This document shows, one piece after another, positions 1-64,000 of a DNA stretch of 64,000 nt. The notes below the pieces were generated by a model. The model was not told where the DNA came from. It ran no database searches and saw only the letters and a program-made list of their open reading frames with translations. The position numbers were made by a program, and so were the translations under genes. Source of the DNA: Linnemannia elongata (Eukaryota; Mortierellomycota; Mortierellomycetes; Mortierellales; Mortierellaceae); NCBI GenBank assembly GCA_036320915.1, contig JAXBDG010000007.1, forward strand, positions 124,001 through 188,000, given 5' to 3'. Positions within the stretch are counted from its first letter, which is position 1, and each line of letters opens with the position of its first letter.

Positions 1-1
1 G

Positions 2-151
2 ATTACGAGGAAGCTGGTAGAGAGGAAGCAGGAGATTGAGCGGATCAAGAGGATCAATGCGGAGAATGCGATTACACTGCAGCAGCTGGAGGACGAGCGA
101 CTCCAGCAGGCACAGACAACGAACAACAGTAGCGTCTGCTGTGGAATATAA
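2..151 (+). CDS. 3' end of an unidentified gene, coiled-coil C-terminus
   Basis: The window opens inside an open frame that runs from base 2 to a TAA at 149-151, giving 49 residues. They are rich in Glu, Arg, Lys and Gln with heptad-like spacing, as in a coiled coil, and end SSVCCGI. The cysteine four from the end resembles a CaaX lipidation box, and the doubled cysteine recalls palmitoylated termini, but a glycine sits where CaaX boxes usually have an aliphatic residue. The body of the protein lies outside the window, so the family cannot be named. The exon start and the phase of any upstream intron are also unknown. Confidence 0.5.
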   Translation: MTRKLVERKQEIERIKRINAENAITLQQLEDERLQQAQTTNNSSVCCGI

Positions 152-811
<660 letters not shown>

Positions 812-2517
812 ATGAACGTCCGTCCCACCGCCAGATTCGCCATCAACCTCACCCGTGGCGCCTTCTCCCAATCCATCAAGCGCACCCTCAACGTAAATCA
901 CTCTCTCTTCCTCTCTCATTCTCCGGACTCCCGGATTGACTGTGCAACAACCGAGACTAGGGAGATGACAAATACAGGCAATTTTGGCAACTCGTACTTA
1001 CACATACCTATTTCCCCCTTTCACTCTCTCTGTCTCTCTCCGTATAATAGACGACACCTGCACCAGTGGCAGCACCATTGTCGTCAAAGTTTGTCAAGAT
1101 TGTGGAGGTCGGACCCAGGGATGGACTGCAGAATGAGAAGCAGGTGATTCCTGCCGAGACAAAGATCGAGTTCATCAACCGCCTTTCGGACACTGGTCTC
1201 TCTGTCGTCGAGGCGACTTCCTTTGTCTCTCCCAAGTGGGTCCCCCAGGTACCTTTTACGTCTTATTTTTATTGTTTTTGTTATTGCTCTTCTGTCTTCT
1301 CACCTAGGCTCAACGGAAAACCTACTTTACTTTGTATACACTGTGGTGAGAAGACGCTTGCTGGCTGGAACACTGAATCGACTAACTCAATGAAATATCT
1401 ATGGAATTTATATGTAGATGGGAGATGCCACTAAGGTGATTACATCGATCAAGAAGAAGGACAATGTCAACTACCCTTGCTTGACCCCCAACACGAAGGG
1501 TCTGGATGCTGCGATCAAGGCTGGCGTCAAGGAGGTCGCTGTCTTTTTGGCTGCTTCGGACTCCTTCAGCATGAAGAACATCAACTGCACAGTCGAGGAG
1601 AGCTTTGAGCGTGTCCGCCCCTTGATTACCAAGGCCCAGGAGAATGGCATCTTGGTCCGCGGGTACGTCGTTTTGTCGCTCTTTCGTGAATATGTCTTGA
1701 ATCCTGCTTGATTTCGTTGTTTATTTGTTTGTTTTATTGTTTGTGGTGTCACTTTATCACATTTCGAAAGACATTGCACCCTTCCTCTTGCACTACCGAA
1801 ATCTAACAACTGTCTTTCAATCCTCACTCCACTTTCCACTAGATACGTATCGTGTGTAGTTGGATGCCCTTATGAGGGTCCCATTGCACCCAGAAAGGTC
1901 GCCGAGGTGGCAAAGAAGCTGTACGATATGGGATGCTACGAGATTTCGTTGGGTGATACCATCGGAGTCGGTACCCCCGGCACTGTCCGCGAGCTGTTGC
2001 AAACTGTCTCCCAGGTCGTCCCCATGAAGGCCCTTGCCGTCCACTGCCACGATACCTACGGCCAAGCCCTTGCCAACATCCATTGCGCCCTCGAGGTACA
2101 TTCTTTGAACCATTTTCACTTATGCTGTAAATCGTGAATGTTTCTTTCTGCATGTGTAATTAATACCCACTCACATTTCTTTCCATGTTTTCTTGATCCA
2201 ACAAATAGATGGGAGTGCGTGTGGTCGATAGTTCGATGGCAGGATTGGGAGGATGTCCCTATGCTCCCGGCGCATCTGGAAACGTCGCCACAGAAGATGT
2301 TGTGTACATGTTGCACGGAATGCACTACAGCACAGGAGTCGATCTTGGAAAGGCCATCGAGACTGGAAACTGGATCTCGGAGAGGTTAGGCAAGGCTAAC
2401 GGATCCAAGGCTGCTAGAGCCTTGACCTTGAAGGCCGTCTCCGCTGCCGCTGCTAACGCTGCTGCCGCTGCCCCTTGCCCTCCTACCCCCGAGTCTCCCG
2501 TTAAGAGCAAGCTGTAA
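812..2517 (+). CDS. HMGCL: hydroxymethylglutaryl-CoA lyase, probably dual mitochondrial/peroxisomal
   Basis: Cleaves HMG-CoA to acetyl-CoA and acetoacetate, the last step of leucine degradation and ketogenesis. Five exons: 812-892, 1051-1248, 1418-1662, 1843-2095, 2209-2517, giving 361 residues (human enzyme 325). The N-terminus ([15 protein letters not shown]) is Arg-rich and free of acidic residues, like a mitochondrial presequence. The family motifs are intact: [12 protein letters not shown], the metal-ligand region [11 protein letters not shown], and the active-site loop [14 protein letters not shown] with the catalytic Cys at about residue 275. An Ala/Pro-rich C-terminal extension of about 30 residues ends in SKL, the canonical PTS1 peroxisome signal; the human enzyme ends CKL. 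An AATAAA at 2574 lies downstream. The neighbouring methyltransferase converges on it. Confidence 0.96.
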
Positions 2518-2780
2518 TTGGTTTACCATCTTTTCTCTCTCTCTCCACTCTTTTCACACCTTTTTAATTAAAGAATAAATCATAGACAATTTTCATCATG
2601 CAAGCATTGGAGACATAATTGTGAGGTTTTTTTTTTCAGTTGGTTTTGTTTGGCATGTATTTTTGATTCAAAGGTAAATAACTATCTAGATTGGACAAAC
2701 TAGTTAGACTACAAACATAAAGTCAAAGGACTGAAGGGCGAAACCCGACTTGTTTCGAACAAAGGGTTGCTTCCCTTTTT

Positions 2781-3986
2781 CTAAGGACGACGGCCCTTGG
2801 CGATAAGGACATCAGTCCAGACCTGAGTGCCACGAAGATCGCGGAAGAAGCCAAAGGAGCGTGTGGCAGAAACATCGACCAGTCCGGCCTTGGTGAAGAT
2901 CTCGGCCATGTTCTCGGGGTTGAAGCCACCCTTGTGGGCGACGTATTCCAGAGGCTTGCCTTCTTCATCCTTGTAGATGTCGTCGACTTTGACCAAGCCC
3001 TCGTGTTCATGCTTCTTGTCTCCGTGGGCGTGACCGTGCGAGTGGGAATGGTCGTGGTGACCGTGTCCATGTCCGTGGTCATGTCCATGATCGTGTCCGT
3101 GAGCGTGGGCAGCGTGGTCGTGACCGTGTCCGTGAGAGTGACCATGATCGTGTCCATGGTGCTCATGTCCATGATCAACTCCACCATGAACATGATGTCC
3201 CTCAAAGTCCAACACAATCACCCAACCTCCGCGCTTAACAATCTTCTTGCCCAAAGTATCAATAACTCCCTGGACATCCTCAATATGATGCAACACATAG
3301 TTGGAAAACACCATATCGAATCCACCATTTTCACCACCAAGGTATTTGGTGAATTCGGGTTCAGGTAAAGGGGAAGCATCGGTGACGAGGTGGTTGACGG
3401 TATGGATCTTGTTGGCGGCTTTAATAGAGGCCAGTTCGGGGAGGGTGTCGAGTTTCTTGTGGAGGTATTCCAGCATGCCCGATGAGGCGTCTACACCGAC
3501 GAGGTGGGCGACTTTTTCTGCGACCAGGAATGCAGCGAGGCCTATTTACATATTGTACGTGAAGGATAAAAAAAAAAAGTGATGAAAAAGTGATGTGTTA
3601 GTATGATTGCCGGATCAGATTGTCGGAAAGAATGGGTGAGTGCGCGGGCTCACAAATTGGGGGGGGGGGGGGATGAACTGATCCTTCTCGACTGTTTTTT
3701 TTTCTTTCCCCGCGCTCCATTCATAAAAACTGCGGATTCCCTCTTCCCTTTTCATTGTACACTTCTCTCAAAAAAAATAAAAGGGTGCATTGTATGCCTT
3801 ACCGGTACCGCATCCAAAGTCAAGGACGGTAGAGTTGCGGACATGCTCCTCAGAGGTCGAGGCCGTATACGCGGCAAGGATAGTCCCGGAGGCCTTGGCA
3901 GTCATCTCCTTGGCCATAGGGATGTTGTCGTACTCGTGGGCCTTGTTGTTGAAGTGCTCGTTGTTCTTGTCCTGGATCGACGACAT
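2781..3986 (-). CDS. class I SAM-dependent methyltransferase with a His-rich insert
   Basis: Two exons on the minus strand, 3803-3986 and 2781-3541, giving 314 residues. Residues 54-62 read VLDFGCGTG, the SAM-binding motif [10 protein letters not shown] follows as the acidic-loop region, and [12 protein letters not shown] resembles post-motif II/III of small-molecule methyltransferases. Right after the strand WVIVLDFEG comes a tract at about residues 177-242 with 31 histidines in 66 positions, mostly HG, HD and HS dipeptides like the metal loops of CDF and ZIP transporters. The methyltransferase fold then resumes ([11 protein letters not shown]...FGFFRDL). The start at 3986 is preferred over an in-frame ATG at 4235, because a minus-strand TATAAAAAG lies at 4141-4150 between them. 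The 261-bp intron contains a 14-G run. Substrate unknown. Confidence 0.88.
3000..3197 (-). repeat. imprecise hexanucleotide tract coding the His-rich insert
   Basis: On the minus strand this is a degenerate run of CAT/CAC alternating with GGA/GGT/GAC codons. It lies wholly inside the methyltransferase exon and keeps its frame. Synonymous variation between units (CAC versus CAT, GGA versus GGT) suggests an old tract kept at the protein level rather than a fresh slippage expansion. Confidence 0.8.
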
Positions 3987-4140
3987 TTTTGTTTCTTGTT
4001 CTTGTTTGAGGGTTGTTGGGTGCAAAACTTGGTTGTTTGTATGTGTGAATGTGAGTGTGGGTGGGATGGTAGTTGGATTGGTTTGAGTGGTTGGGATGAT
4101 GAGAGAAAAGAAAGAAGGAAGTGTGGGAACAGAGATGCCC

Positions 4141-4150
4141 CTTTTTATAG
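4141..4150 (-). promoter_or_regulatory. TATA box for the His-rich methyltransferase
   Basis: Reads CTATAAAAAG on the minus strand, about 155 bp upstream of the ATG at 3986. The spacing suits a transcript starting near 4110 with a 5' UTR of about 120 nt, and it argues against translation from the in-frame ATG at 4235. Confidence 0.55.
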
Positions 4151-5082
4151 TTGAGAAGAGGATGAGGGAGGAGAGGAGGGAGAGAGTGAAGAAGATTGAG
4201 AAGTAGTGACGGGTTAGGATCTTACCCCAGTTCATTGTTGCTGAAATGTTTTTTGTTTTTTTTGAATGTGAGGGAAAGGAGAGTAAAGGCTCAATTCAAT
4301 TGGCGATTTTATATAACGTAAAAACGAATGAAAGACAAGCAAAGGCAAGCACAAATATGACCATAGTTGGAAGACAAAGTAAAAAAGAGCGGATAGAAAA
4401 CAGATGATCGGGATGCATCCATTGGAACAATTAAAACGAAGGAAAAAAAAAAAGGAAAGGAAACGCACAGGTTGTCAAAAATAACTACGTATGTCTCGGA
4501 TGACTAACTTGTAAGGTACCCGTTTTTGCTCATGCTCACCTTGTCAAAAAAAATAAATGCCTCATTTCATGATCGAAAACCTTTGCTCTTTGGTCTCCCC
4601 TTTCGATGGTCTAGCCCTACTTTCTTATTGTTTTCGATTCATTCTTTGGATAGACTGTATTGTTGGACTCCATGGAGCACTTTTCATTGGAAAGAGGGGA
4701 TGGCTACTGCGGGATGCTGCGGGATACATCAATTTAGCAGCAAGAAGAAAGAAAGAAAGAAGGAAGTTAGCCACGTATCGAATAAAAAGCATTGAAATGG
4801 GGAGACATGATTGTTTACCAAATCGGGTGAACAAAGTTGGATGCACCTATCAGTTCTCAAATTGATTGCCTCATCCAACCTGATGATCATTCTTCACTAT
4901 ATGTCTTTCTCTCCTCCAGAAGTGCCTAGGCCCGCAAACATTCTGTTTCTTTGTTCTCAATTATTAATCACACACCGTCTGTTGGGACTTGTCCTTTTAC
5001 ATTCACTTGTCTAGACCGGCACTCATTTCATTTTTATTTCCTTTTCAAATCGGCCATAGTCTATGCTTATTCATGCCTACTC

Positions 5083-5257
5083 GGCACCAGGTTTTGCGCC
5101 CATTCTTCTACAACTAATCGCATGTGCCTTATTCATTGTCACATTCACTTAATGGTCACACCTGCGCATTTTCCCTTTTTATCTCCTTTTCCCTATTCAT
5201 TACGTAGGCCAATGGCCTCTTTTTCCAATGTTCCTTGGCGCCAGTTTTTGCGCCCAT
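5083..5257 (+). repeat. pair of 21-bp GGCnCCAGnTTTTGCGCCCAT motifs
   Basis: Copies at 5083-5103 and 5237-5257 match at 19 of 21 positions, within otherwise AT-rich intergenic DNA. Each combines GGCRCCA with TTTTGCGCCC. Both halves resemble E2F/MBF-type GCGCC sites. No flanking gene start is close enough to assign them to a promoter. Confidence 0.6.
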
Positions 5258-5518
5258 ACACCCATCCAAGTCGCTCATCTGCCTCATTTGCCAATTAAAT
5301 TACCACCCATGGTAAGTGTATAGAATAGTACACTCTTCATTCTTTTAACTCAATTTTTATCGTCACTTTTTTTTCCGCTCATTTCTTTTTTTTTTATTTT
5401 TTTTTTTCGACACCTTATCCGACATAAACCTGTTTGTGTCAATCTTTGTGGCTAATCATGCTGCCTAGTCTGACATTAGATTGACATGCTGCGCACTTTC
5501 ATCACTGTGCCTCTCTCT

Positions 5519-5600
<82 letters not shown>
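5519..5600. repeat. (CT)n microsatellite
   Basis: A CT dinucleotide run of about 80 bp ending in TTTCTCGAG. Same class and strand orientation as the array at 324-425. Confidence 0.93.
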
Positions 5601-5606
<6 letters not shown>

Positions 5607-6247
5607 AGATCTTTCCTCGCCTGTCAGTATATGCAATTTTCTTATGTGTCAAGAAGGGTGTTTTTATGATTAGAGGTATGAATGTTAAATTCGTGTTATA
5701 AGTATTAGCATAAATAGAGTCTAGACTATGACTATGACTATGACGACGACTACGACTACGGAAGAGTGGCAGAGAGACAGATAGAGAGAAAGGGGCAAGG
5801 TATGTGCATAAGGGGGGAGAAAATATGTACACGAAGAGTGGAGAAGTGGAGAGTGGAGAAGTAGAGGTGCGGGAAAGGAAAAGGAGACAGGTCAATGGAG
5901 ATATCATTGGATACCTCTTGACTGCCGCCGATCGGTTGAGCGACCTAATAAGCTTGAGCTGTGAACAAAAAAACAAAAGAGATATGAAATAAAACAAGAG
6001 AGAGAAAACTGGTTGAACGTAGCATTTTGACAAGAGAACAAAAAACAATGAGGTATTCAGGACCGATGCAGAAATAAGCAAAAAAAAAAAAAAAAAAGAA
6101 AAGAAATAAAAGCAATAGAAAGCAAAACAAAGTTTGATGTTGAACAAACCTGTCAGACCTTCAACTTATCCTTTTTTTTTTTTTTTTTTTTGGCTATCAT
6201 CTTAGTGCATCAATTATCAACCTATCGTCATCCTAAGACGTGATAGT

Positions 6248-6583
6248 TCAGTTCTTCGCATTCTGCTGCTGCTGCTGCTCACCCGCACATTCCTTCTTCG
6301 CTCCGGTACCAGTACCGGTAAAAGAAGGTGCCTCGGGGGAAGTGGGGGGAAAACCCTTGGGAGGGGTAATAATGCGAGGCATGATATTACTGACGGAAAG
6401 GGGCATAAGACTCTCGAGAACTTTGGCTCGGGTAGGAGAGGTGATTGCTGGAGTGGCGGCGATGTTTCGGAGTTGGATGGTGATCTTTGGCTTGGGGAGG
6501 AGCTCAGAGCTGGAGGTGGAGGAGTCGATGCTGCTGCTGCAGTCGTCCGACAGCTGGGTGTAACCGGAGTGCTGGTGAGACAT
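6248..6583 (-). CDS. small hypothetical Ser/Pro-rich protein
   Basis: An intronless 111-residue frame with an ATG at 6583. The product is Ser-rich at the start, Pro/Thr-rich in the middle and ends in a short Gln run (CAG codons). It has no signal peptide, membrane segment or domain I recognise. Support: codon-like composition in an otherwise AT-rich region, a pyrimidine-rich leader and a TATATATGA on the minus strand near 6901-6912. The leader would then be about 300 nt, which leaves room for an unseen upstream exon. It may be a real short gene or a chance frame. Confidence 0.45.
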   Translation of the reverse strand: MSHQHSGYTQLSDDCSSSIDSSTSSSELLPKPKITIQLRNIAATPAITSPTRAKVLESLMPLSVSNIMPRIITPPKGFPPTSPEAPSFTGTGTGAKKECAGEQQQQQNAKN

Positions 6584-8063
6584 GGTGTTGATCGGTAGTG
6601 GAGTGAAAAATGGAGGAGGCTTGAAAGGAAGAAAGGAAGGACGGTGGAGGAGTGGACTGAGCTGGACTGGGACTGGAACCGAGAGTGTAGGACTGAGTGA
6701 CTTAGAGTGATGGAACCGAGTAAGTGGTAGTAGTAAACCTCTTGTGATTGAAAACCGGTAGACTCTTGTATGCTTGCTTGATTGCTTGGCTTGTATTCTT
6801 GCTTGTTGCGTTGGTTGTTCTCTTTGTAAGAGTGTTAAAGCTGTTTGAGTTGCTTTTGGAATGAAGAACCGACATGAAAAAAAAAGGCGGGTCGGGCGGG
6901 TTCATATATATGACGGTGATCCTGTTATTCCGTTGCAGTTAAACTCACTTCGCGATTGGCTCCTTTAGGTAGGACCCAGAGGGGAAATCTCCGCTTAGAG
7001 CATGACGACATGTTCAATTGATACGATTGAACTGGTGGTCAATGAGGAGGGGAGGAGGTGGGGTCAATCAGTAAGGGGTGTAGGAGAGAGGACAAAGACA
7101 AGACGGCCGGAAACAGGCAACTCCATTCGAATCCAATACCCCAGCGGCTTGATTAACCCTAACTCTGCGGGAGGCGAGGACGATTTCATTCTTTTGCTGT
7201 CTCTTTTTCTTATTAAAAGTACAAAAACTCAAAAATTAACGTTGTCTTGGCCTTGTTGTGCTTTTAAATCATTCTTCACTCATAGTGACTCATGAAAAAG
7301 AAATGGTGATGGGAGGAAGGGAAGAGGGACCATGCACAATCGTTACCGAACATTAGAGTTGTAAAGATGGATGTTGCTGCTTTCACTGTGTTCATCGATT
7401 GGGTTGCGCTTTTTTCTAGTGTAACAATAAAGGGGGGAAGGAGAGAAAAATGAAAACATAGGCGATCTAATTGTGGACAGCATAACACACTGAGCCGTTT
7501 GTTATTCGACTACTCAAACACTGTGTGGGAGAAAGACCAATTGATGCCAGTAGGTCAAGCACGCCACAGGGGCCTCGGTAGCAATGGATTTGCTTATACC
7601 AACAAGAACTACCATCTTCTAAAGTATGATAACGGGTCCTGGATGCAACATGGCCTATGATCTGCGCCTTCTAACTGCGAAGCATCCCATTGAAAAAAAA
7701 GTGAGAGCTTGCTTTGAAACCAAAGAAAGGCTGAGGGAATCAGGATGAGCTTATTTTATTTTTTTCCCGCTTTGTTTATCCAGTCGATAGAGAAAAAGGA
7801 TATGCTTTAAGAGTAGGTTACAGAATGAAACCGATATGGTTCGTGTGTCCGCGAGTAACTACTCAGCTTTTAGCTATCCTTTCTTCTCTCCTGAGAAAGT
7901 AGTCTCACTGGTGCATAGTTGTGTGCTTTCAATCCTCCAATCCAAAAAAGTATGTGTCCTACTCTCGCTCCACTCATATTCAGGCACCATAGCTTCACTC
8001 GAGAAAAAGATGGAGCTATGGTTGCGGAGAGCAAAACGATTGCCAGGAAGCAAAAGAGAAGAT
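6584..8063. other. intergenic, nothing recognised
   Basis: The first 330 bp is the probable promoter and leader of the small minus-strand gene. From about 6.95 to 8.06 kb I see no motif, repeat or coding segment I can support. Confidence 0.6.
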
Positions 8064-8133
8064 GAAAGTGCCGGGACTCGAACCCGGTTCTCAGGCTTGG
8101 AAGGCCGGAATGATACCCATATACTACACTTTC
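8064..8133 (-). tRNA. trnG-UCC: tRNA-Gly (anticodon UCC)
   Basis: On the minus strand the ends GAAAGTG and CACTTTC form a perfect 7-bp acceptor stem. The T arm is CCGGG-TTCGAGT-CCCGG. The anticodon loop CTTCCAA presents TCC and is closed by GGC/GCC, with one C-T mismatch at the fourth stem pair. The D arm GTATATGGGTATCAT is of the short type seen in eukaryotic tRNA-Gly. It is 70 nt long, has no intron, and no CCA is encoded. The mismatch could mean an early pseudogene. Retroelement 3' ends begin about 110 bp upstream of its 5' end. Confidence 0.85.
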
Positions 8134-8240
8134 TCTGTGAAACTGAAATTTCAGTTTCTTACATATATCAAAAGAAAATATGCATATCACGTGGTATCAC
8201 GTTTCTACGCCACCAAAAAAGCTGGTTTAAAAAAATCACT

Positions 8241-8262
8241 AAAATTGTGTACGAAAAAAAAA
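8241..8262 (+). mobile_element. 3' tail fragment of a LINE-like element (copy D)
   Basis: AAAATTGTGTACGAAAAAAA followed by AGCTGG matches the 3' terminus of the larger copies (TAAAATTGTGTA, then an A run, then GYGCC). Only the tail is recognisable. It sits about 110 bp upstream of tRNA-Gly, with copy A directly behind it. Confidence 0.45.
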
Positions 8263-8307
8263 GCTGGTTAAAAAAAATCGCGAACAAAAAAAAGAAAAGC
8301 TGGTTAA

Positions 8308-8823
8308 CAAAAACTTGGAGGCTCACTACGATCTGGAAGGAGGCGGATATGGAAACCCCGATGCTCCGCGACAATCGCATGGGAGCAGACCCAGGGCATC
8401 TCCGCCAAGGACAAAACATTAAAATGCACAGGTCCTCGTGGTGACTGGAGTCAAGGATATGGTTACATTACGCGTGATGGTTTCTGCCCGTGTGGCGCTT
8501 CGCTAGCCATACATAAAGATCAGATCTGCCCTGCAGCGACCAAGAATCCACGCACAACTCATGAACGGCTGTTGGAGAACCTGCTGGGAAGGAGAGAGTT
8601 ATCATTGATGGAGAGGTTGGGAAGAATCCCCTTTATTCGTATCTAGTTCTATTTTCTTTTGTTATTGCTGTGAAGAGCAGCGATAATTGTTGCGCAGAGC
8701 CAGGTTCCGGAACGGACTGTGACTGGTGGATGGTTCACTGAAGAGTTTGGTCTGTAGTCCCCTTTACTTCCAAATGCTTCCTTTGTTCTGTTTGTCAGAG
8801 AAATAAAATTGTGTAAAAAAAAA
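8308..8823 (+). mobile_element. 5'-truncated LINE-like element, 3' end (copy A)
   Basis: An open frame of 112 codons (8308-8646) ends in TAG. Its C-terminal part carries FCPCGASLAIHKDQICPA, that is C-x-C-x6-H-x4-C, like the zinc motif that closes many non-LTR retrotransposon ORF2 proteins; NPRTTHERLLENLL follows. A 3' UTR of about 170 bp ends in AATAAAATTGTGTA plus an A run at 8815-8823. A second copy at about 12.2-12.5 kb matches in DNA, in frame (CP, T-x-PR, ER-LE are shared) and in the 3' UTR, so this is a repeat family rather than a unique gene. No reverse transcriptase domain survives. LINE identity is an inference; repetition and poly(A) ending are seen. Confidence 0.65.
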
Positions 8824-9950
8824 GTGCCAGGTGTTTTTTTGGAGGGAGGGATTCTGTTTTCTCTTTCCTAGCTGTGTAAAAAGAGAGAATTGTGAAAGGC
8901 AATCCACCCCGACTCAAGCTCTTTCTCACTGGAGTCTGGCTCCAGGGTCATACCTTCGTACCATTTGTCTCTGTCATGCTCGTTTCAAATACCCACAAAA
9001 AATCAATTTTTCATTCTCGCGCTCTTTTGGGGGTTCATTCTTCGGTCATTTTCTGAATGATGAAAAAATGTTGGCAACAGAAAAGAAATGCTGGTTTTGG
9101 GAAGAAAAAACCTATGTGTTGTTCGTAGTGATGTGGTCCCTGGGCCTTCGTTGGTGTCCATCTACTTTCGCGATCAAAAATTGAGCTCTTTTTTTTTTTT
9201 TTTGGCGAGTTGTAACGTTACTTCCTTGTGCCTGCTTTACATTGCCTTCTAACTTTCGCTCTCTTGTAACAATTCAATAGAAAGATAAGAGCATGTCCAT
9301 TTGCATGACTGCCACTTGAACCATTTTTGCAGTCAGTATATCCCCTCTCTCGAGCGCCAAGAAGAGTCTTTGCATTTTCTGGCGCATTTTTTTTTTTTTT
9401 TTTTTTTTATTATTATTTTTGGCCATGGCAAGAGGAGAAGGCGACACAGATCTCAATCTTTGTCTCTCAGGTCGTTGTCTTTGTATTATTTACTTGGAGA
9501 GGAAAAGAAAAGAAATGTTGGATCGTTGAGTGGGCGTGAGTGAAAAGATGAAAAGTCATCGTTGGAGAAAAAAGGAATGGCTCAGGGTTGACAGCGAATA
9601 GCCACTGAGAGGTAGAGTGGTAAACGTAGATGACACGAATTACAAGAGGGAACGCAAAAATATAATTATATTTGGTGATGGCGAGAGGAATGTGAGAGTG
9701 AACAAGGCCGCGAATACGACTGGACATAAGCAACATGGTACAAGGTAACAAAAGGACAATATCCCAGAAGAAAAAAATGCAAAGCAGAGACAACTGTGTA
9801 CCTGGCAACCATCAATGTAGAAACCATGATACAGGCCCCAACGGGGATATTGTAAGGTGCAAAAAACGAAAGGGAAAAAAGAGAGAGGGATGCGGAGGGA
9901 CAGGTTTGATCCTGTGTCCCCTCACTTTAGGTTAAACAATGTTGTGATGT

Positions 9951-10704
9951 TTGATACTTTGTAGAGTTGCTAACACATCCTTGCAATTGAAAGTTGAGGC
10001 AGGTCCTTTATACCTCACTCTCTCCTCTTGCCAAGACAGCCAGAAAGGATGGGCGGCAATAAAGATGGGCCAAGGGGATGAAGGACCTTTCTTTCCCAAT
10101 TCCCTCTTTTCGTCTGCAAGAGCAGTCACACCGACCTCCATCCCTACGTCGGGGCTATCCATCCAGCCAACCATCATACCGACAAGGCCCTTGAGCAGGA
10201 ACCACAATTGGCGCCAGCATTGCCAAGGTGCCTACCACCCCGGGTCGTCAAGATGCAAGGAGAGCTTGGAAGTTTCAAGGCGAGTGTTACAAGGTCATCG
10301 TTTCGGTCCATGGAGCGAGATGAGAGAGAGAAAGGGTCCCCCATTGCCGCACAGAATGGCTTCCGAATGGAGTTGGCCGGCTGTCATTCAACCCTCTTGG
10401 CGAGAGGTCCTTGGTCCCCCCACAAGGAGAGACGCCATGGTTTTTGACGGAAACAACAACCGCCCCCTCTGTCCAGGTCGGTGCGAGGAACGACTACCCT
10501 CGCGCAGCACGGGAGTGCATGGACAGGCCTTTGCTTATGAGGTTCAAGTGGGGACTGCCTTGGGACATAAGTATTCAGCGGTATCCGCGTCTTAGAAACC
10601 GTCTCTGGCACCAAGACAACTAGCTTCCCGAATGGGTGCATGGTGCCAAGTCCCAGCCTCTTTGCCTTGGAGGTGTGTGGGAAGAAACTTGTTTCCTCCT
10701 TCAC
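9951..10704. other. GC-richer block, possible decayed element
   Basis: Open frames on both strands overlap here: 9951-10595 plus, with 10384-10704 and 9932-10207 minus. Base composition is clearly higher in GC than the flanks. None of the frames has an ATG-initiated, promoter-supported or family-recognisable product. One minus-strand stretch (MHPFGKLVVLVPE) weakly recalls the GCxxxVxVP region of copia-type polyproteins, but I cannot confirm it. A degenerated transposon or pseudogene is the simplest reading. Confidence 0.3.
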
Positions 10705-11122
10705 AGGTGCGCAAGCGCTAATGGCAAAAAAACCCCCTTTGCGCTAGTCTCCCTCTTCTCCTGGAGACGCATGACCAAAAATTTATATTTTTGTCACGCA
10801 CGCACGCAAGTGCAAGGATGAAAAAACACATTTGGTGGCGGTCGGAGGTACTTGGCTTATCTCCCGGTTGTTCAAGGCGGAGAAGGAGTGAAGATGAGGT
10901 GGAGAAGTGAGAGGGTCCGTTAGTGAAGGACAAGCAACAACTGGATAGATAGCCTTGTATCTTCGGCCGTCCCTTCCCGAGAGGGTACGCGATTGTCGCA
11001 CTGAGCCTGCCGAGCTTTGGACTCAGGGACAGTGACTAGCAGTATGACCGCATGGATGAGTTCATTACATAGTTCCCTTTATTAGTTGAACGAGCTTCAT
11101 GGGCTGTTGGCTAGAGAGATAG

Positions 11123-11159
11123 ACTGATGTTTCGGTGCCTTTGGCACCTCAGCATCAGT
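11123..11159. repeat. 37-bp perfect-arm hairpin
   Basis: Outer arms ACTGATG and CATCAGT (7 bp) enclose inner arms GGTGCC and GGCACC (6 bp) around a TTT loop. There is nothing like it elsewhere in the window, and no gene start or end is adjacent. Confidence 0.7.
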
Positions 11160-11867
11160 AGCTGTTAGCATTAAAGTTGACAGAATTGCAGTTCAAAAAA
11201 AAAAAAAAAGGCCAAGGGGATGGAGGCGCGGTTTCTTTGAAGGAGGCTGAGCATCAAAAATGAAAGATTTCTCAAGAGGCTCTTTTCCTATGGACCACAA
11301 AAAGGGTCTTTTCCGTGAATTACTCCTCCCCTCCGCTGTTTGGAGTGAATGAAAACGAAAACGAAAACGTAATATATCCTACTCCACGCTTCCCGATGTT
11401 TACCGTATAAACCTCTGTATTCTTCTACGGCTAGGGCGGGAGGCAGCGAATGATAGGAAAATATCAGTCCACTTCTGCCCTGGTTAGACCAAGTATTTAA
11501 AAAAAAGGAACGAAGACCAATAATTTTTATTAATGCATGAGGTCTGGTGCATTGTGTATGAACGGTAATTAACACCATAAAAACTCAAGTAAATAGCTTG
11601 CATTGTATACTGTTATTCAAGGGCCAGGGTATTATGGGCAATCGTGAGAACCTGACATTTTTGGACACTCGACAGCCAACAAATAAAATAAATAACACCA
11701 ATCATCTCTATACCACTGTGGTTGCCTCCACTGAATGTTACTCTTCCATAGACGCGTGTCTGTAACAGCCAACTTTTCATCAGCGCCCTTTGCCAAGGTA
11801 AGCATTGGTTTCACCACGGTTGGGCGAAGCAAAAACAAGAAGGCTCGCTTAAAGGAGCAAAAGATAT

Positions 11868-11949
11868 CCGAAAACCCGGATTTGAACCAGGGACCTAGAG
11901 ATGACAGACAAACTACAGTCTCCCGCTCTACCAACTGAGCTATTTTCGG
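11868..11949 (-). tRNA. trnY-GUA: tRNA-Tyr (anticodon GUA) with a 10-nt intron
   Basis: On the minus strand CCGAAAA and TTTTCGG form a perfect acceptor stem. The D arm is TAGCTCAGTTGGTAGAGC, and the T arm CCTGG-TTCAAAT-CCGGG has one G-U type pair. The anticodon stem GGAGA/TCTCT closes a loop CTGTAG...A. Ten extra bases, TTTGTCTGTC, lie between positions 37 and 38, the canonical site for eukaryotic tRNA introns, and tRNA-Tyr is almost always split in fungi. The mature length would be 72 nt before CCA. LINE-like 3' ends begin about 140 bp upstream. Confidence 0.95.
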
Positions 11950-12085
11950 CTGATGACATTGCGTTTTCCAGGGCCAATCTGTTGCAACGGTCTGTCAAGT
12001 CTAAATCACGTGCGGGTATATTTTTAATATGGCAATGATCGCATATGCTGCGTTGGCTCATGTGAGAAAAAAGCATATCATGGAC

Positions 12086-12140
12086 CCTTTTCTGTTTGCC
12101 ATTGAAATAAAATTGTGTATGAAATAAAAAATAAAAAGCC
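12086..12140 (+). mobile_element. 3' tail fragment of a LINE-like element (copy C)
   Basis: CCTTTTCTGTTTGCC followed by ATTGAAATAAAATTGTGTAT and an A-rich tail ending AAAAAGCC matches the last 55 bp or so of copies A and B. It lies about 140 bp upstream of tRNA-Tyr and immediately before copy B, so two insertions are stacked. Confidence 0.6.
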
Positions 12141-12149
12141 AATGTTTGT

Positions 12150-12480
12150 TCACGGTTCAGTGCTTCGGTATCACACATGATGACGGGACCTGCCCCGGAG
12201 ATACCAATGACCCACGTGGTGCTGATGAGCGGTCGTTAGAGAGGTTTTTTAGGATGGAGGAAGCTATCAATGATGAGGAGGATGGAAAGAATGATCTTTA
12301 TTCGCGTCTTATTTTATTTTTGTTTTCCGTTAAAGCCGTGAAGAGCAACGCAGTCGTGGTACAGAGTTAGGTTCCGGACCGGGCTGTAACTGGTAGATGA
12401 CGCACTGAAGGGTTTGGTCTGTAGCCCAAATGCCTTCTCTGTGCTGTTTGTCAGAGAATAAAATTGCGTACCGAAAAAAA
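12150..12480 (+). mobile_element. 5'-truncated LINE-like element, 3' end (copy B)
   Basis: A diverged second copy of the element at 8308-8823, in the same orientation. The frame from 12161 reads DGTCPGDTNDPRGADERSLE, matching DQICPAATKNPRTTHERLLE of copy A. The shared 3' UTR includes AGGTTCCGGA, TTTGGTCTGTAG and CTGTTTGTCAGAGAATAAAA. It ends ATTGCGTACCG plus seven A and GCGCC. Zinc-motif residues upstream of the CP pair are missing, so this copy is shorter or more decayed. Confidence 0.62.
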
Positions 12481-12571
12481 GCGCCAGGACAAAAACATAA
12501 AAAAGGACATGGTTGCACAGAGAATATTATCTTTAAAAGTGGTATCGTCTATGTATGGAGCAAGGGTAATT

Positions 12572-14071
12572 CTAGTTTTTGGTGCGCTTGTTAGGATGGC
12601 TATATTGTTTGAGATGGTCTGGGTTCCGGCGGTAGCAAGCGGCACCATACTTGCAGGGCTGTTGTTTTGAGGTGGTCTTGGTATCGTCGTCGCTATCATC
12701 GCTCTTGTCTGTCTGTTGCTGGAGCGCCCGTTTACGGTTCAAAGACGAGGTTGTGGTGGCGACAGATGGAGTAGAGCTGGATGATGACGATGATGGTGAT
12801 TTTGAACTGGGAGAAGAGGAGCGGGGGTCCGCTGGGTCATCCTCGTCAGTGTCGACATCTCCGTTTACGTTCCCGTTTCCGTTGGTCTTGTCCTTGTCAC
12901 TGTCATCACTGTCTCCGCCCTGGAAAATTAAACTCTTTTGCTTGAGCAAGGATACGACCTTGGCAGGGATAGCGGCCTTGAGGGTAGGAGGGGTATAGGT
13001 CTTGCAGTAGTCGGTCCACTTGACATCGATGCGCTCGCCAATGAAAGTAGGGAAACGAGGGTTGAGTCTGTTGCTAAGTTCCTGGAACTTGTAGGTGATG
13101 ACTGTGCCGACCTTGGGGGGTTTGTCTCTCTGGGCGTCTGTGAACCCAGATCCGACCGAGAAAAGACGACCGTCGGGGGTCTTGACCTCGAGGTGGCCCA
13201 TGCGGTGAGAGTTCTTGCCAGAGCCCTTGACAATGCCAACGACGATTGCTTCTTCGTCAAAGAATGTCTTGACCTTGAGCAGTGTCCTTGATCTCTTGAA
13301 CTCGTATCTTGACCTTGGGGCTCTCAACTGTAAGTGGGAGAGAAAAATTAAAAATAAGGTCAGCATTTTCTTTTGTTGGGCTTGGAGTCAACTGACAAAA
13401 AGAGATAAAAAAAAGTAGAGTTCCAAACGTACCATGATACCCTCGCCACCGTGAGTCTGGACGTGGTCGAGTTCACGAAGGAGATGAGTCTTGGAGAGGC
13501 ACTTTTGAACTGGGACAATACGAGCATAGGGTGGGACCTTGTTGGAGGCAGCATTGGGATCTGAAGATTGAATAGCGTCTTTTCCAAATGTGGGCATGAT
13601 AGACTTGAGGTAGTCAAGACGCTTCTCATAGGTCAAGTCGAGTTTGGGGGCATCAAAGACAAGGTAGGTCATTTCCTTCCATTCATCGGCACGGTCAGCC
13701 TTTTGGTTCTTGACGATGGAGATGCATTGTTGGAAGCGACCGCGACCGAGCCAGAGTTCACCGTCGAGGGGTTGGTTTTTTGGGAGGTGTTTGCTGAAGA
13801 AGGGGGGTGCGTAAAACTTGTTGCCTGCGCGGGAGTAGAAGTTTGTGCCATCAAAGTATGCACGCACACCGTCCTTTAATGAGAGAGGGTAAGAGAGGGA
13901 GAGAATGGTTAGGGTGAATTGAAAAATGAGACAAAGGTATCAACAGAAAAAAAAATGGGCTAATTGCTAGTAACATACCAGTTTCTCAGCAATCCAGTAG
14001 CCAGTGGGGTCAATGCCAGAGTCGTCAGTCCAGCTGTGAGCCAGCATTACTTGTTGCGCGTCGAGAGCCAT
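12572..14071 (-). CDS. ATP-dependent DNA ligase with a C-terminal PBZ zinc finger
   Basis: Three exons on the minus strand, 13979-14071, 13433-13873 and 12572-13327, giving 429 residues. Motif I is EKLDG, with the adenylated lysine at K30, split from the rest by intron 1 after Leu31. DGELWLGRGRF is motif III, EGIMLRAP motif IV, and SRTLLKVK motif V. An OB-fold region follows (about 200-290; MGHLEVKTPDGRLFSVGSGF). The compact size, with motif I at residue 30, is that of a minimal ligase like the Chlorella-virus or bacterial type, not LIG1, LIG3 or LIG4. A Ser/Asp-rich linker (about 300-395) leads to C403-x5-C409-x6-H416-x5-H422-P, preceded by CKYGAACYR: the PBZ consensus of APLF and CHFR, which binds poly(ADP-ribose) in animals. 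Three GGTGGCAAA sites lie upstream. Confidence 0.93.
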
Positions 14072-15251
14072 TATTATTATTGTGTTGATTAGGAAGGAGG
14101 AGTAGGTTGCCTGTTGATGCAAGAAGAAGACGAATGAAAAGGAATGAAAAGTTGTTGCTAGTGGGGATGAAGGAAGTGCTGAAGAGAGTGCGAGTGAATG
14201 AGGAAGGGAGTGATTGTGTTTGTGTGTTGTTGATGAGGAAAGAAAAGTGATGAAGTGCTCACCTTTTATTCTCTTTTATTTTTTTTTGCCACCACTTTCC
14301 CCTCTCCTAGGCTCTTGGTGGCAAATGCCCATCTGGGCTGAGGAGGTGGTCAAGATAGAGCGGGAATCGTTTGCCACCATTTCTGGTATGACGATTCAGG
14401 GCGGTGCTCCAAACTGGAATGGAATGTTGTTCGCTCGTACGAGCTGCACGCCTGCAGCCAATGTTCCATCCATCCATCACCCCCCGGCTCTCTTCCTCTA
14501 GCACAACACGCGTCGCGTGGTCCAATTGCTCCACAGCAACAGCAACACCGCAGTCTCCTTGTGATACTCGATATTCGATCGCGTTGTGTTGTGTGTGCAC
14601 CCGTCCTTGGCATTCAAGTCCGAGGGAATGAAGGAAACAGCGAACCCTGTTTTTTTCATTTGTTTTTCCTGTCCCTTTCCCCTAGTAGTGTCCTCGAAAA
14701 CCATGCTCTTTCCTCCAATTCGGCAAATTCGATTGCCGAGGCGAGGGAAGGGTCTCTGACACGTGATGGATCTTACACAAAGAAAAACCTTGACCTTGAA
14801 CACTTTCTGTTCACTTTGTCAAAGGGAGATGAAGAAAGGTCGATCTTGGTTGTCGATGTATCCATTGACAATCGACAACGAAGATGAGTGGAGCGTGTGA
14901 GAAAAAGAGTAGGAGATAGGTGTGGAGAGAAGTGAGAGAGTGAGCGTGGAAGCAGTTTTGCTGCTGACAGAGCACCAATTGAACTCGTACCTGTTCTTTC
15001 TCGAACCCCTTTTTCATCCTCCGTCCGGTTCCACCTTGTTTTTGTGTTCACTTTCAAAGTTCTCTCGGCTGCCACTCCCTCTTTTCTTTTCTTTCTTTTC
15101 TTCGCTTCTCCCATTCTTTCTGTTTTTTCTCTTTCTTTCTTCTTCTTCAATTCCATTAACCTCTCGGCGATCGATTCAAACTCCCTTCTTTCTCTCCCGT
15201 CCTCTCATTTGTGCATTCCTCCTCTTCCCTCTTCCCTCAACATCAAAACTC
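14072..15251. other. divergent intergenic region, DNA ligase / alpha-beta hydrolase
   Basis: 1.18 kb between two divergent starts. The ligase-proximal part holds three GGTGGCAAA-type sites. The hydrolase-proximal 250 bp is a pyrimidine-rich leader ending at the ATG at 15252. No gene was seen between. Confidence 0.7.
14285..14378. promoter_or_regulatory. three PACE-like GGTGGCAAA sites upstream of the PBZ ligase
   Basis: TTTGCCACC at 14285-14293, GGTGGCAAA at 14317-14325 and TTTGCCACC at 14370-14378, all exact 9-mers, 214-307 bp upstream of the ligase ATG. In budding yeast this sequence is the proteasome-associated control element bound by Rpn4, which also controls DNA-damage genes. Which factor binds it here is unknown. 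Confidence 0.6.
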
Positions 15252-16496
15252 ATGACGGCAGCCAAGCAACAAACCCCTGCTCAGAAAAAGGCCTCCAGCT
15301 CATACAAGCCCCAGCCGATCGTACTCACAGCTCTCGACGGATACCTGCTCAGCGGCTCCCTCTTCCTCCCTCCAGGACCCATCGTCACCTCTCGCGTTCC
15401 TACCTCTCATTCCTCCAACCATGACAACTCCAACCTCGCCGAGGGGGCAACCCACAAGCAGGACGTGGAGGCCCTGACAAAGGTCGTCATTATCAGTGCT
15501 GCCACAGCCACGATCCAGGATTTCTACTTCAAGTTTGCGATCTACCTCTCTCAGGAACTCGGCTTTATCGTTGTCTCCTACGACAACCGAGGCATCGGTC
15601 GCTCCCTCCCTGGATCTGAATCGCTCCAATTCCTCAAGGCTGCTGCCGACAATGGACCCCTCCCCACCACCAGTAGTGCCACATCGCCACCCTTGCCTCC
15701 CAAATCGACTTCAGCCAGCAATGGATCGGCAGCAGAGGAGTCGTCGATCGACAAGGACAAAAAGAAGAAGGACAACAAAAAGAAAAAGAATCCTTTGATC
15801 GGATTCGAGGCGACGATCGTCGATTGGTCGACCAAGGATCTCCCCGGCGTCTTCAACTATGTCCTCCAGCATTTCCCCGACAGCCCCCAACTCTATGTCG
15901 GACATTCGGTCGGAGGACACATCTTGCCAGCACTCGACTCTTACTATACCCGGAATCTGGAGCGTGTCCTCTTTGTCAGTGTCACGTCGGCCTACTGGCG
16001 CCACATGAACAGCCCGTTGTTCACCTACTGGTTCTTCCACATGGCGTCGCCGATCGTCAATAAGCACTATGGATACTACCCGGGCAAGACGTTCTGGGGC
16101 TCGATGGAAGATATGCCGACTGGATGTCTCGAGACCTGGGGATTCTGGAGCAAGCATAGGGATTATATGCTGGGCGGGAACCCCGAGTGGAAGCCCAACT
16201 TTGGACTATTCAAGGTGCCGATCTATTCGCTTTACTTTTCGGACGACGATTTCTCGTCGACGTCGGCGCCAATCATTATGGATTTGATCCCCAACACACA
16301 GAAACGGTGCGTTGGCGTGAAGCCGGTCGAAGACCTGAACATGAAAAAGGTTGGACATATGGGGTTCTTTTTTAATTCGTGCAAGCGAAAGCTGTGGGAC
16401 TCTGTTGTCCGATCGTGGTTCGTTGATGGTCGTGCGCTGGATATCGAGGCCATCCGGGAGCATGCCGCCTTGGAGAGCAGTTATGCTCGTTTGTAG
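15252..16496 (+). CDS. alpha/beta hydrolase of a bacterial-type family, intronless
   Basis: A single exon of 414 residues. It opens with LTALDGYLLSGSLFLP and continues FYFKFAIYLSQELGF, VVSYDNRGIGRSLP, YVGHSVGGHILP and YWRHMNSP, a pattern typical of a little-studied bacterial alpha/beta hydrolase group. The catalytic triad is visible as Ser219 in GHSVGG, an Asp of the DDD at 331-333, and His369 in VGHMGFFF. Between the GIGRS strand and VDWSTKDLPGVFNY lies a Ser/Lys-rich insert (about 135-180, with DKKKKDNKKKK), presumably a surface loop. No signal peptide. The ATG at 15252 is the first before the family start; frames further upstream use only non-ATG codons. AATAAA at 16524. The absence of introns among intron-rich neighbours is compatible with bacterial transfer. 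Confidence 0.88.
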   Translation: MTAAKQQTPAQKKASSSYKPQPIVLTALDGYLLSGSLFLPPGPIVTSRVPTSHSSNHDNSNLAEGATHKQDVEALTKVVIISAATATIQDFYFKFAIYLSQELGFIVVSYDNRGIGRSLPGSESLQFLKAAADNGPLPTTSSATSPPLPPKSTSASNGSAAEESSIDKDKKKKDNKKKKNPLIGFEATIVDWSTKDLPGVFNYVLQHFPDSPQLYVGHSVGGHILPALDSYYTRNLERVLFVSVTSAYWRHMNSPLFTYWFFHMASPIVNKHYGYYPGKTFWGSMEDMPTGCLETWGFWSKHRDYMLGGNPEWKPNFGLFKVPIYSLYFSDDDFSSTSAPIIMDLIPNTQKRCVGVKPVEDLNMKKVGHMGFFFNSCKRKLWDSVVRSWFVDGRALDIEAIREHAALESSYARL

Positions 16497-17011
16497 CATA
16501 CCTTTTTTTGTTTCTTTCTGTGAAATAAAAAATATCATGTGACTTGAGTATGGTCGTCGCCATTTTTTGTTTGCTTTTTTTAAGTCAACCTTACAGAACG
16601 TCCGTCGTCGCTCGCTTCTCTCCTTCAAACTCATTGTACCACTCAACCACCCTTGACTGAACACGCGACGACCAACACCAGGTTACAGCATACAAGGACC
16701 AGGAACACCTTTTCACTAAGACAAAAACCAGGAAGAATCACCATCGATCCCAGTAGCCATTCAACCCAAGATCACTACTTCAATTGTCCACCCAGAAAAA
16801 CAACACTCGGTTTATCACAAAAACCATCACTCCATCTCTCCTACAGGCTTTGCCCATCAACTTCTGTAAGACGCGCCACCAACCCGACACAACCCACCAG
16901 GAAGGCTCCTCCTCCTTCTCCTCCTCCTCCTCCTCCTTCTCCTCCTCCTCCTCCTTCTCTTCCTCCATCGCGCCACCCCCCTCCGGAAGGCCTTCAGCCC
17001 CCTGCTCTCCG
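16497..17011. other. intergenic, promoter of RAP1
   Basis: The first 40 bp holds the hydrolase poly(A) region. The rest is CA- and CT-rich leader, ending in a (TCC)n-like stretch at about 16905-16970 just before the RAP1 ATG. Confidence 0.65.
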
Positions 17012-20000
17012 ATGGCAAAGTTGTCATCCCATAACACCACTCGTCAGGGCTCAGAACCGCCTCACCAGGCACCAACAACATCAACTCCCAGAAATGGCTC
17101 GTCAGCAACAACAAAAACAAAGAAGCAGATCTTTGTGGACCCGAAAGGACAGCCATTACAAATCTGCGTATCTAAGACCGTACCTCACCGGGAGTCTGTA
17201 GAGTCGAGGATTAGGGTACGTGTTCAGTCCCTTCAGTGTTTTGTTCAAGGGAAATAGTATGAGCAGTACCTCCGCCTTTATGTATTAACACGAAACCCGG
17301 TTCTTTTTATTGCAATAGGAATATGGAGGTATTCCGACCTACGACGAGAGCAAGACTGCCATCAAGCTGGGAGCGCCAGGACGGACTACACAGGAGGTCA
17401 TGTTCTCAGTGGATTGGGTGGACGATTGTATAAAGGATCAAAAGCTTATTGAGCTCGACACATTCACCTACCGGTTGAAGATCGCTGTCAAGAATACCCG
17501 GAGGCCCTTCTCACGTGAGGATGATAAGCTACTTGAGGAATTTGTCAAGTCCAAGAGGGCAGTGAAAGCCCCTATCAACGGGAACAAGATCTATGAAGAT
17601 TTTGCGGCACAAGTAATGACCCTTTATCACGCATTTGATAATTACAGCATGTGTATATATCTCGCTCGCGGTGTTGACAGTATATTTCTATCATTCTAAT
17701 GATCCCTATCGATATAGTACCCCCATCACACGGCACAGTCTTGGAGAGAGCGTGCGGTCAATGTTTTGAACCTGACAGGAGAACTATCACCATACGAGGC
17801 GAGCAAGGCCAAGCGGGAGGAGGCTAGGAGGCAGATGCAGGAAAAGTTGGCGGCCGACAAGAAGATGCTGGAGACTGAACAGAAGAAACTTCTAGAGATC
17901 CAAGAGCTACAGCAACAACAACAGAAGGCAACGCAACCTACACTGACTGGAAATGCACACAGTACAGTTGAGGTCATCGAGAGTGATTCGGAAGAAGAGA
18001 ACGATGGGGCGATGCGGGAATCAGAACCGTCGACCCAGTTCTTTACACAGCAATTTCCATCTTCCCAGCGGTCAATACTGGATTTATCTGACATCGCTTC
18101 GACTGATTCTGAGGATAGAAGGCACAGGACCATGAGGGACGAGATTGTTCGTCGTCGCAACCATCCAGGCACCCAGACAAGCAAAGCGTTTCAGTTGCCC
18201 GAGTTTCCAGCTACAGAGACAGTGGACATGGAGATTACGTCACGTCAAAATATTCTACTCGACGCAGATTCGACTTCATCTTCGTCGTCAACCTCACCGC
18301 CAGCACGATCACCACCAACACGGACACCTGAGTCGAGAGACGCTACTCCACCTTCCGAAGCCCTCCAGCAGGATCAGGATAGCATCTGCGATGCTCCTTC
18401 CGGAAGTGACTACAGCAGCCCCGTCATACGTAATGGAAAAAACCCCAACAGCACAGAGATACTCAACATTACCGCCGACCAACACAACCATCCTAGTGAC
18501 GCGGACGAAAGCGACATTTCTGAGCCAAGGCACCCCCAGCCCTTACCTCAAGCAAGGAGATCGGTCAAAGCAGATAGGACCCGACCTGCGACGCTGTCTC
18601 CGGTTTCCAAGAGGATAGCATCGCCTGATTTACCTCATAACCCAGTTCTGAAGTGGAATTCAAGGAGGTCCTTGCCGAACAGGAGTTGGAGCCAGCCTGT
18701 CCATCCAGACGAACAGAAACAGGCAGGAACACCTACACAGGACGATCTGGTTGCTGCACGGGATTTACCCACCTCGCTTGCCTCGCCATCGCTACCAACC
18801 TGGAGAAACTCGCCCCAAGCACGCCTCTCGATACCCGATACTCTTTCAACCCTCAACCAAGATGTGCCTGCTTCAGCGAGTCAAAAGGATGCGCCTGACA
18901 CGGACACCTTGAACAGTGCAGCTGTTGTAGACGATACACCAGCCCCAGCGACGTTCAAAGACGCACACGTCGAACCTAACATCGAGGATCCGCAAAACAG
19001 TTCGGCTTTGGAAGGCATTCGGGACGAGGCTGTGTTGGACGATTGGCAGGGCGAGCTGGTATTGGATGATTTCCACGAGGACCCTACGGAACAGGTTCGA
19101 GGGGATGGACCACACATGGCAGGATCGCACGATGACGCAGATGTGCCTGAGCAAGACTACAACAGTGACTTGACGGACGAGGACGACAAGACTATTGAAC
19201 AGAGGATTATGAGGAAGAAGCAGCACCGGAAGTTGTCTCCACCTGAGCCACGAGGGCAAAAACCATCATCACCCACCCCAACCCCTACAGGTAGCTTTGC
19301 ATCCGAGGCACAGGAAGAGCAGGACTTGGAGGACGGCCAATCAACATATAAGCTTCCGGCCAAGCTACTCTCTAGTGCTGCCTCCCAACGACACCGGAAG
19401 CAGATGTCCCAGACTATATGGAGTGGAGGGATGTCGTTTCAATTCAAGAAGCGATCTGTTTTCAGTCCTGGTCTGGAGGGAGGCGTGAGTGCCGCCAGCT
19501 CGGTCCCAGTGTCGAGGGAGGGCTCGGTCTCAGCGACTGATGGCGAAGTGCCGCAGGATGACGTGGAGGCCGATAGGCTAGCGTTTACACGCATGGATCA
19601 GGAGGCTCATTCTAAGCACCCAAGAGTATCAGAGCCTCAGGAGGATGACTTTAGCGTCCAGGTCAAAGTCACAGAAACACTGACTGTTACCGGGTCGGTT
19701 GGGACGGGTAAGCTCCTGACGGTGAAGGGCGAGCCGGAGGACAACCTTGCTATCGGAGATCCAGAGGAGGTAGAGGAGCAGCAGGAGGAGCAATCAGGCG
19801 AGGCTGATCAGCGGGCGAGCGATACAACGCAAGAGATCCAGAAAGAAGCTCCTGTCTCAACCAAGACTGCAGCACCGTCTGATACTCCAAAATCATTGTT
19901 TGAGCAAGTGTCAATTGAGGCATCTGCACTCTCGTCGGGAACAGAGTACAAGGACGTGATGTTGGACTACTACTCGGGAGAAGGGGAGGATGAGCCACCG

Positions 20001-20594
20001 GAGAGGCGAAAGGAGCGGGAGCAGCTGTTGTTGTACCTGCGCGATCTGTACCGTAAAGAGATCCGGACATTGATGTTGCATGAGCTTGTGCCAGCGTTGA
20101 GGTCGATCGATGTTCTGGATGCCTGTAGTGGAGACCTTGAGCTGGCTCAGATTCTTATTAGCAAGGGCATGACCGGTAAGATAGTGTTGCATTTTTTTTG
20201 TATTCGTTGTCTGTTGACAAAAGTGTAAGGTTACTACGGCGTTAGGACTAGGTACTTGACTATGCTTATGTATGTATCTATGTATGTATGTACTCACCCC
20301 CTTACTGTCTGTTTTGCATTGTCACTAGAGGAGATCGAGGACCGGTTTTGGACGCGGGCAGACGATTACAAGTTGTACTCGCGCAAGAATGAGGATGTGG
20401 AAAGTCTGCTTGGTAGGCATTCTGCGACAGAGATGGTTCATAGGACAACGTACTTGACCAAGACTCGACAGGCAGCCAAGCAGTTTGAGGTGACCCATGA
20501 TGCGATGGAGAGGTCGGGGTTGTTGAAGCGCGCACGAGGGCGGTTTGGTGGACGAGAGTCCAAGAGACAACGGGTTGTTGGCGGAGACCAGTGA
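17012..20594 (+). CDS. RAP1: telomere protein RAP1 (BRCT-Myb-RCT)
   Basis: Four exons, 17012-17215, 17319-17612, 17718-20175 and 20329-20594, giving 1073 residues. The N-terminal BRCT domain (about 36-115) includes KQIFVDPKGQPL and FSVDWVDDCIKDQKLIEL. The Rap1-type Myb domain (about 129-183) has RRPFSREDDKLLEEFV, NGNKIYEDFA and PHHTAQSWRERAV, the tRP1 signature. A predicted coiled coil (about 185-230) and a very long acidic, Ser/Pro-rich linker follow. The C-terminus (about 955-1040) matches the RCT domain: ACSGDLELAQILI, FWTRADDYKLYS, LLGRHSATEMVHRTTYL. RAP1 sits on telomeres through a TRF-like partner or directly, and regulates length and silencing. The in-frame stretch upstream of the ATG is Ser-rich and begins only with a TTG. 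Confidence 0.93.
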
Positions 20595-21009
20595 GCTGAT
20601 GGCATGGGGGCTTTGTTCTGTCGTAAAAAGGATTTCCCGCCGTTGTAGCTTGTTGACGTACTACAATCATGTCAGCGATAATGATAGCAGCGATGATGGA
20701 AAATGCTTATTGTGATTTAACGTCGTCGTCCATTGGGTGTAAACCAACAACGATAACGTTCTTTTTTTTTGATCCCGACACCATGGGTATCGTCTGTGTG
20801 ATTTTTTTTATGATGAGAGCGGAGAAAAAGGAGTATGTACACTTGTTTTGGTGGCGATGGTTTGACTCTGGTGAACGAAGCGCTCCCAGTTTGGCACCGA
20901 GATTGGGCGTCACCATGTCTCACCTGCGGGCAAGACGAGAGAGAGCACAGTGAAAAAAAAGTCCGTTTCGTGCACAATTATACCATTGGACGTTGTGAAC
21001 GTGGGGCGG

Positions 21010-21040
<31 letters not shown>

Positions 21041-21413
21041 TCTTCACTTATCGTGTGCAATGTTGATATGCCAACAAGCATTGCCTGTTTGTGGGTAAAA
21101 GAAGTATCCGTTTACTTGGTAAGGTAAAACAAGCCACAGCGTCATTCTCTGTCATCATTTTGATCTGATCTGTGGTGTACTTTTACTACTTTATGCGGTA
21201 CTCTCTCACGCTTCTTTCTTTCTTTTTTCTCCTCTTTTCTTTTTATTCTTACCCTTCATCCTCTTTCTTTCACATCTTTCACTTTCATTCCCGGACGACT
21301 ATATAACACCTCATACCTTCCCACATTTTTATACCCTCAGATCACTCATCCTTCAAGGAAGACAACAAACAAACGAACAAACAACCAACCAAAACCAAGA
21401 CCAGATAAATAAC
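20595..21413. other. intergenic, RAP1 3' flank and GNAT promoter
   Basis: Holds a T run at about 21015-21040 and a CT-rich leader. GGTGGCGAT at about 20850 is a one-to-two-base variant of GGTGGCAAA. No gene was seen. Confidence 0.65.
21300..21307 (+). promoter_or_regulatory. TATA box of the GNAT gene
   Basis: TATATAAC, 107 bp upstream of the ATG at 21414 and preceded by a long pyrimidine tract. It predicts a start near 21330 and an A/C-rich 5' UTR of about 80 nt. Confidence 0.55.
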
Positions 21414-22133
21414 ATGACAAGCACAGCACCAGCACCAGCTACCAAGCCTACAAGCACCACCCGGCCCGAGCATCTAGTCCTCCGCCCCATGACCACAGCC
21501 GACACCCAAGAAGTCGGCCTCCTCTTCGAAAAGACCTTCCGTCGCGAACCCCTTGGCGAGTACCACGGCGTCGAGCCTGGCGAAGGCACCTCGGTCGCTC
21601 AGGCATCAGTCCAAGACCCCGTCTCGTTTGTCATCGAAGATACCACCCTCCCTGGACCTTCCCGGCTCATCGCCTTCAGGACCAGTTGTATCTTATCCGC
21701 GGAAGGGTTGCAGGCCGAAAAGGACAAGATTGCAAAGCAAGGACATGGCGATGCAATCCAGGCGATTCTTAACCGGATGACAGAACTCTGGCTCGCCAAA
21801 TCGACCGTGTTTGAGAAGCACCCAAGGGCGAAGGTGATGAAGTTTATTGCGTTGGGGGTGGATACGGAGCATGAGGGTAAAGGACTGGCAAAGGAATTGT
21901 TGAAGGCTTCCATGGAGAAGGCTAAGGAAGTTGGATGTGATGCGGTGACAGTTGTTGCGAGTGCGTTTGCGACACAGCATTTGTTTGGGAATCGGTTGGG
22001 ATTCGAGTTGATGGGACGGGTTCGGTATTCAGAGTTTAGCTGGATCAACGAAGAGACGGGCAAGGAGGAGAGGCCCTTTGAGAACTTGGTCAACCCTGAG
22101 TTCTTGGAGGTGTATGAGAAGAAGCTCGTCTAA
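21414..22133 (+). CDS. GNAT-family N-acetyltransferase
   Basis: A single exon of 239 residues. Motif A of the GNAT fold reads FIALGVDTEHEGKGLAKELL (144-163), with E154-G-K-G-L-A159 as the acetyl-CoA pyrophosphate loop; Glu replaces the usual Gln/Arg. The B-motif region is FATQHLFGNRLGFELMGRVRY. The overall layout, with a long variable insert between the first strands and motif A, recalls arylalkylamine-type acetyltransferases, but the acceptor cannot be named. The N-terminus is Ala/Pro/Thr-rich and has no targeting signal. Confidence 0.88.
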   Translation: MTSTAPAPATKPTSTTRPEHLVLRPMTTADTQEVGLLFEKTFRREPLGEYHGVEPGEGTSVAQASVQDPVSFVIEDTTLPGPSRLIAFRTSCILSAEGLQAEKDKIAKQGHGDAIQAILNRMTELWLAKSTVFEKHPRAKVMKFIALGVDTEHEGKGLAKELLKASMEKAKEVGCDAVTVVASAFATQHLFGNRLGFELMGRVRYSEFSWINEETGKEERPFENLVNPEFLEVYEKKLV

Positions 22134-22931
22134 AGCATGTCTCTGCTAGACACAAGGATACAGGACACAGGACACTGGATAAGGACGGAGATGTCAGGAT
22201 GGTAGGAATGTACTAGGATCGAGGCGAAAGGAGGAAGGAGGATTGATCCGTAGGACAAACAGTCGGACAGCAGGAGAGATGCCTACGAACACGGCGATGA
22301 GAACGGCGACGAGACTTTCTGGAAAGTGCTGAGTTCGGTCGTGCGTTTGTTTACACACCACCCCCACTCCGTAGTCAGTGTTTATTTTTCTTTCTTCATC
22401 CACACATACACCACCCACACATACACACACAGATACAACATATAGTAGATCAAATAACGTATTTTTTTGTTTGGCATTTGATGGTGTTTGTTCGTATTTC
22501 TTGGCTACTCCGGATAAATTCTAAGCGATGCCGAAGGAAAGAGAACGAGGCGGAGCAGTGCGGTGGTAATGTTTGGATGGTCGCAGCACGAGAACATGAA
22601 TATATACATACAAACGGGAGTGGCTGGATTATGCTTTTGTGTCCTCTTTCGTCGTTGTTTTATTTGGGCTCGTGCAAAAGTGTTTTGATTGATCGATGTT
22701 GGTTGGATGCTTAATCATCCTCAGGTTCAGCCACGGCGTCTTTTTTTTTTTTTTTTTTTTGTTTTTTGTTTGATGATCACCGTCCAAAGAGCGCGGAGTA
22801 TATATATATGCAGTGTTTTCTTTCTCTCTTTCGTTCTTTCTTTCTTTATTAACAAAGAACAACCCAGCAAACCGTCTTTTGCGCCACCACCATCGCCACT
22901 CACTACTACAACCACCCACAACAACAAGAGG
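22134..22931. other. intergenic, GNAT 3' flank and peroxiredoxin promoter
   Basis: Includes a CA-rich microsatellite-like stretch near 22400, a T run at about 22740-22760 and a TATATATATG at about 22800, roughly 130 bp before the next ATG and a plausible TATA box. No gene was seen. Confidence 0.6.
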
Positions 22932-24298
22932 ATGTCGATCACACAAAAGACAAAGACGAGCTACACTGACATCAAGGACATATCCCTGGTAGATTTCTTG
23001 GACGTCGAGACTGAGCGTACTCTGCTCGCCCATGAACTGTGGAAGGACCATGCTACCATCGTCATCGGTAAGTTACTCCTCCTTCTTCATCTGTTCTTCT
23101 CCTGGTTTGCTGGATGCAAGGAACGTTGGTGGGTATTAAAACCCTCTTTTTTTATTAGTGATTCGTCGCCCCGGATGCCAGTTCTGTCGCGAGGAGGCCC
23201 AGATCTTTGACGCCCAACGCGAAACCATCGAGAATGACATGGTAAATCAAGTCCATCGTTGCCCTTTCTCTCCATTTTCTCATTTGTTGTCTTTTAGTTC
23301 ATGACATTTGTTGACATTTGTTGTCGTCATGCATTTCATCATTTTAGCTCACTAACGATTTTTCTAACAATGATTTCTTACTCGCTTTTGCAACGAAAAC
23401 TAAAACACTAAATAGGGTATCAAGATGGTGTGTATTGTGCACGAGAGGGAGGGTGCGGACGAGTTCCAGAAGGAGTTCTGGCATGGTAAGGTCTACCATG
23501 ACCAGGCCAAGGACTTTTACAAGGCTCTTGGGTAAGTGTAACGGAAGAAGGAGATCATTCTTTGCTCATAAGCGTGCATGCTGCGCCAGATAGATGTATG
23601 GATGGTGATGCTGATCAATATGATGGAGACGATGCACCGTTTTTTTTGTTATCCTTTGATCATTGTTGTCTAACTCAAGACATTCTTCGTTTTAACCTCG
23701 CTGTAGAAACGGTCGTCTGCGTACGGGAGGATGGGAACAGTTGGTTCGTCCTTCGTTCTGGGGAAACTTCATCCGTAACAAACGATCGGGTGTCAAGGGC
23801 AACTTTATTGGTGACGGAAGGTAACTTTTCCGCACGATGCATTATCCTGACTTTGCTCTTATTTTCGTGCTCTCTTGGTGTAATTGTTTTGCCTAAATGT
23901 AGTCAGCATGTAAGGGTCCAAAACATTTGTCCCGTTACATTTTTTTCACACGCCGTCAGCATTAACCCCTACCCATTTCCATTTTTCCCTTTCTCTTTCT
24001 CTCACCATGTAGCATCCTGGGAGGCCTGCTGCTTGTCCAGCAAGGAGACCAAGGCCTGGCATACGAGCACATCGAGAAGGTTTGGGGGGACATTGCCCAC
24101 GCAGACCGGGTCCTGGAGGCTGCCAGTCGGGTCTCGGGGGTTGCGATCAACAAGGAGAAGGTTCTGAAGGCTCAGAAGGATCATCAAGCACTACATGATA
24201 AGATGCAAGCTTCTCCTTTGGCTGCTGGGAAGGGGAAGGCGCTGGCTCAGGGTGAGTCTGAGGGATCGGCCTGTGCTTTGCCTGAGCGGGAGGAAGCT

Positions 24299-24329
<31 letters not shown>

Positions 24330-24337
24330 GTGTTTGA
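22932..24337 (+). CDS. PRXL2/AhpC-TSA-type peroxiredoxin-like protein
   Basis: Five exons, 22932-23067, 23159-23241, 23416-23531, 23707-23820 and 24013-24337, giving 257 residues. The thioredoxin-like fold carries C52-Q-F-C55 in RRPGCQFCREEA, the redox motif of the AhpC/TSA (PRXL2A/FAM213) group. The conserved tail WGNFIRNKRSGVKGNFIGDG...LGGLLLVQQG matches that family, where it follows the core. The protein ends in a helical Lys-rich segment and a run of ten glutamines coded by pure CAG repeats (about 24299-24328), which is prone to length variation. No signal peptide, so cytosolic action is likely. Human relatives are antioxidant modulators; the electron donor is unknown here. Confidence 0.9.
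24299..24328 (+). repeat. (CAG)10 coding repeat
   Basis: A pure CAG tract coding the terminal polyglutamine of the peroxiredoxin-like protein, just before the GVstop end. Confidence 0.9.
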
Positions 24338-25224
24338 GGCTTTGGTTAGTGAACCTGCGTTGTGACTTCCTGGATTGCATCGTTGATGTGAATTGAACAC
24401 GAAACTCTAGCAAATGGCATACCAACACAACTGTGATAATGAACAGCAAGAACAAATGACAATAAAATAGAACACAATTACACATTGCAAACAACGCGTG
24501 ACGATCGATCCTGGTAATCATGACTAGCGCCGTAATGGTACTCGGCAACGCAAGCCGCAGTAAACGGCGAGGATTCTTCGCTACAAAGTTCTTGGCATTG
24601 GATGGTGTGAGCATTGCCCTGGAAGTTGAGTTGGACCTGAGACGGCGTCCGTTGGTCTTTGTAGGGTGGGCATGGACCCTTGCGTACCTTTGGAATGTCA
24701 ACCAGGCCGTTTGCTTGGCTTGGTTATCGGCGCCTTCTTATTTCCTATTGCCATTGCTTGCTCCAATGTGTTCTGCTGGTGTTTTTATTCGTGAGAATCT
24801 TATTGAGCAGCGTGCTAACTCATCACAGATGTGCATTGTCCTTGAGAGAAAGACAATAGATGGGATAGATCGAGCGCGCGGAAGATGTACCCGCGCGCCT
24901 GTTGTTATGCAGTGGAGCAGGGAGGGAGAAAGATTGCTATTGCGCGCCTTATTTGGCAAAGAAAGCAAATGCGGTCATCGTTTCACGGTGCTCTCACACC
25001 CACCACCAACTGCACAGTCTGCTCACTCGACTTTCTCTTGACTGGTTTCTGTCCCTTCTTTCCTTCTTGAGCTTCTTCATTTCACTCCCATTCCATTCTC
25101 TTTTTTCTTTTTCCTTTTTTCTTCTTTGTTCCTCTCCAACCCGCTCTTTCTCCCCTCCCCTCCCCTCCCCTCCCCTCTACCCTTCTCTTCAACACTTTAT
25201 AACCAACCCATACGCACCATCACC
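24338..25224. other. intergenic with a gene fragment; promoter of CPY
   Basis: Holds the wax-synthase-like fragment (listed separately) and a CT-rich leader with (CCCCT)n at about 25155-25180 before the carboxypeptidase ATG. Confidence 0.65.
24520..24760 (+). pseudogene. fragment resembling the C-terminus of a wax-synthase-like MBOAT
   Basis: An open frame starting at the ATG at 24520 reads RRGFFATKFLALDGVSIALE, then RRRPLVFVGWAWTLAYLW and AVCLAWLSAPSY. The FF-x5-G-x4-LE helix followed by RR, GWxWT and WxSAP resembles the last part of fungal membrane-bound O-acyltransferases of the wax-synthase type. The catalytic His and all earlier membrane segments are missing: only 180 bp separate it from the peroxiredoxin stop. 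After about 24760 the frame loses any family likeness. Most likely a relic of a deleted or shuffled gene. I recognise it only by pattern. Confidence 0.38.
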
Positions 25225-27713
25225 ATGGGTCTGTCCAAGAAACTGACCATCGCTTGCATCCTCTCGCTCGCAACCTCAACCCTTCTCTTTACCTCCGCAA
25301 CCCCAGCCCCCGGAGCGTTCGACTCGATCGTCCACGACGCCGACCGTTTCGTCGACCAGACCATCGGTCAGCTCGAGTTCAGCTGGGACAATGTCGAAGA
25401 GAAAGTCCACGATGTCCTCGACGACCTCTCGCACAAGCTCCAGTCCAAGGTTGATAAGGCGACCGAGTGGGTTCATACCTTGACCCATGAGTCTTTCCCT
25501 GGTGTGCAGATGCGGTTGAAGGAGCCTAAGCTCTGTGATCCTTCTGTCAAGCAGGTATGTCTCTTCATATAGTGGATGATGGTTATACGTTATCACTTTC
25601 CCCGGAGCTACTTTCCTTCTCTGCAAAAGTGATGACTTTATTTATTGTTGATATTTTTCAGGGCCATCCTGAAACAACCGTTCCCATCACCATCCATCAA
25701 TCAGCACCACATATGACATATGGTGTAGTGTCGTAATAATATAGGGAAGGAAAAAAAAAAAAAAAGAAGGGATGGATGATACGGGATCCCATCAGCAGCT
25801 GTCCTAGTCTTCCAGTTCCCTCCCCCGTCTTTTTTTTTTTTTTCTTTCTCTTGTTTACATTCCCTTGCAAACAACAACAGCTCTCAATGGGCGTTATTTT
25901 TCTTCTTTTGCCTGACTGTGGACGAAATGGAAACACCCGCCACGTTCATAGCTTGTCTTTTCTTCTCACTTCTGAACTCAAAAGGAGGAGCAAACATAAT
26001 GGGCAGAAAGAGAGACAGTGGGGCCAGGGTGAGCGGATGCAACGCGCCAGGAGACAGAAGAAGAGGGAATGACGATGAATTTGCAACCAACAAATCAATG
26101 ATGCCAGATAGCACCATTCGTGATATTCCGCACCCACTCTCCAGCAGCAGGAAGCTCAGCCATTGGAGTCCTTCAAAGGCATGCTGCTTCCCAACAAATC
26201 AACAAAATAACGGACACAAAGGGGGTATCGATGGTGGCGAATAAGGAGAAAAAAGAAAGAAAAGAAGGGGTTGCCACTGGTGTGTACCTGTCATGCGAGG
26301 GTCGTGAGGGGTGGTGAGCTCGCTTTGGCCCTATGACCTCTCGCCTCTCGTCTTTAATTTGACCCTTAACTCAAATGAGAATGGGCTTGGCACTCCAACC
26401 TGCATTTTGAAAACAAACATACAAACGCAGCAATTTAAACTAGCTATATTAACCACTATCTCTGTGTACGTCATGAATAGTACTCGGGATACTTGGATGT
26501 GGGAGCGGATAAGCACTTCTTCTTCTGGTTCTTTGAGTCGCGCAACAAGCCCGAGTCGGACCCCCTGACCCTCTGGTTGAACGGCGGCCCAGGATGCTCG
26601 TCACTCACCGGTCTCTTCATGGAGCTCGGACCCTGCAGCGTCAAGGAGGACGGTTCCGACACTCAGTACAACCCCCACTCCTGGAACTCGAACTCATCTG
26701 TCATCTTCCTCGACCAGCCCACCAACGTCGGATACTCCTATGGTGAGTCAGTTTCCAACACCTTCACTGCCGCCAAGGATGTCTATGCCCTCCTCCAGGT
26801 CTTCTTCAAGGAGTTCCCCAAGTACCAGCGCCTCGATTTCCACATTGCCGGAGAGTCTTATGCTGGACACTACATCCCCGCCATCGGTAAGGAGATCAAC
26901 GACGGCAACAAGAAGATGGCTACCCCTCTCCTCCGTCCCCCTGGTGTTCAGCACATCAACTTGGCTTCGTTGATGATCGGAAACGGTCTCACGGACCCCA
27001 AGACCCAGTATGAGTACTACCCTGATATGGCCTGCCGCAACTCGTACGGCCCTGTTCTCGACGATGCCACCTGCGACAAAATGACGGCTGCCTACCCCGC
27101 TTGTGCCGACTTGATCCAGGCCTGCTACGACACCAACTCTGTCTTCCGCTGCTTGCCCGCCGCAGCCTACTGCAACAAGGAGATGATCCAGCCTTACCAG
27201 ATGTCTGGCCAGAACCCCTATGATGTTCGCAAGAAGTGTGAGGGTGAAGGTGGACTCTGCTACCCTATCCTGGACGTCATTCAGAACTACTTGAACAAGG
27301 AGGAGGTCAAGGCCGAGCTCGGCGTCCAGGTTGAGAAGTACCAGTCGTGCAACATGCAGATCAACATGCGCTTCATGCTCCAGGGAGACTGGATGAAGCC
27401 CTTCCACTACATGGTGCCCCCATTGCTCGAGGACGGTATCCGTGTGTTGTTGTACTCTGGTGATGCTGATTTCATTTGCAACTGGATGGGTAACAAGGCA
27501 TGGGCTTTGTCGTTGCCTTGGTCGGGTCAGCTCAAGATGCAGGAGAAGAAGGACAAGAAGTGGTTTGCTAACGGTCACCATGCTGGTGATGTTCGCTCCT
27601 CCGGACCATTGACCTTCCTCCGTGCTTTTGGAGGTGGACACATGCTCCCCTACGACAAGCCTGAGGAGTCCTTGGCCATGTTCAACACCTGGGTTGCTGG
27701 CAAGAAATTGTAA
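25225..27713 (+). CDS. CPY: serine carboxypeptidase Y (peptidase S10)
   Basis: Two exons, 25225-25554 and 26481-27713, giving 520 residues. The signal peptide is visible (KKLTIACILSLATSTLLF, then ATPAPG). A propeptide of about 80 residues, rich in Asp, His and Lys, precedes the mature enzyme beginning at LCDPSVKQYSGYLD. Catalytic residues: Ser236 in GESYAGHY, Asp440 in SGDADFICNW and His497 in GGGHMLPYDKPE. The substrate-binding WLNGGPGCSSLTG is intact. Such enzymes trim C-terminal residues in the vacuole. The junction Q|YSGYLD is continuous with relatives, so the 926-bp gap is a single intron, far longer than the others here. AATAAA at 27794. Confidence 0.95.
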
Positions 27714-28220
27714 AAATTTGAGTTTTATGAGTTTGAAGTCGTCCTTTCTTTGCTTTTTTGGATGATCCTTCTTTTTTTTAATACCTACCTGTGAATAAAA
27801 AAACTCCCTTTATCAATTGTAGTCTTGGTTCTTGGTGCCTTGTCCATGGTTCAATGTTTATGTTTCTACGATTGTAACAAATATATGCCCTGCACCCGCA
27901 CCGACTTTGGTCAAGCTTGAAGATGGCTGCTGTAAAAGGAATGAAACTGCACGTGACCGTTCTCAACCTCTGTGATAACAACGGTCATGTTCCGCACAGC
28001 ATCATAAAAACACCATCTGTGCGGCACGTATTGTGAAGATGCTATTGTAAGGTCTGAGTGGGTTCACCAACCTTCAGCCATCCTTTATCCAAGTCAGAGC
28101 TTGAGCGCCCGTAGAAAAGGAGCTCCCTCTCCTAAGAGTGTTCAGAGAATGCCAGCCTTGAGATTGCGCGGACCCACAAGACATGGAAGGGCGAAGTCAT
28201 GTCTAACCTATTTGATCAAG

Positions 28221-28280
28221 TTTGATCAAACTACGCGTCCACGAAATTGATCAAACCCCTCTAAAAAGAGAGGACGCGTT
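28221..28280. repeat. nested palindromes and inverted repeat
   Basis: GTTTGATCAAAC at 28221-28232 is a perfect 12-bp palindrome, followed by ATTGATCAAAC. ACGCGTCC (28234-28241) pairs with GGACGCGT (28273-28280). Inside, CCTCT (28259-28263) pairs with AGAGG (28270-28274). Confidence 0.75.
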
Positions 28281-30959
28281 GGGGAAGGGGACATTGCAGC
28301 CTGCACCTCCTATGCAACCTTTCTTAGTTTCACTCCCTCGTTCCTTCGGCTGGAGAAAGAAAGTTCTTGGCGGTACAAGGAGTAAGAGGGGGGTGGTGGA
28401 AGCAAGCGAGCCGAGGAAGGTAGAGCTGCTTAGAGTTGTAACACCTGGTTACGAAGATATTGTGAGATATATGCTCTCTTGCGATAAATTATTAGATGCC
28501 AAACCAGCTCCGACCCGGGATCCGTGGGCTGAGATGTACAGCAAAGCGAACAGAGCGAAATAACAAAAAAAAAGACCTTCAGATCGATAAACATGGCTTT
28601 CTTCATCTTCCCATCACACCATTGTGACAATAGCAGGTACCATAAACTGGGTTCGTTTCGTTAGCATCTCTCTCTCTTCTATCGTCACTAATACCGATAA
28701 AAGAGTTATAATGGAATGCTAGATCAACCGATGAAAGCCTAAAGATGCAAACTATTCGCAATACCAACGATCGGAAGAGAAAAATGCCCAGTCCAATGTA
28801 ACTCAACCCTGCAAGAATGCTGCAACAGAACGTGGTCATCCCTCATAATGATTACCCTGCCGGCTTGGGTGTACGCGTGCAAACTGTCCCTTGCTTTCTC
28901 TTTCTCTTCGGAGATGCAAAAAAAAAAAAAAAAACCAACAACTTAAGAGCATTGGTTTAGCGACATGCTTTGCCAAGGAAGGGGCGGGACAGGGTCACCA
29001 TTTTCTTGTTGAGTTGCGATTCAGGTTTTTTTTTTTCTTTTTCACTTTTGGAGGGTTAGGTTAACGAAGGATTGCGTCTTCTCAAGGAGACCAAAAGTAT
29101 AGGTCTTGTAAAGCAACAAACCCTACCTTACGCTCACTCGATTTTTTTGCTTATTCAAAATAATGCCGGCGACCCTTGTTCGGTCACTACCATCATCATC
29201 GTCCAGGACTTCAAAAAAAACAAACAAAGAGCATAAAGAAATTTACGAATCGGCTCTCATCAATTATTCGTTCTTTGGACTGAACGGCGCTAGTCCTTCG
29301 AGCTCTACTCTACTCTCCCCACAACAATTGCATGCTTGGCCTCGGTCTCTTAGCCCACCGAACACACAAACAAATACCTCCACAAGGTATATCCTCTCCT
29401 CGTAAAACGCTAAAAAAAAAAAAAAAAAAAAGGATGTCAGTGCCCCGAACGAAAACAACAACAAAGGCAATCAAGAAAAAAAACCAAAAAACAAAGAATC
29501 GTGTGTAATGTTTATAAGGAAGAAAGAAAAGTGAGCAATCAAAGGCACATGAAGATATTGCAACTTCCAACAGACAACCGACATGGATATTTTTTTTTTG
29601 TTTCTTCTTTCCCCATGTCAATGGGTTGTTCTTGGAAACTTATGTGTATAGATGTACATTTAATCCGGCACCGTCGAAAGATATCTCTTATTTTTGTTTT
29701 GCTTTGTTGTCTTTCGTTATGTCCCATCAATTGACATGCTCGAGTTGTGATAGAAATGGGAAAGCCTGGACCCTTTCTTGCAGTCTCTGAACGTTCTAGC
29801 GGTGTGTGCTGGTTAGAGTATGACAAAGCAGGGCCTTCGAACCCACAATTTATTTTACTCTACATAACCCATCCGTTCATTCACCCAATGACCCAACCCA
29901 TCCAAAATAAAAAATAAAAAAACTGAAATAGCGTAAACCCACGGTCAGACCAGACCGACAAAAGGTGGAGTCGTAGAAGGGTGGGGTTTGGGCCAAGCCA
30001 TAGCTGTGATCTGATCGAGAAACCGGCCCGTTCCTTCGATATACCCCTCCCTGCCCCTCCGCTCCCAATCTAAAATGATTGCAATAAACAGTTGTCAGCA
30101 ATTCTTTTCTCATTTTCCCTCTTTGGGCGATCCGTTGTTTTTTCGCACACACACGTTTTCTTTATTTTTTTTTCTTTTTTTTTGATTCTGGAGATAGACT
30201 TGACGAAAGGATAAAGAGACCGTCTAGTAATTCGGTCCTTGACTAGCTCTTCGCTGGGATCTGATATACCTCCGATTATTCGTCCTTTTTGTCGGTGACG
30301 AAAAAGAAAGGGTGGGAAAGCTAAAGAAAATTAAAAAAGGAGGATTACGAAGAAGACGCAATCGAATAAAACGAATCGGCTCGGCAGTTTTGACATCCGT
30401 TTATTTCGTACACAATCATCATTGTAAAAGGATTCCTTCCTTCTCCATTTTCATTTTGAGAGGACAACAAGCGCGTAACATAAAAAAAAACAATCGTGAT
30501 CTACTGTTCGCCATCGGCCCGTTCAAGCACTTTTTCCGGTGTTCGATCTCTTTTTCTCCTTATGTGAGAAGAGGCGGAGGGATGGGATGAAGTAAAAAAG
30601 CAACGTATCATTATGCCAAAGTTTGCATGGGCTTGGAGGTGGAAAGGAAGGGTGATCTTGTTTGTTGTGGAGCAAAGACAAAAATGCTTATTGTTCCATG
30701 TTGTTGTTGTTTTTTTTAGGCTTGCAAGCCAACCCAACCGGCTGGAAAGCTTTCACGATGTGAGTTTAAACTCTCGGAATCGATTTATTTTCTCTAAATC
30801 AGGTTCACAACTCGAAAAGCAAAACAAAGAAACGAGCGAGCCCAACAATTCGCGACCCTGCCTGAACTGTCTTGTCCTTTCTAGCCAACTCCTTGTTGGA
30901 AAGGCAAGGAATGGTTGCAGAGTTCGTTTTTGTCAAACGTGCCAACTTAACCATTCAGC

Positions 30960-30960
<1 letters not shown>

Positions 30961-31029
<69 letters not shown>
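30961..31029. repeat. 69-nt A homopolymer
   Basis: An uninterrupted run of 69 A, preceded by ACCATTCAGCC and followed by CCACCAATCC. It could be a poly(A) tail of an inserted retrocopy or a slippage product. The exact length in an assembly is unreliable. Confidence 0.9.
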
Positions 31030-31031
<2 letters not shown>

Positions 31032-31791
31032 ACCAATCCTATCGCACCACACAGCTTGAGTCCAACCTACGCCGCTGACCAACGCTCGCTGTTACAAAAT
31101 ACATAAACAGACACATGTGTAAGTACCAATCGGTAACCTTTCAACTCATTTCGCACTGGAAGGGGATGGCGGGTCCCACCGTTCAAGTAAAGTGGACGAA
31201 TTGAGCCCCCTCCCTCGCTTTCCTCCTCCACTCTCATCAGCGTGTCTTGCCTCTGCCGCTCTTCTTTCCCCGCAAACACAAAAGCACAACCGGCTTACAA
31301 TATTTTTTCTTCTCCCGCGCTCGCTCCGCATTGCTCTCTAAAAGAAAAAAAAAAAAAACCAACAGAATAACACGCTATCACCAATTCCAAATTACCCATC
31401 CATCCACGCACACGCACACTACCTCCAGTGGACAGGTGAGTACTTTGTTCAGTGATGTATGCGTGTGATTCAAAATGCTGATAAAGCATTTATTGTTTTT
31501 TTTTTACCTCCAGACAACGACAGACGAATAGACGATTGAGATGAGGAGAAAATGAGCAGTTGAGGAATGGGCATGATTCTTGTGTTCAAACAAGTTTTCT
31601 CTTTAGGAAAACGTGAAGAGCAAATAGAAGTGAAGTGAGGGACGAGGGAGGGAAAAAAAAGGGGGAAATAAAGGTCTCTGTGCAACATTGAAAAAATAAG
31701 AGCGTGGAGTAAGATGTGTTTTGCCATCAGGTTTCCAGGGGGGAGACCAAAACAAAAGAGAGAGATGGTTTGAAGAACAAAAACGGTTGAT

Positions 31792-31792
<1 letters not shown>

Positions 31793-31830
<38 letters not shown>

Positions 31831-31856
31831 GCAAAACTGCAAAACTGCAAAACTTG
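31793..31856. repeat. 36-nt A run followed by a short (CTGCAAAA)3 tandem
   Basis: An A run at 31793-31828, then three copies of an 8-bp unit ACTGCAAA from 31828 to about 31852. Confidence 0.85.
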
Positions 31857-32507
31857 AATGTGATAGAGTGGTGATCAGAGAGGCACGGGCAGGAGGGGCC
31901 AACAATAAAGCGGTGCTGCACATAGACTGAAGTCCTTTCATTCCATTTCATCAGAGAATAGCGTTCATTTTTCCAAGAACAACAATAAAATAACGAAGGA
32001 TCCTTTTTCTACAGATTGCTGTCATTACCCGAGCCGGCTCTTGATGACGAAAAAATCTATCAAAGAAAGAAAAGCTTTATTCGACTCATTCCTCTCCCCC
32101 CTGGACTTTACTTGGACTGAGCTGTAAAAAAAAAAAAGAAAGCTTAGCTGAGTTGTTCCTACCTTTTGGGAGGCGTTGGGAAACACGAGCAAGAGGACAA
32201 AAAAGGGGTGAGGCGGGAATGAACAAGGGTGAGTCCTCCTTCCTTCCCGTCCCTCTGGATGCATTTCAAAGCCAATTGCAAACACGATGATGGTGTCTTT
32301 AGATAAGAGATGAAAAGTATTAGGGTAGTATTTTATTATTTTCGAGTGTACAGCAGAAAAGATGGTATTGGATGTGTATGGAGGAGGTGTTATTACAGGC
32401 GAGGAAAGCAAGTTTTTACAATGATGCAAGCAAGCAGACAAAAATGAATGAGAAAAAGTGAAAAAGGACTATGTACAAAAATGCGGAATCAAAAGTGATA
32501 AGGGAAA

Positions 32508-33701
32508 TTAAAAGATGGGGAGCAAGGACGAGATGGGAGGCAAGGTCCTGTTGTTGTAATCCGATCCAAAGCCCTGTCCATGATTGCTGCTGCTGCTGTT
32601 GTTGTTGCTAGGGGTGGGCAGGGGGAGCGACAAATGTGTCGAGCCGTTCAAGATGTCGTTGATGCGGTGGCTGCTGCTGTTCTGCTGGCGACGGTGCTGG
32701 TGGAGGTGGTAATTGGCCTCCATCAGCGAGGGCAGCGTAGGCTGAGGCATCGACTGGTTCTTGAACTGGGGGTAAGGGGCGACCGAATAACGGGTCGAGC
32801 TGACACTGCCATAACGAGGCGAGGTAGGAGGAGAGTAAGGAGGAGTCTGAAGGTTTGGGAAGTTGTTGTTATGGTTGTTGAAAGAACCCTGGTTGTGGTG
32901 ATGCTGGGCAAAAGCGCGGTCCATGTTGGACTGGGCCATGTTGTTGGGAGGGTGGATGGGGGTCATTCTAGCCCAGGAAGGGAAATCAGACATCGACTCC
33001 TCAGACTCAGAGTGCGAGGGCGACATAGGGTAGGGCGACATTGAAGAGCGGGCGGTGCTGGCAGGCGAGTGCGAGGCCGACTTGGAGGACGCCGATCTGC
33101 TGCTATCCTTTGACTCATCCGACTTGCGGCTACGGGTGCGGTGCACGTGGGTACGGGCATGCTCGCGAAGGGCATCCGAGCGAGTGAAGCCCAGGCCACA
33201 GCTCTCGACGGGGCAGACAAACAACTTCTCAGAGGTGTGGGAGCGGATATGGCGAGCCAAATGGCCGGATCGGGTGAAGGACTTGTAGCAGTTGGGAACG
33301 GGGCAAATATGTTTCCGTGCCCACTCGGCCGACTCTTGGGCCTGGAGGTAATCCTGGTAGGTGGCGTAGTGGTGAGGCGAGGTCGAGAGGAGATCGGCAT
33401 TGCCGTTTTTGCAGGCTGAGGTGTGGGCCTTCATGTGGCGGGTGAGCTCATCGGATCGGGAGAAGCGCTTATCGCAGTTGGGGAAGTCGCAGGGGTGAGG
33501 CTTTTCGCCGGTGTGGGTCCGGATATGGCGGGTCTGGTGCTCGAGGCGCAAGAAGGATTTGTCGCAGAGATGGCACTCGTAGGGACGAGGAGCCTGCTCT
33601 GAAGATTCGTGGTCGGATTCACCGCTCGAAGAGTGTGCGCTCTGTGGGGCGGGATCGTTCATGATGGCAGCGAGTGAGAATGGTGAAGTTGTCGAAGACA
33701 T
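32508..33701 (-). CDS. four-finger C2H2 transcription factor, CreA/Mig1-like
   Basis: Intronless, 397 residues. Fingers 1 and 2 (about 39-95) read [20 protein letters not shown], then [18 protein letters not shown] and [13 protein letters not shown]. The RLEHQTRH helix and SRSDELTRH match the DNA-reading helices of the glucose repressors CreA/Mig1, which bind GC-rich SYGGRG boxes. After a spacer of about 35 residues there is a second pair: [19 protein letters not shown] and [19 protein letters not shown], with a [17 protein letters not shown] linker. The rest is Ser/Asn/Gln/His-rich with a Pro/Ser/Tyr block and ends [15 protein letters not shown]-like sequences lie at 33782-33789 and 34131-34140. 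A huge non-coding region lies upstream. Confidence 0.92.
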
Positions 33702-36700
33702 TTTTGTAGTATGTTTGATTTTTAGAGTTGGGGTTTGGAGGATTTGAGGATGAATTGAGGAAGAGGAGGAATCGTCTGTAGTTTTTATATGAACTTCGGA
33801 TGAGAGAGTATGTGTTGCAATTGAAGCGTAAGAATAAAGGAGACAACCGAGATAAGGAAAGGAAAGGAAAGCGTGAAAGAGAAGGGGGTTTGTGTGTTGG
33901 AGGGGTGTTTGCGTGCAAAAGAGGATCTTGTAAGAGGGAAAAGGGGTTGAAGCTGGAAGGTTGTGTTGGGGTGTTCAAGTCAATGAAGGGAGAGGAAGTG
34001 AAGGTTTCAATGCGTGAAGGAGATGAAAGGAAGGAGTGGGAGAAAGTGCTGGGTGATAACGACAGAGTGAAGAAAAGTGAGAAGAAAGTAAAAAGGGAAA
34101 ACGAGGATCCAAAGGGGGGGGATCAGGGTTCCTTTTTATACCAGTTCAGCACAACGGGCTTATTATCGACTGGATCTTAAAACAATAGAATACCCCATGG
34201 GACAATTGAACTTCAAAAGCCAAGGCGGGTTGCTTGAAATTGTGTTGTTGACAAACAAACAAACAAAGAAAGAACGCTCTGCCGGTTGACTTTATTTTCC
34301 CTGCAAAGAAACAAACATTATAGTCTTTCTCTGTACAAACTGAGCGATCATTTATTTATTATCCACACCCGTGTTATTGACACCCCCAAGAGAAGGATAA
34401 GAGCTGTGAACTCTGCACAACAAAGGACAAGAGGTTAATTCAATTGCTTTTGGATTATTGAATCTGGATAGACAAACAGTTACCCTCCTTTAAACGAAAA
34501 CAAACTGAACAGGACAGACAAACATATGTTCTGTGCCTTATCATAGCATATTCCCTCGCTCTGCAACAAATCACAGAAGCGTCCGTCCCTTTTTTTTTTT
34601 TTTTTTTTTTTTATTTCTCTCCGCAAAGAAAAGAAACACCCATATCATACACGATTGTAGTACCACATCTTCATATACAGGTGCCTGTCCTTTGGAACCA
34701 CCTCACCTTCTAATCAGCAAGACTCATAACAACCTTCCACTCACTCAATCACTCGGATTGCCCCTTCTCGGTTCCTACCTTCTCCCACCTCCTTCTTTCA
34801 TCCCATCCCATCATGCCTCCCGTCTATCTCAACCCACACACTTTCTTTCGTTTGTTTTGCACACACCCATCTCCTTTTTTTCTTTCCTGCATTTTGTCTC
34901 TTGGTAAACAGGATACTTTGTTGTTCATGACCGAAAAGAGAAAAAAAAATGGATCAGTTATGAAGGCACAAGAGGGTTGTTGTTATCAGTAACAGGGGGT
35001 GAGGGAACTGGGATCGATCACTTTTTTTTTTTTTTTTTTTTTTTTTTTGTTTGAAATAACAATAAAGTAAAGTAAATAAATAAGAAAGCACACCATTCTT
35101 GAGTGCTCTTGTGCACGTTGTCGCTTACACTATTTTTCCAATATGGTCATTCCTTTCCTCCACGTCCTACTCCTTATAAAGTGGATAAGACATATGCCAG
35201 ACCCAAAGACCAGGGCTAATCTGAAGAAGAGGACTTAAACGATCCAATTGAGTCGAGTCCGATGTTTATTTCTTACTCGTATATGCATTTCTAAAGGGAA
35301 GAAAAAAAAGAGGGGAAGGGGAGCAAGGGGCCGTACGACCACATTGCACTTGGTCCGTCCTCGAGTGTTGTATTGAATGATGTTGTTGAAGGGGGTTCTT
35401 TCGTCTTGCTTGATTGTTCTGTTTGTGGGTTGTGTTTTTTGGTGTATCTCTAAACTCCAATTGGCATGTGAAAGCCCCAACGAAGACCATTATTATTAGC
35501 CCAGAGCAAGACAAGGGAGGGAAAAAAAGGGACAACAAAAGTGTGGAGGAGTGCTGGGAAACAATTCTTGATGTTATTTCTCAGCATGAACAAGAAAAAA
35601 CCTTCTTTTCAATACATAAAGCGATCGATTCAATGGTTATCGACAGATAGATAAGTGTATTGTGTCCTGGAGCCTTAATAGCCGTCTGACTATGAACATA
35701 ACGGGGCCACCATGGGCAGAGACCGATCTCCTCATGTACCTCCTGGTCAATATTTTTTATTTCTCCACTCTCTTGTTCGTTATTTCACTCACCGGCTGGC
35801 TGCCTAACTGGCTGCTCGACCCTTTTCTTCGCTCGCCTGTCCGTCCGTAACACTTCATCGTCGGCCCTGATCACTGGCTACTTACTCTGCTGGGCTTGGA
35901 CTTTCTTTTTCTTTCTTATGTGTGTGGCTGCTCACACACATACTCGATAAACACACCGCCTGCCTGGTCACGACATTTCGCCCATTGACCAAAAGAAACA
36001 CCCGTTATCCGAAGTGAAAGTGAAGAGAGAGCGAGAGACACAGTTCTGCTCCGCTACACATTCTTACTAAGAAAGTAAGTAAGCATTTGCCATCACCATC
36101 ATCATCATATTCCTCTTGTCCAGTTTCAAGACTGGTCCGGACACCTCAATGCCAGGGTGAGGAAGATGCGATAGCGAGCCCATCCATATCACCAGTCCGG
36201 AGGTCACCTTCTCTCTTTTACTCTCATTCTTTCGATCCATTTCCCACATGCCGATCTCCCCCTTCTTCACTAGAATGCCCATCTGGTCTCGCCTATCCTT
36301 TTCGAGCGTTTCTTTTCACCTTTTCCCACTCATATCCCATCGAAATACCCTTGTCATATTCGGCGATCAAAGCTAACAAAGACACAACAGGCCAAAAAAA
36401 ATCAATTTGCCATCTGGAATCCCTGTCTATATCTCTCTTCCTCCCTCTACACTCTCTTCCTTGGTTGGCTGTAACCAAAGTTCATCTTCTGCGGTCGGAC
36501 TTATTACCACTTCCTTCTGCAACACAACAAACAATACAGCAAAAGATATCCCTCCTCCACCTGGCAGATTTTCTTGCCTTTGCCATGACCACAAAACACA
36601 AAATGTAGACTTCATCATGCCAAATGGAACAAAAGAGGACCGAGTTCCCTTTCCCTTAGTCTTTCCTTTTGCCTTCCACACTCCCCTTGTCTTGTATGCT

Positions 36701-39700
36701 CCCCCCTCTTTATGCGATGGCTCTTGTCCTTCAACCCATGCTTGCCCTCCGGGAGCAAAAAAAAAAAAAAAAAAAAAAAAATGAAATAGAAATATCACAA
36801 GCAAAACCAGGGGCTGAGCGGCAGGGGCGAGAGGAGAAGAAGGGTCAGTGGGAATAAAGGAGGCAATGCTTTAACATGAATATTCACCTTGGCTCCAGTC
36901 ATGCATAGGAACATGAATGAACAAAAACACGGGTATACACAACATACTTCACCATCCTAGCAAAAAAAGAGGTAACGCCTACGGGAGGCTACTACTAGTA
37001 TTCCGTAATATCTATCCCATGAGACATAGGTTCTTGACCACCCTGCTTGAAAAGAAGTAATAAACAATGAACATTATACCTCAGCGACCATCACAGGAAA
37101 CCATTCTCGCGATATCCCCTCTTTGTTCGCTGAAAGAAGAACACCAATCCTCCCAGCCTATTTCTGTGCATTTGTTCTTCAGCCCGTCTACTGTCTTCCT
37201 TTGTCGCTCCCGCTTTTTTCTTACTCTTCAAATCACGATCTCGATCTGTTCTTCTTGTCGCCAGCTCCCATTCCTTATCTCTCACTCTGTCATCTCTCTG
37301 TCGTCAATTCCTTTTCCTTTCTTTACGCAAACTTGCTGCGCTTTGGGGTGCTAGCCATCGATGACTTTTTTTCATCGGCAAGCAATTGAGCCGACAGTCA
37401 GTACCTTTCTTCCGTCTCTTTTCTGATACCGTACTTTTTTTTTCTTCGATATACTAACAACCCGGATATCGCCTTGAACCAACTAGATTTTTTTGCTGTC
37501 TGTTTCTGTCTCGGGACGGAGTAGCAACCGGTGTAGGCAAATCACTCGCATTTTTCATCGGCCTTGAGTGCCCTAGCTTTCCTGACACTTCTCCCTCCAC
37601 AAGACAGTCAGACCTTCTCCTTCATTCCTTTTCTACAGCCCCACCAAGGCGAGCAGAAGAGCGTGAGCGACTAAATGCGTTTGTGTTCAGCAGATGCAGG
37701 ACGACCTTGTTCTTGTACTCCCATTCTCACGATTTCCCATGACAAATTTGAAATACCTTGTTCACTCTTCTTTAAACACTGCTTGGAAACATGGAACCAG
37801 CTAGGGTTTACGACAACAGCAAAAAAACGCGGAGTAAACCGAGTCTTTTGTCACTTTGTCTCTCGTTTCTCATGCCCCTCTTGGCTTCCACTTTTTTCTT
37901 TCCCATGACAACCGGCCGATCGGCTGGGCGCCATGGCTCTGCCAAGAATGGGTTAATGGCGCTTACAAGGGTTGTACCCAGCAGCGTGTTCTTGACTTCC
38001 TGTGTTCATGTCCCACGGGGACGAACGGTAGTCTACACTTTTTGATGGTGCTCTGAGTTATGCTGGACTTTTCTTTTGTGGTGCAAGTCATGTAGACTAG
38101 CAGCAAAAAAACACGCTTAACCAGAAAAGAAAAGATAAATAGGCTGATCTACAGTTGGGGGGGCGAGCCTACCCACCACTTTCCTAGTGTTTTCCATGAG
38201 AAAGTAGAGGGTATCACAGGGGGTTATTTTTATCTGGTGCTTGAAAATGTTGCGGTTGTCTAACTATTTAGCATGCAATTGTCGAGTTACCTGTGCTATT
38301 ATGCACCTCCCTCTTCCTCTCCTTCTCACCCGCATAACTCTCGCGTTCATTTTTTTGTTATCGGAACATACGGCGGGTGATGCGCCATCCAAAACGAACC
38401 AATCAATCCCACTCGAACAAATATCCTTCGCCTCTCCATTTTTCCTATTTACCTGTCTAGCTATCTTGCCCTGGACTCTCACCTGTTTCCTTTCATACAG
38501 TCAGGCAAACCCCAACGACCAAGGAAGTGTGTGACCTATGAAGCAAATGATTGGTATCATCCTCGAAAGAACGACTACCACGATCCATCACGACCATTCA
38601 TGGCTCTCAATTAATTTTTTCTTGCTCTTGTTCTGCTTTGTCATTTTAACGAGTGCTAACGTCGTTTTTCTCTTTATCCTGCTCTCACTTCTTTTCGTTG
38701 CTTTCTCAGGTTTTCGACTCAACAAACGTCTTTGTCAGCGTCAAAGGAATAGGCGGGTGATACATTTATCTCTTCAAACAGCCGTAGCATCAGGAAAAAA
38801 GGATGAGACATGGAAGGGAGGACCACCGAATTAGCCAAGTGAGAGTGAGGCTGCTTTAACGAAATGCGTGGTCTTTTGGGTTGGGTGTGTATGGTTATGG
38901 ATATGCTTTGCCTGGCCTTGGTGTCTAGCAACATAGCAAGATAGCTCGAAATTTTAGTTACGACGAGGGGAAAAGGGGGAAGGGAGGGGCTTTTTGGCGA
39001 AATGGCTTTCTAAACAGCCGCTTCCAAGACACAAAACAATCAAGCAAACAGTCATACAAAAAGTACTTCAAAGTTCGAACGTCTGATACATGTACCATGA
39101 GGCATCCCAAAGAAGAACATTCGTCTGATTACTTCTAAAGTAGCTGTCTCTTTGTTCTTGATACAGTCGTTGTTCCTTCTTTGCATCCCATGTAGCTTTA
39201 GCTTTTTGGGACATGCATCTCCCTTTCCTCCCCTCGTCTTCCCATGATTCAAAAATAAAAATAACATGCCACTGCAACATGGACAGAAAAATACCTTTTT
39301 TTTTTTGTCCTTCAATGAACAACAAGGAGATAGTGGCGTGTTTTCTTCCTTCTTCTATCCCCTTTCTCACTCTCTCTCTCGCTTTCCATCTCAATGGCTC
39401 TCACACTGCTCATGAACCATGATCCTGATGCGGTCTCAACTCTCTTTATTCCACCAGAGTGAGAGAAAGGGTCAGAGAAAACGAAGTGGTGTGTGTGTGT
39501 GAGGGATTGCTTATTTTGGTCTTCCAATCGGAACATGACGGGTCGAATGGCGGGGCCCTGCCTGGTGGTTGACCCGAACCAAGCCGACCGAGCCGCAATC
39601 CCATCCAAACAACATACACTGGTGGTACATGGTGCCATCCAAGCATCTACGCACGCGCACAAAAAAAAAAAATTGTGCATGTACAGATCCAAACTTAGTC

Positions 39701-42700
39701 TTACATATATTCGGACAAATTTCTCCCGTCCCTCTTGACCTCTTGATCAGGACCTCTTTGATGGAGCCTGATCCTTTACTAATGGACGAGGACAAGGATA
39801 ATGAGGATCCTTCGTTAGGTTCCTTGTCTTCCTTTCGCCTCTCCTCCGCCTCACGTAAAAAATGCGATCTAACGAACCGCACACAGCGATTTTTTTATGT
39901 TACGTGTCCCTTCCTTTACTATCCTCTGTGTGTCCTGCTTGACTGACAAAGACAAAGTGAGAGTCCCATTAGGATCATATCGCCTTACAAACAAGCAAAA
40001 AACGTGAGTACGGATAATTTCTCTCCTCGTCAATTCTTCACACCTTCGCTGCTTGTTTGTTGTTGTTTCGTTGTACGACTATCGGCCCACTAAAGCCAAC
40101 ATATCTCGTCCAGATCAAGAAACGTAAACAAAACAAATGACAAAAGAAAGCAGAGCAATTGCTTGTTTTGATGGGGATGGGGAGAGAGAAGTCTTCGGTA
40201 TGACGAAAGCAGTCAGGGAATGAGGGGGTGGGGAAGCGGATCTTGGCATGGTGTGTATGTCTCGTCAAAGCACCAAAGAAACGCTTATTCGTTCGGCACC
40301 CTATTTTTCTCGGCTGGAGGTATAACTTCTGTGAAAAAAAAAGACGGCACCCGAACCATAGCCAAGAAGCACCCCCTTTGTTTCTCATTCTGTACATTCT
40401 CCTCCCTTTCTCAACAAACCCCGCCCACCCTATCTTTTCATCAATCACGCCAATGCCAGAGCAATGCCCCGAGGTACTTCCCTTCCTTAATTCCTACTTT
40501 CATACCATGACGTTTTACATGGAGTTCAAACAAAAACAAAGCAGAAGGGAACAGATCAAGGGAGAGCGGGTGGATGTAAATAGGATAAGGAATTGCTTCC
40601 CAAATAGAGTCGAGCCTTTTTCACCCCTTACTTCGTGGAAACTCAAATGTCTGTTTGTTGCTTGCTTACACAGAAGCGAGCAATAAGGAAACTAACCCGG
40701 ACAATCTTAGTGTGTCCCAATCCGAAAGCAACCACACTCTCACTCTCTCCAAGCGAGGAAGGAGGTACAGTACGGCAAAGAACAACCCGTTCGACAGAAG
40801 AAAACAACAAAGCTGAGAAAATCGCATGTGAAAAATAAAGAAGAGCACACACAATCAGCTTCCTCCTCCACATCCTTCCCAACCTTTTCTTTTTTCAATT
40901 CAATCTTGTAATTTTGAATAAACCCTTCGTAAACGAAATAAGAAAGAGAGCAGTGGAACGTGGAGTTGGTGAGAAAGAATTTATTTTTTTAAGCAGGCAG
41001 CCCGACCGTTATCACTTGCAATTCAATCATTGATAAAGTAAATAAGTAAATCAATGATGGTTCCACTCATGTCTGATATGTTGTCTGATATTTTCAGGGG
41101 TGGTCCCTGCGTTTCCATGTGAAAAACAAGAAGCGAGGAAGAAGGAAGTACTCGGCGTCATTCCTTCCTTCATTGGGACCAATGGTCCCTGAACATCAGA
41201 CCACTTCTCCTCTTTTTCTTCTTTGCCTCATGCTTCTCATTCTCATTCTCCATTCTCCATTTTCCATTGTCCACGGCTCCTCTTCTTCAGGGTAATTGCG
41301 TTCAATTTCATCAATGTATGTCATTGCTCAATCCGCGTCTCTTTTCGTCCTGATCAAACAAATAAATGTAGTGTAACTTTCACAAGGAATAGAGTAACGA
41401 GAACCCTGCCTTTGTGCCTCCTTTTAGTCTCCTCCTGGAAACAGATCGTCTTATGTAAACGTTATTGTTGTTTGTCCCCTTACTTACCCTCCCTTCTAAA
41501 ACGTGGATGACCCTAAAGTATACACATATCGACCCCTGTCCCTCTTGTCTTGTGCTTGTTCTACATGGTGCACCCATCACCATTCAGCTCTAGTGCCTTT
41601 ACCTCTACTTCGCCAACCTTTTCCCTCCTAAATGTCATTACTCATGTACCTCACGTACCCCATCGTCGCATGCAAGGTAGATACTCTCCTCTTTCTTTAT
41701 CATGTTCATTTTTAGTAGTCCCGCGGAGGATGGGAAAGGCAAGGTTTTCTCTCAATGTATCATAATTGACGATGATTCATAATTGTGGTCTGACGCCGTT
41801 CCTTATTTGTGTTCTGTTCTGTGTATGCATCAAACAAAGCCCACGACACCGTTTTTTGTGTTTCCCTCCATGTTTTCTTATTGCTCTGATACATTTACAT
41901 ACCAGGTTGCGGATGACCAAAAAGTAGAGTGAAATATGTACACCTTGCCTGCGAGAGTGGTGTGATCCTATTCAGAAAAAGAAGAGCGGCAGTTGACGCC
42001 GGTCATTGAGGAGTATGTACACTATTTCCTCCGAAAAAAAGGTGAGAGGAGTATTTAGCATGAGGAATGGAGGTTAATGTTGCAATTGCATTTCCCTCCA
42101 CCTATTTTTCGATCAGTTAGAGACACACGGTCCTGTTTTTTTAGTCGTTGAATGAGGAGAGAACCCGAAATGAAGGACGGACAGAGTCAGAAGCGAACAC
42201 CTTAAATCCGTCCGCCTGTCCGTCTGGCACGTCATATCGGCCAGTACAGTCCGTCCATGCACTGCATAGCTTCTATAGAAGAGGGGTATCTCCCAACGCA
42301 TACAAGTTCACCCGCTTGCCACCGAACCTCCCCTTACTACTTGACTTTTAATTTCATAACCTTTTAGCCGTGATTCCCCTTTTCCCTTTTCTCAGTCTAC
42401 TCCCCACCTCTCGGAGACCTATGGCACAATAGATCGTCGCTTCCCCCTTCCCCTCACCCTTTTTTCGATCACCAAAAGAGCATTTCTCGATACTCTCTCT
42501 CTCCCTCCTTTCACATTCTCTCCTTCGCTCACTCATAAACTTTTTTATATTTTGTCTTTTCTCCGCTTCAACACCATATAAATTATTGTGCTCTCTTTTT
42601 TTTTATTTTTCTTTCGACCACTAAAGTAATTCGCCGCCACCACCGGGAACAGCATGCGAGGAAAGGGGAACGAGTGAGAGGGAGGGAGAGTAAAGAAGGG

Positions 42701-45647
42701 AAATCCAAATTCGGAAGTATCCTAACCATGTGTTCACTTTTTACCCTCTGTCTTGTCCCACAACCGAAAACTCCGTGTGTTCGCATCCGTTCAATTGCCA
42801 CGAGGCAATAGACATCTCAAAAAAAAAAAAAAACCAGAGAGAGGAAGGTGCATTTTGTCAATCAAGTGAGTGAGAAGAAACATGTTGAAAGGCACTATGA
42901 CGACTCTGTTCTAAAAGGGCAGAGTGAGGGCAAAGAAGGGTGTGCCACTAATTTTTTTCTCAGATCTAAACTTGGGTTTCCTTCGACCTCATTTTCTGTC
43001 TCTGTCTCTGGATCACAGAGTCTGCCTCTGTGTGTGTGTCTATTATTCCACACACAAACACTTCAAGCTGTGCGTGCGCATGTTCACGATCCAGACAGGA
43101 CGATTCTCGTGTGTTTTGTGCTAAATGTGGGTTTCCAGCCCATATTATGCACCTATTCCTACTCCCCCTCCTCACCCGTCTACCCACAAAGTTGTGTTTG
43201 TTGCATATTGTTGTGTCATCGCACACATAAACAAACGCCTTACTCCTCAAACATCTAAAAGAAATTCAAACATATGTTCTTACTGCACACTCGAGTCGGG
43301 TCACCTCTGTTGTTTTTAGCAATCTGTTTTGACTTAATTCTGTGCGACAAAAACACTCGCGCCGAGTGACAGAGGAGAAGAAGAAGCGCTAATCGTCATT
43401 TACGCCTGCACACTTGAATCAGATCAGGGGACATGTCATTGACAGGACTGGACTGGGAGAGATAGGCAGATCCGTCACTTGAAGGTGCTCATTCTCGCAC
43501 CTTTGAGGTAGGAGACTGTGTACAAACTAGCGTCTACTCTTCTCGTTGCCACGCGTTTATTTTGAAACCCCTTCCCCAAGATGCGTCAATGGCTACGTGC
43601 GATCCATCGTTGGGGTTGGCAGATCCCATCTCTTCTATCCCCATGAAGGAGATGTTCACTTTATCCCACGCATATTTTCCTTTACCCAACCCATCGCTTT
43701 CTCAGCTCAATATAATGTTTAGCCCAGCCCAGCGATAATCTTGTTAACATGCGAGAATGAGAAATTCGAGAGAACATTTCGAAAACGGAACGTGGTCTGA
43801 GCCATACGTTTGCATCAACACCAACACCGAGGACAGAGGGGTCAAAGAGTGGAGCTTGAAAATTGAAGTATGCAAATAATTGAAAGCTGAATTATCCAGG
43901 TTATCCTTACCTCTCCAGCGCAGCTCCAAAGAAGACAAACACCTCCGTCCAAACACCTGTTTGTTTTGTAGACCACCAAGGGAATAGAAGCAGTGATGAG
44001 GTAGAGAGACAGCCAGAATGAAAAATGTGAGCAAGCCCTTCTGCCCTTTTTTTCTCAATAGTGAAAGGGTGGGGAGGACTAAATGTGTTGTGAGGGATGT
44101 GAGTACGAGGGAGCGGAGTTGCATCATTTTCTGAGGTTGCGCGAATTAAGAGTGTTCTCTATTTTTTTTTTTTTTTTTTGTTCTGAGCTCGTCCTTGTCT
44201 GCGAAGTGGTGAAGACACTGATCCCTAAAAAGTTGCGGCACGGCTCACTCACTCAAAAACGTCCACTCCGGTTCATTGCCAAAAAAAAAAAAGAAAAAAA
44301 AAAGAAAGAAGGGCGAGATGGCTGGAGGAGCGAGCTGGTAAGGTAGGCCGCAAAAGGCGAGGCGAGGAGATGCGATGCGAAACGATGCAAGTGAGCATTT
44401 TTTTCTCGCCAAGTTTTGCATGGATACGTTTGTTTACTACTCAGGCAGACAGGTAGTAGATGAGAGACATTTTTCATTGGTGATGCGAAACACGATCTCC
44501 TTTCTCTTGGAATGCACCAGATATTTTTTTCTCTTTGGCAAGCAACGGTATTCATGTTACCACTTGGTAAAACAGACATGGATCTCTCTTGGAGGACCTA
44601 CATCTGTATAACTCGATGCTTTTCAGTGGTGCGTGCGTGCGTGAGGAAAACATTGATCTGGGTCCATGGGTGCGAGAGAACAGATTAAAAATGTGATGAG
44701 ACAGGAATATCCACTGGGACAAAAACAAGAGAAAAAAAAGACGGGCAAGGATGGATCACATTTTTGTATGTGTGCGCCTTTCCAATGCATGTCTCCCATG
44801 CCCCAGATCATTATTTTTATTCCTCGGATATATTAGAGGTTTGTTACCACACCCACCAAACACGAGTCGCGTTTTTTCTTGCTTTCGACTTTACTCACCA
44901 CACAGTATTCCTGACTTTTTAGTGGTTCTGTCCCAGTTCAGACAGTCTTCAACGAAACAGGTGCTTACGATAATAATAACCACAAACCATTACCACAACG
45001 GGCACAACCACAATGCCAGCGGAGGGTGGCGGTGAAAGAAAAAATATCCAAGGGGAGGGGAGGGAACACCAATGGGCGCGCATAGCTAATCAGCTTCTCA
45101 TTTTTTTTGAGTTATCGTGTCCATGGCCCAGTGGCTCCTTTTTTCGTGGGCGCTTTTCCTCGCAGATGATTGGCCCACTTCTCTGGGGAAGCTATTTGGC
45201 TCCTGGAAACACGCGCGTCCGATAAGGAGCGATGTACATGGACATGGACATGTACCTCCTGGGCATAAGCTTCTTATTTCTCTGCCCATCTGACAAGAGG
45301 TGCATGCTGAAGAAAAAGAAGAGAGTGTAATATAAATGCCAATGGCGCACACCCACGAGTGGTTGGCGGAGGTTGCATGAGCATCTATAGGGCACCAACC
45401 CACCATAAATCCTTATCGCAGATCAAGAGAATGAAGAAAGGAGGAGCGAGGCTTACGCCGAGCATCATTCAAATGCAGACAACAGCCACCCCACCTTGAA
45501 CGGATGGCTTTGGTGCTCGGCTGGGGCATAAATCTCCCCGACCCCATACTCTCCACATCTATTCTGACCACATACACAAACGCACGCGCTTACACATATC
45601 TATATTTTACATACGGCCATTTATCTACCATTCCTCTACTTCACCCT
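33702..45647. other. 11.9-kb gene desert upstream of the zinc-finger gene
   Basis: No gene, tRNA or transposon I can support in nearly 12 kb, in a window where the right third has a gene every 2-3 kb. The sequence is mixed: pyrimidine tracts, A/T homopolymers (about 34590, 35025, 36760, 44165), short CA/GT stretches and many small frames under 160 codons without domain likeness, mostly starting at non-ATG codons. The first kilobase is the leader/promoter of the zinc-finger gene. The rest may be long-range regulatory DNA, non-coding RNA or repeat relics too decayed to read. Confidence 0.6.
33782..33789 (-). promoter_or_regulatory. TATA-like box of the zinc-finger gene
   Basis: Reads TATAAAAA on the minus strand, about 81 bp upstream of the ATG at 33701. 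A second candidate, TATAAAAAGG at 34131-34140, would give a 5' UTR of about 400 nt. Confidence 0.45.
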
Positions 45648-46529
45648 CTAAGAGCGAGAAGAACGAGACCGATGGGCAGCCTGCAGGTCCGGACACCATT
45701 CAACAACCCTCCAATTCGCAGTCTCTAAATGCTCCAACTGCCGATGCCGATCCCCACTCCATCCCCTCATCGCCGTCTGCAAGATCTGTAGCGAGTCCCC
45801 ATGACTCACCAACACCACCCATACCTCCTCCCCTTCCTGTTCCTCCTGGCGCTCCTCCTGGCTCCGAATCACATCCGTAACACGTCTTGTCACATCCACA
45901 ACACTCTCGACTCCAAATAGCTCATGAAACGGGTTCTGAGCATCCGCAACCCAAACCTGATTATATAAATCATCAGAGGGTGTACGCATCTCGAACTCAC
46001 CAAAGAAGCGTTCTCGCAGGTCCTGGGTAATGGTCAGTCCGAGCTCCAAGGTAATGGTGTCTTGGAAAGGGGAGAAGAAGGTACGGAATTGAGATTTGAT
46101 GATGGAGGCGGTGTTGAGGGTTCGTTGGAATGGGGATGTCAGGATCCGGACCCTTGCGCGGTTTTGGGTTTGGGTTGAGGTTGTGATGATATGATCAGCT
46201 AACGTCTTCGCCGTCTATTCAGATATCAAATGAAAAAAGCGTAACGTAACGTGTCTTTCATTTAGCAATCCATGAAACCCTTTCCCTTTCAACTGAACGC
46301 CCATAGCAGCTGTCTCTCTTCCATGCTGTGCCCGTTACCCAGCCCTCGCGTTTGCAGAAAAAAGAAAAAAAAAAGTTACCTCGACGACTTCAAGACGTCC
46401 TTTGGAAGAGAGTCCAAACCCTGTCCCCTCGGGCCCTCCATCGGCGCGAGTTCCGTTTTCGAGCGACGAGACGATCCGCGATTCCTGGTTGGCAAGCGAA
46501 TGCCCATGTCGAAACAGAACAAACTTCAT
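45648..46529 (-). CDS. histidine phosphatase (phosphoglycerate mutase-like)
   Basis: Two exons on the minus strand, 46380-46529 and 45648-46214, giving 238 residues. It opens MKFVLFRHGHSLAN, with the catalytic RHG motif at residues 7-9. LTSPFQRTLNTA supplies the second arginine region, LRERFFGEFE the Glu proton-donor region, and VLVSHGDSLQ the second catalytic His. The length suits the small cofactor-dependent-mutase-like phosphatases. The substrate (sugar phosphate, nucleotide or other) cannot be told. It is divergent from CHFR with 336 bp between starts, and two GGTGGCAAA sites lie between them, so the two may share control. Confidence 0.9.
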
Positions 46530-46643
46530 TCTTTTCCTGATGCCCGAGTCGATGAGGGTTGAAAAATCTAAAGTTGTAAGTTTTGTTTGTATCAGAGGGA
46601 AATGCTTCTACAAAATAATTGATGGGCATCACGTGCAGGAAAT

Positions 46644-46670
46644 GGTGGCAAAAACCGAAGTGGTGGCAAA
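46644..46670 (+). promoter_or_regulatory. two PACE-like GGTGGCAAA sites between the phosphatase and CHFR
   Basis: Exact 9-mers at 46644-46652 and 46662-46670, both on the plus strand, 18 bp apart start to start. They lie about 196-222 bp upstream of the CHFR ATG and 115-141 bp upstream of the divergent phosphatase ATG. A CACGTG E-box lies at about 46630. Confidence 0.6.
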
Positions 46671-46865
46671 ACGAGAGAGGAGTCAGATGCCGCCCTTTGT
46701 CCATTATTTTTGACTTTTTTCATTTTCCTGACCCATCAACTCCTCACTCTTCCCTTCTCTTCATCAACTCTGCCATCTCGCCTTTGCCGAACCCGAGCGA
46801 CTTCTCTTCCAAAACTCGCGCTTCTTTTCTACCAGCAACGACAAACAGACACCACGACATTCACA

Positions 46866-49163
46866 ATGAGCGACGATGCCATGCAAGGAACTTTGACCTA
46901 CGACCAGGACATTCAAGACTTGCCCGAGGACGACAATGATACCGGCAACAACAGCAATGACCAACCAGCACCAGCAGGACCGCTCGTCACCTTGCTCTCG
47001 CTCAACACCCACGCCGCAAGTATCCCACTTACCAGAAACAAGACCATTCTCGGTCGTGTTGCAGGTAACTCCCACTTCCTCCTATTTCTTTTTAACTTGT
47101 CTATACAGATACTTCACATACAACAAACGTTTCTCTCACCACCAATGACTTACCTTCTCTTTTATTGGAAAAAATAGCAAAATGCACAGAGGGCGCGGTA
47201 TTAGATAACCCTAGGATCTCAGGAACTCACTGCGAGGTCTCATCTCGGTCGATGACGGACGCAGACGCTGCTATCTGGATCAAGGACACTTCGAGTAACG
47301 GTGTCTGGGTGAACGAAAAGAAGATCTCCAAGAACGAGACTGTCAAGATCTTTGATAGGGATATTGTCAGCTTTGCCGCTGGACCCGTCGATGCCAAATG
47401 TAAGATAGTATTGAAGAAAGAAAGCTGTCCTTCGTTTCTCTCCCTCTCTCGCTCATTCTCTCTCTGGGAACAACTCACTAACGCAAGGCTGTTTCGCGCT
47501 TGTGTATAATATAGCTGATGCCCCGGCGTTCATGCTGATGGACAAGCGGGTAAAATCAGCATCACACAAGGGCACACAACAACAACAACTGCAGCAAACA
47601 CTCCCGAAGCGCGCCAACGACGACCTTGAGGATGAATCGACAGCTGCAGACACAGAGCCGGAGCAAAAGAAACAAAAGACGGATGATACTGTATCGGCAA
47701 AAGACAAGGAGCAGGAGGACAATGCGTTTGAACAAGAGTTCGAATGTGGCGTCTGCCACGAGATTATGCACAAGCCAATGATCTTACAGCCTTGTCTTCA
47801 TTCCTTCTGCAGAGGCTGCTGCAAATCCTGGCTGAAACAGTACGTTTGGCTACGTTTTGTGTGACTGATTTACACATTGTATTGAGTTAATCTTGATGGT
47901 CCGATCCTGACCGCTCACTTTATTTTCTGGATCATTGTATTATAGGTCTAAGGTGTGTCCGTCGTGTCGTCAGGAGGTGACCAGGACGAAGCGGGACTTC
48001 AAACTCAACAACCTGATTGCACTCTTCCTCAAGACCCGGCCGCACATGGCGCGCGATGATTTGGATGAGGAGGAAGGCGGCAACGACAGCGACAAGTCAG
48101 ACTTGATTGGCGGTGAGAGACCAAGACGGCGTAATCGACACTATGATTACGATGACGAAGATGACGAGGACGAGTACGATGAGGATGAAGCCGATGATGA
48201 GGACGCTGTAGACCACAACTTGCAACCGCTCCCAGTCGGCTTTCAGGGTCTACCAGTTTCTTGCCCTTGCTGCCTTCCCAATAACAACATTGGATTTACT
48301 TGCCCAGACGGCGTTCGGTTGGAGCCTCTCCCTGCGAATGCCACTTTTGGAGATTATTACGCTCGTCTTCAACCTCAACCTGGTCACTTACAATGCCCGA
48401 ACTGCCGAAAGCACCTTCCTGTGATCCCTGAAGCACAAATCGATATAGCCGATCGGTTTAGATGTAGGTTTAAGGCTGAGAGCGTTTCTCTGTCCCCCTG
48501 GTCGAATGGGTGGTGGCATTATTGTGCTAATTATTTTGCAACTTTTTTTCTTACTCGTGGTATTGTTCTTTAGGCAAGATGTGTCATGTGGCAAGTTGTG
48601 GATGCACGGCGCCGAGCGTTGACGAACGAGCTGCTCGGGTGGGATTTTACGAGAGCTTTTTGAATCCGTTCGAGATGCAGGTAGTACACGAGTACATGAC
48701 GACAAACAATGTTACCGTACAGGCATTGTGGCAGGAGATAAAAGCTGGAATGGATAACGGGACCTTTTACTACCTTGGAACCGACGACGTCCCCAACCCA
48801 CCCCCGGCTGCTGTCGCTGCCGCAGCGCCTGCACCAGCAGCAGCTAATGATGCCGCTGATGCAACCGATGACAATGCAGCAGATCCAGCAGCACTTGCCC
48901 CGGCACCTGCACAAGATACACCAGCAATGCGAGCACAAGGCGTCAAGACCTCCGACAGGCTGTGCTACACATGCGCTCGAGACTTTTTCGGCAACGGGCC
49001 CATCTACCAGTGGCGCAAGGCCCTGAACGACGCAGTACTACCTGCTCGTGCTGTTGGTCGGAGCGACTGCTGGTATGGCCGTCATTGCCGCACACAGCAT
49101 AACCTTCGTAATCAGGGACATGCTGCTCGGTTGAACCACATCTGTGAGAAGACGCATCGTTGA
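46866..49163 (+). CDS. CHFR: CHFR-type FHA-RING ubiquitin ligase with a PBZ finger
   Basis: Five exons, 46866-47064, 47178-47399, 47515-47839, 47946-48463 and 48574-49163, giving 617 residues. The FHA domain (about 55-140) has ILGRV, NPRISGTHCEV and DTSSNGVWVN, the phospho-Thr pocket pattern. The RING (C218-GV-C221 to about 262) reads CHEIMHKP, CLHSFCRGCC and VCPSCRQEV. An acidic Asp/Glu tract follows, then a Cys-rich region (SCPCCLPNN, QCPNCRKH, CGCTAPSVDERAAR, LCYTCARDFFG) found only in CHFR. The C-terminus DCWYGRHCRTQ...GHAARLNHICEKT is the CHFR PBZ finger (C587, C593, H604, H610), with three extra residues in its middle compared with the human form. Animal CHFR is a mitotic-stress checkpoint E3 recruited by poly(ADP-ribose). 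AATAAA at 49200. Confidence 0.95.
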
Positions 49164-49376
49164 TCGGTATTTCTGGAGAGAGGGAGGTGGATAACGAATA
49201 ATAAAATACAGAGTGATTCGCATTTTGAATTGAGCATCTCTTATGGATGCCAGGACTGTGTGAATAAGAAAATCTCGATTGGGCGAAGCACGATATGTCA
49301 GGAAAACGAAAAAAATCCTTGTTACAAGACATAGATTATGCAAAAATTTTGGGTTTATTTTATTTCCTCAAGCCTA

Positions 49377-52300
49377 TCATGACTTTTTGGCACGCCACGA
49401 GTCCCATGCCTGATCCAGTTCCCGAATCTCGTCTGGACAAGGGGACCCATACAAGAGATCGACATCAGCCTTGCCCATCAGACTGCACGAGATGCAATTG
49501 AGGACCCATGTCAGCGAGACAGCCTGGAAGTCACGGAGCCAGCCATGTTTCTTCAGATCTGCCGGAGATAGTGCTGTTGTCGGTGATGCCGCAGGACCTT
49601 CATTGGAGATGGAAGAGGGAGAGGTGGTAGCAGGGTTGGTGAAGTGTCCGGAAGGTATCTTGTTCGGGTCACAAACGATAATCGGGACGGACTTATCGAT
49701 AGGCACCTGCCACGGTTTGGTATCCTCAGTTAGGTACAAGAACGACCGATTCGGCGAGAAAAAGATATCCTCTTCCACACCTGAACTGCTGGTACTAGTG
49801 CTGTTAGGTCCAGATGTTTCGCCAGCAGGAGTTCTAGACCTGGCGCGAGTGGAAGAAGAGGACGAAGACGATTTGGGAGGTCGTTTCATCAAGACGCTCG
49901 CGCCTCCGCATTGGACCAGTCGAAGTAGTTCCTGTTTCTTGATGGACTTTTGGGCGGCTGCTCCGAATTCGCCGTAGAAGAACATTCGACAGGAGTCAAA
50001 AAGTTTCAATGACTACCAACAGAGTACCAAGGCAAGATTTAGATGACGTTAGGCTTGATAATTCTTTTTACCCATGCATGTCAATAAAGCGCAAAGCTTA
50101 AGGACACAGTGAAAAGGGTTGACTTACATGCTGTTGCCGAAGTTCACGACGGCGTTGTGTTCCAGGCGCCGGACCAAACTGGGCATCTCCTTGAATCAAA
50201 TACCGCTCATCCGGCAGGGGCAACCATGCCCTTGCCTTGATACTGTCCAGAAACCACTCATGCCGAACAACCCACCCATTGGAAAGCATTCCAACTAGAT
50301 ACTTGAGCACTCTCGGACAAAGAGCTACACCGAGCCGCTTCCAGACCAAGGGGTCGACACTGGTAATAATATGAGTCGCGGATTCGTTGAAAACCTGATC
50401 CGGCATATGTTCCAGGAAGAGACCTGCTTCAATCACACGGGTGATATTGTCATCAAAGTTGTCCTTTTGCTCCTTGTTCAGTCCAGTAAAGACACACGAT
50501 ATGGCGGTAGTTGGTTCTGAGTTGATGCTGCTGGGCAATCCTGGTGAGGACGTTGATATTTCAGAAGCCGAGGGGCCAGAGGCGGTTGAGTGAGGTGACT
50601 GTGACAGTGGTGGTTTTCGTCGACTGGGTGCTCGATTTGCCGAGAGGAATGGCAGATCCCGCCGGGGCAACGTAAACATCTCAGAGTCTAATGTTGGTTG
50701 TGAGGAAGCGATGACTTGTCCATACTCATAATTGTCACCGCCAAGATCCTCAGCTTCATCCGCGGTTGCCGTTGCCGATTCTCCGCTGCCTACGGAATCG
50801 GACTGATTTTGTCCGCACGCAGGGCATTCATAAATCCGAACATTCTTTCCAATAGACATCACTTTCGGGCAAGAGGTGCAGGCCCAGAGTCTCTTGCCAT
50901 CAATTCCTGACGTCGCATTTCCCAGCTCGACACTCTCCTTCCGCCGCCTACTCGTCGGCGGATTCCTAATATCCTGCTGAGTCTCGCGCATAACGGTAAT
51001 ATCGTCTGAAGAATAGAGTCCGCGTTTTAGGTCTGGTCGGGAAGGCTTCTTGTTCCTGCTTGTTGCGCCGTTGGAAGGTGTCCCTGACCGTCCAATGTAC
51101 TCATTCGCCTGCATCCGCCGCTTCCTAGAGGTTCCATGGGTTATCTGTTGATCCTGTACTTGATCAGTGTCGGTGACGGACTCCGATTCAAGATCCAACT
51201 GCAATTTCCGGAACGATGGTGTAGGCATCCGAGGAGTGTGGAAATTGCTCGTCTAAATAAGCATAAGACCGATCAAGCGCGCAACGATGTCAATTTTGAG
51301 GTCAGATACACTGAATCCGATACAAAATCGCAAGCTTGATAGCCAGCTGGTTACTTACAACTCCATTGGACGACTCTTGGTAATCACCGTAAGAAGGAGT
51401 ACTATCTCGCGGCGTCTCGGACTCTTGGTGCAGGAGCGGCGTTGGGGTGTTTGCTTTCCGAATACTGAGTAACCGCTGGAGCTGAGAAAAAGTAGGTGGT
51501 TGCTGTGGTTGTTGTGCTAGATGGTGGTTGTCGCCACCCAGAATCTCGGTTTGCTGAGATGTCAACACCTCAGTGACAACATCCTCTGAGGAGACCTCTT
51601 GACCTTGTCCGTTCACGTCTGAGGGTGGTACTGTCTGTTCATTTTCCTGTTCCTGTTTTAACTCAACCATCTCTTGGATCTCTCTCTCCCTCCTGTGCAT
51701 AGTCATTGCTGCATCGACGGATGGGAAGGTTTGTGCCTCGACATTTGATAAGCTGCTGAAGTGGTCTGAGATTGGAAGAGTAGGACCACAATCGTAAGAC
51801 CAGATAGGTGATCCAATGAACGTTCCCTGCTCTAGATCTCGCCTTCTATCCTGTGATGACCTCTCCTGAGTACCTTGTATCTCGTTGGAGTCTAAAAGGC
51901 GCGTAAAGTAAAGGTAAGTTTAGGGACATGCTTGAACTTTCGAGCACGAAGGAAAACCCGGATGAAATAGTATGCATTAGGGTAATACTTTGAGCCAGAC
52001 GGATATTACGCAGTTTGGTGACACACGCCACCAATATGTCATAGGACGGGTTCTTGACCAGATTGCCAACCCTTGCTGGTATGTTGCAGGTGGGGCAGAC
52101 ACAGTCTGTTCCTAAAACTGGGTAAATGCACTTTCTGATCAGAAGAGACAAAAGAAATGTAAAAGTTATTAGGACCGACTGTTACAAATGGTGGCAAAGA
52201 GGGGGAAGTGAAATTGGGTGGCAAGATCTGTCCGCTGGGTGGCAAACGAGAAAGAAAGACGTACTGGCAAAAGTGGTGTCCACATTCCTTGACAGTGTAG

Positions 52301-52528
52301 GTTGAATGCAGTTCGTCAGAGCTATGTACGTCGAATAGGAGAAGGGTGAATGTTTTCGTGTAAGCTAATGGAATCGTTGTGGTTGTAGTTCGGAATGTGG
52401 TAGGTGCGAATTTGTTGTTGTTGGATGTCAATAAGGAACGTAAGAGAGTGAAAGTGTATTGAATGGTACCAGAGAGGGCAGCGAAGTAGCCTTTCCATGC
52501 GCTCGAGCGCATCGTCAAAAGGTGCCAT
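49377..52528 (-). CDS. BARD1: BARD1/BRCA1-like RING, zinc ribbon and tandem BRCT protein
   Basis: Six exons on the minus strand, 52470-52528, 52265-52321, 51989-52134, 51359-51891, 50128-51252 and 49377-50012, giving 851 residues. The RING starts at C17-PL-C20, continues ECGHHFCQKC and CVCPTC, and runs into NIPARVGNLVKNPSYDILVA and KLRNI, closely matching the BARD1 post-RING helix pattern (C-x-TPAW...KLRNL). A zinc ribbon C390-x2-C393...C408-x2-C411 replaces the ankyrin repeats of animal BARD1. BRCT1 (about 516-620) includes LKYLVGMLSNGWVVRHEWF. BRCT2 begins KLFDSCRMFFYGEF and QLVQ-like RLVQCGGASVL; a Ser-rich loop splits it. In animals the BRCA1-BARD1 pair ubiquitinates H2A and drives homologous recombination. 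It ends 213 bp from convergent CHFR. Confidence 0.87.
52190..52246. promoter_or_regulatory. PACE-like sites in intron 2 of the BARD1-like gene
   Basis: GGTGGCAAA at 52190-52198 and 52238-52246 (exact), with an 8-of-9 match GGTGGCAAG at 52217-52225 between them. All lie in the 130-bp intron at 52135-52264. Confidence 0.45.
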
Positions 52529-52627
52529 GGATTGTGGTAAAGGGAATGAATGAGACTGAAAGAGAGGAGGGGCGAAAGAGAATAAGGGTGTGAACAGAGG
52601 TGAGAAGAGAAGGAACGATATTTTTTT

Positions 52628-52636
52628 TTTGCCACC
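52628..52636. promoter_or_regulatory. PACE-like site in the BARD1-like promoter
   Basis: Reads GGTGGCAAA on the minus (coding) strand, about 100 bp upstream of the ATG at 52528. It lies in the 132-bp gap behind the PIG-U stop. Confidence 0.55.
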
Positions 52637-52660
52637 AATTTTTATTTTTCATACAAAAGT

Positions 52661-54642
52661 CTATTTTTGCACAACCTCGCGGTCCCAACCAAGGGCGGCA
52701 TCCTGGCCGGTCGTCTCGGGTGGCGAATGGGCCTCAAAGTCGCGGCGGAGGATGGCAAACGTCGAGTCAATCATCAAGATGATCTCGCCAATACCGTATA
52801 CAAGTCCGATCGCGTAAAAAAAGTTGGCGTTTCCGCTTCCAACATACACCCACAGGTACCAGAAGATGGGCGCCAGCAGGGTCGAGTACATAAACAGATT
52901 CGTCACCAGGAACGAGTACCGCATGTCTATCATTCAGAAAATGCATTCGCGTTAGTCTCTTCATTTTGGTTGTAGTTTGGCCCATGCAGCTAGAGAAGTT
53001 GATCGGTGGTCTTACACTTGAAGATCTCAGAGCTCAGAGGCAGCAGACCAAGGTAAAGGGACGCGTCGCCGATTGATGGGTATCCCTTGAAAGTGCCCAT
53101 GATCGCGCACAACAAGAAAGAGACGAACAATGGGTATTTTCTATGGTGACAAAAAGGGCAAAGGTCAGTACGTGACATCTGCGGACATTGCAGAGTGAAC
53201 ATCCAGACTGCAAACCAATTAGTTACCTCAACTTGATAGAAACGGGCACGGCAAAGATAAAGACGTGGAGCTGGAAAACGACCAAGAAGAAGGGGCGAAA
53301 CTGGTCGAACATTTCGATGAAAAAGTACCAGCAGAGACCCAGGTTGGGTGTTAGATCGCTCACAGTCAAGCTAAACATAGAAGCGTCCATGTGCGGTTAA
53401 TAAGCACTGTTGCGCTTTGGTGTGAAATATTGGCAATGTTGCCCGCCAGTCGCGTTGAAGTCCTTACATAGTGCCGTAAACGCTTCCGAAAAAGTCCCAA
53501 GAGTTGACCAAAACGAACGAAAGGGCAAAAAGAGCGACCAGCGATCCTGCGAACAATCCCGTGCATTGAATGGCGACCTTCTATTATGGTGAAACAGAAA
53601 GCACCCCAGTAAGTCATCCAGTCGATACCCTTCCATTTGGTGCAGCTCCTTCCATGCATTAGATAGCCAGCGGATAGCTACCTTGGTGAGATCGTTGTCG
53701 TTAATCTTTCGTGTTAGCATAAGGACGACGGGAATGATGAGCATGGAGGGGTATAGTGACAGGTAGGTCGCCACTGCAACACTAAACATCGCCAAGCTCC
53801 TGTTGCCTAAATTACGAAACAAATGCCAATAGACGGTTAGCGAGCTCATCGCTTTACGCACTGTATGCGGAGATACGACCACTGCGGCCCATTACCTTTC
53901 ATGCCCATCCAGATTGCGGCTACGACGGCGGTGTTCGAGTACAGTATCGTGCTCCTGCCGATACAGCTGGCTAGGGTATAGGGGTTGAACAAGTAGAGAG
54001 TCGCGACCGAGAGACCGCCCATTCCTGGCTCCTCCTCCTTGCCACCATATTGTGTGATCTTTTTCTCCTTTGCATAGTCCATATCCTTGATGACTGTGAT
54101 CCGGAGCAGCATGTATCCAATGGCGAGATCGGTGAGAATGTAAAGAAGGTTGACGAGGAGCGGACTCGAAATAATTGGGTAGAACAGTCCAAGAAGAAGG
54201 GGTGCCTATTGTCAATGAAAGGCCAATGGTTAAGTCCATGCGATCTTACGGTTTCCTGAAGAGGATTGTTGCTGAAGAGGATGCTCTGTCGCCTCATGTT
54301 TTTACCTGATGCACAACTCCCCCGTCGTATGGCGGCACGCCATTTGTGAACAAGAAGACGCCCTCAGACACTATTGACCATGAAAGAATGAACGCCGTCG
54401 TCAGCTTCAGTTGTTACAGTTACTGACGCGTGTATCGCAGATCGTGATAGGCAGTTCCCTTGCTATCTCAATGGCCAAGTAGTATTTAACATACGTCTTT
54501 TGAAACTAGTGACAGGGGTCGATATCTCGACTCGCTCGCCGAGGAGACTGGCTAATGCTGGGAACTGGAAGAGTGCTAGACGGAGTGCGACAGCTGTGCC
54601 AAAGACCGCCGCCGCGTTGTTACTAGACGAGCCCTTTGCCAT
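52661..54642 (-). CDS. PIGU: GPI transamidase subunit PIG-U (Gab1/Cdc91)
   Basis: Eight exons on the minus strand, 54495-54642, 54306-54370, 53896-54205, 53682-53806, 53468-53580, 53227-53370, 53016-53140 and 52661-52926, giving 431 residues (human PIG-U 435). A multi-spanning ER membrane protein of the transamidase that attaches GPI anchors. Family hallmarks: RLLEG-like [47 protein letters not shown], and the [13 protein letters not shown] segment that fits the PIG-U lipid-recognition motif; [16 protein letters not shown] is also conserved. Exon 5 begins AAGGTC after an exon ending AAG, giving TKKVAIQ, and the exact boundary there could shift. Divergent from EDC4 (409 bp between starts), tandem with the BARD1-like gene. 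Confidence 0.94.
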
Positions 54643-55051
54643 CGTTTTGTGCTTTAGTCGGTGAGTCCTTGCTATTTCGAGGTTGGTGTTCTGCGCTGCT
54701 TCCTGACAGTTGTTTTATATGTTGATGAGTTGAATGAATGTTCCTGCAGCGAGCTTTGGCATGAAAGTTGATGGTTGCTGCTTCAACGTGGCGAGCCTAT
54801 AAATATATCTTCGAAAAGCGATGCAGTAATTGCGACTGCGATTAAATCCACGATGCTACAGCGCGTTTAAGCAGAGTTCCTGTGGCTCCAACGCAACCAA
54901 ACCTTCAACCGTGGGGTGCCCTTTTTCTCGCACTTCCTCCCAGTCCTTTTTCCTTGACCCTTCCACCTTTCCTTCTTTTCCTCCCCGTCTCCCCCTCCCT
55001 TCCCTCCACCCTCCCCTTCTCGATCAGCCTACGCGTGGATGCACCCCCCAG
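54643..55051. other. shared promoter of PIG-U and EDC4
   Basis: A 409-bp divergent promoter. It contains TATAAATATA at about 54799-54808, pointing to EDC4, followed by a pyrimidine-rich EDC4 leader. An in-frame upstream extension of EDC4 begins only at non-ATG codons, so the start at 55052 is preferred. Confidence 0.6.
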
Positions 55052-58000
55052 ATGGCCAGTGAAAACAGATCGCTCCTTGATATGCTCCACGGTGGCAGCC
55101 AGGCAGGCCAGCAACACCAGCCTCAAGGTCAGCCCTCCGCGCCACCTCAGCAGGGTCCTCCTGGTCTACAGCAGCAGCAGCAGCCTTTCCAGTTCCAGCA
55201 GCACCCTCAGCAAGGTCCCATGGGCGACATGTCTACTCCGCCTATGCCCCCACCTCCCTTCTATCAGAACATGGGTCCCCCTCCTCCTCCCATGGGTCAA
55301 ATGATGCCTGGTTTTGGCTTTAACCAGCAGGGACTCGATCACCAGCATCAGATGTTTATGCATCAAATGATGCAGCAACACGGTCAACCCCGCGGCGCGC
55401 CTATGGCCCAGTTCCAGTCGGGACCACCACCACCCCAGAGCCGTGCCCCACCCCAGGGTAATGCTCTTGCTTCGTTGCTGCAGAGCCTGAATCAGCCTGC
55501 CTCAGTGTCGCCTACCAATACGTCGACTTCGACGTTTTTGGGTCCCTCGCAGCCTCAACCTCAGCAACAACAACAGCAGCAGCCTCATTCTCAGACGCAC
55601 TCTCAGGCACACACACCAACCTCTCAAGCGGATCTCCAAGCAAGCACAGAAAGCCTTAAGCTGGCCCTCTTTGGGCCCCCCAAGCCCGAGCAAACCAGTG
55701 CCCAGCAAAAGACCGAGGATTTGAAGATGGCCCTCTTTGGCTCTGCTCGTCCTGACCTGATCCAGGCCCAGTCCCAGTCAAGCCCTAAGAAGGAAGAAGT
55801 GTAAGTTTTTTTTATGTATTTTTTCCCACACATGCATTGCACGTTTACTTGTAGATGCACACACACGCCTCTTTGATTGATGTTCATGCTGACATTTTTT
55901 TTTCTCCTTCTTTCTTGTATATGTGCCTGCTATTGCCTTTTGCTTTTTGATCGGGCATTGATTTTGATATTATTGTCACGGATGATAGCAATCTTTTGGC
56001 GATGCTGCAAATGTCAGCGGGCTCTCCTTCGTCATCGCAGGGGCCATCTGCCGATATCAAGAGTCTCGACGGCGAATCCGACATCAAGCCTACCGACTTT
56101 AGACGTGAACCCGCCTCAAAGTCGCCCATCTCCAAGGAGTCCACTCCCCAGTCGAGCGCAAAGGCAAAGTTCACCTACGTCAACCCCTTCCACTCCTTCT
56201 CCAGCGCCTCCGCCGCTGCCGTCGCTTCTTCCACCCCTTCAGCATCAACACCCAACCCCAACACCACAACCACACCTCCCTCGCACTCAAGGACTGGAAC
56301 TCCCATCGCCGAGGCTTTCCCCTCTGGTCCCCCTTCGAAGCGGTCCTCGTTGAGCACACCGGCTCCTCGTCGCGATACCTTGGCCCATGTTGAACCAGAG
56401 ACCGCCAGCCGGCCTCATGATCGGGATCAGAAGCGCTATCAGTTGGATCAGCTCCTCCCTCCCCATTCCGCCTGGAACCACCGCGTTCAAAAGTTAGCCA
56501 AGGGCAGCTCAAGGTATGAATTGAAGATTGTCATAGTATACCTATCAATCAATATATGTTCGGTGTCGTGTATTTTGCTGAACGCTTTCGTAACTAATAA
56601 ATCCTGCAACGTAATTACTTTTCATTCAAAGCTTCCCGGACGGTGTTTACTTAAAACACCAAGGACAAGGGCCAACAACCTATGACACCGGACTGGATAA
56701 TTTGAACGCAATATTTTCGGAGGATCTTGAGACCATCCCCATCACACTCATCCCAACTGACGTTGACTACAACCACGGCAAAATGGTCGCTGTCAGTAAG
56801 GGTTACATCAGCTATGCCGCCAAGGGTATGTCCCATCCTTATGTAATTTTGCCCATTCGCTTTCAGTCTTCAACTGATGGTCAGTGCTTAAAGTTGATCA
56901 TCCCTTTTCTATTTGAACCATTGTAGGTGGCAAGATTCGTGTCATTCAGCAGTCTCATGGACACAGAACCCTTCTTCGGGGACACACAGATCAGGTCATT
57001 GACATGTGTTTCTCATCAGCCGATCAGGGAGCTTCAGCCTCGCAGCTTCTTGCTAGTGTTGGCAAGGACAGCCGGCTCATCATATGGGATCTGTCCGCCT
57101 CGCACCCCGACTCAACTGACATTGACCACTCAAAGTACTTGGAGCTCATTGGAGCACCTCAGTCGGATCAGCCACGCTACAGTCGTATTGCCTGGAGCCC
57201 TAGGAATGCTTCTCAGTTGGCATTGGTCAACAACGATGACCACTCAGTCTTTATCGTTGATATTCACAACCTCATCGGATCTCAGCTCAGCACCTCTCCT
57301 ACTGTGACCGAGGTCCAACTTCGAGCACACTCTCTTATTATCCAGGCTCATGATCAGGTACTGTCTACACTCACTACGACCGTTGGCGTCTTTCACAGGA
57401 ATTGCTTGAAATTAGAAACTAATCACCACTCTGTGCTGACGACCATACTTTTCAGGCTATCAATGACCTTTCATTCTCCCGGGACGGTACTGCCTTGGTG
57501 ACTGCAAGCGAGGACGGTACTGTCAAACTTTGGGATCTCCACGCTGCTGCTGGTCCAGCACTGTTGAACGAATTTGTGCCACACGGTGGTCTGGGCGTAA
57601 CGAACGCTATTTTCGTCGATCATCCAGATGCGACAGCTGCACGCTGCGTCGTCACAGCCTGCCGTCGTGGAACAGAGCTCAGTCTCTGGCATGTCTCTGG
57701 GTCTGGCCCTCTTGATCAATTTGTGTTCAAAGAGCCACCATCGTCGATCCGCCGTTCTTCTCTGGGCAAATCCGCCTCTCGTTCGCAGGACATGCGCATG
57801 TTCAACTTTATGGGATACGACCACGAAACCTCCAGTCTGGTATTGGCCAATAGTGCTCGTCTCTCGCTCTTTGGACTCAAGATTAAGGTTACACCAGCGT
57901 CTGAGGCCGATCGCCCTACCGGCGTGAGCCAGGCAGCATACATCAAGTCTGCCTTGACCTCCGATGCCACACCCTGTGCCGCCACCTTTGACTTTATGAT

Positions 58001-60068
58001 CGAGTACCCCATGCCCCAGCCTGTCGTCAGCTTCATTGTTATGCCTGACTCGTCCTTGGAGTACAATGGATTCTCGGTCTATTGCGTCCAGGCCAAGGCT
58101 GTCCAGCAGTACATTATCAAGGGCCTTGAGCCTCACGACAAGAACAAGTGTCAGATCTTTGAGTCCGTCCCTCCTGCAGCCAAGATGGCCGAGCCCAAGA
58201 TCACGCGCACCAACTCCAAGAATAACACCCCCAAGGCTTCCAACTCGCCTTCGATCAAGGATACCGATGCTGCCGATGCATCCATTCTCTTCAAGTCGGA
58301 CGCGGCTACTGGAGTAGCGACTGAAGGCCTTGAAGGAAAAGTGCCAGAGAAGCCGATCAAGTTGCATGGACCCGTCATTAACGGCGCCATCGCCAAGCTG
58401 AAGGAGAAGAAGCGCAACTCGTCCAACGACAGCCAGAACGGAAATGATGGAGCTGACAAGAAGGAGTCACCCAAGATGCCAACGTCAGGACGTATGGGAA
58501 GGAAGACAAGCCAAGACATGTCTCTTACCGCTCCTCCTTCGGAAGTCAAGAAGGCTGCCTCAACTCCTGTGGTGCTCGGCGAGACCAAGGGCTCGGCCGA
58601 TGCCAAGAACTCAGGACGCAATAGTATACGCAACCAGCCCAGCCGCACGCAGGATGCTACCGACGGCACTTCGCCAGCAGCGGAGCAATCTTCGTTGGCT
58701 TCTGGCGACAACATTTCTATTACCCTTGGCGATCTCCAAACTATGCTGTTGGCTATGGAGGACAAGATTGCATCTCGCTTTGAGAAGAAGTTGAATGCAG
58801 AGTTGGAGCTGCAGTACAGGAAGATGGACCAAGACCAAATTGTCAGACAGGAGGCGGTTTTGAAGTTGGTCTCGCAGACCCTCGCCAAGAACACTGAGCA
58901 GCTTTTGGTCCAGACGGTCAACAAGGAGATCCAGAACTCTGTCATTCCCTCGCTCAATAAGGTTATTGGAGCAGCAGTAGAGCGTCAAATCGCTCGCACC
59001 ATGGGCGACGCAGCTGCAAAGGTAATACTGGCACCTTTCTCGTGCTGATGCCCACTATCAGCTGGTATGATATCTACATCTAACTAACATTTGTCGATCG
59101 TAATTTTCAACTTGACCTGATAGACATTGCCTTCGGCCATTGAGGCGGCGGTGAGCGACAATGTGGAGAGGGTGATGACGGGATCGGATTTCATGACCAA
59201 TTTGACAGCCCAGGTGGCTACGACTATTCGCCCTTCGATCGAGGATTCGTTCAAGGAGAGCTTTACCAAGGTCTTGATCCCTTCATACCAGAAGGCGACT
59301 CAAGCCATGTTCCAACAGATCCACTCTGCTTTCCAGAGTGGTATTGAGGACTTGACGGCGGCCAACCAGAAAGACCAGGAGTCGATCGAAGCCCTCAACA
59401 CCAACATCAAGAAGGTCGCGTCGAATGTCGAGGGTATCCAAGCAAGTCTTGCGCAGGCGCAGCACGCACAGTCTGAGGGACCATTGAGCGGCGGCGGTGG
59501 CCCTGGACGTCTTGATTCGCAGCGCCGTAGCATTGCCAGCGGACTCCAGAGAACCTTGCAGGGCGAGGATTATTCCGGCGCGTCCAACTATGGATCTCGC
59601 AGGACCTCACAACAACCCTCACCCACCGAGTCCAAGCAGACGTCGGCCATCAACCAGTTGATCGCTTATGGCGATTTTGAGGGTGCATTCACCCAGGCTT
59701 TGTCGACCAACGAGCCCAGCGCAGTATTCCATATCTGTAGCAAGGTCTCGCCCCGCGCCGTCTTCCAGCAGACATCGTCCAACCCTAGCGGTACCCTGAG
59801 TCAGCCTGTCTTGTTGGCGCTGACACATCACTTGGCGAACGAGCAGTTGGGTCAGAACTTGGGGATCCGCTTGACGTGGCTCCAGGAGATTCTGATGCGC
59901 CTCAACCCCAAGGATCCTTTGCTGGGCGATCATATGGCAAGGATTCTTCCAACTGTCCAGGCTCGTCTGGAGGCAACATATACTGAGGTCGCTAATAGCG
60001 GCGAAGCGAACCCGCATTTGCATACGCTACAGCTTTTGTTGCGCTATGTTCACAGCATGCAACTTTGA
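55052..60068 (+). CDS. EDC4: enhancer of mRNA decapping 4 (EDC4/Ge-1)
   Basis: Six exons, 55052-55800, 55989-56513, 56632-56825, 56927-57357, 57456-59021 and 59124-60068, giving 1469 residues. The first 430 residues are Gln/Pro/Met-rich and disordered, with short leucine motifs SLLDMLHGG, LKLALFGPP, LKMALFGSA and NLLAMLQMS. The WD40 propeller (about 430-780) includes LLRGHTDQVIDMCFS, LIIWDLS and TASEDGTVKLWDL. A Ser-rich linker and coiled-coil helices (about 900-1180) lead to the alpha-helical Ge-1 C-terminus: FEGAFTQALSTNEPS, HHLANEQLGQNLGIRLTWLQ and LQLLLRYVHSM. EDC4 scaffolds Dcp1-Dcp2 in P-bodies. AATAAA at 60077. Confidence 0.94.
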
Positions 60069-60413
60069 TCGGAAATAATAAAATAGCATTACCATGTTCA
60101 TACTTTATTACAGTCTTTTAGTAAGATTTTGTCCCTTTGTCCAGATGGGACTTAAATTCATATGCTACCCAATTTCACAGGGATGCCTTTCAGTTGGCTC
60201 GAATCTGTTTCCTCGGCTCAAATTAAACCGGCTTTTGTTGCCTCCGAAATTCGTGTCTCCTTGTCTGCCTCCACTTGCGGGTAGTTTTATTTTATCCTTC
60301 GAGAGAACTGGGCGCGTCGTTTCTTCTTTTCTCATTCCATCTCTCCTTTCTTCATTAGCCACATCCCTTTCCCTCCTTTCTCCTCTCGTTATCTCTACTC
60401 TCAATCCGCGACA
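60069..60413. other. intergenic, EDC4 3' end and amidase promoter
   Basis: The first 20 bp carries the EDC4 poly(A) signal. The rest is a T/C-rich leader for the amidase. Nothing else was seen. Confidence 0.65.
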
Positions 60414-63085
60414 ATGGCCCACAACACAACACCCTCATCATCAACCTACAACCTCGTCGACCCAAAGACCCCCATCGTCTCCGGAAGACTCCTCGCCTTC
60501 CTCACCAACTTTCTCGAGCTCGTTGGTGAGCCCCTCGGAGTCACATCCTATCTCTGCGCCGATGCTGGACTCTACGTCCTCCGCAACAAGGATTACACCG
60601 AGCCACCTACCACCATGCCTGTCTGGACGCCTGTTAACAAAATGATCCAGGCTGCTGTGGCCGACCCCAAGACCAACACGGTTACTGCTCAGGATTACTT
60701 GACCGCTTTGCAGCATGACGCTGATGCCCAGGCTGCGAAGACTGCTGGTGTAAAGGCTGCTGCTGGAGGAGAGGATAATCATCGGTTCTTAACGTGTCGT
60801 GACTTTTATGTTGCTTACAGGTCTGGACATTGCACCCCCACCACGGTAATTCCTACCACTTCTTCGTCTTTGGCGGTATGTCTTTCAAGAAGAAGTATGA
60901 GTGCTGACAAACTCTCGTGTCAACTGGCGTGTAGGTTGCGGAGCAATTGATCGAGCGCATTCAAGCCTCCAGCGAGATATCGCCATCCCTGGGAGCTGTC
61001 TGGAACTGGAACAAGGAAAAGATCGTGAAGCAGGCACAGGATTCAACTGCGCGTTATCAGAATGGAACACCTCTCAGTATTGTTGATGGTGTCCCTGTCA
61101 TTGTCAAAGGTAACCTATTCATACCCCAGCTTTTGCCGTTGAGGTAGTCAGTCGGGCCTTTTTGTGTATTTGTGTGTATTTGGTTTGTTGTGTGGGAAAA
61201 GCGCACAGATCTCTCCGTGTCTCTTTCCTTCATCTTTACTTTTGTTCACATGTAATTAATCTTTTTTGTCCCTCCGACCCGTGGTCTCGATCATTAACCA
61301 TGTCTGTGATAGACGAGGTTGATATTGAGGGGTTCGAGACTGGAGTAGGCACAAGCTATATCAACAAGGGCAACCCGGCCAAGGAAGACGCCCACCTGGT
61401 CGCACTCCTCCGTAGCCACGGAGCCATCATCATCGGCAAATCGACCATGCACGAGATTGGTAAGCCACTTATTGCCTTTCGTGGAGTACAATAAATGTGC
61501 TCTCAATCGATCGAGAGCCGGCATGTGTCTTTTGTAGGCGAAGCTGTATCTAATCATTCATCCATTATTTTTCTTCGATGCTGCTCAATTGGGCATCAGG
61601 ACTGGGAATCACCAACTTCAATCCCAGCACCACAACCCCTCGCAACCCCTACGGACCCGCACACTCGACTGGGGGCAGTTCCGGAGGTTCTGGCGCCGCT
61701 GTTGGCTCAGGGTAAGGCTTCTTCATCAGTTCAACTGGTTACTATGAAAATGTGCTTGGTTTTCTTATTGTATGATTTGAAGATAGAAGGACAAAAAGAT
61801 ATTCACTACGATTCCTCGCTTTATTTTTCGACACTCCGCTCTAGGCTTTGCCCAATTGCAATTGGTTGTGATGGCGGTGGATCGGTTCGTATCCCCTCGT
61901 CGTACTGTGGAATCTATGGATTAAAGCCTACCCAGGGACGCATTTCAGGACGAGGAGAGTACCCTTTGGCACCCACAGTTGCCATCAGTGGACCCATGTG
62001 TGCATCCATGGAGGATCTGTCGATCGTCTACGCCATCATCGCCGGACGTGACAACCAGGTACCTTTTACACTCTTCTAAAAAAAAAAGATACAAGTATGA
62101 TTTAGAGTTGAGAGCACGAACTATCTTCTCACACGCGTTATTTCTTCATTGACAACTCGTAGGACCCCAACTCGCTTCTCCAACCAACCGCCGTCCTACC
62201 TTCGCCTACTAACCTCATCTCCAGCCCCCAGAAGGGACAGTTGCAGGGATTGCGTATTGGAATTTACCGTCGTTGGTTTGAGGATGTGACGCACCCCGAG
62301 ATCGCTCAGGTCTGCTACAAGATGCTGGACAGCCTTGTCAAGGACCATGGTGCTGTGTTGGTCGATATTGAGATCCCCGAGCTCTTTGAAAACGGCAAGG
62401 CGCATAATATTACTATTTCCGGCGAGATGCTTTCCAAGATCAGCGTACGTATTGTCTCCTCTAGAGTGTTGAATGTAAATGCAATTTGCTACTAAAGGGA
62501 CCACGAGCTAAATGTACACTTTTCCTTGATTCTGAATAATAGACTGGCCGCAAGAAGTTGAACCATCAGTCGAGACTGGAATTGGCAATGGTTGCTAGTT
62601 TGCGCATTCAGGACTACGTGAAGGCACAGCAACAAAGAACACGCAGCATCCGGTTCTTGGAGTCACTCTTTGGTCACAAGGAGAACGACCCTCACCATCA
62701 CGCACAGTACCCTTGCCTCGGTGGTCACGAAGCTGGTGTGGTCGATGTGATTGTTACACCTACTATTGCCAACTTGCCACCCAAGGTGCATCCTGGCGCC
62801 GAGTCCCACGGCGAGTCAAACTACTTGAACACCGTCAAGGGTATGCAGTACATGATGATGGCCAATTTCACGGGTATCCCTGGTATCACTGCTGTTGCTG
62901 GTTACACTGCAGAGGAATACAAGCACATTAACGGCGACCGGTATGAGACGGGTTTGCCGATCGGTATCCAGTTCATGTCACAGTGGTGGGATGAAAAGCG
63001 GTTGATCCATGTAGCCAATGTTTGCGAGCAGGTCTTGGAGACGCGTCAGAAGCCCAAGATCTGGTTGGGCGACTATGTTCTGTAG
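60414..63085 (+). CDS. amidase-signature enzyme, FAAH-type
   Basis: Seven exons, 60414-60845, 60935-61109, 61313-61459, 61600-61711, 61845-62058, 62163-62444 and 62543-63085, giving 634 residues. The Ser-Ser-Lys triad is visible: K202 in GVPVIVKDEVD, the cis-Ser pair S278/S279 in [17 protein letters not shown], and nucleophile S302 in [28 protein letters not shown] and [18 protein letters not shown] are also family-typical. The extra N-terminal 100 residues hold a hydrophobic helix ([18 protein letters not shown]) that could anchor it at a membrane, as in fatty acid amide hydrolases. Likely reaction: hydrolysis of fatty amides or related amides; the exact substrate is unknown. AATAAA at 63133. 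Confidence 0.92.
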
Positions 63086-63647
63086 AATCCCTCTCCATCC
63101 TTTCGTCCTACGCGAGATCTCATAACACCCTTAATAAATCCATGTCCCTATGTACAAGACCCATCCGGCAAAGCTATCCATCTGTTAAAAAAGGTCGCGT
63201 CAGGATCATGTTGCGGTGGGTGTGTCCAGGTAAGAGCAGACGTGGATGTTAGCCAAGCAGCTACCTTTGTATGAGTGGATATGTTTTCTACGCACCTATA
63301 GTCGATCGATGGTTGCGGTCGTTGTTAGCGAGTGATGGATGTTTTGTTTTTATTTGCACTTTACCAATCAATGCTCAAAGGTCTGTGTGCCCCCCCCTTC
63401 CTGCATGCTGGTTGATGCACAACCTTGACCCGCTCTGTATATGAATGCATGTGCAATTATAAAGGGTTGAGAAATCAAACAGTCCTATACCTGTAAAGCG
63501 AAAGAGTGAGTCCATGAGAAAGAATGAAAGAAGAGGGGAAGGCCATTCTTTTTCTTTTTTTTTTTTTTTTTTTTTTTTTTCCCTTCTTTTTTTTGTCTTT
63601 CATTCTTCAGTTCCCTTTGCTCTCCTCAACAACAAACAAGCACAACA
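63086..63647. other. intergenic, amidase 3' flank and STM1-like promoter
   Basis: A poly(A) signal near 63133, then mixed sequence with a T run at about 63557-63580 and a CT-rich leader. No gene was seen. Confidence 0.65.
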
Positions 63648-63885
63648 ATGGCTTCAACAAACATGTTTGACCTCCTAAACGACGACGCGCAGGACCAGGA
63701 GATCAAGGTCCCCGCCGTCGCCAAGGCTACTCCCTCCAAGCCTGCCGCAAAGGCCACTCCTGCCGCTGGTGGTGCTAGTGGTGCTAACCGGTCTGCTGGT
63801 GGAGATAACAGAGGTCCCCGCAAGGATGCTGGTGCTGGTGGTGCTCGTCAGAACAGACCCAGACCTGCCAATGATCCCAACGAAG
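63648..63885 (+). CDS. STM1: STM1/SERBP1-like ribosome-binding protein, first exon only
   Basis: The ATG at 63648 opens 79 codons, ending at a GTAATA donor after GAAG (63885), with one base carried over. The start MASTNMFDLLNDD matches the NPFDLLGND-type N-terminus of Stm1/SERBP1 proteins, and ARQNRPRPANDPNEG matches the following RxNRPRP motif. The middle is Ala/Gly/Lys-rich and disordered. Family members clamp idle 80S ribosomes through the mRNA channel and bind RNA. The remaining exons lie beyond the window edge. Confidence 0.8.
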
Positions 63886-64000
63886 GTAATACTCATACAC
63901 GATACCCATACAGCAAGTACATACACTCTCAAGGAAGAGCAGGATAAAGGGAAAAAAAGAACACCAACAAAGAACAAAAACGCGCACACGATACGGTTCA

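Follow-up and report, generated by a model that had tools for sequence, protein, structure and literature searches.

The 64,000-nucleotide stretch of Linnemannia elongata DNA that we analysed (the window) contains an ATP-dependent DNA ligase with a C-terminal PBZ zinc finger, a histidine-phosphatase gene paired with a CHFR-like E3 gene, and a RING and BRCT gene that resembles BRCA1 and BARD1. These gene calls of the initial annotation were borne out, as was the HMGCL coding sequence. The ligase gives Pfam matches to DNA_ligase_OB_2 (8.6e-24) and zf-CCHH (1.3e-12), it is the single match in the genome to the Pfam PBZ model, and its homologues occur across many Mortierella-group genera. The CHFR-like protein is made up of an FHA domain (recognised by eye), a RING (7.8e-7), a cysteine-rich region (zf-CRD, 6.9e-5, below the curated cut-off) and a PBZ-type tail, which was recognised through a match to the solved CHFR structure (9.9e-9). 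The BRCA1/BARD1-like protein matches zf-C3HC4_2 (0.0029) and BRCT (5.6e-4), both under the curated cut-offs, and the solved BRCA1 BRCT at 4.9e-7; its second BRCT is weak (0.095 against the second BRCT of BARD1).

Sites of the 9-mer in the window

The initial annotation had placed ten exact copies of GGTGGCAAA in the window, and a count on both strands recovered every one at its position. They resolve into three promoters, one intron pair and two singletons (Table 1). Three of the four recognised genome-maintenance genes in the window bear the word, RAP1 being the exception, and PIG-U, EDC4, carboxypeptidase and amidase are free of it, as had been claimed. Two of the three site-bearing promoters are bidirectional, those of the ligase and alpha/beta hydrolase and of the phosphatase and CHFR. 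The two sites nearest to the ligase start codon form a convergent pair, TTTGCCACC being followed after 23 bp by GGTGGCAAA; convergent pairs with a gap of up to 30 bp are found at three places genome-wide, the ligase promoter being one. The BARD1-like gene holds a one-mismatch copy at 52217 as well.

Table 1. Genes and exact GGTGGCAAA sites in the window; start codons and introns of the window genes were read off the frames rather than from transcripts.
Feature	Position	Strand	Remarks
GGTGGCAAA singleton	216		far upstream of HMGCL (placement of the initial annotation)
GGTGGCAAA singleton	1906		within HMGCL coding sequence
ATP-dependent DNA ligase with C-terminal PBZ zinc finger	12575..14071	-	ATG 14071, by reading frame
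GGTGGCAAA	14285..14293	-	222 bp 5' of PBZ-ligase ATG
GGTGGCAAA	14317..14325	+	-254 from PBZ-ligase ATG
GGTGGCAAA	14370..14378	-	-307 from PBZ-ligase ATG
Alpha/beta hydrolase open frame	14916..16493	+	divergent partner of the ligase; Pfam Abhydrolase_1 6.7e-6
Histidine-phosphatase gene	45651..46529	-	shares the CHFR promoter; Pfam His_Phos_1 7.4e-17; ATG 46529, by frame
GGTGGCAAA	46644..46652	+	-222 from CHFR ATG, -123 from phosphatase ATG
GGTGGCAAA	46662..46670	+	-204 from CHFR ATG, -141 from phosphatase ATG
CHFR-like E3 gene	46866..49163	+	ATG 46866, by frames
RING and BRCT gene, BRCA1/BARD1-like	49380..52528	-	ATG 52528
GGTGGCAAA	52190..52198	+	inferred intron of BARD1-like gene
GGTGGCAAA	52238..52246	+	same inferred intron as the 52190 site
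GGTGGCAAA	52628..52636	-	-108 from BARD1-like ATG

Frequency and carriers of the word in the genome

In 100 dinucleotide-preserving shuffles of the window, GGTGGCAAA appeared 0.78 times on average and never reached ten copies. The genome itself is richer in the word, with 1584 exact matches in 51.14 Mb (coding and non-coding sequence counted together), a total about 2.5-fold that predicted by extrapolation of the shuffles (623) and 4.7-fold that of the reversed control (340). The fair baseline is thus the genome rate of about two copies (1.98) per 64 kb, and the window lies 5-fold above it. At that rate the Poisson probability of at least ten copies in the window is about 4e-5, a value that is optimistic because copies of the word cluster.

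The word is not exclusive to repair genes: Crinkler genes and an assortment of others bear it. Direct pairs of GGTGGCAAA lie at Crinkler genes in 16 of 28 cases, and 22 of the 28 direct-pair loci belong to one sequence cluster that consists largely of Crinkler genes. At the first 30 C1 sites, a scan of 40 open frames drawn from 24 loci turned up MSH3 as the only recognised repair gene. A Pfam name was obtained for 13 of the 24 scanned loci, the neighbours including WD40, TM198-like, F-box/LRR, LRR, C2H2, C2, LYR and ML proteins, ribosomal L23 and L24e, a fungal regulator domain, a reverse transcriptase and a weak DUF4259. A NADAR gene with two sites 11 bp apart was considered as a DNA-ADP-ribose repair gene and dropped; its best NCBIfam model is TIGR02464, a riboflavin-intermediate N-glycosidase (5.4e-29), and for this reason it was excluded from the repair count.

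Repair genes and 20S proteasome genes beyond the window

Three repair genes, RAD51, PARP1 and DMC1, were chosen by family before their promoters were inspected. RAD51 has one exact GGTGGCAAA at -155 from its ATG. In the 320 bases examined at PARP1 there are two, at -276 and -235, which form a convergent pair with a gap of 32 bp that resembles the pair in the ligase promoter. DMC1 gave no exact or one-mismatch copy in 1201 bases, about half of them upstream of its first recognisable exon. Sites at two genes of three correspond to P of about 0.010 if a per-promoter background of 6% is assumed, and to 0.028 at 10%. Two further genes were found starting from the motif: MSH3, with a site at -168, and an XLF-like gene, with sites at -67 and -51, whose identity is weak (Pfam match of 7e-4, below the cut-off; no match in a search of solved structures). 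Across the seven repair-type genes GGTGGCAAA lies between -51 and -307, and a T stands at position -1 in 10 of the 12 sites. PARP1, the PBZ ligase, CHFR, the BRCA1/BARD1-like gene and RAD51 each have a site, and therefore have one proximal element in common.

The word had been called PACE-type in the initial annotation, after the element that controls proteasome genes in yeast, and the proteasome half of that label did not survive. No exact site was present at any of 14 PF00227 (20S) gene places, contained in 13 blocks (50.4 kb in all) that extend at least 1.5 kb past the 5'-most matched exon, where the plain genome rate predicts 1.56; the survey covered the 20S type. The contrast between two of three repair genes and none of 14 20S places gives a Fisher P of 0.022. 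Since the 20S places lack it, GGTGGCAAA does not function here as the proteasome element of yeast does. A C2H2 gene in the window (32511-33974, minus strand) was examined as the missing Rpn4 and rejected: by eye it has four fingers and looks Mig1/CreA-like, and it shows no sign of Rpn4.

The candidate regulon and competing explanations

The shared DNA-damage regulon proposed in the initial annotation stands in part. It gains PARP1, RAD51, MSH3 and the weakly recognised XLF-like gene; DMC1, the Crinkler genes and the many other carriers tell against it. The best reading of the data is a DNA-damage/PAR regulon with a PACE-identical site from which the 20S branch is absent. We consider it probable that the word is the site of one activator whose targets include the DNA-damage/PAR set and are raised jointly by damage or proteotoxic stress. 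In this scheme GGTGGCAAA, extended as TGGTGGCAAAA, would be the putative site of a single sequence-specific activator working roughly 50 to 310 bp 5' of the start codon, often through two or three copies. Its predicted targets are PARP1, the PBZ ligase, CHFR, the BRCA1/BARD1-like E3, RAD51, MSH3 and the XLF-like gene, the PBZ ligase and CHFR being likely PAR readers. Damage or proteotoxic stress would stabilise or activate the factor, which would then raise the expression of its targets together.

The word may instead be a general proximal promoter element that serves unrelated genes of many kinds, its presence at the repair genes then reflecting chance in the sampling; this is unlikely but carries appreciable weight. 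In favour of this explanation are the abundance of the word in the genome and the single recognised repair gene at the first 30 C1 sites, where F-box/LRR and ribosomal proteins are among the other neighbours. Against it stand the sites at PARP1 and RAD51, which were chosen beforehand, the empty 20S places and the distribution in the window, where three of the four recognised genome-maintenance genes have the word and none is seen at PIG-U, EDC4, carboxypeptidase or amidase. There is a slimmer chance that the regulon is real and its factor is not Rpn4-like, the TTGCCA core being read as an X-box half-site by a damage repressor of the RFX/Crt1 type. The TGGCAA core is common to GGTGGCAAA and the X-box half-site, and Crt1 has a role in damage control in yeast. 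The word GGTGGCAAC is closer to the RFX half-site, yet it is not heaped near exact sites (one copy in 24.6 kb near them and one in 144.7 kb far from them, too few to decide).

A canonical PACE/Rpn4 proteasome regulon that includes some repair genes, as in Saccharomyces, is very improbable. In its favour, the 9-mer and yeast PACE are identical, and sites resembling PACE act at yeast RAD52, RAD23 and MAG1 according to the cited part of PMC7672625. In yeast, however, the passage cited from PMC526180 puts GGTGGCAAAW on nearly 75% of proteasome genes, and the absence of sites from the PF00227 places disfavours this explanation for the 20S type. Spread of the word by a mobile or multicopy family is the most remote of the alternatives: the largely Crinkler cluster of direct pairs speaks for it, but for the window sites such an origin is disfavoured by a ligase promoter that matches itself alone genome-wide, by ligase and CHFR promoters with self-matches only and a 52 kb region with none in a comparison with a set of site loci, and by the ligase, CHFR, XLF-like and NADAR loci being singletons in clustering.

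The finding of GGTGGCAAA before several repair genes and not at the examined core proteasome genes suggests that the switch can by itself serve DNA damage. A bolder extension of the DNA-damage/PAR reading, speculative and in our view rather unlikely, is that the PACE site was originally a DNA-damage/PAR element and gained control of the proteasome in the yeast line only, the Mortierella-group regulon being still SOS-like and embracing PARP, PAR readers, RAD51, MSH3, end-joining genes and a large Crinkler family.

Comparison with known systems

The resemblance to the PACE/Rpn4 system of S. cerevisiae lies in the identical 9-mer and its proximal promoter placement; the difference lies in the 20S-type places, none of which is marked in L. 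elongata. Yeast Rpn4 also uses PACE-like sites at repair genes; MSH3 of yeast is listed among the genes with such sites, yet is not Rpn4-dependent (cited sections of PMC7672625). At yeast RAD52, RAD23 and MAG1 the site takes the variant forms RACE and MACE, whereas the L. elongata repair genes have the exact 9-mer. PMC2848573 is listed as a yeast paper on the degradation of Rpn4 and on end joining. Proteasome genes free of the site are not new in themselves, given the precedents in the cited passage of PMC8615682: those of N. ceranae lack canonical PACE and no obvious Rpn4 is present there, and the Rpn4/PACE system is not operative in S. pombe. That passage mentions no other use of the site in N. 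ceranae, whereas in L. elongata the word is over-used and stands at repair genes. Neurospora crassa is similar in being a non-hemiascomycete fungus whose proteasome genes mostly do not carry the site; its Rpn4 prefers GGTGGCAAAA, with targets that the cited part of PMC526180 does not settle, whereas L. elongata has a proposed set of candidate targets.

The same part of PMC526180 left open, in 2004, the role of Rpn4 in fungi without the site on proteasome genes, and we found no later answer among the literature matches listed. Our searches found nothing joining Rpn4 with Mortierella, and nothing on a Mortierella DNA damage response promoter motif, on BARD1/BRCA1 in early-diverging fungi, on an Rpn4 ortholog as proteasome transcription factor in Aspergillus, or on Linnemannia elongata DNA repair promoters; basal fungi featured in none of the listed matches on Rpn4/PACE and DNA damage. 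A search for GGTGGCAAA together with RAD51 yielded a single paper, which concerns bladder cancer. A set of repair and PAR targets in an early-diverging fungus would offer a concrete, testable answer on the role of Rpn4. It would also yield a cis-code covering the writer, ligase and E3 of PAR signalling, in a lineage of fungi that has retained a toolkit like that of animals.

The bacterial SOS regulon is a functional analogue of which the proposed L. elongata set is not a member, the element described here being a eukaryotic promoter element with a putative regulator and a predicted induction. The likeness is that of a single cis-element common to unlinked repair genes. The SOS response drives colicin genes as well, and these loosely parallel the Crinkler genes of L. 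elongata.

Copies of the word in the window and the genome

All ten exact copies of the PACE-type word GGTGGCAAA that the initial annotation had reported in the window were recovered in place; shuffled windows held a mean of 0.78 copies, and none of 100 reached ten. The PBZ ligase is 99% identical to that of Linnemannia elongata, so the DNA comes, judged by this match, from that species or a very near relative; the window is C30:124001-188000 in a genome of 51.14 Mb (32 contigs). Genome-wide the word is commoner than its controls: it has 1584 copies (coding and non-coding DNA pooled), the reversed word has 340, and the window shuffles extrapolate to 623. A fair expectation for 64 kb is thus about 2 copies, and the earlier baseline of about 0.5 was too low; the excess is real nonetheless, at about fivefold (Poisson 4e-5, which is optimistic because copies cluster within promoters).

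At 12 sites belonging to seven repair-type genes the word is preceded by T in 10 and followed by A in 7, and on contig C1 the first 30 sites include 21 with a preceding T. One-mismatch variants number 20 in the 24.6 kb lying 250 bp or less from an exact copy and 48 in the 144.7 kb further off, a roughly 2.5-fold difference in density that is inflated by multiply counted overlapping loci. This raised density is as expected if a putative factor tolerates some variation.

Genes carrying the word

Upstream positions at three genome-maintenance genes of the window were confirmed (table), with start codons and introns taken from reading frames, not transcripts. In the RING+BRCT gene the first BRCT matches BRCA1 structures (4.9e-7), the second has a weak likeness to BARD1 (0.095) and Pfam matches fall under the cut-off; we found no paper linking BARD1 and BRCA1 to early-diverging fungi.

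Features of the window and of other loci (bare positions are window positions)
Feature	Position	Strand	Remarks
tRNA-Gly (tcc)	8063-8133	minus	
tRNA-Tyr (gta)	11867-11949	minus	
Three sites	14285-14378		222 to 307 bp upstream of PBZ-ligase ATG (read from frames)
Ligase with C-terminal PBZ finger			downstream of the trio; alpha/beta hydrolase frame on the trio's opposite side
C2H2 regulator	32511-33974		four fingers in two pairs; Mig1/CreA-like by eye; between ligase and CHFR genes
Histidine phosphatase	ATG 46529	minus	start read from frames
Site pair	46644/46662		between phosphatase and CHFR-like E3 genes
CHFR-like E3	ATG 46866	plus	matches solved CHFR (9.9e-9); start read from frames
RING+BRCT gene	49380-52528		resembles BRCA1/BARD1
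Two sites	52190, 52238		inferred intron of RING+BRCT gene; one-mismatch copy between
Site	52628		108 bp upstream of RING+BRCT gene (start read from frames)
RAD51	C5:669559-670710	minus	one exact site 155 bp before ATG
DMC1	C3:1667563-1668420	minus	RAD51-family gene by Pfam
PARP1	BRCT C12:453342; PARP C12:454821-455567		both on one strand and taken as a single gene
NADAR-family gene, two sites	L066:1501-1520 (C5:1304567)		sites upstream, 11 bp apart
F-box/LRR-like gene, three sites	L084:1501-1567 (C27:40171-40237)		direct copies upstream, TTTTGT before each
Crinkler N-domain genes	L064, L065, L073		paired word
Five alike paired-site loci	C6:4086, C9:1449674, C12:4272635, C31:2726663, C32:3907		about 13 kb or less from contig ends

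RAD51-family and PARP genes were found by Pfam and their upstream DNA was inspected afterwards, a prospective sample of three (RAD51, DMC1, PARP1) that leaves out two weaker PARP-family matches, a third RAD51-family gene, MSH6, MSH2 and other BRCT genes. RAD51 and DMC1 are presumably told apart correctly by their N-terminal motifs, judged by eye. The suggestion that the word marks PARP and repair genes beyond the window held for RAD51 and PARP1 but not for DMC1, where exact and one-mismatch sites are absent from 1201 bases, about half of them upstream of the first recognisable exon. PARP1, whose ATG lies in frame 45 bases ahead of the BRCT match, carries the exact word twice in 320 upstream bases (-276 and -235); the convergent arrangement of the two copies (32 bp gap) resembles that at the window ligase (23 bp gap), whose promoter is one of three places in the genome with a convergent pair at gaps of 30 bp or less. 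Chance is an unlikely explanation for two genes in three, small as the sample is (P is about 0.010 if the background is assumed to be 6%, and 0.028 if it is 10%; a Fisher comparison with the 20S places gives 0.022).

Among the first 30 C1 sites, C1:111162 has MSH3 168 bp downstream (MutS_I 8.9e-9; solved Msh3 3.5e-13); the other named neighbours included no repair genes (40 open frames in 24 of the 30 loci, 13 of the 24 with a Pfam family named at E of 0.01 or less). The neighbouring gene at locus L008 resembles a cullin by eye.

Paired sites and Crinkler genes

Direct pairs no more than 30 bp apart were counted at 28 places (control: 0 forward, 1 reverse), 22 of which form one sequence cluster. 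At 16 of the 28 the pair has a Crinkler N-domain exon 163-332 bp downstream of it, and this domain has 93 matches in the genome; locus L065 has five copies of the word in its 3 kb. The six places outside the cluster are at an XLF-like gene (Pfam XLF_CC 7e-4, under cut-off; no match found among solved structures), a NADAR-family gene (riboflavin-intermediate N-glycosidase type), a gene F-box/LRR-like by eye with no Pfam hits (two overlapping places), the window CHFR gene and one Crinkler-adjacent locus. No Crinkler match was found near the five contig-end loci, and the one frame scanned there (in L067) had no Pfam hits. An SOS-like regulon, older than the proteasome role and including the Crinkler family, seems to us improbable.

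Relation to the PACE regulon

The best reading, and one we hold to be fairly probable, is that a single putative activator would recognise the word close to the start of genes across the DNA-damage/PAR set. The proteasome side of the PACE label did not survive at the 20S genes: the 30 PF00227 exon matches mark 14 gene places, as many as the 20S subunits would call for, and the exact word is missing from the 13 merged blocks around them (50.4 kb in all, extending 1.5 kb or more past the exon matched furthest 5'), against 1.56 copies expected at the plain genome rate. The L. elongata element is not classifiable as a PACE proteasome regulon because the defining feature, tested at the 20S genes, is absent. 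Such absence is not new in itself, since the available text of PMC8615682 reports it for Nosema. According to the portions available of PMC526180, nearly three quarters of yeast proteasome genes have the 10-mer GGTGGCAAAW, sites are enriched at proteasome genes in hemiascomycetes and not outside them, and the Rpn4 targets of Neurospora are left open. PACE-like sites also drive yeast RAD52, RAD23 and MAG1 (PMC7672625, as far as its available text goes). Unlike the yeast PACE proteasome regulon, L. elongata has 20S genes without the word; the putative activator would work as yeast Rpn4 does on its repair branch, from sites near the starts of repair genes.
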